NCBI GenBank assembly: GCA_017506865.1
Contig: JAFCMP010000514.1
Location: 496,001 to 560,000 of the forward strand
Direction of reading: 5' to 3'
Length of the DNA: 64,000 nt
Source of the DNA: Tribonema minus
Lineage: Eukaryota > Sar > Xanthophyceae > Tribonematales > Tribonemataceae
Shown here: piece after piece, positions 1-64,000 of the stretch
Position numbering within the stretch: position 1 is the first letter of the stretch
How the letters are laid out: each line of letters begins with the position of its first letter
Program-made: the position numbers and the translations under genes
Notes under the pieces: generated by a model
Told to the model about the DNA's origin: nothing
The model's input: only the letters and a program-made list of their open reading frames with translations
Database searches by the model: none

Positions 1-488
1 TTCAAGCGCACGAATGTCAGGTGACGTACAAGCAAATGGATCTGCAGCGGAGCATGCCCTCTGCCGATGGGTAGGTGTACTCTTGCTATGGATTGAGGCC
101 AGTAAGCACACTTCACCATGACATGCCCCTGGTCGTGCTGAACGCAACACGTGCTGTCCTCATCATAGATGCAACAACTTGCTCTCAACGTTTGAAAAAG
201 CCATGCGTACAAGCTTGCTGCTCATTGGTGGTTAGAACTGCTGGACGCATGACAAGTGAGTTGTCAAGTGCAGCATGGTTCTGCCTCATTTCACGTCATT
301 GCGCTTGCAGCTATGCGTCTCGCCATTGTTGCATCATCAACCACATGCCTGAGAGTCTCAGCTTCCCCAATGTACCGAAGATGGGCGCGCGCAGCTTCAA
401 CTTCAACCACAGCCAAAGCGAAAACATACATTTTCTTCTAAAACGTGCAGGGGCACTACTTCAAAGCTGAGTTGAAGAAGTGACACAC

Positions 489-3400
489 CTTTGTCTCCTC
501 CTCCTCCTCCTCGTCCCTGGGCTCGCGCCAGTGCGTCTCGTCATCGCCATCGTCATCGTCATCGACGTCCGCATCCCCAAACAGGCCGCTCTTGGTCTCC
601 GACGCCACAATCTTGGTCGCCCGCGCCATTGCCTGTGACGCAGTAGCCGTTAGAAGTTACAATCATGATCAAGTTGTGCTTTAATTTAAAGTCACAAACA
701 GTTGCGGCTCCATTCAAGCGGTGCCAGCAAACTGGATACACATGATAAAGCAACCTGAAAACTTCAAGTTTAAGCGTTTTTTAACAGCCCATCCACGCCA
801 GGCATGTCCATAGTAAGGTGTCACCATTGAGTCATCTCCTGGAAGTGGTACGAGCAGTGCATGTGTGTTTGCGCACCATTCCTGCTACATCGAGCGATTT
901 TGGCAGAATTGTAGAGTTATGAGCCGGCCTCCCAAACCGTCTGATTTGCAGCCGGGGTAGCTCACCGACCGCCTAAGCCGTCTAAGACGGAACTTGGTGA
1001 CTGCTACCGTCTTTGACCGTCTTTTCCGTCTTAGCCGGTTGAGCAGGTCAGCCAGCTTATCAATCAGAAGCGAATTAACCCCTTTCGCCTACCCCGATCA
1101 GTGAAGCACGCTACCAATCCCTGATGCTGCATGCATCCTGCTCAGAGCATTAAAAAAATTTCAACTTCCAGACTTCAACTTTCAGTTGAAGTGAACCAAA
1201 AAAAGATGTGGTGGTGGCTTGAGTGAGCTTGTGCTTGCTTGCTACCAGCGGCGGCGGCATCAGCATTCGTGTCTTGACATCTTACGTGAGCCACATGACT
1301 GCTGCTGCATGATATAAGCCGTGCGAGTCATTTCTGAAAAAGCCGGAAAAGACGGTCCCTCGAGATTCCGTCTTTTCGGCTGCGCCGGAGTCGAGCCGGT
1401 TCAGACGGTTCCGGCTCATAACTCTACAAAATTGTTGATGTGATCATTTCCAATGCCCTCAACAGCACATGTGCCCAAATGCGACACCATTTTTATCTTG
1501 GGTGCGCACTGGCCTGTCACCAGCACTGCCCGCATGCTGAGTTGCAAAATGCGATCTTCAACACTTTGCGCTTTGCAGCCCATTGTGTGCTTTTCAATCG
1601 ATACCACTGAATCACTGGTGTCTCTGAGCACACGTACTTCTCAAACACCAGCAATTGCTGCCTCTTGTGTTAACAATCATGTGTACTACCAGCGATGCCT
1701 ACAACAGCGCCCTTTGTTCCGTAAACTAACTGCCAACACATTCAATTGCAGTTAGCAACAGACAACCAAGCTCTTAGGTCCATGCTTATATGTTCTTAAA
1801 GGTATACTACCCTTGGTAGCAGCCTGTGGGTCAAGCTCAGGACAAGTAAGAACTTCAAAGTATCAACGATTTTCCGTACTCTCATTATCCTCGAGCTCTC
1901 CAGCTTGAGACCTGTAACTGCGCCTTGACCCATGCTCCGGGTCGGCGATGTACTCCTGCGGTCTTTGCAGCCGTTGTGTGCTTTTCATTCAACATCATTT
2001 ATAAGACCGGTGCTTGAGAAGAAGTGCTTTGAAGTACATCAAGACTACCAAATTTGCTGCCATTTAAGTGTTGTGTGTTGTCAAAAGCAACACCGTCTAT
2101 GCCAACAAAGTATATTGGAGCATATGCAACAACAACAGCATTAAACTTCACCTTGGCCCACTTCTCAGGGTTGGCAATGTACTCCTCCTTGGTGAGCGTT
2201 GCGTTGCGGCGCCAGTACTTTGACCGCCACTCGCGCGTGAGTACATATCATAATGATGTCGCATGGTCCAAGCGGCAGCGGGCCTCGCATGAGAGCTCTA
2301 TGCTGGGTATGATATAATCTGCGCATTATTAACCTCATTTTGGCCCACTTCCCAGGACCAGTCGTGGCTGTATATTACAATGATGTCATCGTTAACTCAC
2401 CTTGGCCCACTTGTCATAGTCGTGAGTATATGTATTATAATGATGTCGTCGTTACCCTCACCTTGGCCCACTTCTCAGGGTCGGCAATGTACTCCTCCTC
2501 CGTGAGCGTGGCGTTGCGGCGCCAGTAGTTTGACCGCCACTCGCGCGTGAGGATCTTCTTGGCCTCCGTCTCCACGCGCTCCTTCTGCTCCCGCTCAAAG
2601 CGCTCCTGAGACTTCTTCATGATCTCGGCAAACTCCACCTGCGACCGCACAAGCAGTGGGCACAGGCGATGTAATTACGGGTGCATGCACAAGTTGGTGA
2701 CATGATAAATACAGGCAACTGCGGGCGCACTCAGGTATTTTGGCTGGTGTCTCGAGCAGTGTCGCAACTAGTGAGGTCGACATATGTTTTAGAGTCTCAG
2801 ACTTTTTCATGGTCTCCGCAAACTCCAACTGCAACCGCAGGGGGGGCAGTGGGCGTGGGTGGTGTAGTGATGGCGCTTGCACACGGTGGTGACAGATGAA
2901 TACAGGCAACTGCGGGCGCAAGCAAATATTGGTTGGTGTCTCAGGCAGTGTCGCAACTATGTGAGCTGGATGAACGTTAGGTGTTGAGTCAAATTTTTGA
3001 GAGTTTTCGCCAATGTGGGTACAAAATTGGGGCCAACCAGAAATCAGTAAAAGCAAGCATCCGTGTCATCGTATCGTTAAACTTAACAACAATATAATGT
3101 GTTTGTTGGATTGTTCTGTTTGTTCAAACAACTACGGTCCTTTGTTACATCAGCTGCTGCTCACAGTCTCTAACTTCAACTGCATATGCCGCTGCGACTT
3201 GTACATCACCTTCTAGATTTTGCATTGTGTGATCAACAGCTGCGGAACAGCATGTAAGCACTTGATGTTGAGTCGGTCAGCTGATGTGTGTGCGCACTTC
3301 AATCATGCAATTTCAACTTCAACAATTTCAACGGCATCGCACTTCATGACTGTAGAAACTTAGAAGTTTTACTGCCGTGACACCTGTCGGTGCACAATTC

Positions 3401-6400
3401 GTGAATTAATATTCGTGAATTAATATCCGGACTAAAGGCTGGTTGCGCGTGGCAGAACATCACACAAAGGCTGCAGCAATGCTGAGCAACTAGTACTGCC
3501 CTCCTTCATGAGCCCGGCATGCTGAGCAGCCTAACCTAATCCTAACCTAACCCTAACCTAACCCTAACCCTAACCTAATCCTAACCCTAATCCTGACCCA
3601 AATCATAACCTAACCCTGATGCTAAACCTAACCCTTAACGCTACACGTAACCCTGACGCTGCACCAAAGGCAGTCTGCTACGGTGGTACACGATCCTCAT
3701 CAGCAGTAATGTTGGCTACCACGAAGCTGCGTGCAACAATACACCAACCAACTCTATCTTATGCACCCCTCACTGCTGTACTTTCAAACCTGTTCGAACG
3801 TCACAACATCACTTTCCGCCAGCTTGGACATGTACCATGCATACACTATGTACCTTCATGCGCTGCACGACTCAGCGGGAGCTTGTGCTCCTCCGCCGCA
3901 TACCCTACATACGTACTTTATTACGCGCTGGTGCCAGCGTAGCGGCGCTCAGGTAGCAACCGCATTGGTCAAAGGGCTGATCTCGCACTCTTCCGCCAGC
4001 TTGCAAATACTTCAGTACACTATATGTAAGCCTACAGGCGCTGGTGCCTGCGCAGCAACGCTCATCACGTCACATCATCCCTTCGCAACTGACCTTGCGC
4101 TCCTCGGTCAGCTTGGCCGATTCTGCAAGGTTCAAACAACTCCAACTTGCCGGCGTGCAAGCGGAGACGGTATCGGTGGTGGACGACCCGGATCGTCGCC
4201 ATCTACCATAACTTAAGGGTGGATAAAACAGAAAATGGCGGCGCAGAGCAAGACATTTGCAGGCAAGGTGACTAGGGTGCTTACAGCCAGCGCGGTTACC
4301 GAGGCAGTCGTCAACGCAGTTCTTTACGGAGGACCACCCACGACACGCAGGAGCGCTTGGACTGGGCTAGATGGTACAAGAAGTACGCCCATTACGACGC
4401 CTGTTGTGACGACCGCCTGGAGGTGGGCCGGCTTCACCTTCGACTTCAAGTTGGACAGCCTGAAAGGATCGCCACCAAAGCCTGCCCAACTTGTACTTGA
4501 AGTTTCAGGCGGCCTTCGAGGCGGTCATTACGGCAGGCGTTGTAGTGGGCGTACTGCTTGTACCGCCTAGCCCAGTCCAAGCACGCAGGCATGCCACGGC
4601 GGTCGTGCTGGCCAAATTGTACTCCAGGTGCACTATCATGCACTGGTAATGATCCTCATATTATGATACGATTATACGTTGCTCGACGCCTATCCCTGCG
4701 CTCCTCTGCCAGCTTGATCTTGCGCACAGCCTTCACCTCTTGACACGTTGTATACATCAATATATCATTGCAACGCTCAGGCAGCGATGTCATTTCTCAG
4801 CGACTGACCTTGTGCTCCTCCGCCAGTTTGGCATTGCGCGCTGCCTTCTCCTCCATGATATAACATAGCATACATGACTAGTATGTCATAACGACATCAT
4901 TGCTCAGCAACTGACCTTGCGCTCCTCCGCCAGCTTGGCCTTGCGCGCTGCCTTCTCCTCGTCCGTTTCTTGCGCCACCTCCTCCGCAGGCTTGGCCTTG
5001 CCCGACACATATGTTGCCACACCGCCCTCCAGCAGGCTCGTGAGCTCCTCAACGCGGTCCTTGCCTTGCTCCCGCAGGGTCTGAGGAGGGGGGCAGCAGG
5101 GGAGAGGGGAAGGGGGGGGTGGTGATGATGGCTGCCGAAGGGCATGATATTGCGCTTCACGGGAAAACCCCATAGTGTGCAGCCTATTGATGCGGGCGTG
5201 CGTTGCCTGATAAGATCATAAATGGTGCCACAGAGCATGGAGCTCTGCTCTGGACTGCTGCACTAGTGTACCTCCTCCCCCTCACTCATTCACCACCTTG
5301 GTGCGAGTTCGTGCGAATTGCACTTGCATGACGATGAAAATCTTCTGCTATTTTGAGGTGATTGCCTTTGCAGCAGCAAACTCATGGTTGAGACCACAAG
5401 AGGCGATGACACTCGACTGCATGAGTTAGGCTACATGCATGCATGATGACAGTGCTCGCAGGCGATGCTGTACTCGCAGGAAGCAAAATGAAGATAACTG
5501 TCAACTCAAGCAACTCCCACCAAAGTTCAACTCCCAAACTTGAACTTCCCAACGCGACCCAGTCAGTGACTCCCCAGCAACATATCTAAGTTAACTGACT
5601 CCCAGCATGTATCTACATACACAGAAGCGCACATTAGCGGCTGGCATCTTCACATGTGCAGTGTCCTCACAAAGCACAGCCGCCTGTGTCCTTCATCACA
5701 ATTGTTACGTAGTTCCCTCCCCGCCTGCACCTTGTTGAGATCGCATTTTACTGCCAACTCACCTTGAGGTACTCCCTCGCAGAGCACTGACTCCTGTATT
5801 TTCAAACAATATTGCAACTGAAATGTAACTGCCAACTCACCTTGAGGTACTCCAGCGCCGTATCGTCACGCTTGCCAAGCGCGAATGCCTTATTCGCGGC
5901 CGCGACATAACTGAACTGCCTCCGCTGCCACCCACAGCGTTGTTGCAGAGCACTGACAATATGCACGTAACGGTCTGAACTGTCGCTCACCTTTGGGGGA
6001 CTCAGGCGCCGCCTCATCAACCTCGCTGTCTCCATGGAGCACTGCCAAAAAGGTATATGTAACTGTCTGTAACTGCAAGCTCACCTTGAGGAACTCCAAG
6101 CGCCGCCTCGTCGCCCTTGCCGAGCGCAAACGCCTTGTTCGCGGCGTGTCTATTCGGAACGCCTCCGCCGCGCGTCCTCGCGGAGCACTGACTCCGTAAA
6201 AAACTGTAACCGACATGTAACTGCCAACCCACCTTGAGGAACTCCAGCGCCGCCTCGTCGCCCTTGCCGAGCGCAAACGCCTTGTTCGCGGCCGCGTCTA
6301 TCCGGAACACCTCCGCCGCCACGCGCACCGCGTCCTCGTGGAGCACTGACTCCATGATCTTTCAACATTGTAACTGAAATGTGACTGTCAACGCACCTTG

Positions 6401-9400
6401 AGGAACTCCAGCGCCGCCTCGTCGCCCTTGCCGAGCGCAAACGCCTTGTTCGCGGCAGCGTCTATCCGGAACGCCTCCGCCGCCACGCGCACCGCATCCT
6501 CACGGAGCACTGACTCCATGGGCAGGTCCTCCGTGAGCTCCGTGGTGGTGATGGCACCGCTCTCCTTGCCCTCCGCAATCTCGCCGACGCGGATGAAGGT
6601 GAAGCGCATGCCGGCGCTCTGTAGGCGGTAGGTAGGTATGGGTATGTAATTTGAATTCATTCCGTTTTTAGATATCAATAATCAAATTGGCAATCTCGCC
6701 GACGCAGATGAAGGTGAAGCGCATGCCGACGCTCTGCGGGGGGTAGGTAGGTATGGGTGTGTACTTATATTTTTCATTTTGATTGAGTATCAATCATTTA
6801 TATCTTATGGCGTGTGCGCAACGGGGAAATAATTTAGAGTTCATGGCGTGCGCAGGCAGGGAGGCGGTAGGCAAGGGTGTGGTGAAATACGTGCGCGCGC
6901 ATAGTTGAGTGGCTGGCGGGAATCTGCGCTCTGTGTGAATACTTATGGCATGCGCCACAGGGACCGTCGCTAGTGATTATAAACGCCCAGTGACACCTAG
7001 GTTGGGTACATAGAGATGCAATGCGGTATACTACAATTGCTGATATTTGCAACTTCAAGTAAGCATACTGGCCTCCTGCTGTTTGAGCGGTGACATGTGC
7101 AACTTCAAGCTGGCATATCACAGATCAGATAGCAGAGCCTGGTGATGCTGTGACAGACTCACCATTGATGACCATTGCTACAGTGTGTGCGCAATGCATC
7201 GAAAGCATGGAAATTGCTGACTTGCTGTCCTTGAGAGAGTTCAAGTTAAATTCAGCAACGCGTCAGGCAAACACAAGAAAGCCATGTCGCAGCCGGAGAA
7301 CACCACTACATCAAGATTGCAGCCCCTGCAACCATCCACTCTTGTATGAAGGCGGTGTGCTGGGTGGTTCAGGAGTAGCGGCCGCGTTCTTGTCGGATTG
7401 TTGAACGCGCGTTGTGGACGCAAAAAAAAAATCACGCACAGAGGCGCAATAACACCAGTGTGGCAGGTTGTGTACTGCCATTATAACATTTTCGTAACTG
7501 TGTCCAGACTCATAATTTGATAATAGAAAAATAGCTTCAGCGCAGAGGAGAAACAAATATTTACGCACTTGAGCTTTGACAAGCACATGTGTCAACGCAG
7601 GCGTGCACAGACATGGGCTCAACCAGGGGTGATGCACCTCACTTGCACCCAGTACTTGAGGTTCAACTTCTCACCAAAACACGTACTTGGAAGTATATGC
7701 TGGTGCAACCGGTATCTTGTTCATAGTATTGTATACATGGTGATGTACCTACTTCAATGGCAGCAGTGTCATCGCACCACGTGGGAGAGGTCAATTCAAG
7801 TGCAGCAGCACTCAGCAAGCGCCAGCCCGACATACCTGGTGAAGCCTCCAGCACGCCGTTCGCCGAAGCGAGACAGCGGCCGTCGTTACCTCTGACCCGC
7901 GCGCCAGTGACAAAACATCGAGTGTAGCAACGCTCAACACACACCAGGGTGCTGCTTTGCTACAGGTTCTGAACTTCTGACAATGATCCAGACAACACTG
8001 AAGGAAGATGACTTACCACTTGAACCGCCACTTCTTGTACAAAATTTGGACTGGGTGAACGCACCTCAAACACCTCCAGCAATCCATTCGCCTAAGCGAC
8101 ACGGTGCCTGCGATTACCCTTGACCCGCGCCGGTGATGAACTTCAAGTGCAGCAGCGCTCAACACGCGCCAGTGGTCGGTTCGCTACAGGTTCTGGTACT
8201 GATCCAAACATGATGAGGAGGATGACTGACAACCTGAACTGTCACTTCTTGTGTAACCACATCTTGTCACGCAGAGCTCTACGATCTTCTGATCCGTTTC
8301 CACAAAATTTAGAGGGGGCAAACGTACCTCAAACTTCTCCAGCACGCCGTTCGCCTTGGCGTCCGCCGCCGACGAAGTCATAACACTTCAAGTGCAGCAG
8401 CGCTCAACACACAGCGGGGGTGACGCACCTCAAACTTCTCCAGCACGCCGTTCGCCTTGGCGTCCGCCGCCGACATGGTGGCGAGCATGACCAGCGACTT
8501 GATGCCGCTGGCCTTGGCCACGTCCACCAGCGCCGCCACCTTGTCCGCGGCGCAGCCAAAGCACAGCCACGCGTCCACGCCCTGCAGCTTCTCCGCCATC
8601 ACCGCGCCGTCGCAGTGGTCGCCCTCGTCAAACTGCGCAGGAGGGGACAAGCAGCGCTCAGCACCGCAACAACGCTCAGTAATTCATGTGGATTGGTGCA
8701 GCGCTCCGCCATCAGCGCGCCGTCGCAGTGGTCGCCGTCGTCGAACTGCGCGGCGCGGCAGCAGAAGCGAGCAGTGCTCAGCACCGCAACAATGATCATC
8801 CAAGGAACTATAGCAGTGCTCAGCAATAATGTGCGCCGACGCAGTGGTCGCCCTCATCGAGCTGTGCGGCAGCAGAAGCGAGCAGTGCTCAGCACCGCAG
8901 CAACGCTCGGGATTAATGGGGATTGTAGCAGCGCTCAGCAATGTGCGCGCCGTCGTAGTGGCCGCCCTCGTCGAACTGCGTGGCAGCAGAAGCAAGCAGT
9001 CCTCAGCAACATGTCTCGACTGCGGTGTCGCCATGGCGCCTGTGTTGAGTGCGCCTCAGCACCAGACGCAGCGGCGCACACTTTGCAGTGGATCAATGGT
9101 CTTATTGATATATCACATCTGCTGCTGGTGCTACAAAATGTGGAATCAAAAAGACACCAATCGTGAGTGATCTAGTGTATTGTACAGGAAATGGAAATTT
9201 AGCAGCAATGTGCAAAGCTGAATCTGTAGTGCAATTTCCACAGCTGCACCAGTTCAAGTCAAGATGATGTGCTGCTTGCGTTTGCTAATTTGCAGCGACA
9301 AAAGAGCAGGACTATGGAGAATGGATGTTGTGTGCAACATGATTGTCCCGGAGTGAGCCTAGCTGACAATTCAGGGTTAAATCATGGCCTATTGTAGGCA

Positions 9401-10253
9401 TCTATGCTGTGCCATCATACAGAACTACAAGATCAACTCAGGAGCGATGTCCTGAGTGTGTGCATCATCGGAGATGCCGCAACAACCCAACAGCATACGT
9501 GCGATAGAGACCAGACGATCACACAGACCGAGCGCACCTCCAGAATATCCAGCAGCCCGGAGTAGCGGGACGTTCGCGAAATGAGCCTCTTCTTGGCGAA
9601 GGCGGTGGAAGGCGAGAAGGCCACGATCTTTGACCAGGACGACTGCGCGTGCAGGACGTCGAAGACGAACTGGTCCGTGCGCTCCTGCATCAAGATGGCA
9701 GCACGGAACAAGCACATATGAAGGGCAGGCGCCGGACAGTGATGCATCCGTTTGCAACATGACAAAGAGGTGGTGAGCTTGCTGCTGCCCAAACTAAGAT
9801 TACTTGACTTGCCTTAGCGTCCAGGAACCCGCTGACCAGGATCTTGCCCCCCTGGCCCGCCATCATGCTTAGCCGCGACTGCGACTGAGCCGCGGTGGCC
9901 TTGCACAGCGGCTGCGCCACATTGGTCTGGGAGAAAAAAGACTGCGTAGAGAAGAGCAGAGCAACATGAAAGTCAAAGTCTGAGAGCTATTGCAAGAGGC
10001 GGATCGCGGCACCAACAGTCGCATGCGGCGAGAGCATTGAGAGTAGAAAGCGTCAGTTCCATCCCTGCCCTTGCAGCTCCCCCGCTTGGCTGCAGATAAA
10101 GATCTAGTGCGCAAGTGCTGCAGCAGAAGCCAAAAATCTGAAGAACACCGTAGCATGAGCAGGACGCACCGTCTGGAAGGACCCACTCGGCACGAAGCCA
10201 TAGCAGACTCCTACCGCCGCCGCAATCCCAACCCCTAATCTCAATACACCCAT
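489..10253 (-). CDS. Plastid-targeted NmrA-like (atypical SDR) NAD(P)-binding protein, 3' partial
   Basis: Eight exons join in one frame, all phase 0: 10253-10170, 9926-9813, 9684-9538, 8632-8429, 6618-6397, 5080-4916, 2638-2462 and 632-489, giving 419 residues before the window ends. Residues 1-19 are a hydrophobic leader followed by FVPSG and a Ser/Thr/Gln-rich stretch, matching a bipartite secondary-plastid presequence. Residues about 57-230 look like an NmrA-type Rossmann fold: a first strand (KILVSGF), an acidic turn (FDEGDHCDG), GVDAWLCFG, then LEKFESAGMRFTFIRVGEI, the usual 'SG-aromatic-T-x-x-R-G' segment. The canonical first glycine motif (GxxGxxG) is degenerate, so cofactor binding is uncertain. 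Residues 258-371 form charged helices and residues 372-419 an Asp/Glu-rich tail ending at a donor, so further exons lie left of the window. Intron 2 uses a GC donor (9812). The substrate is unknown; a chaperone-like or regulatory plastid role is as likely as an enzyme. Confidence 0.8.
909..1429. mobile_element. MITE-like element with 19-bp terminal inverted repeats
   Basis: TTGTAGAGTTATGAGCCGG at 909-927 is perfectly inverted at 1411-1429. Internal GACGG/CCGTC motifs form subterminal hairpins, including one at about 1341-1380. The 521-bp interval has no convincing ORF, as expected of a non-autonomous DNA transposon. It sits in the intron between exons 7 and 8 of the NmrA-like gene. I could not identify a clear target-site duplication. 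Confidence 0.7.
2150..2461 (-). repeat. Decayed copies of the exon 7 3' end plus donor
   Basis: The 3' end of exon 7 (2462-2638) with its donor recurs at about 2151-2235, and shorter remnants lie near 2340 and 2400. The 2151-2235 copy still reads through the donor and about 80 bases of exon. All lie on the intron side of the functional donor. Confidence 0.75.
2640..2960 (-). repeat. Duplicated acceptor and exon 7 5'-edge unit
   Basis: A roughly 190-bp unit repeats upstream of exon 7. The stretch around 2799-2842 mirrors the first 25 or so exon bases plus the acceptor at 2600-2650. The flanking intron segment at 2699-2770 recurs at 2884-2955. Confidence 0.7.
3525..3665. repeat. Interstitial telomere-like CCCTAA tract
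   Basis: About 140 bp of CCTAA/CCCTAA variants inside an intron of the NmrA-like gene, degrading into related hexamers at the right end. This is the longest tract of this type in the left half of the window. Confidence 0.85.
4346..4592. repeat. Inverted repeat (fold-back), arms about 105 bp
   Basis: The left arm (about 4346-4455) and right arm (about 4486-4592) are imperfect reverse complements, both containing the word TTGGACTGGGCTAG in opposite orientation. The spacer is about 30 bp. Read outward, both arms encode a similar LDWARxYKxYAHY-like peptide, so this may be an inverted duplication of a former exon or an element end. Confidence 0.7.
4685..4915 (-). repeat. Decayed copies of the exon 6 3' end plus donor
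   Basis: The exon 6 end (functional at 4916-4965) recurs at about 4805-4860 and 4680-4740 on the intron side of its donor. A weaker echo is visible near 4090-4120. Copies become more divergent with distance from the real exon. Confidence 0.75.
5751..6520 (-). repeat. Five-member junction array at the end of exon 5
   Basis: The functional exon 5 end with donor (about 6390-6520) is followed downstream by copies at about 6228-6355, 6078-6195, 5833-5960 and 5751-5805. Each starts with the donor context CACCTTGAGG (plus strand) and carries up to about 120 bases of exon. The farthest copy has an internal deletion. Confidence 0.85.
6691..6750 (-). repeat. Copy of the exon 5 acceptor and 5' start
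   Basis: Bases 6691-6750 repeat the first roughly 45 exon bases and acceptor found at 6575-6635, upstream of the functional exon 5 on the minus strand. Confidence 0.7.
7838..9010 (-). repeat. Junction copies flanking exon 4 on both sides
   Basis: Functional exon 4 is 8429-8632. On its donor side, exon 3'-end copies lie at about 8325-8380, 8060-8110 and 7838-7895. On its acceptor side, exon 5'-start copies lie at about 8700-8765, 8825-8880 and 8945-8995. The donor and acceptor edges are thus amplified separately. Confidence 0.75.
10170..10253 (-). CDS. Exon 1 of the plastid NmrA-like gene: signal-peptide-like leader
   Basis: ATG at 10253-10251 begins MGVLRLGVGIAAAVGVCYG followed by FVPSG, 28 codons, ending at a GTGCGT donor. 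The Gly/Ala/Val core is a signal peptide and the Phe directly after the predicted cleavage resembles the ASAFAP motif of red-derived complex plastids. No other start fits, because the next exon lacks a leader. Confidence 0.75.
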
Positions 10254-10438
10254 CGCGCCGCCAGGTATATGTGTTTAGGTGTCAGTCAACACTGAGCAGC
10301 GAACCTATCCACGTCATTAAAGGGGGGGAAGGGCGAGGGGAAAACGGCGCGTCACAGGTTGCTGAGTGGTGCCTGCTTCAAGCCCCACAACTGAGTCAAA
10401 ACTGCCGTGTTTCCAGCGCACTGCAGAGCAGCAGGCGG
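10254..10438. promoter_or_regulatory. Putative shared promoter region between divergent genes
   Basis: This 185-bp gap separates the start of the minus-strand NmrA-like gene from the first GC3-rich coding signal of the plus-strand gene. Its position is the only support for promoter function; I see no clear TATA box or other named element. Confidence 0.3.
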
Positions 10439-11396
10439 ACGTCATCGCGCGCTGCGTCAAAGCGGAGCCGTCGCACGGCGAGCTCTGCAGCGTGTCCAAG
10501 AAAACTGGCAACCAGCCTGAAAGACCATCCTACGGAAAGTTGTCGCGCCGGACGCTAGGGGCGCGCCTATTAGCGGCACAACGACCACTGTGGCCACTGG
10601 CAGCACTGCAAATGGTGACGGCGGGAGTGGTGCGCAGGCGGCGCCGCCGGCAGCGGCGGATGGTGCGATGCAGATGTGCATGTGTACACAGCGCTCCACA
10701 ACACTCTGATCAATGGCCACATACATGATAGAACTGCTGTCGAAGCACGCCCTAGCCTGGACTGCTCTGTTCACCTGCCTTAGTCCTGGCTGCTGCCTGC
10801 TCTCCTTCTCCTTCACTACAAACACCTTGGCACGTTCCCGAGGATAAAGCAGAAAGGGCAGGAGCAGCAGCAGCAGCAGCAGCCGGAAAGATGCCCATCA
10901 CACGGGCTTTGAAGAGGAAGACCATGTGCCTCCCAAGGCGCTGGACATGACGCTTCCTGACATGACGGCGGACGTGATGCATAGCGCATGCGCTCGATTG
11001 GGAACCAGCTTCCTCGCTGACGCGTCTTCTGCAGAGATAAGCTACCCGCTCGAAGGCGTTCTTCATGGCATTTACCGGCGCCCGCTGGTGTCATGCGTGG
11101 TGGGCCACAAGCACCGACAGATCGCCAAGCACGTGCTGTTCGTCATCGACAGCACATCCCCTTTCACGTACCTATCAGACGCCACCCTCGAGGCTTTGGA
11201 ATACGGCACCATGGCCAACTGCATGCCGGCGGTGGTCCACGGCAAAAACATGACGGTGTACCGCGCTCCCCGCGGCAAGCAGTTTGCGGACGCCAACGTG
11301 ATGGGCACAGACTTCTTGAGGGACACGCAGCTCAGCGTCACACTAGATTATGCCACGCTCAGGGTTGAGGTGATAGCCAATGCCCGTGCTGTCTAA
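10439..11396 (+). CDS. Retropepsin-fold (aspartyl-protease-like) protein, 5' structure unresolved
   Basis: The last exon is open from 10848 and most likely begins at 10853 or 10862 after an AG acceptor; it ends at the stop 11394-11396. It encodes about 180 residues. The C-terminal part matches the retropepsin fold: a strand with FVIDSTSPFTYLS in place of the catalytic D-[ST]-G, and NVMGTDFLRD, the usual 'N-x-L/M-G-x-D-F-L' segment, then a closing beta strand. Because Gly of D-[ST]-G is replaced by Thr, activity is doubtful. Upstream, 10439-10520 shows GC3-rich coding signal and 10517-10690 shows a Ser/Thr/Gly/Ala-rich linker frame. These are in different frames, so an intron or an indel lies between them. 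The start codon is not identified. Confidence 0.55.
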
Positions 11397-12174
11397 GTAC
11401 AACCGAAAGTGACAGCACTCGGCTGCGCTCTGTGCACTGTGTTGTACTACGCCAGCTGTGTGACCGCCGTCAAATGCAGTGCTTTCTGACGGGTGACAGC
11501 TTGACAAGCACTGCTCAGCTGTACTTAGGGCTCCTGTCGGCGCCTTCTTAGTACGTCATTAGCTTTGGGCCTGTAAACTGGTTCGCCCAGAGGAGAGCGT
11601 GTTAATCAGCTACATCATGTATGCTGTAATATATATGGCCTGTATACATGTGGGAAACCCTTCAGCGCTCTCTGTATGTCACTTGATTTCTCCTACCTGT
11701 GTCTGTCAATGAAGTTTTATTGTTGCAATGGACAGCCCACCGCTCAGCAGCTCATGTGTAGACCATAGTATCCGGCGACTCCTGCTGGCTTTTCCAGATC
11801 TGCCAAAAACACTGCTTCCTCACGCAATGTCAAATTTATATGAAGTCAACATGCTGGGTTGCCCTCGTCCCCGCACGGAAGAATTGCATTAAGTGCACAT
11901 CATGTTTGCCACGTCTGAGCTGTCTGACTGATGGCATGCACATCCCTGAAGTCTTCACAGGTGCATTTCAGTTTTCATTTTGATGATTACTTTCATCAGG
12001 TATACATATATATCCCACACACTAGTAGTCTAGCGTCATACAACAAGTTTAGCACAGTTGCAAATGTCACAACCACAGTGAGCAACCTCGTTGTATGTAG
12101 AGCCTAAGAAGTGCCTATGAACAACAGGGCAGCGACTCTCATGTGATGTTTGAAACTCTCTCTCGATCGGCCGT
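11397..12174. other. Intergenic, no gene seen
   Basis: The region is AT-richer than the exons and has no ORF with coding-like codon use. It presumably contains the 3' UTR of the retropepsin-like gene; I see no clear polyadenylation signal. Confidence 0.5.
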
Positions 12175-12214
12175 GTGATTTACACCAGCCTCAGACTGAG
12201 GCACTGCTGCAGCC

Positions 12215-12767
12215 ATGGCAGGCACTGCATTGGATGTCCAGGTGCAGAGCGCCCAATCAGTGCTCCTCAGGCTCAAGTTGAAGCGAGTCATTCCACTCCA
12301 CAACGCCGGTGGTGTTTTCTGGCTTCATGCCAATGTCTCCTCCCCCCTTATCACAAAAGCTGTGCGGACCCGTCCAGGCCCTGAGCGATTGTCGCGACAG
12401 CACGGCAACTTGAAGGGCTGCCACGTACATACCACATGCTTGTGGTATGTGAGGCCTCACTGAGTCTAGTAGCGGGTTTGTATTGGATCACATGACCGAG
12501 TGTGCCCGACAACAAGCTTTGTGAAGCCCCAATGAACATTGGATCACATGACCGAGTGTGCCCGACAACAAGCTTTGTGAAGCCCCGATGAACGCTAGCA
12601 CCGTGTTTCCGCAGCGGTGTGAGATGTATCATTCAGCGTACTCAGCATCACGTGCCCAGCTCACGCACGAGGCGGCAAAGATACGGGCAACGGGTAGATT
12701 GGCCAAGTTGAAGTTGGCGAAATACCTTAACAGCAGCAAGGGCTCTCCATCGCGCAGGCAGCCTTAG
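12215..12767 (+). CDS. Possible small two-exon gene, function unknown
   Basis: An ATG at 12215 opens MAGTALDVQVQSAQSVLLRL, with plausible composition for about 40 codons. A second segment at about 12640-12767 encodes a basic helix (AAKIRATGRLAKLKLAKYL) ending at a TAG. The intervening bases hold a 56-bp tandem duplication and stops in most frames. I could not settle the splice sites, so this may be spurious. Confidence 0.25.
12482..12593. repeat. Tandem duplication, 56-bp unit
   Basis: Bases 12482-12537 and 12538-12593 are nearly identical (one visible difference near the end of the unit), indicating a recent direct duplication. Confidence 0.9.
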
Positions 12768-14032
12768 GGGCAACGAGGCTACTTGATCTTAGACCAATGG
12801 GATCTTAGACCAATGGAAGTACAGTACCGTTTAGAAGTTATTGGCCATGCCATGCAATGCGCAGTGAGACACGTTCAGGGTGTTCACAAGACACATGTAG
12901 ATTCTGGTTGCAAGCTCGGCATCCAGTCTCTGGGCTTTGCCGCACCCGAAAGCGAGAATTAATGAAAAGTACCCTGTGACGGTACCTAGGTCACCATATT
13001 GTTGGTTACCATCTAATACATTCTTGTGTAGTATTCATTACTGCTCAGGCGAATTACAGCAATGAAGCACGCGGCACGGTGTAGCCGCAGCTGTCATCCT
13101 TGCAATTGCCTTTTGCCCGGCTTAATTCTCCAACACACACACACAGGGCCACACCCCTCATTTAATTACTTTAAACCCTACATTTGCTAGGGGGGTGGCC
13201 TAGTAGGTTTTACCTAACCCTGGTTGAGCACCAGGACGATGAGAAAGCGGTCATGGCAAGTATACAGGGGGTGGGGGGCTACGATATTAGAGCGGTTCAT
13301 CCCGCCAGCCCCTCCGCTCTTGACTGTCACCGATCTTACCATCGTCCCTAGGCTTCACTAAGGGCAAACCCTAGTCTAAGTGTACCCCTAACACTGGTTT
13401 CAGGTATTGAGTACCAGGGTTGAAATTTGGCTCTGAAGAATGGTAACCGCACAGCTGCAGCTGCGGTGCCGAGTGCATGATGTTGTTACAAATACGGATA
13501 TTGCTTCTCATGACTTTTGGCACACATATCTGCCGTTTTGCATCGATCGTGAAGCGCTAGTGGTAGGTGGCAGGTTGGAGCGACCAGATCCGTGTCAACC
13601 ATCCGCTCGAAGCGCTCTTATAATCGTAGCCATACTGTAATAAGAGCAGTGAGCTGGCGTGAGCCCGCACACCAAACAGGCCGTCCCGCCTCCATCGTCG
13701 CCTCCGCCTCGGCTCGCAACATGACACGAGCCTACTACTCTCGCTGCACTGCACCCTCCCCTGCATCGGCTGATGAGTTAGAAAGCAGCGGAGCCCTCGG
13801 GACGCGCGGGGTCTTGGGCCCTCGCCGGCGTTCGGCTCCCTGTCTAAGGGTATGGTCTAGGAACGGTGCAGCTACTCTCACATGTCACCATCAACTAACA
13901 GGCCGCGCCCCGCCCGCCTCGGCTCGAAACCAGACTGGAGGAGCAGCGGTTCCAGGCGGTTTCACTTGAAACATCAAAGGTGAAGTGTGGTGTGTACCTG
14001 TGTGAGACACAACTCTCAAGTGGCCGCGCATA
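12768..14032. other. Upstream region of the ABCG gene, no clear gene
   Basis: It holds a short CA run near 13134 and two related GC-rich segments (about 13665-13725 and 13895-13935) that share a CGCCTCGGCTCG core. No ORF shows convincing coding bias. Its right end presumably contains the ABCG promoter. Confidence 0.45.
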
Positions 14033-17000
14033 ATGGCGACGGCAACATTTGCTGCGGAAGCGGAGCTTGACAAGCTGGAGGCCGCTCAAAGGGACAGAGG
14101 TCCCTCCTTCGGCGGCAGCAAACAACGTGTGCAGCTTGCGTATAATGTCTCCGTCAGCGTCACCATAGCCAGAAAGAAGAAGGACAAGGCTCCCGCCAGG
14201 AAGAAGCAGATTCTGCAAGATGTCGCTGGAGCTGCTTCGCCAGGCGATCTGCTGTAAGTGATTGCCGCTCTCTAAGCTCTCTAAGCCCAATTGCCGCTGT
14301 TGAAGTTGTGCAACCATTATCAGCTTTGCAGGCGTTGTGAAATCAACTTTTGACCGTGTAGTACCCTTTCAATCAGCAGTGATTGTTTGTAGCTGCCTGG
14401 CTGGCGTTGGTCAGACCACAGTGCTGTTCCTGCGTTTTCATGATCTAGGCTACTAGTAGCTGCAGGCAGCGCTGAACCGTTAGTGTGCATTCCACAAGTA
14501 CTCATTTGCCTGCAAGGACTTAGTTTTTCCAAAAATTACACCGACCATATGTTATTGCCACAATCTGCGCACTATACGAGTTTTCCTGAAAGAGAATAAA
14601 TGCACCCCACAGCGTGCGCATGTCCATCCCCACAATTGATGCACATATCAATTGTCCTCTCCAGTTGCAGAGCAGGCCACGGCTATCGCCGCTGCCGCTG
14701 GGCTTGTGCGCTCGCACTGCCACACTCTCCGCAAGTCGCTGCTGTCGCTGGAACCGTCAATCACCTTGTGCGACTTTCTCATGCCGCGGCACTGCCAAGC
14801 TCTGCCACAATCTCACCCAGTTGCTGCTGTTACTGCAACAGTTCATCCCCCTGTGCGATTTCGCTCATGTCGCGCCACTGCCAAGTTCGCTGCTGCAACT
14901 CTTTAATCTCCTCGCGCGATTTTGCTCACACCGCTCGGCAGCGCCATCATGGGCCCGTCCGGCTCCGGCAAGACCACCCTCCTCAACTGCCTCAGCCAGC
15001 GCAACGCGTACTACACGGGGAGCGTCACCGCAAACGGCGCGCGCGCGGCGCGCGCCTGGACCGCGCGCAACAGCGGCTTCGTCCAGCAGGAGGACCTCTT
15101 CATACCGACCCTCACGCCGCGCGAGCACCTGAACTTCGCCGCGACGATGCGCATGCGCGGCGACGACGACGCGCCCATAAAAGCGGACGAGGCGCGCGCG
15201 CGCGTTGAGGAACTCATTCTGGATCTCGGTCTCACCAAGTGCGCGGACACGCTCATAGGGGGGCAGGGCAGCAGCATCCGGGGGATCTCAGGGGGCGAGA
15301 AGAAGCGCCTCAGCCTCGCGACGGAGATCCTCGGGCAGCCGCCGCTCATCTTCCTGGACGAGCCCACCAGCGGTGAGTGTTGAAGTATTGTGTCACATGT
15401 TGAAGTTGGGAAGTACATGACGCAAAGCACATGTTGAAGTTGAGCAGTGCTGACGGAGAGCCTGGGGCAGCCGCCGCTCATCTTCCTGGACGAGCCCACC
15501 AGCGGTGCGTGCGCGGGGGGTTTGAAGTAGTATGTTACATGTTGAAGTTGAGTAGGAACTTAAAGTGTTACACTTCATGTTGAAGTTGAAAAGTGCTGAA
15601 AGTTCGAAGGATGCAGTCGTGGCGCAGCAGCCAGAAGAATGCTGGCGTCGTTTTGCACATTGCGTGCCCACCGTGTCCTGCACACCATGCAGCAGCAGCG
15701 CTCATGCACTTGGATCACACTACCACCTCTGTGCATTGTGTCCAGTTCTTGAAATCTCTGATGAAAACAGTATCTGATGATCATAGCGGACCCTCAGGCT
15801 GGGCCAGTAGAGAGTCCAGCATCCACAATTATCATGATCATGCTACTATACTGTAATGAAAGCACTTGTTAAGTAGCATGGAACCAATGCTTACTCTAAC
15901 TCCTGCCACACCAACCTGGACGTTTGTTTGCTTGGTTTGTTTTCTGCAGGCCTGGACAGCTTCATGGCGGAGGTCGTGGTCAGCAAGCTGCGCGCGCTGG
16001 CGGCGGTCGGGCGCACCGTCCTCTGCACCATCCACCAGCCGAGCTCCGACATCTACGAGCAGTTCACGCACCTGCACCTGCTGGCGGAGGGGCGCACGGC
16101 GTACTTTGGGCCGCGCGAGGGGGCAGTGGAACACTTTGCGCTGCTGCACCACCCGTGCCCGCCGATGCACAACCCGGCTGATCAGTGAGTGTGCAGCCCT
16201 GTGTCTGAAATGCAATTGAAGTTCAGCTTGAAGTACGACACAGCTTTTGCATCCGATTATCATGCACAATGTGTGGTGTACAGCATCGCTGGCATCCGCA
16301 TCAAGATACCACATTGTCGTCGTGTTTTGCGCCAAATGCTGCTGCCGTCGCTCTCGCCGCATGCACTTGGCGAGCGCTGACTGTCGCCGCTGCTTCGCTC
16401 TCGCGCCCTCGGCAGTTACATCCGCCTGCTGAGCGGCTTCCACGAGGAGGGCGCCGCGGAAGTCGACAAGACCGTTCTCCAGAACATTCTTGACAAGTAC
16501 CCTTCCACGCCGGCGGCGGCGGCCGCGCGGCAGCGCGCGCAGTCGCTGGGGGCCCCCGCTCAGGTAGAGAGCAAGGAGGAGGGGGCAGAGGGGGGGAGCG
16601 CTGCTGCGGAAGGGGGCGGTAAGGGGGTGGCATTGCACGAGCACGAGCGGCGATACTGCGCCAGCTGGAGGACGCAGCTGTGGGAGCTGTACAAGCGCAC
16701 GCTGCTCATGTACAAGGTGTGCTCTCTGTTTGAACTTCATGATGTACAACGTGTGTAAGTGCGTTTGAACTTCATGATTGTGATGGTTGAGCACTGATGC
16801 GGTACTGCGCCAGCTGGAGGACGCAGCTGTGGGAGCTGTACAAGCGCACGCTGCTCATGTACAAGGTGCGTACTGTGTGTGTACTGTGTGTGAGCTACTT
16901 TGCAGCACTTGATGTTTGGACGGTGCAGCACTACTGGCAGGAGGGGGGGGGGGGGGGGGGAGGGCGCTGTGATAGTTGAGCACTGATACGGTGCTTCATG

Positions 17001-20000
17001 AGCTGGAGGACGCAGCTGTGGGAGCTGTACAGCGCACGCTGCTCCTGTACAAGGTGTGAACTGCGTCTGAACTCCATCATGCGCAAGTGTGTACATACTG
17101 CGTTTGAAGTGCATGGTTGTGATGGCTTAGCCTTCCTGCGGTTCTGTTCAGCTGGGGGACGCAGCTGTGGGAGCTGCGCATGCGGACGCTGCTCGAGTAC
17201 AAGGAGGTGTGTTACGTCTGAACTTTATGATGTACAACGTGTGGACTGCGTTTGAATGACATGATTGTGATAGCTGAGCCTTGCTGCGGTTCTGTTCAGC
17301 TGGAGGACACAGCTGTGGGAGCTGTACATGCGGACGCTGCATCAGTACAAGGTGGTGTGCTCGGTGGTTTGTGCAGCGCGAGCCATCCCTTTCCCAGTGA
17401 TGCTGGTGCAGGCGACCCCAAATTCAACTCTTACTCAAACCCTGGCCCTGAACCTCAACTTCAGTGGTCAATCTGGCCTGTGCTGTGCCCGTTCTGACGC
17501 GGATGAAACCTTAACTTCAACCTGAATTCATCTCTTGTCTACTGTACCTCCCCTGTGCTGCGCACCGCAGCGTGAGCCCATCCAGACTGGCCCAGGCGGT
17601 GGTGGTGTGTGTCCGACCACAAACCTCATTTTCAACTTGAAGTCACCTTGTCTACCTCCCCCCTGTGCTGCGCCGCAACGTGAGCCCATCCTGACGTGCA
17701 TGAGACTGGCCCAACCACCAACCTCAACTTCAACCTCAATTTACCTCATTTGTCCACCCTCCCCTGTGCTGCGCGCCGCAGCGTGAGCCCATTCTGACGC
17801 GCGTGAGACTGGCGCAGGCGGTGGTGGTGTCCGTCATGGTCGGCCTCATCTTCCTGCAGCTGGGCACTGCACAGGTACGTTTAGGTTAGGGTTAGGGTTA
17901 GGTGAGCGCGAGTAGTAGGGTTAGGGTTAGGGTTAGGTTTAGGCTTAGGGTTGGGAAACACGACGGTTGCAGCGTGCCGTGAAGTCTGCGCTTCTGGAAA
18001 TTGGGGTTCTTGAATGGTACGTCACCTTGTGCACCTCGTGAAAAGTGTGCAAAAGCTGGGAAAATGCAAGTCGGTGTTGGATGTTTAGTCGTGGTGCCAA
18101 CGCGTGCAGAAGTTTGCAGTTGTTGTTTTCGAGTTGGTGCCACTTTCTGAAACTGTGTGGCGCCAAAGCGCTGCGCGCAGAGCAACGTGCAAGCCTCATC
18201 GGCGTGCTGCTCTTCTACCCTTAGCATAACCTGTGCCTTACCCTGGATTGTTTCCCTACCCTGACCCTATGTACCTACCCTTGCCCGTCTAACCCTTGCC
18301 CTTACCCTCGCTGCGCGCAGAGCGACGTGCAAGGCCTCATCGGCGTGCTCTTCTTCGCCATCCTCAACCAGAGCATACTGGGCCTGATAGGCGTGCTGCA
18401 GGTGTTCCCGCTCGAGATGCCCATCTTCCTGCGCGAGCACGGCAGCGCGTCGTACCGCGTCGACACGTACTTCCTGGGCCGCACTCTAGCAGGTGACACT
18501 CCCGTGTTTGCCCCCGTCTGGCGGAAGTTGTCGCAACCACGCTCCTCGCTTCTCAAAACAGCTTGTTGCGTTTCGCCTTGGTGGCGCGGCATAGCTTTAG
18601 CGCGAGCACGGCAGCGCGCCGTCGACGCGTACTTCCTGGGGCGCACGCTGACCGGTGACGCTCCGTTATTCGTCAGCTCGCATCGGTCTGGCGGAACTAG
18701 TCTCAAATAACGCATCTCGCTCCTCAAACACTGTGTCCCACTTCCGGTCGGTGGCGCGGCCTAGGGTCAGCGTGTGCACGGCAGTGCGTCATAGCGCAAC
18801 GACGCATACTTCTGGCAGGTGACGCTCCACGTTCGCGACACTCTGCGTCACTTCTTCGGAAAGTTCTTGAGCGCGAACCACTTGGGAAGTGTATGCGCAA
18901 GTGTGACATGCCAGTGCACTGCCTCGTCAGGACATTGTTGTCGGCAATGCTACTTCTTACAGCCATCGTCTAACGCAGAAAGGCCGCTCCACCAAGCCCA
19001 CCGCTAGCAGTTCTCACGAATTCTTCCTTTTTTTTACCCACCGCGATGGTGACCCCATAGAAGCTAGTCACCAGTTGTGCCATTGCGAGCCGCCATGCAC
19101 CCGTGTCGACACTGTCTGCGCCGCCTAAGGATCGCTCTCACTCGCTTCGCGTCGTATCTGTTGTGCTTTCACAGAGCTACCGATCCAGCTCATCTTCCCT
19201 GCGGTCTACGGAACCATCCTGTACTGGCTAGTGGGCCTGCCTGCATTCGCGGACACTTTCTTCATGTTCCTTCTCTACGTCATCCTCGCCTCCAACGCTG
19301 CCATCAGCCTCGGCTATGTGATATCGGCGCTCGCAAAGGACGTCAGCATTGCCCTGGCGCTGGGGTGAGTCGTCTCTGCGCCAGTGTGTTGGGTCCGGCA
19401 TTGCGGCATGCCGCTCTGTTGTACTCATGGGCCCAATTGAGGCCCGGGGCTTCGGGCGCATATGTGCATAGATGTGTTCAAGCATATAGAAGTACATGTA
19501 CGTATGTATGTACACAAACATATGTGTGTGTGTGTGGTGGCAAAGCGGCCGCCTCACACAGCAGGTGTATTGTGAGCATATGAACGGCGTGCAGCGACTG
19601 CAGCTCTTTTGGGACTATACCGACTGGGCAGACAGTAGCAAGTATCTGCTCGATCCTCATGTTGTTGGGCGCTTGCTCCCCATGATTGCGAAGCGGTGGC
19701 CCTAACCCCAACCCAAACTTTCAGATACGCAGCAGATGTATTTTTTAAAAGCACCTGAATGCTACACTGTGGAAGCATAATGACTGTGACAAATTAGCAA
19801 CAACAAGTCGACTTCAATGATCATATACCTTGCAGTATACATTTGTGAATAGCAGCACTGTAATTTTGAACTGTTCATGTATATAGGCACGCAAGCCTCC
19901 ATTTGCAGTCCAGGAAAACGCCGCTTGTCTGGCACGAACGTGCTGCAGGAGAAGATGCAAGAGAGTTCGGCTCTCAGGCTGTGCCTTGCTCCCACTCTTC

Positions 20001-20915
20001 CGGGTCTTGCGGTGCAACTGATCTCCCTACCCCAAAAAACTCGGAGGCAGCGCTCCACATTGATGTTGCGATGCTTACATACCAGTCAACTAGAACCTCA
20101 AGTTGTCCTTGAGATTCTCACGCAGACCGCTGCAAAGCACATAGCAGCCTACATATTTAGCACATGACCTCCTTGCCCCCATTCTCCCTCTTGCTTCGTG
20201 AGTGTCACAACGTTGTGCTGATGCCTGTCAACAACTTCGCAGAAAAGGCCTGATGCTTCAATGGCCCGCATGCTCTGAACAACGTGCATATCTTGATTTT
20301 GCCGAGCACACTCTTCAAGGCACCTCCAAGTACAATGCCGTTAGGTTTAGCGCATCTTCTTGTCTTTTGAAGTGTTAGGGCAAGGTGCGGGCATTCAGTC
20401 TCTCGGGCGGATAGGGAAGTACAAACTGGGCTTTTTCGCGCCCTGAGAGAGAATTAATAAAAAGTACAAACGCCCTTTTAGCTTCACACGCAACGTTTCA
20501 TCGTACTTCTATGATACATTTTCTCACCCCCCCCCCACCCCCCCACCCTCCCTTCCCCCGCCCCCCCACTCCCAGGCCGCTGGTGCTGATGCCCCTCATC
20601 ATCTTCGCAGGGCTCCTCATCAACGTGGACTCCATCCCCGCCTACTTCCTCTGGCTCAGCGTGTTCTCCTTCGTGCAGTACGGCTTTGAGGGGGTGTGTA
20701 TCATCGTCTTTGACAAGCTACCTACCCTGGAGTGCCCCCCCACCGGCTTCTGCCCCTACCCCACCGGCGCCAGCGTCCTCGACTACCTCTCGTTCCATAT
20801 GGACAACAAGTGGCGCAACGTGGGCATCCTGTGCGCGCTGATCCTCGGCTTCCGGCTCGTGGCGTACCTCGCGCTGGAGTACCGCGCCAAGCGCAGCCGC
20901 AGCGCTGGCTACTGA
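14033..20915 (+). CDS. ABCG-family (White/ABCG1-type) half transporter, complete
   Basis: Eight exons join in phase: 14033-14253, 14942-15372, 15950-16184, 16416-16716, 17782-17874, 18321-18492, 19175-19364 and 20576-20915, giving 660 residues, a normal ABCG half-transporter length. The nucleotide-binding domain comes first: Walker A GPSGSGKT (about 78-85), Q-loop VQQED, signature ISGGEKKR (about 189), Walker B LIFLDEPTSG (about 209-218) and the H-loop in TIHQPSSD (about 246). An Ala/Glu/Gly-rich linker follows, then RTQLWELYKRTLLM and about six hydrophobic helices, with FPLEMPIFLREHG, YGFEG and a Cys-bearing loop near the end as in ABCG1/ABCG2. The predicted role is ATP-driven export of sterols, lipids or hydrophobic metabolites as a dimer; the substrate cannot be read from sequence. 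Every intron is GT-AG and most carry junction copies. Confidence 0.93.
14700..14941 (+). repeat. Tandem units before the exon 2 acceptor of ABCG
   Basis: About three degenerate units of 70-90 bp, each with GCACTGCCA, GCTGCTG and TGTGCGA/CGCGCGA words and ending near a CTCAT/CTCAC tract, lead up to the functional acceptor at 14941. Confidence 0.6.
15443..15512 (+). repeat. Copy of the ABCG exon 2 3' end (Walker B) plus donor
   Basis: Bases about 15443-15505 repeat the exon 2 end, including codons for FLDEPTSG, followed by GTGCGT. The functional site is 15372/15373. The copy is almost perfect, so it is a candidate alternative donor, but using it would insert intron sequence. Confidence 0.85.
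16652..17353 (+). repeat. Five-copy junction array at the end of ABCG exon 4
   Basis: The exon end coding SWRTQLWELYKRTLLMYK plus GTG donor occurs at 16652-16716 (functional) and again ending near 16866, 17055, 17207 and 17352. Spacing is about 150-190 bp. The second copy is nearly identical over 65 bp; later copies accumulate substitutions and small indels. Confidence 0.92.
17553..17781 (+). repeat. Copies of the ABCG exon 5 acceptor and 5' start
   Basis: The word CCTGTGCTGCGC followed by the acceptor and the first 25-45 exon bases appears at about 17553-17615 and 17666-17715, ahead of the functional junction at 17781/17782. The second copy has lost its AG acceptor (CAAC instead of CAGC). 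Confidence 0.85.
17880..17945 (+). repeat. Interstitial TTAGGG tract in ABCG intron 5
   Basis: Two runs of GGTTAG repeats, separated by about 15 bp, begin only a few bases after the exon 5 donor. Confidence 0.85.
18172..18830 (+). repeat. Junction copies flanking ABCG exon 6
   Basis: A copy of the acceptor and exon start lies at about 18172-18215, upstream of the functional 18320/18321 junction. Copies of the exon end plus GGTGACGCTCC donor lie at about 18600-18665 and 18770-18835, downstream of the functional donor at 18493. Confidence 0.85.
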
Positions 20916-21704
20916 GCGCTGACTTGCTCACAATGGTGCTGAGCACTGTGACGTGTGGACTGTTGAGCGCTGCTGCAGGCTCTGATTGGCTGAGCGCTGA
21001 GGAGCTTAGCGGAGCGCTGCTGCTCGACGGGGCTGCCGAGGGAGAGACATTTTTTTCTGTGTGGATGTTGATGCTGCGCGCGCTGCGCTGTGCAGCAGGA
21101 GTACTCTGATTTGTGTAGGCAAGTAAGGTCACGGCAAGACCAGCCGTTTGATAGGCATCAAGTGGAAGCGCTGCCCGAGCGCTGCCTCATGCGTCACCTG
21201 CTCAGCACGGACCCGCTGACGCGCAAGTCCTGCTGCCAGCACGTCTCGTTTGCCCCCTCGCCCCCTCCCCCCCTTCCCCGTCATGCGCCCCCCCCCCCCC
21301 CCTTTCCCCCCCTCGTCACTCCAATGCCTAGCGTTTTCACAGCGAAACCTGCCACCACCTGCGGGTCGTCTTGTTTTCATTTCCACAGAGCCTTGGCAGC
21401 TATCGAGCGCTGACTGCCCGTGCATGAGTGCATGACGTTGTTTTACAGACCCGGCTTGCGGGTCGTGTGCGCCGCCTGTAAGAGGAGTCTCCAGGGCGCT
21501 GAGAGCCGGTAGATGCTGGTCCACAGTTTTAAATGATACCCCCAACATCCCCCTCGTTCTGTCTTCTCGTCGTCTTGAGCTGTCTGTCGGAAGCATCCCT
21601 GGGTGGTGCCGTCGCTTGCGTCGCTGGTGGCGTATGCTGCTACACAAGAGTCGCACCATCTTCTTGGCCGGTTGAGCTGCCCGTTGAGCGTCAACCGGAC
21701 GATA
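20916..21704. other. 3' flank of ABCG gene, no gene seen
   Basis: This contains C- and T-rich runs (about 21260-21310). A 195-codon open frame on the minus strand has low-complexity Gly/Arg content and no domain signal; I treat it as chance. Confidence 0.5.
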
Positions 21705-22439
21705 CGCATCTTGCATTCTGCATGCTGCCTCTGCAAATCATGCTGTTTTTTTTATGTGCACATTCTTTTTTTTTACCGGCAACATGGCTGTGCTGTTCTG
21801 CTGGTTGATAGCTGAGCATGGTGGCATGGTGTCGTGTTCCTTAATTCTGATTTCAGTGGGCTACCCGCGTGGCTTGCAGAACATAATGCCACCCAAAGCT
21901 AACATGCTTGATCACGACACACAGCAAAGCCGTGGCAGATGGCAACGGCAACGCAGGTGCATGAACTGGTAACCAACAAAAGCTTGCCTGCTCCTGCATA
22001 CTTAGTACTGAGGCGCAACACGTGTGCAGGCAGCTGCCACAAGGGCATGCAATGCTCATAAACAACAGCTGACCTGCTGGTGCAGGCTGCACAAGCATAC
22101 ACAGGTGCAAGGGAAGGGTATCTGCTCATGCTACAAGATATATCACGCGACCACCATGCGGGCAGCAAGCACCAAGAAAACTGACAGCGCAGCTGGTGAC
22201 ATTCACATCACACATGCATTGTGGAAGGTGAACTGCAGCAGCTGAAGGCGGATGCGGCGGGCCGCATCAGCGCTGCGGTGCGAGAGTTGCACGCGCCGGT
22301 GGTGGTGTGCCCGCTAAACAAGCACTCATCATATCAACAGTGGACAGGGGTGAGGGTGCATAAGTGCTGCTGAACAACCACTGGAAAGGCCGGGTCGATG
22401 CGCGCAGTGGTGGTGCGCGCCGCTCAACCACCACTTCTG

Positions 22440-22680
22440 CTCTCTAATCTCATAGCGGACAGCTCAAAAGGGCCATGCCCAAGTGCGCCGCGACGCATGC
22501 GCCGGTGGTGACACTCGTTGCGGAGCATCCCGCAGAGGGAATGCAGCGCCCGTGCGCAGCAGCACCATGGCGCGCCAGCTGCACAACAACTGCTCAAAAT
22601 GGCGATGCCCAAGAGCGCCGCAATGCGTGCGCCGGCGGCGACTCGCGCTGCGGAGCACCTAGCGGAAGGGGGGGGGGGGG
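22440..22680. repeat. GC-rich minisatellite, left arm
   Basis: About two units of 110-130 bp containing GGAGCA, ATGCGTGCGCCGG and CATGCCCAAG words, ending in a G-run. The inverted counterpart in the right arm (30550-30890) has about three units. Confidence 0.7.
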
Positions 22681-22703
22681 GGGGCTGCGATGGCCGCTTG
22701 CGT

Positions 22704-24169
22704 TCATGGGCTGATTGACTCAAAGCACTGCCGCGCATACTCCTTCAGCCGCTCCCCGGTCGCCTCACCGTAACAGCACTCATGGTGAATCGCGTATGCG
22801 TCCGCCAACCACTGCTTGAGGGTGTCGGGCGTCACATTGCCGGCTGTGTGCAGGTGGTCGAGCCATGGCTGCAGCGCGAGCTTTATGCCATTTGCAAAGA
22901 GCATGTCGCCCTTGAGCCCTTGGCCAAGGATGGCCGCAAACCACTCGGCATGCCGGCCTTCGGCTGAGAGAAAGAGGGGCGTGTGGCTGTCAGCATGCCT
23001 GTTTGTGCATCTATATTTATAGAAGCGACGAAAGTGAACACCGTGGCAGAGCAGGACACCCAAGGTGAACGCAATGCAAAGTGCAGAACAGCACTAAACC
23101 AGGGCAGGCTCGATTGCAATGAAGTCATTATGGTGTAGGTGCTTGTGCAAGTCGAGAAACAGACTGAGTCCTGACGCAGGGTCGGAATAGTTCTGATCTG
23201 GTGCTGGCCCAGTCCATGGTGGACCAACAAGCGTAAATTCACTGTGGCGAGAACCTGAGCAGGTATGTAGGCACACGCAATTTAGGTGTGTAGGTTTCAT
23301 ACTCCGTCAAGATGGGACATGAGGTGCACAAAAGAGCACCTCCACTGCGCAGGACAGCAGCATGACGTTCGCGGCTCTGTGGGCGGCAACATGCAGGATG
23401 TCCATGTCTGCTGCTGCCGCCACTGGTGCATGTACAGATGTGTCGGGCACGACGTGCGTAACCAAAAATGCATAGGCCACATGAGCTAACACAGCTGCTG
23501 CACACCATTCAAACAGCCACTCTCGCCCATCATGCCCGAGTTTGCGCTGGCCACGACACACACACAACTGCAGAAAACGCAGCACGGCGCACAAATGTCG
23601 GAGCATTCGAGTTGCTGAGGGGCCTTTCGCACTCACCAAACGGGTTGTCGTATTTCACCATGTCATCTCCAATGATGCGTAAGGCCTCTAGGCTGTGCAG
23701 AGGTGCGCCGAAGATGGCCAGGGCCGCCTCGTGAGGGTCCTGTCCCTGCAACGTGACGAAAACGCGCGCACATCGTGTGTGTGTGTGTGTGTTGAGCTCG
23801 ATACCCATGCTTCCACACCATAATGCAGCATTGGGTGAAATCAACACAAGGCCGGAAAAAGATGTATGGCGATTAGTATGTGATCAACAGCGCGGCGACA
23901 TGTTGCCCGCAACCGAGGCTGCATGACGACGCCAACACCAGCGCGTTGCGACTTCATTAAATTGAACGCTAAGTTGAACATGAGCGGGTCGTGGCGGGGC
24001 ACACCCGGATGGCCCCAAGCAGTGCAACATAACGATCTATACGTAAGCGCGGCAAACAGCACAGTGACTGCCCACATGCCTGCGACTCACCCGAGGGAAT
24101 TCGTCCTTGTTCCCGGTGACGCCAATGGGCAGGAGGGGCGGCGGCGGCGGTTGAAATACAAATTAAAAA
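22704..24169 (-). CDS. Unknown helical protein, copy 1 of an inverted pair (5' end unresolved)
   Basis: The clear exons are 23745-23637 (coding GQDPHEAALAIFGAPLHS onward, ending DNPF) and 22963-22704 (AEGRHAEWFAAILGQ to the stop after ESISP), joined at phase 1. A preceding segment ending at a GTGAGT donor at 24091 encodes a Pro run and TGNKDEFPR and would join in phase 0, but its upstream frame meets a TAA close to the only acceptor near 24170. The start is therefore missing or the gene is damaged. I recognise no family. The protein looks all-helical, with conserved Trp/His (PWLDHLHTAGNVTPDTLKQW) and a C-terminal EATGERLKEYARQCFES segment. The second intron carries a 290-bp dispersed element that the inverted paralogue lacks. 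Confidence 0.55.
23034..23315 (-). mobile_element. Dispersed repeat of about 280 bp, copy 1
   Basis: This segment in the intron of unknown-gene copy 1 matches 39400-39678 in an intron of the giant gene, in the same orientation, at roughly 80% by eye. The inverted paralogue's intron lacks it, giving an empty-site comparison. No TIR or encoded enzyme is visible. Confidence 0.75.
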
Positions 24170-24479
24170 CTGTCAAAACACCAAGATGTGTTATCTGTGC
24201 TCAGTTAGAAGGGGGAGGTGGCAACCGTGCTTTTGCTTTTGCCAAAGGGGCTGACTCATGTTTAACCCTAGACCTAGCCTAGCGAGGAAGTACAAGTGGT
24301 ACTTCAAGATCTCCAATGAGAGTTAACAACATTGACCACTGCAACACACACAGAGCCAAAAACCTCGCAGTGCTGACCGGGTAATGATGCAGCAGGCACC
24401 CCAGAGAGGCAGGGCATCACAGCTCAGTGTTAAATAGTGCGTGGTCACTAGTGACCAAACCTGACAAGTCTAATTCATC

Positions 24480-25690
24480 ATTCACTCACAAATGCTGATA
24501 GGCAGGCAGGGTCATGTGCGGCACATGGGAAGGCCTGCGCATCTTGACAGTCAGAGCGTACATGCAAAGTTATTTCCCCAGCAATCAGCAGACCTCCGAG
24601 GTGGACACAGGCCTTACAGATAACTGGGAAAAGAGCGAAAGATTGTGGCTTTTGGGAGTACAAGTGGTTGCAAGAGATGGCACCGGTAGCCGTGCCAAAA
24701 TTTGCATTCCACGAATGTCGCAGGCAGGGGGTGGGACCCTAGGGGCAGACAGCTGTGAATGGCGAAGAAGCAACGTTGGATCCTGCGCCAAAAAAAAAAC
24801 GGAACAGGGTTTTCTGACATTGACATCCCGAGTTTCCTGTGGGCAGCCTGGCCTACCTGGTGTCCAACTTTATGGAGGAGTCAGAGGGTGTGCGTATTCA
24901 CGCAGTCAGGGAGTGGCAACAGTCGGTTCACATGGGCCACCTGAAGGCGCCTAAAGTGACAAATATCCACGTCCACGGCAAGGCTCAAGACAATGGGTAC
25001 TTCATCCAGACGCCCCCCCCCCCCCCCGCGAGCTTCCCAGTGGAGCAGTACATGGCGCTGATGCCAGCAGCGTTCAAAGGGCTTGTTGCAGGAGAGTAGC
25101 CTGTGAAGGGGTCAAGACCCACTGTAGGCGGCAACGGGTACATAACTGAAAAAGTTCAATGTTCATCCTGACCGTGACATCCACAACCGTTACAACAGCG
25201 GCAAGATCAGCGCCGGCTTCCACAGCCCGGCGCACCAGATGCTGGCAGATGCCGGCAATAGTGTCATGGTTAGGATGAGCGTTGAAGCTTTTCAGTTCTG
25301 TAGCCGCTGCATGCCTACAGTAGGTCTTGTCAATGACCTCTTTGTGCAGGTACTCTCCTGCAACAAGCCCTCGGACGCTGCTGGCGTCAGTGCCGTGTAG
25401 TGCTCCTCTGCGAGGCCCGAGGGGGGTGGCACCGTCCGGATGAAGTAGCCATTGTCCCGAGCCTTGCCGTAGACGTGATTGCTGGTCACTGCAGGCGCCT
25501 TCAGGCGGCCCCCGTACCATTAGGCCTCATGATTGCGCTATTCTCACTCTTTGCGGTCAGCGAGGGATGCACTTTGACGAGAGACCTTGGGCAAGTGGGG
25601 CCAGACGGACTGAAGCGCAAGCCCTGGCCAGCCACATACAGTAGTAATACTAGGATCTTATCGTCCCTGAAGCAACCCTGAAAGCTAAGA
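24480..25690. pseudogene. Inverted pair of broken ORF fragments, left arm
   Basis: Plus-strand frames at 24514-25099 encode a Trp-rich segment (DNWEKSERLWLLGVQVV) and NIHVHGKAQDNGYFIQT, but a ten-A run near 24790 and frame changes interrupt them. A minus-strand relative at 25110-25500 repeats the GKARDNGYFIRT part and continues into FNAHPNHDTIAGICQHLV. Both are broken by frameshifts and a C-run. The family is not recognised; a decayed transposon protein is possible. Confidence 0.5.
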
Positions 25691-25699
25691 AGCAACCGA

Positions 25700-27830
25700 G
25701 GTAGTTGTGCTGTAGTGAGGTTTGTTCAGGCCAAGCAGATTGTTGCAGTTGAGTACCACCAAGCCCAGGCCCAAATTAGGCGCGCCGCCTATAGTTATTG
25801 GGGATATTGGCAAAGATTGAACTGTGTTACTGCGCATTGAGCAACGTCATTTTGAGTTGAAGTTAACTTCAAGTTCAGATGTCGCCATCGAAGTGTGAAA
25901 ACACATCAAGATCACTGTTGCCTTTAACAAGTGAGAAGTCAAATGGTGCCGCTACAACGTGACTTCACCCAACTTTAATGATACTTCTGCCCTACTGAGT
26001 TCACTCTACACACTTGTCAAAGGCCCCGGTCGCCTCCTGGCTTTCTGAGTTGCTTTTGCGACAAGCGAAAGCAATTTGTCAACTAGGTAGCCAGGAATAC
26101 ACCCAGTACCGTGACATAACATAGAGAGAAGGCCCGGCAGTATGCATAGAAAAACGCAATGCGCGTAAAATCAGAGGTCACAGCGCCGCTGCGCAAAGTA
26201 AGAACTAGCACTGCTTGAGAGATTAACCTACTGTAAGCTGGGTCTGGATCTGGACGAGTCTGAATATGCCAATGTGAGTCGCAATCAGCATTGTGCAATT
26301 TCAAAGATGTACACTCCTTACACGGTACCAAAAGTGGATGCGTCTTGGTCATCTGTTTCCAATTGCGATCTGCGTTCCGGACTAGCCGCGTGACGACACA
26401 TAGTCGTGTACTGCTTATAGACCCAGCTTAGGTAAATCTCTCGAGCAGTGCTAGTTCTGACTTTGCGCACTGGCGTGTCTGGGATTACGTGCTTTGCGTT
26501 TTCTCTTTGTACTGCCGCGCCTTCTCTCTATGTTATGTCATGATACCGGGCGCATTCTGGCAAATTGACCACAATATCATCGCGTCTCAAAGGCAACTCG
26601 GACTGCAGTCTGAGGAATGCGATGGCGTACTGCTGAAAGCAACTCTTTGGTCCAGACTCTAGATACCTTTCATTCATCATCCTTTCATACATTGTATCAG
26701 CGGCACTGTGCAACCTGATGCCGCCGACCATCTTCTCGTCCAAAACCCAACCCAGAAAGCCAAGAAGCAACCGAGGTGGTTGTGCTGTAGTGAGGTTTGT
26801 TCAGGACAAGCAGATTGTTGAAGTTGAGTACCACCAAGCCCAAGCCTAACTTTGGCGCACCGCCTATTCATTGGTTGAGATAGTTCATCGACAAAGGTTG
26901 AACTGTGTTACTGCACGTTGAGCAATGTCTTGGAGTTGAAGTAAACTTGAAGTTCAGATATCGCCATTGAAGTGTGACAACACATCAGGATCAACATTGC
27001 CCTTAACAAGTGATTAGTAGAATGGTGCCCAGCTACAACGTGACTTCACCCGAATAAGGATACTTCTGCCCTGGTGACTTCACTCTGCACATTTGTCAAT
27101 GCCGTGCTGGGGGTGCACATGCAGTCAAAAAGCAAGAGGGTCAGAGTGGCAGCGGGACCTACTGATTTGCCGTGCTCCTTCACGTGCATGGTAGGGTTGG
27201 GCTGACTATATCTATCTATATCTGAAACATTTCATTTGGCAGCCTTAGCCCTAGTTGCGGGCAGCGTCTGCATTCTGGAATTCTTGGGCCCGTGTGAGAA
27301 ACTGCCAGTGGCAAATTCAAAGTTTTGCGGTCATCATCAGCACCTGCCATGTTAAAACATGAATGAAGCCATATGCATATGTACAAGTTGCAACCCTGCG
27401 TACGCCTGCCGCCTGTGATAACATGGGGACCACCTGCCGCTCGCCAACACACATGCACGTATCTACAACATACACGTATATATGATCGCTATTCAGTCTG
27501 CACTGCATGCACATGGTCGTCGGTGATGTGACTTTCGCCCGCTTTCAATGCCTCGAGGATCAGTGTTTCAGTGTTGTTACCCTCTACTGGGATCATCGCC
27601 CATTCGCCTTCACCAGGCTGAAGCCTCAGGATTCATGTTGTCCTCGTGCACCACTCTGCCCTGTCCCTGTGCCCGAAAGCCAGCGTGCACACAGTCTGAT
27701 GTGCCGTGGCTCACCTCACCATTGCCTCTGTGCTGTATGTAGCTGGTGTGCGCCCCGGTGTTGTCGATACAACGCATCTCGGCGCCTGCACGATGCGTTG
27801 TACGACAGGTACCGAGGTGCATTGAATTGA
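25700..27830. other. Palindrome centre: direct and inverted repeats, no gene seen
   Basis: A direct repeat of about 310 bp pairs 25681-26000 with 26756-27080. A shorter inverted repeat pairs about 26096-26250 with 26415-26550, so the local centre of symmetry is near 26330. ORFs at 27507-27830 show no coding bias. Confidence 0.65.
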
Positions 27831-27899
27831 CAACACCTGGGTGCACACTGGCCAGGGCTTCAGCTGCAGTCCATCTGGCCCCACTTGCCCAGACTCTCT

Positions 27900-28960
27900 T
27901 GTCAGGGTGTATCCCTCACGGACCGCAAAAGTGTGGAAACAGCGCAACCATTAGGTACAATGACACGCGCCGCCTGAATGCGCCGGCAGTGACCACCACC
28001 CACGTCTACGGCAGAGCTCGGGACAATGGCTACTTCATCCGGACGGTGCCCCCCCCCTGGTCTCGCAGAGGGGCAGTACATCGCGCTGATGCCAGCAGCG
28101 TTCGAGGGCTTGTTGCAAGAGAGTACCTGCAAAGCAGCAACGGCTACAGGACTGAAAAACTTCAACGCTCATCCTCACCATGACACCTTTGCCAGCATCT
28201 GCCAGCTCTGGTGCGCCGGGTTGTGGAAGCCGGCGCTGACCTTGTCGTTACCGTAACGGTTGTGGATGTCACGGTTAGGATGGGCATTGAACTTTTTCAG
28301 TCATGGAGCCGTTGCCGCCTACAGTGGGTCTTGACTTCTTCACAGGCTACTCTCCTGCAACAAGCCCTTTGAACGCTGCTGGCATCAGCGCCATGTACTG
28401 CTCCACTGGGAAGCTCGCGGGGGGGGGGGGGGGGGCGTCCGGATGAAGTAGCCATCGTCCTGAGCCTTGCCGTGGACGTGGATATTTGTCACCGCAGGCG
28501 CATTCAGGCTGCCCCGTGTCAACCGACTGTTGCCACTCCCTGACTGCGTGACCACGCACCCCCTCTGACTCCTTCAGTAAGCTGGGCACCATGCAGGCCG
28601 TCCACAGCAGAGTCAACATGTCAATGTCAGAAAGTCCTGTTCCGATATGCGCAGGATATAATGTTGCACCTTCGCCATCCACAGCTGTCCGCCCCTAAGG
28701 TCCCACCCCCCGCCTGCGACATTCGTTTAATACAAATCTTGGCACGGCTGCTGGTGCCATATCTTGCAACCACTTGTACTCCCAAAAGCCACAATCTTTG
28801 CTCTTTTCCCAGTTATCTGTAAGGCCTGTCTCCACCTCGGACGTCTGCTGACTGCTGGGAAATTACTTTGCATGTCCGCTTTGACTGTCAAGATGCACAG
28901 GCCTTCCCATGTGCCGTACATGACCTTCCCTGCCTATCAGCATTTTGTGAGTAAATGATG
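27900..28960. pseudogene. Inverted pair of broken ORF fragments, right arm
   Basis: The plus-strand relative (about 27960-28290) encodes HVYGRARDNGYFIRTV, with frame changes before the FNAHPHHDTF segment. The minus-strand relative (28347-28960) carries the FPVEQYMALMPAAFKGLVAG segment after a long C-run. They mirror the fragments at 24480-25690 and are independently broken. Confidence 0.5.
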
Positions 28961-29289
28961 AATTAGACTTGTCAGGTTTGGGTAAATGATGAATTAGACT
29001 TGTCAGCTCTGGTTGCTGTGGACATGTTTAGCACTGAGCTGCGATGCCCTGCCTCTCTGGGGTGCGTGCTGCATCATGACACGGCCAGCAACTGAGAGGG
29101 TTTTAGCTCTCTCTAATGCTGAATTGCGCTGATCAGTGTTGTTGGCTCTCATCGGAGATCTTGGATAATCACTTGTACTTCCCCGCTAGGCTAGGGCTAG
29201 GTTTAGACATGATTCAGCCTGTTTGCAAAAGCCAAAACAGGGTTGCCACCTCCCCCTTCTAGCTGAGCAGAGATAACACTTTTTGATGT

Positions 29290-30512
29290 TTTAACAGTTT
29301 TCATTCTGCATTTCTGCCGCCGCCGCCGCCGCTCCTGGCCCCCTCTGCATTACCAAGAACAAGGACGGATTCCCCCCGGTGAGTCGCATGGCATGTGGGC
29401 AGTCACTGTGCTGTTGTCCGCGCTTGCGTATGGATCGCTATGTTGGACTGCTTGGGGCCACCGCGCGGGTGTGCCTCGTCACGATCCGCTGGTTTTCAAC
29501 CCAGCAATCACTTTAATCAAGTCGCGACGCGCTGGTGCTGGCGTCGTCATGCAGCTTCGATTGCGTGCAACATGTCGCCGCGCTGATTATCACGTACTAA
29601 TGGCCGAACAGCCACGTGACCGCCTTGTGTTGATTGCGCCCAGTGCTGCATATGCTGTGGTTACATGGACATCAAAAAAGTATCAAGCTCAGCACACACA
29701 CTCGATGTGCGTGCATTGTGATGCTGCAGGGACTGGCACGGGACCCGTACGAGGCGGCCCTGGCCATCTACGGCGCACCTATGAACAGCGAAGAGGCCCG
29801 CGGCATTATTGCAGATGACTTGTTGAAATACAAATGTTTCAACAAATGCGACAACCCGTTTGGTGAGTGCAGAATGCCCCTCAGCGACTCCAATGCTCCG
29901 AGACAAAGTGCGCCGTGCTGCGTTTTCTGCAGTTGTGTGTGTGTGTCTTGGCCAGCGCAAACTCGGGCATGATGGGCGAGAGTGGCTGTTTGGATGGTGT
30001 GCAGCAACTGTGTGAGCTCATGTGGCCTATGCGTTATTGGTTGCGCGCATGCCACTGTGATCGACACATCTGTACATGCACCAGTGGCCGCTGCAGCAGA
30101 CATGGACATCCCGCATGTTGCTGTCAAGAAAGCCGTGCATGTCATGCTGCTGTCTGTCCTGCGCAGTGGAGGTGCTCTTTCTGTGCCCCTCATATTATAG
30201 ATGCACAGTCAGGCATGCTGACAGCCAGCCACGCGCCTCTCTCTACCTGCAGCCGAAGGCCGACTCGCCGAGTGGACTGCCGCCATCTTTGGCTTTGAGC
30301 GCAAGGACTATATGCCCTTCTTAGCTGTGGTGAAGATGGCGATGCAGCCATGGCTTGACCACGTGCACACAGCCAAGAATGTGACGCTGGACACCCTCGA
30401 CCAGTGGTGGGAGGACGCACACACAATTCTGGATGAGTGCTGTAATGGTGAGGCGACCGGGCAGCTGTACGAGGAGTACGCGCGGCAGCACTTCGAATCA
30501 CTCAGCTCATGA
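29290..30512 (+). CDS. Unknown helical protein, copy 2 of an inverted pair
   Basis: Two exons are clear: 29730-29862 (GLARDPYEAALAIYGAPMNS onward) and 30253-30512 (AEGRLAEWTAAIFGFERKDY to the stop after ESLSS), joined at phase 1 as in copy 1. A preceding segment from about 29295, after TTTTAACAG, to the donor after 29378 stays open and encodes a Ser/Ala run and LCITKNKDGFPP, joining in phase 0. An upstream ATG near 29211 could start a short first exon, but the splice site is unclear. Compared with copy 1 it has a five-residue insertion (KCFNK) before DNPF, from a local duplication. The function is unknown. It runs away from the palindrome centre, like copy 1. Confidence 0.55.
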
Positions 30513-30549
30513 ACGCAAGCGGCCATCGCAGGCGCCCCCCCCCCCCCTC

Positions 30550-30890
30550 TTCCGCTAGGTGCTCCGCAGCGCGAGTCGCCCCGGCGCACGCGTCGCGGTG
30601 CACTTGGGCCTCGCCTTTTTGGGTAGTTGTTGTGCAGGTGGCGCACCGCGGCACTGCGCACGGGCGCCGCCCCCCATGCCCACCTCAGTTGACGCTCCGC
30701 AGGGAGAGCGCACGCATTGCGGCGCTCTTGGGCAGCGCCACTTTGAGTGGTTGTTGTGCAGCTAGCGCGCCGTGGTGCTGATGCGCACGGGCGCTGCATT
30801 CCCTCTGCTGGACGCTCCGCAACGCGAGTTGCCGCTGACGCATGCGTTGCGGCGCACTTGGGCATGCCCCTTTGAGCTACATATCCGCAT
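30550..30890. repeat. GC-rich minisatellite, right arm
   Basis: About three units, each starting near GCTCCGCA and containing GCACTTGGG/GCTCTTGGG and GCGCACGGGCGC words. This is the inverted counterpart of 22440-22680 with one extra unit. Confidence 0.7.
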
Positions 30891-31705
30891 TGAAAGTAGA
30901 GAGCAGGAGGGGTCGTAGAGCGGCGCGCACCACCACCTGCGCGCATCAACCCGGCCTTTCCAGTGGTTCTTCGGCATCACTGATGCACCCTCACCCCTGT
31001 CCGCTGTTGAAATGATGAGTACTTGCTTGGTGAGCGGGCACACCACCTTTGGCTCGTGCACCTCTCGTGCCGCAGCCCTGGTACGCCTGCCACGTCCGCC
31101 TTCAGCCGCGGCAATCTACATTCGAATGCATGTTTGATGTCAATGTCACCAGCTGCGCGTTAGTTTTCTTGGCGCTTGTTGCCCACATGCTGGTCACGCG
31201 GTATATTGTGTTGCGTGAGCAGATACCCTTTTATTGCACCTGTATATGCTTAGGCAGCCTGAACCAGCAGGTCAGCTGTCGTCAGCTGTTGTTTGTGAGC
31301 ACTGCGTGCCCTAGTGACAGCCTCCTGCGAACGTGTTGTGCCTCAGTGCTGTGCAGCAGCAGGCAGGGTTTTGGTGGTTACCAGTTCTTGCCGTTGCCAT
31401 CTGCCATGGCTATGCTGATGCGGCGTGATCAAGCATGTAAGCTTTGGGTGGCATCATGTTTTGCAAGCCACGCGGGCAGCCCACAGAAGCTCACTGAAAC
31501 AGCAACTGAAGAACACGATGCCATGCCACCATGCTCAGCTGACGGCCAGAAGACAGCTGAGCATGGTGGCATTGGCATCGTGTTAGGATTAGAGGTAAGG
31601 TTACAGCACACAGCCACTTGCCAGTTTTTTCCTCAGAAAATGCACATGCAAAACAACGGCATGACTTGCACAGGCAGTATGCAGAATGCAAGATGCCCAA
31701 TTGCA

Positions 31706-32066
31706 AGCATGTGTGGCCTGACCTGAGTCAGCACGAGCGCGAATGACAAGCAGTGTCTGCAGACGAGATCGTGCTTATGTAAGGTGCAGCGCCTCAGCGT
31801 GCAAGCGCAGTTTGCGAGCGTGCGCGCGCAAGAAGCGCTCGCTGACCAGCTAAATTAAATCGCAGACAGAACAATGCTGCGTGCCAGAGACAATGTGCTC
31901 TGCCGTGGCGTCGCCATCAGCACATGGCGATTGTATTGCGTGCTGTGACCGCAGTTCTAGAAGCCACAGGTCTGCTGATTGCTAGCCCCGTGCGGAAGCG
32001 CACAGCCAGGTCAGCTCTCCAGGACCGCTCCTGCTACTACAGCAGCACTCATCAGTGCAGACGTCT
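31706..32066. other. 3' flank of the giant gene, nothing identified
   Basis: The 360 bp between the palindrome edge and the stop codon of the minus-strand giant gene hold no coding signal. It presumably contains that gene's 3' UTR. Confidence 0.45.
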
Positions 32067-35000
32067 CTAGTCATCTGCGGCGTTCTGTGCGCTCTCAGCA
32101 CGCGGCTCCGGCAGCAGCAGCGCGCTCCCCCGCCCCCCCACCAACAGCGCCCCCACGTCCACCGCCCCCACCTCCTCCCCCGCCGCCGCTGCCGCGCCCT
32201 CCGCCGCCGCTGCCGCCGCGCCGCGCCGCAGCGCCGCGAGCCGCGCCTCCGCCGCCTCGAGCTCCGCCGCCGCCGCCGCCGCCGACGCCGCACGCTGCGC
32301 AGCCAGCTCGTCTCGGCGCTCCTGCGCCTCGGACGGCCGCAGCGCAGGGTCGCGCAGAGCGCGCTCGGGGGCGTCGTCGGCGAGCGCTGCTGCGTGCGCG
32401 CGGCGGTGCAGCGCGGCGACGCGGCGCAGCGCCGCGGCCTCCGCGGCGGCGTGGTGCGCGCGCAGCGCGCGCAGCTCGTCCGCCTGAGGGGGCGCGTGAG
32501 GGGAGGGGTTACGAGTGAATACGCAGTTGGTGCTGGCGTGCACTGCATGCGGATGCTGGAGCTTGCAGCTATGTTCACCTTCAAGGTTGGCTAACTGTGT
32601 AAGGTGGCATACTCTTGAAGCACACAAGACACTTCAAAAGTACTTGAAGCATCGCGTTTGCGAACTACATTCTGCTTGTGGAGAAAAAGTGGTGTCATCA
32701 GTGAACAGCCAGTGGCGGGCGCTGCTGCGCATGCACGCAGCTGAACATTGTGAGTGCAGCAACAGAGACAACTGCTGCGGCAGGCACCTGGTTCTTCCTA
32801 CCTGGAGAAATCAATTAGAAGTACAACAAGTCGCCTCGTTGGGTCACCTGTCACAGGCGACTGTCTCTCTGCACAAGCGCACAGCACAATCATTGGCAGC
32901 AAGCACCACGAGTACACAAGAGCACAACGAGGGCAAAACGCACACAATGCGCACCCGAAAATTGCACATCCTCCACCACATGGCAATCACCGCACCCGTC
33001 CACACTCACTTTGGTGGGCAGCAGCCTGCGTGCCTCGGCCTCCTCCGCCGCGAGCCGCGCTGCCAGCGCCGCAGCCGCTGCCTCTTCCTCCGCCTGCTTG
33101 GCAGCGCGCTGCGCAGCCGTGAGCGGCGCCGGAGCCCGTGGCGGCGCGCGCTTCCGCCCGCCCCTCCCCGCCGCAGAGCCGCGCCGCCGTGCCGCCGCTG
33201 CCGCCGCCTCTGCCGCCTCGCGCTCCCGCCGCTGCGCATCCGCTGCCTCTGCGGCGCGCTGCCGCATGAGCGCTGCCACGCGCTTATCACGCGCCTCCAC
33301 CGCGGTGCGCCGCTCCGCGGACTCGTCCGCTGCCGCCACCGCGCCGCCGCCGCGTGCCGCGCGTAGCCGCTGCAGCCGCCGCTCCGCCGCCTCGCGCTCG
33401 CGCGCCGCCGCCACGGCCTCTGCCTCCAGCAGCGTGACCAGCGCGCCCATGGCGGCATCCACGGCGTACGAGTGCGTGCCGGCGTAGGCGCGCGCGCTGC
33501 GCGCATGCGCGCGCAGCAGCCGCCGCCGCCGCTGCTCCTGCGCAGACAGAGCGCTGCTGCCGACGGCATCGCCGCCACCGTCGCCGGTGCCGTCTTCGAG
33601 GCACACGTCGTCCTCCACCATGTACTGCAGCGCCGCCAGCGCCGTGTCGTCGGGAAAGAGTGTCGCAAACTGCTCGCAGTGCGAATGCGCCGCAGCACGC
33701 TCCGCGTCGGCCACCGCCGTCACATTGCGTGCGGCCCATGCCTCCGCCTCGGCAGCAGCGGCAACGCCGCCGCCGCCGCCGTTCGCGAGCCGCAGTCGCA
33801 GCACCGCTGCCGCGCACTGCGCGACGTCGCCGCCGTGCCGCGCCGCGAACTCCGCGGCAGCGGCCTCTTCGTTTGCCTCTCGCACCGCGCGCACGTCCCG
33901 CGGGTGCTCCTCGCACCAGATGCGCGCAGCGGCACGCGCATCAGCGCTCAGCGCCTCGTTCGCCGCGACGGCAAGCGCCGCCGCCGCCGTGCCCTCCGGC
34001 TGCCACTCCGCGAAGAGCGCGGCCATGGCGGCACGCGCGCCACGCGCCGCCGCGGCATTCACCTCGAGCCACACCGCCGCCTCGGCGCGCTGCTGCGGCG
34101 TCAGCGCAGCACCGTCCGCGGCAAGCAGCGCCTGACGCGCAATCTCTGCCTCGTCGAGTCCCGCGAACGCGGCCGCCCAGGCGTCGGCAGCGGCGCGGCG
34201 CGCGGCGCGGCACAGCTCATGCCGCCACCGCGCGCGCATCAGCGCCTCCACCGCCGCGCCGCGCACCTCCTTGCCAGAGAACAGCTGCCAGCGCGTCTCC
34301 TCCGCCGCACTTGCTGAGCGCTGTTGGCTCGTGGCAGAGCTGCCGCCGTTGGTGATGGCGCCGAGAGCGCGTGCGGCAGCCGCCGCCGCCGCCGCTGCCT
34401 CTGAAGCCGGCCGAAGTGCTGCGCTCACCGCCTCGATGCACGCTGCCGCCGCCGCTGCGACTACTGCCTCCGCCGCCGCCTCGTCCACGAGCACCGCGTG
34501 CCCGCCGCTGCACGCATACGCGCCGCGCTCGAAAGCGGCCGCCGCGGCATCCGCTGCCGCCGCCGCCGCCAGCGCGCGCAGGTCCAGCGGCGGCGGCGGC
34601 GGCGGCGGCGCCGGCCGCTGCGCCGCGACGCGCCCCAGCAGCAGCTCCATCGCCGCCTCCACCTCCAGGCGGTCCGGATCGAGCCGCGCCTCGAGGTCCT
34701 CATACACGTCCGCGGGGCCCGTGTCGGCGCGCCACGCCGTCACCAGCGACCGCGCGCGCTCCAGCAGGTCCTGCACCGTGCGCAGCGCGCGGTCCGCGCG
34801 CGCGAGCTCCGCCTCCGCCGCCGCCGTCGCGGCGGCGCGGCCCGCGCCGGCGGCGTCCGCGGCGGCGGCGGCGGCGCGCTCCGCATCGAGCGCGCGGCGC
34901 GCGAGCGCGGCGTTGCCGCGCAGCGCTAGCGCGAGGTCGCGGCGCGGCGCGACCTCCGCCGCGAGCAGCAGGTAGCGGTACGCGGCGTGGACGAGCTCCA

Positions 35001-36132
35001 CGAGGCGCGGTGCCGCGCCACCGTACAGCGTCAGGAAGTAGTTGCCGGGCGTGAATCGCGGGTCCATGGCGAAGACGGCCAGGCGACCGGTGACGCCCAG
35101 CGCCGCGGCGCGCGCGTACGGGTCGAACGCGCGCAGCACGTGCGCCAGCTTCAGGTCGTAGGTGACGTGCAGCGCCTCGGCGTCGCCGCCGGCGCTCGCG
35201 TTCTGCTGCGACGACCCTAGCAGGTTTCGCGCGCTCTTCCAGCTCTCGGGGGCGCCGACGAGGACGCACACGGCGCTCAGCAGCGCGGACAGCACGGGCG
35301 GCGGCGCGTCGTAGCTGCGCACCTGGTACCAGTCCATGGTGGTGAGGAGGTTGAGGTTGGCAACCGCGGTGTTGAAGTTGGCCTGGCGCTGCTCGGGGTC
35401 CTCCGCGTAGCGCTGCTTGATCTGTGCAGGGGGGGGTGGGGAGGAGGGGGGGGGGGGGGTCGCAGAACGCAGTTGAGGGTTACCGAATTATTCTGGATGC
35501 TGGCATAGCTAGAGTTGCATAAATCCAGGAGGTATTCTGTTCGACATCAATTTGTGAGCATGTTCTTGAGGCTACCTGAACTTCAGCAACCATCTTCACA
35601 ATTGCTGATGCAGAGTGACTGAAAGTTGCAAGGAACAGTACCTATGCATTGGAGAAAAAGCACGCATCGTGCTGTGCCGCCACATGCCGCTGCCATCACA
35701 TACGCAGCCGCGCACATGGCCGCCGCTGCCGCTGCTGCCTCCGCCGCAACCCCACACGCTCACAAGGCACACACTGACCCAGACTACCAATCTTCAGATG
35801 CAGGGAGTACAACAAACCAGTTGACTCACCTCCGCCTCCAGTGCCTCCTGCCGCGCCTCCAGCGCCGCGAGCTTTGCCTCGGACGCCGCGACGACGGCAG
35901 CCGCGCGCGCCGCCACCGCGCGCTCCGCCGCCTCCGCCGCCGCCGCCGCGGCGTGGCGGTTGGCGGCGGTGGCGCGCTCGGGTTCGCGCTCTCGCAGCAG
36001 CGCGAGCTGATGGCGGATGGTGTCGCACGCGGTGAGGGCGCCGCCCTCGAAGGCGAGGCGGCGCGCGATGGGGACGACGCGCGGGTGGTCGGGGTCCACG
36101 CCGTGCGGCAGCAGCGGCAGGCGGCGCGCCAC
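32067..36132 (-). CDS. Giant protein, exons 21-23: dynein-stalk-like segment and Ala-rich coiled coil
   Basis: Exons 36132-35830, 35421-33010 and 32483-32067. Exon 21 is a long helix. Exon 22 starts with a segment resembling the microtubule-binding stalk of dynein heavy chains: [20 protein letters not shown] with LLG-type follow-up ([10 protein letters not shown]), then [10 protein letters not shown] and [16 protein letters not shown], which match the stalk's conserved 'K-S-x-x-x-P-P', 'F-x-P' and 'Y-x-x-V-x-P-x-R' positions. About 550 residues of Ala/Arg/Glu-rich coiled coil follow, with a short Lys/Arg-rich stretch near its end, then exon 23, also coiled coil. No AAA ATPase module occurs in the window, so this is not a dynein motor. 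Confidence 0.7.
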
Positions 36133-39100
36133 CTGCGGCAGCAGCGGAGGCGGGCGACGGCGGCGGCGGCAGCGCAATTTGTTGCGTCAATGCCACAAGT
36201 GCGCTTCTTGAGTTGAGGTGCGAGCACTGTGATTTGCATGGTTGCAGGGGCGAGATGGTGCACAGTAAGCAGTGAAGCGGGGTCGACGTCGTGCGGTAGC
36301 AGCGGCAGGCGCCGCGCCACCTGCGCGGCAGCAGCGGAGGCGGCGGCAGCGTCGGCGGGGCACTCTGTTGCATCAACGCCAGAAACGCGAGCGCGTTGTT
36401 TGCTACGTGATGTGCGATCAATGATTTGTGATCCCTGCAAGATTGCACGGGCTAGACGGTGCACAGTAAGTGGTGAAGCGGGGTCAGCGCCGTGCGGCAG
36501 CAGCGGCAGGCGGCGCGCCACCTGCGCGGCGGAGGCGGCGGAGGCGGCGGCGGCAATGGCGCAGCCTGATGCATCAATGCCAAAAGTGCATTTTTCGCCA
36601 TTCGAAGTGCGAGGACGGTGGTGCGCATGGTCGCAAGGGCGAGACGGCGCACAAGTGTGATGCAACTGCGTTGCAGCCTCCTAGACCTCATCCTAGCTCT
36701 AATACCAACCCTTGTTCCACTTCAAGTCCTTACCCTAGCTCCCTGAGCGCTGCTACCCGCTCACCAGCATGTCGTACACGCCATCACAGGCCTGTGCTTT
36801 GGCGTGCTCAAAGTGTGCGTAGAACTGCTAATCCTAACCCTACCCCTGAACTTAGCACCCAAAAAATACTGAGCGCTGCTACCCGCTCACCAGCATGGCG
36901 CACACGGCGTCAAAGGCCTGCACGTCCGTGTCCTCACAGTGCGACACAACTGTCACTTGCTCATCCTAGCCCCAGCCCTGGTTCTAACCCTAGACGTATT
37001 TCTAGCTCTTGAGTACCGCTACTTCAACTTTCTGGATCAAGAAGTTGCACTCACCAGCATGGCGTACACGCCGTCAAACGCCTGCGCGTCTGCGTCCTCA
37101 AAGTGCGCGCAGAACTGCTGCCGTTCGTTCCTCACCCTATTATAATCATCCTAGCCCTAGTTCCAAGCCCTAGCCCTAGCCCTTGAGCGCTGCTACCCGC
37201 TCACCAGCATGGCGTACACGCCGTCGAACGCCTGCGCGTCCGCGTCCTCAAAGTGCACGCAGAACTGCTGTGTCGCGTGCGGATACAACGGCGGCGTGAC
37301 CCACTCCATGAACGCCCATTTTCACAACCTCAACCCTTACTGCAACCCTAGACCTAGGTATTTCTACCTCTTGGGTACTGCTTGCTACTTCAAGACTTGT
37401 ATGCTCACCAGCATGGCGTACATGCCGTCAAACGCCTGCGCGCCGGCATCCTCAAAGTGCGCGCAGAACTGCTGCCATTCGCTCACCCTAAACCTAACCC
37501 TACTCTGAAATCTAGTGTCAAATCCTGAGCGCTGCTGTATGCTCACCAGCATGGCGTACACGCCGTCGAACGCCTGCGCGTCGGCATCTTCGAAGTGCGC
37601 GCAGAACTGCTGCGTCGCGTGCGGATACACGGGCGGCGTGAGCCACTCCATGAACGCCCCGCCCTCCCACAGTCCCGTCCTAATCTCATCCTCCATGCGG
37701 TTCTCGCCCTCGATTGCCACGGGCGTGCGGATGGTGAACTTTCCGTGGCGCAGGTCGCGATCCCAGGAACCTTCCGCGCGCACGTTCCGCGCGTCGGCGT
37801 GGACGCCGGCGCCGTGGCGCAGTCCCTCGAGGAACGCGCCGCGGAACGTGCTTCCGTCGCTGTACCGGAACGTTCCTGCGCCGTCGAACCTGTGAGAGGA
37901 CTCATCGTGGGTGCAGTGTCAAGGGATGAGGGTCGTAGAGTCAGAGTCAGGAGGTGGAGTCAAGTAGCGGCAAGCGGAGGTGGCGGTGCATGCACACACC
38001 GCGCCTCTCCGAGCTTCGCGCAGTATAATTGTGCAGTTTGCAGTGCGGTGCATGTTCGAGGGGGTACTGTAAAAGTAGCATGGAGTATGGCAGGACGTCC
38101 ATCCCTCCAGCACATTATTTGCCCTATGAGCTTATGTGCGCGCTGAGAAAACATCAGCACTTCGGCACCAGTGCAGCGCCTACATAGCCCCCCCCCCCCC
38201 CCCCCCCTCCCGAAAGTGCGCCTCGCACGAGAATCACACATGGCCGATTGCATTAGCACAACGCCAACTTGAACACACAGAACATGAATGTTTGACTTGT
38301 GGCCAATTGCTGCAGCAGCGGCGATCACAGTTGCTGGTAGAAGGCGCTAGCGGCTAACCACTCCTTGTCACCTAGAGCTCCGCAATCTCTTGAATCGTTT
38401 CTTCAAATACCCCCGCCCCCCTGCCCCCCCCCCCTGCCCTCACCTGTTGTCCTTGAACTCCCCGTAGTACACATCGCCGAGCGCTGTCGCGTACAGCCCC
38501 GTCCCCTCGCGCACCCCCCTCCTGGCCTCACCCACATACATGCTGCCATCCCCCCACCGCCACTCCCCCTCCCCATGCGCCAAGTCCTCGACCCACTCCC
38601 CCGAGTACGAGTCTGAGTCGTCGGCGGAGGAGAGGGTGCCGAAGCCCTGGCGGCGGCCGCGGTGCCACTCGCCGATGTAGATTGTGCTGTCTGCGAAGAG
38701 CTGTGTTCCAAAGCCATGTCGTTCCTGGGGGGGGGGGGGAGGGGCAAACAGGGAGGTATGCACGCTCAGAGTACATCAGTATCGAGGATACTTCTAGGTG
38801 TGGGTGCGGATATACAGTTTATATTGTGAAGCCCTCACTGGCGGCGGCCGCGGTGCTGCTCGCCAATGTAGAATGTGCTGTCTGCAAAGAGCTGCGTGCC
38901 AAAGCCATGACGCTCCTGGGGTGGGGGGGGTATCAGGGGGGTATGCGCGCCCAGAGCACATGATTATTGAGGATACTGTTGAGTATGTATGCGGGTAAAT
39001 AGTACTCTGTAAAGCCTAAGAGCGGTCGCAGTGCCATTTGCCCATGTGCATTGTGCCGTCTGCAAAGAGCTGCGTGCGAAAGCCATGTCGTTCCTGGGGG

Positions 39101-39866
39101 GTGGAAACGGCGGCGTAGGGTTACAGGGGTATGGAGGCACCAGCGGACGTTAGTAAGAGGTGTGAAGATGTGTATACTTTAAGTGTAAGCTAGGGTTACG
39201 GTCAGGTTATGAAATCCAGGGTTGGGTAACATTAGGTGTGAGGGTGGTGATGTAGGGATAAGGGGTGGACAGGCACTAGCCCAAAACTGCGATGTGAAGC
39301 CGTTGGGCTCCTGAAGGCACAGCCAACAGCGTATTAAGGTGCAGACGTGAACACCAAGCCACTGCATGTGACAGCATGGTCAGTGGAGTAATCACTGTTG
39401 ACAAAACTAAACACCGTGGCAGAGTAGGCCACGCAAGGTGGACCAAATGCAAAGTGCAGAACAGCACTAGACCGGGGCAGGCTGGATTGCAAAGAAGTGA
39501 TTACTAAGTGGGTGCTTGTGTAAGTGGAGAAACGATACTAACGCAGGGTCGGAACAGTACTGAACTGGTGCTGGACCAGTACGTGGTGGACTACTTAGAG
39601 TAACTCCACTGTGGTGAGAACCTGTGCAGGTATGTAGGCACATGCAATGTACGCGTGTAGGTTTCATGCTCCATCAGCTGTCATCAGTAACCCTAGCCCT
39701 AGTTCCATCCCTAACCCTAATCAACCCTTGATGTAGGATGCCGTACCTCGTCGACGTAGCTGCCCTCGTACACCTCGGCACCACCCCCCAGCGTCACCCT
39801 GAAGTCCCCATTCACGCACGCCTCGTCAAAATGGTTATCCACCAGGGGCCCCTCAAACACCGCGCC

Positions 39867-39899
<33 letters not shown>

Positions 39900-42800
39900 G
39901 CCGCCGCCTTCACCACCACCGCCACCACCACCGCCGCCGCCGCCGCCACCGCCGCCGCCTCCGGCGCCGCCGCCGCCGCCGCCGCTGCCGCCGGCGCACG
40001 TCCACACCCCCCAGTGCCCCCCGCGGCGCGCCCTGGGAGGGACGCGGCCGTCGCCATCGAGCCAGTGCTCAGCGACGTAGGGGCCCTCGTAGCGCGCGCC
40101 GCCGTGGAAGAGGAGCGTCACAGGCCTCGCCTCCGCGAGCGCGCCGCGGCGGAAGCGCCCCGCCGCCGCAGCGTACTTGGGCCAGCGCGCGCGGCGGCGC
40201 GCGGGGCGCTGCGCGTAGTCCATGCGCGTCTTGAGACGCAGCGGCGGGGGGTCGAGGGAGACGACGTGGATGGCGCCGCTGGAGGCGGTGTTGGCGACGG
40301 TGCCGCCGCCGCGCAGGCTGGTGACGCGGCACTCGTAGCAGCCCTCCCAGTCGGGGCTGCGGGGCGGGGGGGAGGTTAGGGGGGGGAGAGAGGGGGGGCG
40401 GGAGCAGAGAGAGGGGGAGAAGGGGGGGGGGTACCATCTTGAGTGCATTGAAGAGCGGGGGGGGGTCGCAGCACTTTGAGGGCTTTGTCCGGAACGCAAG
40501 GGGTGAAACAAGGTGGCTGGTGGTGCTCCCAATTGGTGATCTTCAGCTGTGCCAGCAGTGCGTAGATGCAGCACGCGTTCCTGTGGTGCTCGTCCCTGAG
40601 CACTGCTTCAGCATGCAGTTGCTGCCCATTACCGCCATGGTAGCCATGCTTCGACAGCCTCTTTTGTATAAGCAGCACGTACGGCAGCACACGTCATGTA
40701 GCAAGCACCCGTGCCACCGCATGAACAAAGGCATAGTACCTACCTCAGGTGCACCGCATCGACCGTGCGCAAGTACAGCAACGCTCCGCCCAGCAGCTCG
40801 CGCCGCTCCTCCGCGAGCGCCGCCACCGCCCCCTCCGCCGCCGCCGCCACCGCCGCGTGCCGCGCCAGCTCTGCCGCCGCCGCGACGCCGCGCTGCGCTG
40901 CCAGCCGCACCTGCGCATCGCTCAGGCGGACGCGCGTGCGCTGCGCCGCCGCCGCAGCAGCCTCTTCGCGCAGCGTGAGGAGGGCGAGGCGGCGCTCGAA
41001 GTCCGGGCGGCGCGCGGCGGCGGCGGCAAAGTCGGGGTGCGTGACGGGCGTGCCGCAGTTGCCGCAGACGACGCGCCACGCGTTGCGCGGGACGTTGAAG
41101 CATGCCTGCTTGCCTGCGGGGAGGGGGCGTCACCGAGGGAGCGCCACAGCAAGAGGATAGAGTTAGGATAGAATGAGCCGGTGGTATGCTGTGCAGACGA
41201 CGCTGTGCAGCACACTGAAGGGGGTAAAGGTAGTGGTTTGCTTGCGAGGACGGCAAGCGCCTGTCGTGCGCAGTGCAGGGCGGCAAGCGCCTCTCGTGCG
41301 CAGTGCAGTGGCCTGCGGGGAGGGCGTGCGTTGCACGGCACGCCGAAGGCCGCCTGCTTGCCTGCGGGGAGGGGGCGTGCGCGGGTGTGTCGCGTTCGCG
41401 GGAGCTGAGTGTGTGTAGTGAATGGCGCGGGGGTTTGATGAGGGGTGTGTTGTTCAGGCGTTATGATGCGGGCTTGATGCCAGTAAGAGCAAGGCAGGCT
41501 TATGACACGTGTTTGAGGGCCCCACTACCGCAAACCGCTTTGCCAAAGGTGACGCGCCACCTGTCGTGGTGCCATAATCGGCTGAGTTGAGCAGCTGAGT
41601 AGCACTGAACCACCATCGCGCATTGTTATCACCCCTTCCATACCATGCTTTGCAGTGCAGCAAAGGCATCCCCCTACCCCCCAGACACACAAACTCAAAA
41701 GCGAGCGCCAACATACACTTCAACTTCAACCCCCCCACACAAACCACTCACAGTGCAGGCACCGGAACTTGCTGGCGCCCTCCAGATCGGGCTCGCTCCA
41801 AATCTTGACTTGAAGTTGAGCGCGCGTCTCCCCCGCAAGTTCAAGCCCATCCTTGTACCACTGGTACGACGGCGGCGGCCACCCCGTCGCCGCGACTGAC
41901 AGCGCCAGAGTCTCCGGCGGCGTGGCCAGCGGCGGCGGGGTCACGAAGACCCCCGGCGAGGCGGCGGCCACGCGTGGCGGCGTCTCGCGCGCGAGCAGCA
42001 GCTGCATGCCGCGCAGCGCTATCCCCGCCGCGGAGCCGTGGTTGTCGAGGAGCGTGAGGCGCCAGTAGCGCGCGCGCGTGGCCCCGTCAGCGCGCGGCGG
42101 CACGTCGAACGCCTGCCAGCGCGCGCTGAGCGCTGCCTCGCGCGGCGGGTCGAGGCACGGCACCCACGCCTCGCCGCCGCGCGCGTCGCGCTCCTCGCCG
42201 CTCGTGCACGCGTCCAGTGCGATGCGCCGCGGGCACGTCGCGTTGCAGAGGCCGCGCACGCGCAGCCGTCCGACCGCGCGCGGCGCGCCGAGATCGTAGA
42301 TCACCCACTGGTTCGCGGCGGCCCCGTACGGCGTCGTCCACAGCGCGCCGCCGCCGTCGTCGTCGTCGTCGCGCAGCGTGTTGGCGGCGGCGAAGGCGGC
42401 GTCCGCGCAGCCCGAGGATGCGAGCGCGCGCACGCCGGCGCCGCGGATCACGCGCCGCGCGTCGGCGGCGGCGCGCGCGCGGCAGGCGCGCCACGCGCAC
42501 TGCAGCGCCAGCGCCGCCGCCGCCTCGCGCGCCGCGCGCGCCGCCGCGGCGAGCGCGCGGCGGCGTATCGCCCAGGTGCCTGCGGGGTCGCGGCAGCAGC
42601 GGCGGGGGCGGGGGCAGCGGTGGCGCTGCACAGATTCAGGGTGAGAGTATGTGCATGTGTCCGGGGTACATGGGCACGATTGGTGCATAAGCGGCGCAGA
42701 GCGCTGAGCCGGTCCAAGGGAAATCTTGGCGCCACCATTCACGTGTGCTGCTGCGCGTCTGGCCACCGCTGTGCAGCACGACGCTTGTACTCGCCACCTC

Positions 42801-45800
42801 ACAACCACAGTAGGGAACGGGATAAAGGCGCCTACCCGCAACATCTCAAGCGCTCTCCTTCGTCGGCTCCGTGTCTGTGAAGCATCTGTGACCGCCATGC
42901 ACGAACACACGGGGGGCTGAATCTGTGCGGCAGCGCTCACCGAGCCGCAGCGCGATCCACGTCGCCTTGTGCGTGCGCAGCGCCTCCGCCCTGAGCGCCG
43001 CCTTCCGTTCCGCGGCGTCGCGCCACAGCGCCGCCACGCGCGCGCGCGCGCGCGCTTGCAGCGCCACAGGCACTGCACGCGCGCCGCCGCCATGCCCACC
43101 GTTGCCACCACATCCACAGCGCTCAGCGCGATGACGCAGGGGTAGCGCGCGACGCCGGCCGCGGCCCAGCGCGCGCGGGGCGCGTTCCAGTCGCCGCGCA
43201 GGTACGCCGCGACGAACGCGCTGCGCGGGTCGCGCAGCGGTGCGTGTGGGCGCCGCGCGCTGCTGCAGGGCGGCAGCGCCCCATCGCCGCCGCCGCGCGC
43301 CTCCAGGATGCCGAGGCCCCGCACCACGAGGGGAAAGCCGGCGGTCGCCGCGCAGCGCGCGAACGCGCCGTCGAGGATGCGCCGCAGCCGCTTGGTCCCC
43401 ACCAGCGCGTCGCGCCCGAAGGTGGGCAGCCACTGCGGCACCTCGGCGTCGCGCCAAGGCGCGGCGCGCGCGGCGCGGCGCCGCGCGGCCTCGCGGCGCG
43501 CCAGCAGCCCGCGCGCCGCGCGCTGCGCCGCCGTCGCGCTGCGCCGCTCCAGCTCGCGCCGCGCGCGCCACCGCCGCGCCGCCTCGCGCCGCGCGAGCCA
43601 GCGCCGCGCCGCCGCCTGCAGCGCCACCACCGCCGCGTGCGCGCGCCGCCGCCGCGCCAGCTCCCGCCGCGCCGCGCACCTCCGCGCCGCGCACTGGATG
43701 ACGGTGGCGTTGCGGCGGCGGCGGCGCAGCGCGCGCAGCGCGGCGCGCGCGAGGCGTGCGCGCCAGGCGGACTGCAGCGCGAGCGCGGCGGCGGCAGCGG
43801 CGGCGCGCAGCGCGGCGCGCTCGGCGCGCGCGGCGGCGGCGCGGCGGCGCGCGATGAGGCTGCGCGCCCAGCAGCTGAGCGTTGTGGCCGCCGCGTCCTC
43901 CTGCAGGCGGCGCACCACGTCTTCGTCCGTCATGCGCGGCGCCCACTGCAGCTCGAGGTTGACGACGCCGCGTGGCTGGCCCTTGAGCGACGAGTAGAGG
44001 ACCTCGTGGCGGCGGCTGCCGCAGAGGGGCAGGCTCACCGCGGTCTTGCGGCCGTGCGCCAGGTCGCTGCGGCGGCGCGGCACGGCGGCGCGGAATGCGA
44101 GCGGCGGACGCTGGGTCATCGTGCGTAGATATATGTGTACTTCGAAGTACAATCACCACAACACTGTTGACACTGCTTCGAGCGTGTGGATGTTGTAGTC
44201 TGACAAACGGTTAGGGGACCACAAAGACCCTGTCATCATGGTTCCGACAACAAACTTTCACCTTGTACCCCCGCGTACCATTGCATGTGACCATTGCGCG
44301 CAGAACTTCGACCTACTGCTTCAGCAACTTCAAAGACTGCAGCAGTGCTCTAAGGTGCGAAATGGCAGCGGATGGAATCTCCCTTTCAGCACTACGCGAC
44401 CAGCACCTCGCGATGCATTACCATGTGTCACCATGCGTTACCACGCATGTGCTGGGAGCGCATGTCAACACAATCCAGGCACTCAAAGCATCGGTCAACT
44501 TGCATTCACCGTCGCAGTACGCCAAGGCCCTGCTGTTTTTGCTCTCGTTTCCCCCTTCATAGCACTCACGGCAACATCAGACCCTAATCCCAATGATGGC
44601 CTGCTGTCATTGCGTATCACATACATATAACTGACCTCATCCTGAACCCTAACCCTAATGCTAGGAGTGCGTGCAGCAGCGCTTGCGCGCTCACCTCAAG
44701 TGCACGGTCGCGACGCCGATGAAGTCGCTGCCAAAGCTGTCCTCGTCCCAGCACTCCACCACGAGCTCCGCGGCGGGATCCGTCACGTCGATGTCGAAGT
44801 GCTCATCGAACACCGGCTGCAGCGTCGATCGCTGCGTCGCCGTGCGCCGCGCTGCGCCATTGCAGCGCAGCACGAGGAACGGGTCGCTGCCGCTGGCAAA
44901 CATCCCGGCGTCCATCGCGGGCAGATCGCGCGCGCTCACTGCGTGCACGCGCAGCGTCCTCTCCTCGGCGCTGAAGCCCCAGCCGTCGAGGAACTCCGCG
45001 CAGCCGGCGCCGTGCGGAGCGCTGCCGTCCGCGCTCCACTCGCCGTGGTAGAGGGCGTGGCCGTCGGCGCGCACGTGCAGGCTGCGCGCGAGCGCCGCGA
45101 AGCGGAAGCCGCGCGTGAACACGCGCCGCCGGTCCACCGCCGCCGCCGCAGCCTCGCGGCCTCCTGCGTAGTCACCGCCGTCGTCATCGTTGCAACTGTC
45201 GCTGTAACCGTCGCTGTAACTGTCGTCGTAACAGTCGTCGTAGTAGCGGTCGGCGGCGGCGGCGACGCGCGAGGCGCTGAGGCGGGTGCGCTGGAGCGCT
45301 GCTGCAGCCCCCGCGCGCACGCCCGCGGCGGCGGCGTCAAGCGCCGTGTAGGGCCGGTACAGGGGGGCCGGTCCCAGCAGGGGGCGCGTGGGGTCGGGGT
45401 CGAATTGGGCAACCGCCGCATCGATGCGCCGCGCGCGCAGCCGGCGGCGCAGCTCGCGGTCAAGGATGCGGCGCTGGCGGCGGTCCTGCGCCCAGCGGCG
45501 CAGGCGCGGGGGGACCTGCGCGGCGTTGAAGGGGGGGTTGCGGCGGCGGGGGGGTTTGTGTGTGAGTTGACTCGTGCGGCAGCGAGTCGACTCGTGCGCG
45601 CTTGTGCAAGAGGAGTGGCCGTTTCAGAAGCGCTGGGGTACTTGGGTGAGGCTTCGGAAGGGGACACCAGGTGCCTGGAGCCAGGACTAGGGTTGGGGTT
45701 GGGGTCAGGGTTAGGGGTGACGCTACCTGCAGTTACTGCCTATCCCATTGAGCGCAAAGCGCGGCAGCGGATTGGCTATGAGTTGGATCTTTCATGCGTG

Positions 45801-48800
45801 CAAGAGAGCAGCATGCTCGTGAGAAAATGCATCTTATCAGTTGTTTTACAAGCGCTGCGGCACTTGGCGAGTTTCTTGGGTGCGGACCAGCGCTGAGCTT
45901 GTTGCTTTAATACCATCCTCATACATCATGTCGTGCACAAGTTTGAAGATAGTGGGATGCACGTGGCAACAACGTGAGTGTCATGGGCAAAATGGCGTTT
46001 GCTGGCACGCGTACAAATAAGTGCGGAAATCCCCCATGGTGTGCATGCAAATGGCGACGGGCGCGCATAATGCGCCAGCACGCAGCAGGGCTGGTATGTA
46101 ATCGCTACTCTGAGGTAGGTATGGTAATTGTTGCCGCGCACCTCAAGTGCAACTGGCAACCATCCATCGCAGAACAACCTGAAACATCACATATGTGTGC
46201 AGTCAGGGGCGCACCTCAGGCGGGACCGGCACCGCCGCCGGCGCCACGCGCGGCGGGATGGCGTGCGCCATGATGAGCATGCGGATGGCAGGATATGTGG
46301 CAGCGCTCAGTGCATCGAGCACCGTCAGCAGGAAGCGCCGCCGCTGGTGCAGGCGGTTCCACTGCTGGTGGCGCATGCGTGCGGTGAGCCTGCGGGGAGA
46401 GAGTTCAGAGTTTAGAGTTCAGAGGCCTGTGGTGTACTGTGTGTGAACTGATGGGGTGCACGCTGGTGTACTGACAGTGTTGAAGGGCCGTGGTGAGGGC
46501 AGCTGATGGGGGTCATGCAAGCCCTTACCCTAATTGCTCTCATACTACACAGCTGAATGTGTGCTCAGCTGTGTTGCTGCCACCAGCGACTGCGCCGCTG
46601 CTACCGCAACAACCCCTGCCGCCTTGGCTTGAGCACCCCTGGCTGATACCCAGCAATACTATGTGCCAATACAATAGAAGCACTTTACATGCGCGCGTCT
46701 GACGCACCGTCAGACCAAAGTATACATAGCATCTGTGCCATATATATACCCATGTAAATACCCGCAACCGTGTACATACTCGCAACCATACCCTTTGTAC
46801 TTTTATTATATTCCACTTGTGGCTGTGGAAATGCCATGCTGTAGGTGTGTCGCCTTGTTTTCACTCTTGGATGTAGCATGCCCTTTGTACCTGTGTGCTA
46901 GAAGGCCTCGGACGATCCGCTGCATACCAAACACCTCTGGGCCATACTTTGAAGCACCATACCTGCCTTTGTGCCTAAAGCATACCATACCCCACACACC
47001 TGCTTTTTCAGCACCCTTGCTCCATACCCTGCATCCCTTTGAGCCAGAAACCCTCGCACGACGCGCTGCACGACGCATGCGGCCGCGTACGGCACCCACG
47101 TCATATGCATACACCCATGTACATACCGCCCGACCATACCCTACATACCTTCGAGCCAGGAAACCTCGGACAACGCGCTGCACGGCGCGCGCTGCTGCGA
47201 ACGGCACCCACGTCCTCCGCTGCTCAGCGGCCCACGCCAGCAGCCCCGGCGACAGCGCCGTCAGCTCTGACACGGGCAGCTGCCGCGGGGCCATCGGCGG
47301 GATGCGTACCAGTCGCGGCAGGGTGTCGTCGTGCTCTACTACCCTGTGACGGTAAGTTGAAGAGCGCAGAGTTGAAGTGGGAAGGGTGAGGCTTAGGGTT
47401 AGGGTGAGGGTTAGGGTCACGAGCGGGATGCGCACCAGTCGCGGCAGGGTGACGCCGTGCGCCGCCACCCTGTGTGAGATGTTCAGCTTGAGTTGACAGA
47501 GTTGAGCTGAAGTTGAAAGGGATAGGGTTGAAATGAGCGTGCGATGCGAGTCACGGAAGGGTGTCATGCTACGCTACCCTCTGTGTAATGACCAAAATGA
47601 GTTGACAGTTTTGGGAGTGTTTTAGTGTGAGGTTGTGGGTGCAATGGGACGTGCACTACTGTAGGTGCGGCAGAGTTTCATGGTGTGCCGCCACCTCTTT
47701 GTGACCTCGTCAAACTCGAGTTGGCAGAGTCGAAAGAAAAAGTCAGTGCGAGGATGGGCGTGCGGTGCGATGCGAGTCACTGCAGAGTGTCGTTGTGCAT
47801 CGGCGTTCCATGTGTCATGTGCACATTGTGCTTGCGTAGATTGACTCGGGTAGAGTCAGCACGCGGCGACGTCGAAAGCACGATACGAGCAGAGTCAAGA
47901 CCGACTCAACGAAAAGCACTGCTGGCGCTACTGCATGGTATGGCGTTGGTGATGAGGGCACTATAACAGGGCACGACTACCACCAAGACTCAAGTACGAT
48001 CGGAAGGAGAGCGTCACGTTCAGGCCCGGCTGCACCCAGGTTCCACAATTTCGACAACGCCGCTCCAGCGAATGCTCCCGGGCCACAAGCAGTTGAAAGC
48101 AGGATTTGAAATTAAAGCCCGGTGCTGGGCTTACGGGCAGGTGAACGGCATTGGGATGAGCGAGACGTAACGTGATGTGCGGAAACAGTTGGGGTCAGGG
48201 TGCGCGATTAGGGGTGGCACTAGGGTTAGGGTTAAAGGGTTACAGGGTTACAGGGTTAGGGCATTGCACGAGTGTGCATGTACGTCGTGCATCTGGTTAA
48301 AGGTCGGCTTGCGGTGCATTGCATCGGATCAGGAAATGACTGCGTAAAATTCGCACAGTCGCTATACGTGCCCTCAACGAGGCAAGGTGGCTCCCTGCTT
48401 AGTATCAGTACCTCAACCATCAATTCTGAAATCTCAACTCTGGCCATCTCTGCGATCTTAACTCTGGCTCCCTTAGCGCGCTCAGCACGCGCGCACCATT
48501 GCATCATTGACCCTACCCCTAACCCTAAGTCAACCTCAACCCTAAGACACAACGCTCAGCCCTGGCCCCACAACCAAACTCGACATGCACGCTACTCCGT
48601 ATTCCGATCATGACAGCACATCATGCATACATACGTCGGAGCGCCGTCGTCATTGCCGCCGCCGCCGCCGCCCTTGGCCGCGATGGCAGCAGCAGCAGCG
48701 GCAGCAAGCGCGCTTGCGGCGCCACAACCCCATACACACATACCCCTGTGACAAACCAAACACATATATACACGCACCTCGGAGCATCATCCTCATCATC

Positions 48801-51800
48801 ACCGCCGCCGCGCTGCCACCTTGGCCCACAAACATACATACATACCCCTGTGATAAACCATACATATACACACACCTCGGAGCATCACCGTCGTCGCCGC
48901 CGCCGCCACCAGCCTTGGCGGCAATGGCAACAGCAGCGGCAGCGGCGAGCGCCCGCGGCGCCGCGCATGCACCGCCTCGGCCACAAACCATACATATATA
49001 CCCCTCAGGCAGACCATACACACGCACCTAGGAGCATCGTCGTCATCATCACCGCCGCCGCTGCCGGCCTTGGCAGCGATGGCAGCGGCGGCAGCGGCGA
49101 GCGCGCCCGCGGCGCCGCGCGCGCGCCGCCGCGGCGCCAGCGCCACGTACTCCACGCGGCGCGGCGCCTGGTCCGCGAGGATCTCGGCGACGGAGTAGCG
49201 TGGTTCCAGGGGGTCGGGGCGCAGGCACAGGACGCGGCCGGTGGCGCCGGCGCGCTCGTGGTCTGCGGCGGTGATGAGGACGGCGTCGCCCTTGCGCGGG
49301 CGCGCGGCGGCGGCGGCGGCCTCCTCCGCGTTGGAGCGCACCTGGGTGAAGGCGGCGGTGGGAACATGAATGAGGCCGGGCAAGAACGATTACTTGTGGT
49401 TTGAACTAGAAGTTTTAGTTTTGTCAATGCTAGCGGCGGCGGCGGCCTCCTCTCGCGTTGGAGCGCACCTGGGGTGGAGAGAGGGCGGTGGGATGCATGA
49501 ACGAGGACAGGCAAGAACAAACGGCTGCAACTACAATTACTCCCGGTTTGAGCTATTGATTTCGTCGATGTCAACGGCGGCGGCGGCCTTCTCCGCGCAT
49601 GACCGCGGCGGCGGCCTTCTCCGCGCATGACCGCACCTGGGCGGAGAGGGGGCGGTGATGTGCGCATGCGCAGCAGGGGGCGGGGGGCGTTGAGACCAAA
49701 GCGAGCAACAAAGGGATATGCTGACGGTCTTTTGTACCCTCTTGTCGATGCTGTTGGAGCAAGGTGAACACGGGTCCGACGCGAGCAAGGTTCCACATCG
49801 GCCCGCATCTAGGCGGAGACGACAGGAGAAACAAGACCGAGGAGGGGCAAGATGGGAGCGCTGCCATCGAACAGCGGCATCGGCGACCACTCGTATCGTT
49901 TTGTCAATGCCAGCGGCAGCCGCGACCTGCTTAGAGTTGGACCGCACCTTAGGGTTAGGGTTAGGGTTTGCACACACATGGCAGGCGTGTGTCAGGTTCA
50001 GGTTGTGGCCAGAAGGCCGGGAGCAACGTAAACGAACAGCTTGGATAATGGTGTGCACACATGATGTGTGCGTGTCAAGGCGTGGCTTCGCCAATGAGGG
50101 TCAATGCCGACAGTCGCGTGCAGCATCTCGTGGAGCAGACGCGGTGCCCTCTAGACCCTAAGCCTATCCCTTACCCTAACCCCGACCTAACCTCTACCCC
50201 TAACCCTACCCCTAACCCTAGCCCCAACCCTAGCTCCCACTCTAACTCTAACCATCGCAAGCATTGCTCTCAAATATCAGAGATGGTAGCAGAAACCTTG
50301 TTGCTCCCGCTTCAATAGTTCGCAAGGTTCTAATTCTTGTACACCAGAAGCGCTAGGGAATAGAGGACCGAGACCATGAGGGTTAGGGTTAGGGTTAAGC
50401 GGATGGGTCGGCCACGGCTGGACAGATGTCTCGAGCCGCATGAACTAGGTACAATGGCGTCGTGGCAGTGATCAATACTTTGAGTTAGGTTAGGGTTAAT
50501 TGGCCCTAATCTTAGGGTTAGGGTTAGGGTTAGACCCCGTGGCAGTGCTCAGCAAGGCGTCTGCCGGCTCACCACCGCCCTAAGGCCGCCGTCCTGGTAC
50601 TGAAGACCGTCGCATTGGTGTTGAATGCAGTCCTCGTGCGTGGAACAATGTCAGCATAATCTTCATGTTGCATGGCATGGCGAGCTAGATGTCTGTCTGG
50701 TGTGTTCTGGCAATAGCTGAATGGAATAGGGCTAGCGGTTGGCCTGAGCCAGAGTTAGGTTTAGCGTCATTACTTGCGCGCTTTCATCCAGACGCTATAT
50801 GTATCTCGATGTGTGGTTAAGCCTAGGCTCAGAATAATACTAGGACCTGAACCTGGCCTGGAGCTAAGACGAGGGTTGAGAATAAGGTTGAAGTTGGGCG
50901 CCAGCTCACCTCCAGCCTGTGGTAACTGTCGAAACCGCCGGTTGACCACACCTGCACCTCCAGCCGCACCCTCTGGAGCACGGCCAGGAAGTCGGCCTTG
51001 AGTTCGCTGCGCAGCGCGCTGAAGCTTGGCGTGAACCTGACAAAGTGAATGACGCAGGCGTGGACGCATGAAAAAATGGGCGGCCAAACATTATCAATGT
51101 ACATACATGCCATACGGCGATGTCGTTCAGAAGTCATCGGCAATGCGCAGTGAGACTCTTTCAAGGTGTTCACAAAGACACATGCAAATTCTGGTGGCAA
51201 CCTGCACATCCACCATCGGGCTCTTTTGCGCCCTGAGCGAGAATCGGTATAAAGTACATACACTTTTCAACGCTGCCTACCAGCTATTGCATCTACTGCA
51301 GCGGTGCCTGACCCTCGTTGGCTGCATGTCAGCACAAGATGTGATCTGGGATGCTGCGGGCTTCCCCCGGGGCTTGCAAAAAACTACTCCCTATATACAC
51401 ATGTACGTACACTGTACAAACATACACACCTATGCGCTATGCTGAGCGCTGATGCTCGGCATGAACCAGGTGGCAGGGGCAATGCATTCACAGAAGCAGT
51501 GCGGAAAGCGCAGCCAATGACCAAATTATATGTAGGTACCTGCCACAACACAACAGTGTGGACCTCATGAACTGTGAACATTTGAAAGCCTTCAGACAGG
51601 ATCAATCGGTAGTGATCCTCTTTTTTGGCAAGCGCATTGCGCAGTCAGTGGCACTCGTAATGCGGCAATTGCAGCCAGATGCAGCATCACGCTTGTGTCC
51701 ACAGCAACCATGTTTGCACTCTACCGCCTGTTGACTGTGGATGTTGATTGCAGCCTATCCCTGACCGCAACCCTACTTGCAAGGCTAACACCCCCCCACC

Positions 51801-54800
51801 CCCCCCCCACCTTATCGGGTCCAGACCACAACCCTTCTTGAAGCTAATCTTAGCCCTAACCCCATCCCTAACCCTGACCCCCCACCCCACCTGTGTACTC
51901 TCATTTACTTGCGCCTGAGGGGCGGAAACCCCATGAAAAATGCAAGGTATGCTCTTAAGCTCACATCATCGAGCGCTTGCTCATATGCATTTGTGACCGC
52001 AGTGGAACACATTCGTTATCAATGCTATTTAAATGGTCACTGAACGCCAGGCACGTACCTGCATCACCGTTCTCGTAGTGCAAGTGCATACCCATACCTG
52101 CTGATACATTCGCAGCGATCCGAATGAGCCGTTCATGCGCGCCCGAGCCTTTGACTGACGTGGGTCACCGCAGGCATACTCCTTCCCAAACCTACACGCT
52201 CATGCCTAAGCCATGCTGATGCATACCCATACACGGCTCAAGCGTGTGCTTATACGCATTTGCAATCACCTGTGTACCTACCCCATGGGGTCCAAGCACA
52301 TGCTGCAGCGCAAGCCTACTTGTAAGGGTAATGCGACCTCCCCCCCCCCCCCCCCCCCTCCCCCCCACATGCCCAACTTACCCCGTCAGACCGCAACTCT
52401 ACTTGCACCTCACCATAACCCTAACCCGAACCCTTACACTGACGCCCCCCCCCCGCACACACATACATACGTACCCCATGGGGTCCAGGCCCATGCCGCG
52501 CAGCCAGCGCACCAGCGGCCGCTGCGTGCGGCGCTGCCGCCGACCCAGTGCGCGCAGCAGGCGCCCCTGCGTGCGCCGCGAGGCAGCGGCGCGCCGCGCG
52601 TGAAATCTGCTGCGCGCGCGCGCCGCCGCCTCGTGCCGCGCACGCCTGTAGCGTATGGCCCTCTGCGGCAGCAGCAGCGGCGGCGGTGGCACAGCAGCAG
52701 CAGCAGCAGCAGCGGCAGCAGCGGCAGCAGCAGCAGCAGCAGCAGCGGCAGCAGCGGCAGCAGCAGCGGCAGCAGCAGCAGCAGCAGCGGCAGCAGCGAA
52801 TATCCGTCGTAAGCGGCGTGTAGTACCGGCAGCGGTGCAATGGCAGCAGCAACAACGAGCGTCTCGTGTTTGCAGCATGCATCGTTTGTGGTGGTGCAGA
52901 GACTTTGGCGAATAATGTTTTGGGCAAGCGCGTGCGCGCGGGCGCATACCGCGCGCTAATGTAACGCATCGCCCTCTGTAGCAGTGGCGGCGCACTGCAG
53001 CATCAACGAGCTTTCATGATCAGCAGCACATTTTAATGGCTGCACATAGTTTGTGCTGGTGCAGAGGATTGTACGATGAGCGTTCCGAGCGCGCTGCGCG
53101 CCTGTAGCATGTTGCCCTCTGCAGCGGCGGCGACCACAGCAGCAGGAGCAGCATTCACCATCAATGGCCATGGATCTTTGATGCTGGTGCATGCCTCATA
53201 TCAAGTTCAAGCATACTTTGCAGTATGATCGGCGCCGAGAAAGCAGTCTGCAGTCGGAAAGCCTTTGGCAGCATCTGCTGCAGCTAAACTTCAACTTGCC
53301 TAAGCCTTGGGAAAAACTGTGTCCTCCTTGAGCGTCGACGACGCTTTTCACGTTTACAGTTCAACTTGAACTCCCTGCCTCACAGTTCAACTTGAACTCT
53401 CTGCCTACAGCATGAGACCACAGGTCCATGTGTGCATTGACAAAACACTCAGGTGAACTTCAGGTTGACCCAGAATAAATTCAATTTGAACTTTTAAAAT
53501 TATTGTGAACTCGCCTGCAGGGTGCACGCCGCCCTGTTGCGGCGGTACGCCTCCAGCGCGCGCTTGAAGCGGCGCCGTCCCAGGAACCCCCGCAGGATGC
53601 GCTGGATTTGGGTGGCCACCTGCGCGGCAGTTGTCGCGTGTAACGGGTTAACGTTGTGATTTGCTTTGGGGGTAGGGTTAGAGTTCGGGTTGGCGCCGTC
53701 CTAGGCACCCCCTCATTATTTGGGTGGCCACCTGTGCGGCAGTGGTCGCGTATACAGAGGTATGGTTTGCTATAGTGTTAGGGCCAGGGGGCTAGGGTTG
53801 GCGCCGCCCCAGGAACCCCCGCAGCATACGCTGGATTTGGGTGGCCACCTGCGTGGCAGTTGTCATGTGTTGCGGGTTTACGCACATGGTTCGCTACAGG
53901 GTTAGGGTTAGGGGGTTAGGGTTGGCGCCGTGCTAGGGACCGCCTCATGATGTGCTGGATTTGGGTGGCCACCTGCACAGCAGTTGTCGCATGCAAAGGG
54001 TTTGGGGTTATGGTCAGCTTTTGGGGTTGGGGTTAGGTTTAGGGCTGGCGCCATGCCAGGCTACTGAGCGTTGCTTGACGGCATCGCTCAGCAAGTTCTC
54101 ACATGGCGTCGCGTCCTCAACGGCACCGCGTGAAGCACAATCTGTGTGTACCAGGATGTAGAGCTAGAATCAGGGGTCAGAGTGGGGTTGGTTGAAGTAA
54201 ATGCTGAGGCCAGAGTGCGGATGAGGATTAGGATTGGATCAGTTAGGGTGAGCATCCCTCACCGAGCCCTTGCGCTGGCGCATGTTGCGCTGCGCCGCCT
54301 GGTTCAGATTCAGCCATAGGGTTAGAATCAGCTTCACCTAGGACCACGTCATCAGTCAGGGTTGGCGTTCATCGGAGCCAACAATCACATTTTTTTTGCG
54401 CTTGCGCAGATCGTGCCGCACCGCTCCAGCAAATGGCGGAAGTGGTGAACTTGAAGTTTGGGGTAGGTCATCGACTGGGGCGAGCGTCACTCCCAAAGTC
54501 CCCAGGCTGGCGCAGGTCGCGCCGCACCGCTCAGTACAAAGCGGACAAAGTGAAGCGAGAAGGATTAGATTAGCATCGATCATCAACCACTCACAAAGTG
54601 ACAAAATTGAAGTCAAGTTAGCATAGCATCAACCACGGCTAGTCCAGCATCCACTCACACAGTCCTTGTGCTGGCGCAGGTCGTGCCGCACCGCTCAGTC
54701 CATGGCGGACAAAGTGTAGTTGAAGGTAGGGGTGTGGCAGAGAGAAGCAAAATTGAAGTTAGGGTTGACAATGTTTTCCCAAGTTTGGGTTGAAACAGCG

Positions 54801-57800
54801 TCCACTCACAAAGTCCTTGCGCTGCGGCAGGTCTTGCCGCATCGCTCGGAAAAACGGCGGAAGAAATAAGTTTAAGTCAGGGTTTGAACTTAAAGCGAGT
54901 ATCAGTTGTTGTCACTCACAAAGTCCTTGCGCTGGCGCAAATCCCGCCGCACCGCCTCCTTGGCCTCGTGCGCTGCGAGCGCCGCCAGCTTCGCGCGCAG
55001 CGCCGCGTTGGCGCGCGCCGCCGCCGCCGCGCGCCGCCGCTCCCGCGCCGCCAGCCGCCCCCTGTGCCCGAGCACCACGCGTGTGATGGTGGCCAGCGCA
55101 TCGTCGCGGCGGCGCGCTGCTGCGGAGTGCGCGTCAGCTGCCGCCATGAGGTCCATCTCGGCCTCGGCGCGCACGCGCGCGCGCAGGAGCGCGTGGTTGC
55201 GGCGCCGCGCCGCCGCGCCGCGCGCTATCTGCGTGCGCGCGTGCGATGGCGGCAGCAGCAGCGGCGCACTGTTGGTGGGGCGTGCTGAGGTAGAGGCAGT
55301 AGCTTTGGGTCAGGCTCAGGCAAAGTGTGAAGGGAGGGCTTGGGAAGCTGGTGGGTGCAGCGGTGCACCGCCGCGGCGCGCACTATCTGCGGCGATGGCG
55401 GCAGCGGCAGCAGCAGCAGCAGCAGCAGCAGCAGCGCGCCATCAGTCGGGTGTTGTGAGGCAAAATCAGCAGCTTCGGGCGGAGCTCAGGCGAAGTGTAA
55501 AGGGAAGGGTTGTGGAGCTGGTGATGGCGGCGCCGCGCCGCCGCGGCGCGCGCTATCTGCAACAGCGGCAGCAGCGGCGCACTGTTGGTCGGGTGCGATG
55601 AGGCAAAGGCAGCAGCTTTGGGTGGGGCTCGGGCAGAGTCTGACGGGAGGGCTTGTGGAGCTGGCGGTTGCGGCGCCGCGCCGCCGCGGCGCACGCTATC
55701 TGCGGCGCGCGTGCGATGGCAGCAGCAGTAGCAGCAGCGGGGCGCTGTCGGTCAGGTGTGATGGGGCAAAGGCAGCTTCGGGCTAGGCGCTGGTGGTTGC
55801 AGCGCCGCGCCACCGCAGCACGCGCGATCTGCAACAGTGGCAGCAGCGGCGCGCTGTCAGTCTGGTGCGCTGAGGACTGGCGCAGGCGTGGGTAGAGGCG
55901 GCTGAAGGCTAGGGCAAGGTAGTGCAGCATAGAGGGCGGAGCGCGCTGTTGCAGTGGTGCGCTGCCGCGGCGTGCACTCATCTGAGCTGCGCGAATCGCC
56001 GATGGCAGCAGGGACTGGGCATCGTGTCAGGGGCGCAGGCGCTGAGCGCTGCGTGTCAAAGGCCACCGTAGATCGCTCAACGGCCAATCCTCGCTGTTGC
56101 CCCCAGGACGGCGTGAGTCCTGAAACAACGCCAGCGCTCCTTGCACATTCCTGCATCTCAATGAGTTTCACGGCTAGCGTTGTAACAGCAACAATGAGTA
56201 CATCAAGATGTGACCTAGCCACTGCATGGAGTCTGCCAGCAATTGAGGATCAGGGTCAGCACCTGTGGCTCTGGCGACAGCGCCAGAAACCTAACCTTTG
56301 CCACTACACAGGTACATGTACCACTGCCCCTTTACCCCTACCCTGCCTTACCCCCATCTCTACCCTTCTGATTATAATATTAGCCAGGCCTTTGCCCACC
56401 CCCCGAACGCAGTAGAGTCGCAATACCCCCCCCTCCCCCTACCCCCTACTAGTATACCCCTACATACCCCTATACCGCGAGCCCTATACCCCTACCCCTC
56501 CCTTACCCCTATCCCTACGCTAGCCATCCTAACATTAGCCAGGCCCCTCACCTTAGCGCGGGCAATGCCCTGTATCTTGATCACCGCCCACCGCCGGCAC
56601 GCCAGCCAGTCGCGGTACCTAACCCTTCCCCTACCCTTAAACCCTATACATACCCCTGTACCCCTACCGCTGCCTCACCCCTACATCTACATTCCTGCTG
56701 ACGTTAGCCAGCCCCTCACCTTCACGCGCGCGACGCCCTGTATCTTGATCACCGCCCACCGTCGGAACGCGAGCCAGTCGCGGTGCTTGCGTCGCGCCGC
56801 CACCATGCGCGCCCACGCCTGCAGCCTCACCACCGCGGCAATAGACCGCGGCGACGGCGGCGGTGGCAGCGCTCTGTCATCCACATCCTCAGTGCTCAGC
56901 GCCGACCCCGGTCTGGAAGACGCTTCGCTGCTGTTAACGGCAGAGTTGAGGGAAGCGGCGTCGTCGGAGTCGGCGGCGGCGGCACGGCTGCGCGGTGTGG
57001 CGGCGGCGGCGGCGGCGGCATTGGTGCTGCCAGCCTTCTTCAGCTGCGTCTTGCGCCGTATGCTGATCCTCTGCGGGCTCTTCATGCTCACGCCCCTGCG
57101 GACGGGAGTCGGGGGACTCGGACTGCGACTCGGAGACTCCTTGAACGTGGAGCGCGTCGCGCGCTTCGTCAGCGGCGCGCCCTTGAAGCCCACGGCGCGA
57201 GAGCGCCGCGCCTGCGCCTTCTTGGACGCGCGCGCTGCAGCCGCAGCAGCGGCGGCAGCGGCAGCAGCTTCCGTCTCGAGCTGTGCCGCCGCCGCCGCCG
57301 CAGCAGCCTCCGCCGCCGTCTCCCGCTTCTGCGCCGCGACGCCCGCTCTGAAGCCCGCGAACGCCCACTTTGTGAGGTGCTTCGCATAGAGCGCTGCCGC
57401 ACCGGCCCGCTGCCCCCGGTCCTGCGCACTGGCATACATATACTGCATCCACGCCTCGATGCAGCGGCGGCGCGCACGGAGGCGCCAGTGCGCCAGCGCC
57501 GCCGCGGCGGCGTCCGCAGCGGCGGCGCGCAGCTCCCGGCGGCACGCCGCGCCGGCGCGCCACCGCCGCACGCCGCCCGCGCGCCGCCGCCGCGCGCCGT
57601 GCCGTCTGGCGGCGGGCTGCGGATCGCCGCTGATGAGGCGCTGGCGGCGGCACAGCGCGAGGCAGGCGACGGCGAGGGTGAGGCGCACACGCCGCCGCCG
57701 CACCGCCGCCGCCGCCGCCGCGGCGCGCCCGCGCCGCCCAAGCGCCGCGCCGTCGCTCAGCCGCCGCAGCCGCTCTTGAAGTAGGCGCTTGAAGATGCGG

Positions 57801-60800
57801 GCGCGCAGCGCAGCGACGCGCGCTCGGCGCTGCGCGAGTGCCTCATTGAGCCGCAGGAATGCTGTGAAGGCGTGCGTGAGGAGGCAGCGCTCGTGGAAGG
57901 CCACGGCGCTGAGCGCTGCTGCCGCGTCGCGCGCGCTGTTCCACCAGGCCAGCGGCACTATCTGCGTCGTCGCAGGGGCGAGAGAGCATAGGGGCGGTGA
58001 CTGCGTGTGTCACTGGCATGTGCAACTGTGCAATGCAGCGTGGAAGATGTACGTGGCAGAGCGCACGATGCCCGTCTGTTGTTCAGCAGCTGGCTGCTGC
58101 ATCTTCATACTGTACTTCCATGCAAGGTAAAAAGCCGATTACAACAGCCAGAGTGGCTGTCAAGGTGAATTGTCATCCGGCACACTGTCCCTTACATTCG
58201 TTTGTTGTGGCCGCAGCACGCACCTGAGCAATGACATCAATAGTGGCGGCGCGGCAGCCGGGTTTGCCCCTTCTGTTGGCCTCTTCTGCCAACACTGCAG
58301 ACTTGGGCATCGAGCACACTGTCGTCCCGCTCGGCCCCGAGCGCTGCCACATCTGATATATGCACACCTACACGCCATCACCCATCATGCACCTACTACT
58401 ACCTGTGCTTCAGGAGTAGGGATGCCTAACATTTCTGCTGTTAGCATCACCAGATATGCCTCCAAGCACTGCCCATCATTACGGCGGCACGCACCTGAGC
58501 AATGACATCGACGGTGGCGGCGCGGCGGCGGCGCGCGCGGCCCGCGTTGGCGCGCCACCAGCGCAGGTACAGGCACTGAGCGTGGCTGTCGCGTAGCGCG
58601 TCGGCACGTTCCTGAGCGTTGTGACGCCACCGCCGCCACACACACTTACCTACTACTACTTGCTCTCAGGAGTAATTGTATCATCACTACTGTTGTGAAA
58701 ACATCACCAGTCACACTATTTTGGCAGCACCCACCTGCGCAACGACGTCAATGGTGGCGGCGCGGCGGCGGCGCGCGCGGCCCGCGTTGGCGCGCCACCA
58801 GCGCAGGTACAGGCGCTGAGCGTGGCTGTCGCGTAGCGCGTCGGCACGTTCCTGAGCGTTGTGACGCCACTGCCGCCGCGGTTCAGCGTAGCGGTACCAG
58901 GCCGCAAGGATTTTGCGCCGCAGGCAGGCGCTGTAGTGGCTGCTGGAGAGAGTCTCGTGCGCGTGCCGTGAGTGCGCAGCGGCGGCGGCGCGCGCGTGCC
59001 ATGTGCGGCAGTAGGCGTGCGCCTGCAGTGCAGTGAGTCAATGGACGAATGAATGAATGAATGAATAGATGTACACAGATACAAATGAATGTACTGATGA
59101 ATGGATGAATGAATGGATGGATGAAGTGATGGGTGAATGAGAGCGGGCCACTCGCGGCACCAGGCGTGCGCCTGCGGAGCGCGCGTGTGGGGGATGAGTG
59201 AGGTAATGACTCCATGGTGAGTGGAATGCATGAATGAAGGAATATCCAACAATGCTGGCTCAGCAACGATTGAAAGTTTGAAAAATGCAAAATGAACACA
59301 CAGGCACGTGCCACTGTCGGCCAAGTCCCATCACGCTGAGTACTGTGCACACAGCTCGTCGTTGTCCCAGCAGAAGCGCCTGCGGCAACAGCGTGTTTGG
59401 CTTGCATACATGTATGGGGAGCAATGTGCAACTTCGGGTATGTATGCCCCTCGCTGAGCATCACCAGAGCCCGCAATCTTACTATGCCTCTAGTTAGTGT
59501 ATTCTCCATCTACTTGAAGCATGGCCTGTGGACAGCCTTGCAGTTCAGGCGGTATCGTCAATGCTTCATGCAAGTACAGTGCCACTCCAAGTTTGAACTG
59601 GACTCACGTGCACATTCACGGTGGTGGACATCTGCCTTGCAGTTCAGAAAGTCGTCAAGTGCTTTGCTGAGTAAAATAAGCATCTATTCCATGTTTTAGC
59701 GTAGACTCACCAGCACATCCCGGCGGTGGGCGTCTGTGCTTCCTTGAAGTCATATGCCTTTTTGAAGTACCAACTTAAAGTTTGTCACCAACACAACATA
59801 TGTTGCTGTGAACGTCCCGCCTTGATACAACGGTTCATATGTATCTGCTCAGTTGAAGTTACCCATTCAAGTCTGAACTCAACACATGGCGGCGGTGAGC
59901 GCCTGCCTTGCGGGACAGGCGAGTAGTTTTCAGTTGCATATTTGAAATCGCCACCTCAAGTGTGAGCTAGACTCACCAGCACATCGAGGCGGTGAGCATC
60001 TGTCTTGCGGTACAGACGATTGTCAGTGTCCACTTGATGTTATGCTTGTTCGAAGTGGCCACTTCAAGTTTGAATTATACTCACCAGCACATCGCGGCGG
60101 TGAGCATCTGCCATGCGGTGCAGCCGATCATCAGTTGCCACCTCGCACCACCACGCCAAGCGCCTTTGCATGCCCTAGAGGCGCCGTCACTACTTAATTC
60201 AACCTTAAAGTGGCCTTCCACTTCAACTTCAATTTTTGAAGTGGACTCACCAGCACATCGCAACGGTGAGCATCGGCCTTGCGGTACAACCGGTCGTCAG
60301 TGGCCACCTCACACCACCACGCTAGGCCCCTGCGCATGCCCGCGAGGCGGCGCCGCGCCGCTGCTGCACGCCGCCGCGCTATCCAGCCTCTTGCCACAGC
60401 CTGCACACACCCAAAAAATTGCTTGACTGACCTTTAATAGAAGCAAAATATTTATGTGAAGGCATTTAGCAAAACGGAAGCCTCTTGCCACAGCCTGCAC
60501 GCACGCAGCACACTACTTGAGCGACATTTGACTAAGTACTTCTGTACAGACGTTGAGCAAGACTCAAGCGCAGTGCAGGCATAAGCCTCGCGCGTGCAGA
60601 TGTGCCCTGTTGGGGCCTGAACGGGTGTCTAGCATCAAATTGTGCCCGATTTTAGCCCTATTAGCGCCTGCGCACGCAAGCGCGCGATGCACGAAGGGCA
60701 CTGTGCGAAATGTCTGGTGCGGAACAGCATAGCAGCATAGGTATAGCGTGCATGCCCTACTAGTGCGCCGTGTCACTAGTCCGGCGTGCGAGTGCACCCC

Positions 60801-63800
60801 CTTGGCACCCCATGTCAGCACCCACTTCAGTACATCTAGACTAAGCATTTGGTACACCGAGACGAGTTGAACGTTGAGTACACTCTGCTCGTCCCAATTG
60901 AACCTGTGTCTTTCAGTCGTAAACCTTCATGGCTTAAGAGAACACTATTGTTCATTTGCAGACCTAGACCAGCACGGCATGCACGATATATACAGGGTAC
61001 TATACCCAAGTACCTGTATGTGCCGCGCGCACCCCTCCTGCCGCCGCCTGAGCCTGAGCAGTGCCTTCTCCTCCTCTATGGTATGTATAGAAGTATAGAA
61101 GTACAGAGTACCTACGTACCTGTATGCGCTGCGCGCACCCCTCCTGCCGCCGCCTGAGCCTGAGCACTGTCTTTTCCTCCTGCCACTGCTGCCGGCTCGA
61201 GCGCCACCAGCGCTGCAGCCGGGCCGCCGCTGAGCGCTGCTGTGAGTGCCTCTGCCGCTCCTCCCTGCAAACACCCACGCATCAGGGGGCCGCAGGTCTG
61301 AAATCTGGGTCTGTGTACTGTATGGAGTGCCCCCTGTGCCATCAGCCCGCACTAGTACAAGAAATTGAGGTGCAGCAAGTCTCAGATTGGGGCTCCCACT
61401 CTGTGCAGCACCCTTCTACTTCGACTCACAAGCCAATCTGCCGCGACGTGCACGAGACTGCGTGCGCACAGCCCTCCACCGCCACTTCAACACACCCACA
61501 CGCCACCGCCTCTCAACTTCAACTTCAACTCACCTCGCGGCGCGCGCCTCGCGCCCGCGCGCCGTCGCCGCGAGCCCCACAAACCCATCCGCATCCGCAC
61601 GCGCGACTCTCAGCCCCGACTGCCGTCCCCCAAAACCCCCCTCCAGCAGCGCCGCCAGTCCCCCCGGTGTTGCCCACTCGCACCCCGTCACGTCCAGCAA
61701 CTCCAAATCGCGGCGCTGCGGCGGCGGCGCGGCGGCGGCGGCGGCGCGCACGCCGGCGGCGGTCACGCGCGCGCAGCCGGCGAGGCGCAGCTCGCGCAGC
61801 GCCGGCGCAATACTGAGCGCTGCTGCGAGGCCGGGGTCCGTGAGCTGAGCGCTGCTGCAGAGCGACAGCGCACGCAGCGCCGGCAGCGCGCGCACCCCAG
61901 CGCTCAGCGCCGCGCCGTCCGCAACAATGCCGCCGCTGCCGCTGAGGTCGAGGGAGCGCAGGCACGGGCGGCCACGGAGCGGGGCGAGGCAGGCGGCGGT
62001 GGCGCGCGGGAGGTGGCAGAGGGCGAGGCGCTGGAGGTTGGGTGCGCGGCGTAGGAGGGGGCGCAGGGAGGCGTCGGTGGCGGCGGCGATGTGGGCGAGG
62101 TGGAGGTCTGTCAGCAGTGCTCCGCAGTGCCGCGCCAGCGCGCCGATGCCTGCGGGGGGGGGCAAGGAGGGGGAGTGCGAGTTGCGAGTGTGGAGTCAAG
62201 GTTGAATGTGTGGGGGGAATGTTATGTGAAGTGGCGGTGATGGTGCTGCTTTTGACATCAGAGCAAGGTCAGTAGCAGGAAGGCATCACTACTTCCAATT
62301 TCTTGTGCAACCAAGCGTGTCACGAGGCTGGGTCATATACATGCGATGCTTGATTTCATAGTGGTGGTGTTACTGATAGCACGCTGGTGGTTTGGCGCTG
62401 CCACGCAACACAAATTTCAAACCTGAAACTGTCGCGACCATAATTCGTAGCAGAAGAACACACTTCAATATGCGCGAAGTCAATGAAACAAACCTGCAGC
62501 CGGCGGTGCCCGCTGCACGGCTCAACCGCCCCCTCTGCCGTCCCTCCGCCCTTGCGCGCAATACTGCACAACATACCAGCTATTCAAAAAACACATACAT
62601 ACCTGCATCCGTAACGGCGACGCCGCCCTCCAAGCGCAGCACGCGCAGGTGCCGCCCCACGCGCCGCGCCGCCGCCGCCAGCGCCGCGTCCCCCACCCGC
62701 ACGCAGCGCCGCACGTCCAGCGACCGCAGCGGCGGGCACGCGCCGCCTCCGCCGCCGCCGCCGCCGCCGCCGCCTCCGCCGCCGCCGCCGTCGCCAAGCA
62801 GCGCGCACACGCCAGCGTCCGTCACGCGCGGCATGTCCGCGAGCGCGAGCGCGGTGAGCGACGGCAGCGCTCCGAGCGCGCCGAGCGCCGCCGCGCCGCC
62901 GGCGTCCGGCAGCGCGGCGAGGCGCAGCGCGCGCAGCGCGGGGCACGCGAGCGGCAGCACGCGCAGCGTCGCGTCGGTGACGCGGGGGCTGGCGCCGAGC
63001 GCGAGGGCGCGCAGGCGCGCGACGCGCGCGTGGCGGCGGCGCCCGTAGACGACGGGCATCTCGTAGAGCGCGCTGAGGCCCTCGTCGCTCAGCAGTGCGC
63101 AGCCCGTGAGGTCGAGATTGAGCAGCGCGCCGTCGTCGGAGCGGTCGCCCAGCAGCAGCGCGGCGGCGGCGGCGTCGGTGACCTCCGCGCAGCCCGCGAG
63201 GCTGAGCGTGTGGAGGCGCGGGAGCTTGGAGAGCGCCATTACGGCGCGGTCGCGCACATGCGGGCAGCCGCTCACGTCGAGGGCTTCCAGGTTTGCGCAG
63301 CAGCGCACAAGCGTCTCTATGCCCGTGTCTGTGATCTCGCGGCAGCCGGAGAGCGCCAGCCCCAGCAGCGCGGCGCCGCGGCGGCGCGCCAGCGCTGACA
63401 GTCCGGCGTCCGTGAGCTCGACACAGTGGGATGCTGTCAGCGTCTGCAGCTGAGAGCACTGCGCCGTGATGATCTTGAGGGCTGCATCGTCGACATCTGG
63501 CGAATTTGAGATGTCCAGCTCCAGCAGCTGGTGTCCGAGCCCTCGCCCCACTGCGCCGCAGAGGTCCGCGGCGCGTTCCTCGATGCGAGTGAGCTTGAGG
63601 GCTGTGATGGTGGGATTGCATGACGCGATGTCGTCGAACACCCCCTCTGTCAGCAGGGCACCCTGCCAGCAGCTCAGGTCCACCGACTGCAGCCTCTCAC
63701 TGCTGAGGTCCTCCAGAAGCACAGAGTGCGGTATGGCAGGCTGCCTCGGCCCCGCTGCCGCTGCTGCTGCTGTGGTTGAAAGTTGACGATCTGTAGTGCG

Positions 63801-64000
63801 GCCATCATCGCTCAGAGAAGGAGTGACAGACCTCTGCCGCTCATGGCTAGGGCTGCTTGTCGGCGTGTCCGGATCTGTGTCCTCTTCCTGACGCAGTTTC
63901 TCCCAGGCTGGCGGCGGCACATCGTCCCCATCGCTGCCTCTGCCGTGAGACAGCGATCGCTTGCGCTTTTTGAGGGGGTTTCTTCTGCTAATTGCGGCTG
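32067..64000 (-). CDS. Giant LRR-IQ-C2-discoidin-Ig-MORN-dynein-stalk-like protein, 5' partial
   Basis: Twenty-three exons join on the minus strand: 64000-62603 (open at the edge), 62149-61534, 61264-61120, 60400-60251, 59022-58735, 57961-56720, 55228-54920, 53619-53515, 52662-52475, 51036-50910, 49341-49028, 47343-47149, 46389-46215, 45515-44695, 44066-42941, 42579-41752, 41113-40744, 40356-39747, 38724-38444, 37889-37547, 36132-35830, 35421-33010 and 32483-32067 (stop at 32067-32069). Phases match at all 22 junctions, and several junctions rebuild motifs (IQ, C2 strand, CxxC, MORN), so I treat it as one gene of at least 4252 residues. One exon (44066-42941) needs a 2-bp correction in a CG run. 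One intron has a GC donor (53514). Such a scaffold suggests a flagellar, haptonemal or cortical cytoskeleton role, which is inference. Splitting into several genes is the main alternative, but no internal start or stop supports it. Confidence 0.75.
36280..36560 (-). repeat. Copies of the exon 21 acceptor and 5' start
   Basis: The exon 21 start plus acceptor (functional about 36080-36150) recurs at about 36275-36350 and 36475-36560. Around the copies, an intron segment with GATTTGCATGGTTGCA-like words also repeats, showing that the duplicated unit spans the junction. Confidence 0.85.
36760..37620 (-). repeat. Six-member junction array after the last MORN exon
   Basis: The exon 20 end with donor (CTCACCAGCATGGCGTACA on plus) occurs at about 37543 (functional) and again near 37403, 37200, 37049, 36882 and 36760. 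Each copy retains 50-120 bases of exon, and TTAGGG/CCCTAA-like words lie between copies. Confidence 0.9.
37547..38724 (-). CDS. Giant protein, exons 19-20: MORN repeats
   Basis: Exons 38724-38444 and 37889-37547 encode about seven MORN units such as [48 protein letters not shown] (spanning the intron at phase 2) and [15 protein letters not shown] non-MORN tail ([14 protein letters not shown], then [19 protein letters not shown]) follows. MORN repeats commonly mediate membrane or scaffold contacts in flagella and cell cortex. Confidence 0.85.
38820..39100 (-). repeat. Copies of the exon 19 acceptor and 5' start
   Basis: The first 65-90 bases of exon 19 with the G/C-run acceptor recur at about 38835-38935 and 39010-39105, upstream of the functional junction at 38724/38725. 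Confidence 0.85.
39400..39678 (-). mobile_element. Dispersed repeat of about 280 bp, copy 2
   Basis: It matches 23034-23315 from the ACACCGTGGCAGAG word to the GTAGGTTTCAT word, in the same orientation. It lies in the intron between exons 18 and 19 of the giant gene. Neither copy has an intact ORF of note. Confidence 0.75.
39747..42579 (-). CDS. Giant protein, exons 16-18: discoidin-like, Ig-like, Cys4 site, poly-Gly
   Basis: Exon 16 (42579-41752) begins with an IQ helix, then a galactose-binding/F5-8C-like domain ([20 protein letters not shown] to [20 protein letters not shown]), then an Ig-like segment ([13 protein letters not shown]). It ends FRCLH; the next codon is split and rebuilds a CxxC. 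Exon 17 (41113-40744) supplies the second pair ([11 protein letters not shown]), making a Cys4 zinc-ribbon-like site, then an Ala/Arg coiled coil. Exon 18 (40356-39747) starts with an Ig-like C-terminal strand ([11 protein letters not shown]) and holds a Gly run of about 45 residues encoded by GCC/GGC repeats at 39865-40000, before the MORN series begins. Intracellular Ig-like and discoidin folds are unusual but known in cytoskeletal giants. Confidence 0.75.
41260..41380 (-). repeat. Copies of the exon 17 acceptor region
   Basis: Segments rich in CCTGCGGGGAGGG and GGCAAGCGCCT, echoing the exon 17 start (41090-41130), repeat at about 41258-41330 and 41340-41385. Confidence 0.65.
42941..45515 (-). 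CDS. Giant protein, exons 14-15: C2 domain and IQ cluster
   Basis: Exon 14 (45515-44695) has a basic helix, a Tyr/Asp-rich low-complexity stretch, one MORN-like unit ([11 protein letters not shown]) and most of a C2 domain. Visible C2 strands are [35 protein letters not shown] and [18 protein letters not shown], with Asp residues suited to Ca2+ binding. The last strands are in exon 15 (44066-42941), ending VNLELQW, which confirms the join. Exon 15 continues with at least four IQ motifs (for example [20 protein letters not shown]). A CG-dinucleotide run at about 43035-43056 puts its tail out of frame by 2 bp. Confidence 0.8.
44566..44690. repeat. Short CCCTAA-type tract
   Basis: A short run of CCTGAACCCTAACCCTAATG lies just downstream of the exon 14 donor in the intron before exon 15. 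Confidence 0.5.
46215..52662 (-). CDS. Giant protein, exons 9-13: IQ helices and SH3/Tudor-like insert
   Basis: Exons 52662-52475, 51036-50910, 49341-49028, 47343-47149 and 46389-46215. Exon 9 continues the IQ region ([20 protein letters not shown]). Exon 10 has a mixed strand/helix segment ([16 protein letters not shown]). Exon 11 carries a small beta-rich module ([19 protein letters not shown] to VAEILADQ) resembling an SH3/Tudor-type 'G-D-x-V' barrel, flanked by Ala runs and an Asp run. Exon 12 contains another IQ motif ([13 protein letters not shown]) completed by exon 13, which is helical and Pro-rich at its end. The barrel assignment is tentative. Confidence 0.7.
46898..47110 (-). repeat. 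Copies of the exon 12 3' end plus donor
   Basis: The IQ-coding exon end (functional 47149-47215) recurs at about 47042-47110 and 46898-46940, downstream of the donor. The first copy still encodes [10 protein letters not shown]. Confidence 0.8.
47390..47800 (-). repeat. Copies of the exon 12 acceptor and 5' start, with TTAGGG
   Basis: Exon-start copies lie near 47418-47470, 47535-47580, 47645-47705 and 47755-47800, in increasing decay from the functional junction (47343). A TTAGGG run at 47392-47418 separates the first copy from the exon. Confidence 0.8.
48210..48545. repeat. TTAGGG / CCCTAA patches in a giant-gene intron
   Basis: A G-rich patch (GGTTAGGGTTAAAGGGTTACAGGG) at about 48215-48265 faces a C-rich patch (CCCTAACCCTAA-like) at about 48510-48545, so the two are in opposite orientation about 270 bp apart. 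Confidence 0.6.
48638..48975 (-). repeat. Three copies of the exon 11 3' end plus donor
   Basis: Copies at about 48886-48970, 48775-48830 and 48638-48715 follow the functional exon end (49028-49110). Each holds the GAGCATC donor-side word, an Asp-codon run and Ala-rich codons. Between them lie ACATACATAC microsatellite pieces. Confidence 0.85.
49420..49950 (-). repeat. Three copies of the exon 11 acceptor and 5' start
   Basis: Copies at about 49425-49475, 49565-49645 (itself a double copy) and 49900-49950, upstream of the functional junction at 49341. The CGGCGGCGGCCT core and the CACCTGGG acceptor word are conserved. Confidence 0.8.
50160..50540. repeat. Interstitial telomere-like tracts in mixed orientation
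   Basis: CCCTAA-type repeats at about 50155-50250 are followed by TTAGGG-type repeats at about 50380-50396 and 50512-50533, all within the intron between exons 10 and 11 of the giant gene. Confidence 0.8.
52676..52800. repeat. CAG/GCA trinucleotide repeat
   Basis: About 120 bp of CAGCAG and CAGCGG units lie immediately upstream of the exon 9 acceptor on the minus strand, forming a CTG/CCG-rich tract next to the splice site. Confidence 0.9.
52960..53140 (-). repeat. Copies of the exon 9 acceptor and 5' start
   Basis: Short copies of the exon 9 start with GCCCTCTG acceptor context occur at about 52960-52990 and 53090-53130. Confidence 0.7.
53515..61264 (-). CDS. Giant protein, exons 3-8: IQ / Sfi1-like helical repeats
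   Basis: Exons 61264-61120, 60400-60251, 59022-58735, 57961-56720, 55228-54920 and 53619-53515 encode long basic helices with repeated Trp/Arg/Ala patterns. Clear IQ motifs include [30 protein letters not shown] (built across an intron), [10 protein letters not shown] and [18 protein letters not shown]. Units like [17 protein letters not shown] resemble Sfi1-type centrin-binding repeats. A Ser/Pro-rich segment ([17 protein letters not shown]) in exon 6 may be a phosphorylation-rich linker. Known IQ and Sfi1 repeats bind calmodulin or centrin, so a Ca2+-sensitive cytoskeletal link is plausible. The last exon ends CTGCAG/GCGAGT, a GC donor. Confidence 0.78.
53700..54060 (-). repeat. Copies of the exon 8 acceptor and 5' start, with TTAGGG
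   Basis: The word TTTGGGTGGCCACCTG, spanning the exon 8 acceptor (functional 53619), recurs near 53715, 53836 and 53957, each about 120 bp apart and each followed by TTAGGG-like bases. The whole repeat unit is therefore exon edge plus intron. Confidence 0.88.
54258..54870 (-). repeat. Copies of the exon 7 3' end plus donor (giant gene)
   Basis: The donor word CACAAAGTCCTTGCGCTG (plus) with exon bases recurs at about 54803-54860, 54653-54712, 54490-54540, 54395-54440 and 54258-54300 after the functional end at 54920. Confidence 0.85.
55360..55995 (-). repeat. Five copies of the exon 7 acceptor and 5' start
   Basis: The GCGCCGCGCCGCCG and GCTATCTGC words around the exon 7 acceptor (functional 55228) recur at about 55365-55400, 55527-55575, 55668-55720, 55795-55845 and 55955-55990, at 130-160 bp spacing. 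Confidence 0.88.
56380..56615 (-). repeat. Copy of the exon 6 3' end plus donor
   Basis: Bases about 56540-56615 copy the functional exon 6 end (56712-56790), with a shorter remnant near 56385. The copy keeps the donor and codons for the IQ motif. Confidence 0.8.
58213..58645 (-). repeat. Copies of the exon 5 3' end plus donor, one recent
   Basis: Bases about 58495-58640 are almost identical to the functional exon 5 end (58735-58880) over 120 bases, while the 24 bases at the junction differ at about seven sites. An older copy lies at about 58215-58262. Confidence 0.9.
59041..59140. repeat. ATGA/GAAT tetranucleotide microsatellite
   Basis: Imperfect GAATGAATGA repeats with ATGGATG variants lie directly upstream of the exon 5 acceptor. 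Confidence 0.9.
59595..60190 (-). repeat. Array of exon 4 3'-end copies
   Basis: The exon 4 end with donor (plus: ACTCACCAGCACATCG; functional 60245-60330) recurs at about 60075-60165, 59970-60015, 59870-59915, 59703-59745 and 59595-59645. The intron part between copies (CTTCAAGTTTGAA words) repeats too. Confidence 0.88.
61000..61075 (-). repeat. Copy of the exon 3 3' end plus donor
   Basis: Bases about 61005-61072 copy the functional exon 3 end (61120-61180), including the donor and codons for LRLRRRQEG. Confidence 0.85.
61534..64000 (-). CDS. Giant protein, exons 1-2: leucine-rich repeat region (AMN1/FBXL-like)
   Basis: Exons 64000-62603 and 62149-61534 encode about 670 residues. A basic patch (KKRKR) near the window edge and a Ser/Asp/Pro/Thr-rich linker precede a long run of cysteine-containing LRRs of the F-box/AMN1 type, with recurring units such as [24 protein letters not shown] and [14 protein letters not shown] count roughly 15-20 repeats. 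A Gly run of about 17 residues interrupts one repeat (near 62745-62795). The intron between the exons splits a repeat at phase 1 (DAG / IGALARHCG). No F-box is visible, but the N terminus is outside the window. LRRs of this class bind protein partners. Confidence 0.85.

Follow-up and report, generated by a model that had tools for sequence, protein, structure and literature searches.

Introns of the alga Tribonema minus carry local copies of their own splice junctions

Background

Intron growth is usually credited to mobile elements and small indels. A 64,000-nucleotide stretch of the 158-Mb Tribonema minus genome (hereafter the window) raises the question of whether introns also lengthen by copying their own splice junctions. 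An earlier note on this stretch had described, in all three of its long genes, exons bordered by repeated junction sequence, made up of exon edge, splice site and adjoining intron. Here we ask how specific these copies are to the intron in which they lie, how widely they occur, and what process might produce them.

Exon edges recur in the adjacent intron

The earlier note had proposed scanning exon-edge 60-mers against adjacent and other introns, and the outcome bears out its expectation. Restricting the test to exons of 80 nt or more with a score of 35 or higher, we found that 43 of 160 edges had a match in the adjacent intron, compared with 1 match in 800 tests against other introns. For 3' exon edges the counts were 28 of 79 in the adjacent intron, 1 of 395 in other introns and 0 of 79 on the reverse strand; for 5' edges they were 15 of 81, 0 of 405 and 1 of 81. 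None of 52 exon-interior 60-mers matched the adjacent intron in the same test. Matches occurred in the window (19 of 61 edges), in spaced samples from elsewhere in the genome (8 of 41) and in ABC-gene loci (16 of 58), and a hand-modelled ABCG gene had them at 5 of its 14 edges.

Self-BLAST of the window returned 78 direct and 10 inverted pairs, with 70 of the direct pairs 50-800 nt apart. For the spaced samples, 20 contigs were requested, 8 of which were too short, leaving 12 samples of 10 kb; these held 72 direct pairs within 1.5 kb and a single inverted one, while dinucleotide shuffles (one per sample) gave 0 pairs. At least one local direct pair was present in 10 of the 12, and the arrays thus extend beyond a single duplication or a single window, as had been supposed. 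They are less general than the note's "nearly every intron": about a quarter of edges have them, as do between a quarter and slightly more than a third of introns. The intron counts are 39 of the 107 that have a tested edge, and 33 of 139 when the published exon stuttering screen was taken as the model. Recognisable local direct copies account for 24% of intron bases (17,864 of 75,049) and for up to 86% of one intron, and introns with copies are longer (median 672 versus 502.5 nt, P = 0.0008).

Gene models other than that of the ABCG gene come from an ab initio finder only, run without transcripts or homologues. The hand model replaces the window's predicted plus-strand gene and drops the predicted exons 10612-10662, 11121-11369, 14671-14705, 16827-16865 and 17165-17206. 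For the junction-spanning analyses and the stuttering-style screen, the minimum exon length was 60 nt instead of 80. Loci L001-L003 were unused; L016, L019, L034, L036 and L037 were kept out of the statistics as overlapping, and L038-L041 enter only the C296/C490 and paralogue comparisons. C296 and C490, considered as haplotypes, are 100% identical over 1446 nt and were rejected as an assembly duplicate. Some "intergenic" clusters in L005 and L007 resemble protein-coding repeats and were kept in the cluster counts. Assembly artefact would be an unlikely source of the arrays, because most copies are several percent off their exon and the pattern recurs on many contigs.

Copies at the splice junctions of the window

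We called an alignment junction-spanning if it crosses the junction by at least 8 nt on each side. There are 75 such alignments at 47 junctions, 22 of them inside the window and distributed across all three long genes, just as the earlier note had reported. One of the 22, at 58494, borders a predicted exon which is probably a copy in its own right.

On the plus strand, the ABCG-type transporter gene (14033..20915) has eight exons (14033-14253, 14942-15372, 15950-16184, 16416-16716, 17782-17874, 18321-18492, 19175-19364 and 20576-20915), GT-AG introns throughout and one clean spliced ORF. The exon-2 ORF matches ABC_tran, and the last-exon ORF matches ABC2_membrane and PDR_CDR. The 3' edge of exon 2, with its donor (junction 15372) and the start of the intron, is copied at 15452..15599 (77% identity, offset 132 nt), where the pseudo-donor GT is kept. 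Exon 4 is followed by four copies of its 3' edge, donor and intron start at 16799..17359 (junction 16716; offsets 149, 338, 487 and 635), and the copy at 17000 lacks 1 nt, so its frame is shifted. Two copies of the intron end and 5' edge of exon 5 occupy 17506..17716 (acceptor between 17781 and 17782; offsets 115 and 213). Exon 6 has copies on both sides: one of its acceptor and 5' edge at 18169..18215 (acceptor between 18320 and 18321; 92%, offset 140), with 36 nt of exon and 12 nt of intron, and others of its 3' edge and donor at 18600..18831 (junction 18492; offsets 169 and 339). Decayed repeats upstream of the exon-2 acceptor, at 14714..14888, were scored as intron-only; read by eye, they may represent a decayed acceptor array.

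The remaining copies lie in minus-strand genes. In gene A, the end and donor of exon 2462-2638 are copied at 1922..2422 (offsets 61, 123, 310 and 539, that at 310 with 95% identity), and the intron end, acceptor and exon start at 2796..2965 (junction 2638; 79%, offset 190). Donor copies of exon 4916-5080 span 4062..4853 (offsets 107, 221 and 822), and those of the exons predicted at 6233-6618, one of which may be a copy that the finder mistook for an exon, span 5775..6195 (offsets 158 and 241 from junction 6232, and 164 from junction 6396). An acceptor copy at 6690..6766 (junction 6618; 91%, offset 115) has an exon part of 44 nt and an intron part of 33 nt. Donor copies at 7836..8373 (junction 8428; offsets 101, with 98% identity, 364 and 592) were scored as intron-only in the cluster count because of its 10-nt margin, and acceptor copies lie at 8697..9008 (junction 8632; offsets 111, 225 and 345).

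Gene B contains the donor array of exon 37547-37889, at 36723..37501, with four copies whose donors lie at offsets 138, 342, 492 and 656 and whose intron parts alternate between two types. Acceptor copies were found on the same strand at 38838..39104 (junction 38724; offsets 178 and 369), 41328..41378 (junction 41113; a single copy, 86%, offset 248), 49342..49949 (junction 49341; offsets 131, 267, 297 and 606), 52914..53153, a range derived from the offsets (junction 52662; 303 at 68% and 445 at 74%), and 55351..55875 (junction 55228; offsets 170, 313, 442 and 585). Donor copies were found at 48616..49026 (junction 49027; offsets 154, 249 and 393), 54388..54918 (junction 54919; offsets 110, 261, 425 and 531) and 56482..56616 (junction 56719; one copy, 81%, offset 168). 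Finally, the 3' end and donor of exon 58735-59022 are copied at 58213..58637 (94% over 155 nt, offset 240); the younger copy is itself predicted as an exon (58495-58611), and its intron side is visibly more diverged.

Spacing and decay

Across the 47 junctions, the nearest copy lies at a median offset of 138 nt (quartiles 110-167). The earlier note had also claimed that copies decay with distance from the working exon. This is only a trend: over 99 copies, identity falls with distance (Spearman -0.28, P = 0.005), but array by array the nearest copy was more identical than the farthest in just 18 of 27 cases, with the opposite in 8 and one tie (P = 0.076). Within alignments, identity was 0.881 and 0.852 on the exon side and 0.740 and 0.716 on the intron side, as expected if one side is constrained.

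Origin of the copies

We consider it probable that these introns grow through repeated tandem duplication, on a local scale, of units that straddle a splice junction and mostly measure 80-200 nt. Each unit would take in some 30-75 nt at the edge of the exon together with the splice site and an adjoining stretch of intron. The original exon edge would stay beside the rest of its exon and the extra copy would land inside the intron; because the original keeps its place, the copy could be spliced out, and the event would be nearly neutral, leaving a longer intron and a decaying pseudo-splice-site. Repeated events, including the copying of multi-copy blocks, would then yield arrays. The step we favour is a staggered break, or paired nicks flanking the exon border, followed by fill-in and end-joining, sometimes with filler DNA.

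A paralogue pair places most copies late. L041 has three junction arrays and longer introns than L040, in which we found no local repeats. Counting sites once per copy, the copies match L041 at 29, L040 at 8 and neither at 3 of 40 paralogue-differing comparisons, showing for this one gene pair that most copies arose after the paralogues diverged. Together with direct orientation, local-only homology and the longer introns, this upholds the proposal of intron lengthening through local duplications that cross splice sites. Insertion of mobile elements, introner-like or other, at the edges of exons might explain why unrelated spacer DNA separates some copies. However, the one spacer and the one array (ABCG) tested each matched only their own genome locus, in a search that scores best candidates and can miss common repeats, so the same intronic sequence was not seen at many loci as in introners; the window, moreover, contains no Rfam family, and we regard such insertion as highly improbable. 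The birth of introns by repeated tandem duplication of an exonic AG|GT segment, a known mechanism (PMC2891723), is scarcely credible for these arrays and was rejected: it should place sequence like the end of the upstream exon towards the 3' end of the intron, and sequence like the start of the downstream exon towards the 5' end, and each resemblance was seen in 1 of 53.

The copies might instead be functional, as alternative or mutually exclusive exon ends or as decoy splice sites under selection. Of 42 donor copies 36 keep the splice dinucleotide, and of 30 acceptor copies 28 do so; the remaining dinucleotides in these alignments would predict 28.5 and 19.5 (P about 0.005 and 0.0004), and per-site N/S is below 1 for copy-private changes (0.58; 0.38 for all copy-exon differences). 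Part of the dinucleotide excess is nevertheless expected, the real site being frozen, and the low N/S can be explained in part by evolution of the working exon. Against selection on the copies, 26 of 32 indels in their exon parts are not multiples of three and break the frame, the working exon is far more constrained (6 N:18 S private changes, versus 99 N:56 S in copies), and the arrays are absent from the paralogue. A functional role is accordingly very unlikely; frame and coding constraint are not kept as in mutually exclusive or tandemly duplicated exons, and the data support decaying pseudo-junctions, not exons.

Some copies depart from plain tandem duplication. An intron side can be recognised in 46 of 78 copies, and in only 12 of the 21 least diverged, whose exon parts are 93-100% identical. 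Several of these near-identical copies hold merely 8-12 nt of intron; a copy of junction 3909 in L014 has 42 exon nt at 98% and then no intron match, and copy 1 of the ABCG array pairs a nearly identical exon part with a strongly diverged intron part. Because intron sequence is missing or so short in some little-diverged copies, the sequences point to filler insertion, gene conversion or exon-limited copying in addition. In its full form, the last would have exon edges re-copied into introns through gene conversion of older copies by the exon or through RNA/cDNA-templated repair, with only the exon part fresh. The 46 copies that share intron sequence, as true tandem units must, weigh against it. 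In the 37546 array, two positions carry one base in the four copies and another in the working exon, evidence against recent conversion at that array. We hold exon-limited copying to be a possible but doubtful account.

Junction targeting

Among 35 local-repeat clusters in 53 well-bounded introns, 31 span a junction, 2 touch an edge and 2 are intron-only; a wider count gave a junction:other ratio of 58:17. Survivorship could in principle create such a bias, if duplication were uniform, exonic events were purged, intronic ones decayed fast, and junction-spanning ones stayed visible as one copy is frozen by selection. The longer recognisability of exon parts and the rarity of exon-only clusters (2 of 97) fit this idea. 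However, uniform-duplication simulations with frozen exons, including runs in which indels were more frequent and exon-derived sequence decayed up to ten times more slowly, yielded mostly intron-only clusters: the junction:other ratio stayed within 0.17-0.51 in each of the 18 runs. It reached 1.3-2.0 in four runs in which 80-95% of events were made to straddle a junction. These are simple simulations, and the observed share of edges with a copy (27%) was approached in some of the runs only. Survivorship is therefore unlikely, and uniform break repair does not account for the targeting.

A possible, though less likely, reading is that the mutational process is coupled to splicing, or to splice junctions as such, and in this lineage duplicates DNA almost only where the unit contains a splice site; the excess of junction-spanning clusters over the uniform simulations speaks for it. 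None of 9 stop-codon ends (about 2.4 expected at the splice-edge rate) and none of 6 start ends had copies, which also favours such coupling, as copies spanning a stop should be equally harmless. Targeting could arise from transcription- or splicing-linked strand breakage, or from a property of exon DNA. We looked for interstitial telomeric repeats as a mark of break repair at junctions and found no enrichment (6 of 30 within 50 nt, 4.3 expected). A GC-step explanation is unsupported (P = 0.12 for the step): exon-edge GC is no higher with copies (0.667 versus 0.683 without, P = 0.43), although intron-edge GC is lower (0.530 versus 0.580, P = 0.0015).

Comparison with known systems

The earlier note took the pattern to be new, but the arrangement is the same as exon stuttering, the closest parallel found, described in 2026 in chicken dot-chromosome genes and mentioned for gerbil GC-rich genes (PMC12954441). 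In both, the adjacent intron holds imperfect exon-edge copies that include the donor or acceptor, the introns involved are proximal, the coding exon is intact and a paralogue lacks arrays. The algal introns are likewise repetitive, with imperfect tandem blocks tens to hundreds of bases long; hits of at least 42.1 bits number 58 in proximal introns, 7, as counted by the screen, in distal ones and 0 in shuffled sequence; and exon integrity is evident in the single ABCG ORF, the constrained working exons and the scarcity of exon-only clusters. The exon part of a copy has a median of 44 nt here and 36 nt in birds, and copies per expansion, in the stuttering-style screen, a median of 1 (range 1-7) versus 4 (1-44) (PMC12954441). 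The copied source lies within 1 nt of the exon border in more than 90% of bird cases (PMC12954441); in the alga it does so in 31 of 58, within 10 nt in 40 and within 30 nt in 47, figures that decay or predicted exon ends may blur, and 33 lie within 3 nt against about 2.3 by chance. Birds differ in that most of their 236 introns (190) are dot-chromosomal, whereas the algal ones are spread over spaced samples, and in having purely intronic repeats (PMC12954441), nearly absent in the alga. The authors of that account raise a potential association with GC-rich sequence, and report large intron-length polymorphism within species (PMC12954441); within the algal genome, we found no link with exon GC. 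What is new here is the occurrence in an alga, the wide genome spread and the near-exclusive targeting of splice junctions.

Other systems share single features. Tandem genomic duplication is a source of introns (PMC2891723) or of shifted intron positions (PMC4974935); it too involves a short tandem duplication made harmless through splicing, but there a duplicated exonic proto-splice site makes an intron, whereas in the alga an existing junction is duplicated into its own intron. Break repair yields small direct duplications at the break, sometimes with insertions, as in rice insertions (summarised in PMC7407515) and CST/Pol alpha-primase fill-in (PMC8355091); in the parts of these papers drawn on here no splice-junction preference is stated for them, in contrast to the alga. 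Amoebophrya introners likewise enlarge intronic DNA and leave direct repeats at exon borders, but they belong to repeated families marked by inverted repeats and by direct repeats of 3-5 nt (PMC7789003), while the alga repeats the local exon edge.

Implications

About a quarter of the sampled intron DNA lies in local copies, most clusters being joined to the gene's own exon edges, and the process leaves datable pseudo-splice-sites. It is also a hazard for annotation: the ab initio finder took copies as exons at 16827-16865, 17165-17206 and 58495-58611. That it occurs in both an alga and birds suggests that the two share an outcome of DNA repair or that the process arose independently more than once. 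Because duplications internal to introns are nearly absent, the steering of DNA breakage by transcription or splicing can be put to the test, and if a coupled process is at work, which we put forward as a possibility, splicing architecture would direct where this genome grows.

Junction-spanning copies in adjacent introns

The earlier note had reported introns carrying repeated pieces of their own splice junctions, and had suggested scanning exon-edge 60-mers against flanking introns. In that scan, run here, 43 of 160 exon edges had a match in the adjacent intron, as against 1 of 800 tests in other introns and 1 of 160 on the reverse strand, while control 60-mers from exon interiors had none (0 of 52). 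The pattern is real. Local repeat pairs numbered 78 direct and 10 inverted in the window and 72 direct and 1 inverted in twelve spaced 10-kb samples, with no pairs in dinucleotide-shuffled versions of those twelve samples. Of the 47 junctions crossed by an alignment, 29 are donors and 18 acceptors; the window accounts for 22, with all three of its genes represented, and at one of these 22, position 58494, the predicted exon is probably itself a copy. The arrays are therefore not peculiar to one gene. The claim that nearly every intron is affected was too broad, since only 39 of the 107 introns with a tested edge bear a copy. At three loci of ABC genes (L025 and L026, both on contig C146, and L031 on C335), comparable exons, ending at 927, 963 and 907, all have donor copies.

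Copies occur at donors and acceptors alike. The nearest copy lies at a median distance of 138 nt (quartiles 110-167); the exon part extends a median 42 nt inward from the exon border, with 30-60 nt at 28 of the 47 junctions. Intron sequence can be recognised in 46 of the 78 copies; some near-identical copies hold the exon edge and just 8-12 nt or so of intron, beyond which the sequence is unrelated or has diverged strongly. In the array at window position 37546, intron parts of two types alternate, so that dimers are possible in arrays. Introns with copies are longer than those without (672 versus 502.5 nt, P = 0.0008); recognisable local copies make up 24% of intron bases. Separately, coding-looking tandem repeats occur at locus L007 (535-729 and 7571-7793) and locus L005 (8496-9719); one spacing is 108 nt, about 36 aa, in repeats that are cysteine-rich by eye, and the other is 81 nt, or 27 aa.

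Sampled sequence and gene models

The assembly comprises 158.18 Mb in 554 contigs, and the window is positions 496001-560000 of its contig C511. Sampling covered the 64-kb window, the spaced samples (120 kb in all, on contigs longer than 40 kb) and loci surrounding ABC or antenna genes. The DNA is eukaryotic: its introns are GT-AG, with donors G/GTGAG and acceptors GCAG/G. The ABCG transporter gene was modelled by hand, and its 8 exons give a single clean open reading frame after splicing. Other gene models are predictions of a small ab initio program trained with the ABCG gene as its starting point; on that gene it recovered 7 of the 8 exons, missing the first, and added five extra, two of which are array copies. 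The minus strand of window 32067-63763 holds a very long gene model or several genes, with uncertain borders and long GC-rich exons; it has MORN, IQ, C2 and weak leucine-rich-repeat matches, each in separate open reading frames. Contigs C296 and C490 (loci L038 and L039) include an assembly duplicate, in which the short contig repeats the end of the long one at 100% identity over 1446 nt.

Light-harvesting antenna genes are numerous in the genome (92 exon matches). For two of the antenna proteins the best match is LHCI chains of PDB entry 9vfj, a code mentioned once in the available text of a Euglena gracilis paper (PMC12577709). The next-best matches of the second protein are, by name, mostly red-lineage algal antennae, including chlorophyll a/c and fucoxanthin proteins. 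On these grounds the source is tentatively taken to be an alga of the red lineage.

Junction targeting

Junction-spanning clusters make up 58 of the 97 local-repeat clusters, where random shifts predict 27.4; another 17 lie wholly within introns, where 26.6 are predicted. In the 53 introns between two confident exons, 31 clusters span a junction, 2 touch an exon edge, and 2 are intron-only. Such a bias might reflect survivorship, with uniform duplication and junction-spanning copies merely staying visible longer. In our simulations of uniform tandem duplication, exons were frozen while rates, indel loads and the slowing of decay in exon-derived sequence were varied. Intron-only clusters predominated in all 18 uniform runs, with junction:other ratios of 0.17-0.51. 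Placing 5- or 10-fold weight on junction positions (three runs) raised the ratio to 0.7-1.2, and letting 80-95% of events straddle the junction (four runs) raised it to 1.3-2.0. These simple simulations approached the observed proportion of copy-bearing edges in some runs only; even so, the gap between uniform duplication and the observed bias is large. Copies were absent from 9 stop-codon ends (about 2.4 expected at the splice-edge rate) and from 6 start ends, small numbers that hint at targeting of splice junctions rather than coding ends.

Decay and age of the copies

Identity inside the alignments is 88.1% at donors and 85.2% at acceptors on the exon side, and 74.0% and 71.6% on the intron side. 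This divergence gap of about two-fold is as expected with a constrained working exon and drift elsewhere, and the true gap is probably larger, because alignments end where similarity ends. Several copies lie far beyond it, and simple drift does not explain these. Copies differ from the exon at 9.5% of first, 8.2% of second and 16.7% of third codon positions. Their exon parts contain 32 indels, of which 26 break the frame. In arrays with at least two copies, non-synonymous and synonymous changes number 99 and 56 among those private to a copy (per-site ratio 0.58), and 6 and 18 among those private to the working exon. Given these indels and private changes, decay of the copies closely resembles that of non-coding DNA; synonymous changes in the working exon, or else weak constraint, may explain why the ratio is below 1. 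Among donor copies the splice dinucleotide is intact in 36 of 42, and among acceptor copies in 28 of 30, where other dinucleotides of the same alignments predict 28.5 and 19.5. Part of this excess is expected because the real site is frozen, and weak selection on copies is also compatible with it.

Paralogous antenna genes bear on timing. Aligned exons of L040 and L041, a paralogous pair, are 90% identical; L041 has arrays at three junctions, and the same search found no local repeats in L040. In 40 comparisons at paralogue differences, with sites counted once per copy, the L041 copies agree with L041 in 29, with L040 in 8 and with neither in 3. Judged from this one pair, most L041 copies therefore probably post-date the separation of the paralogues. 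The two matching array introns are 966 and 2063 nt in L041 versus 660 and 624 nt in L040, measured from predicted exon ends and treating the short predicted exon at L041 1035-1087 as a copy; arrays account for only part of the larger difference.

Possible mechanism

The simplest account would be repeated short tandem duplication across the splice junction, the extra copy being hidden by splicing. The molecular step may be fill-in and end joining of breaks: in the available text of PMC8355091, such repair, acting on breaks that have 3' overhangs, reportedly yields small tandem duplications, and that of PMC7407515 associates break repair in rice with both tandem duplications and insertions. Gene conversion, or copying limited to exons, may also play a part. 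Mobile elements are unlikely, since copies lie close by in direct orientation and searches with one array and one spacer each hit just the locus of origin. Birth of the introns themselves by tandem duplication was also considered; its cross-edge signature is absent (1/53 and 1/53).

Short interstitial TTAGGG-type telomeric repeats occur at 37 loci, 30 of them intronic (for example window 17887-17937). The G-rich strand is the sense strand in 21 of these 30, which show no enrichment near junctions. The motif GTTGAAGTTG / ACTTCAACTT is strongly over-represented in non-coding sequence (GTTGAAGTTG observed 36 times, 1.9 expected). Long imperfect palindromes, 70-74% identical to their own reverse complement, lie at window 4355-4582, 24934-25511 and 27961-28521.

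Relation to exon stuttering

The earlier note knew of no junction-centred arrays of this kind. However, the available text of PMC12954441 describes 'sequence stuttering' on chicken dot chromosomes; where an exon edge is copied together with its splice site, it is called 'exon stuttering'. Among open-licence papers we found no other paper with these terms. A screen modelled on the one in that study gave 58 proximal, 7 distal and no shuffled matches; the exon part of a copy has a median of 36 nt there, as far as the available text reports, and 44 nt here. As far as the open-licence literature searched reaches, the kind has thus been known since 2026, and what is new is its occurrence in an alga, its wide genomic spread and its near-exclusive targeting of junctions.
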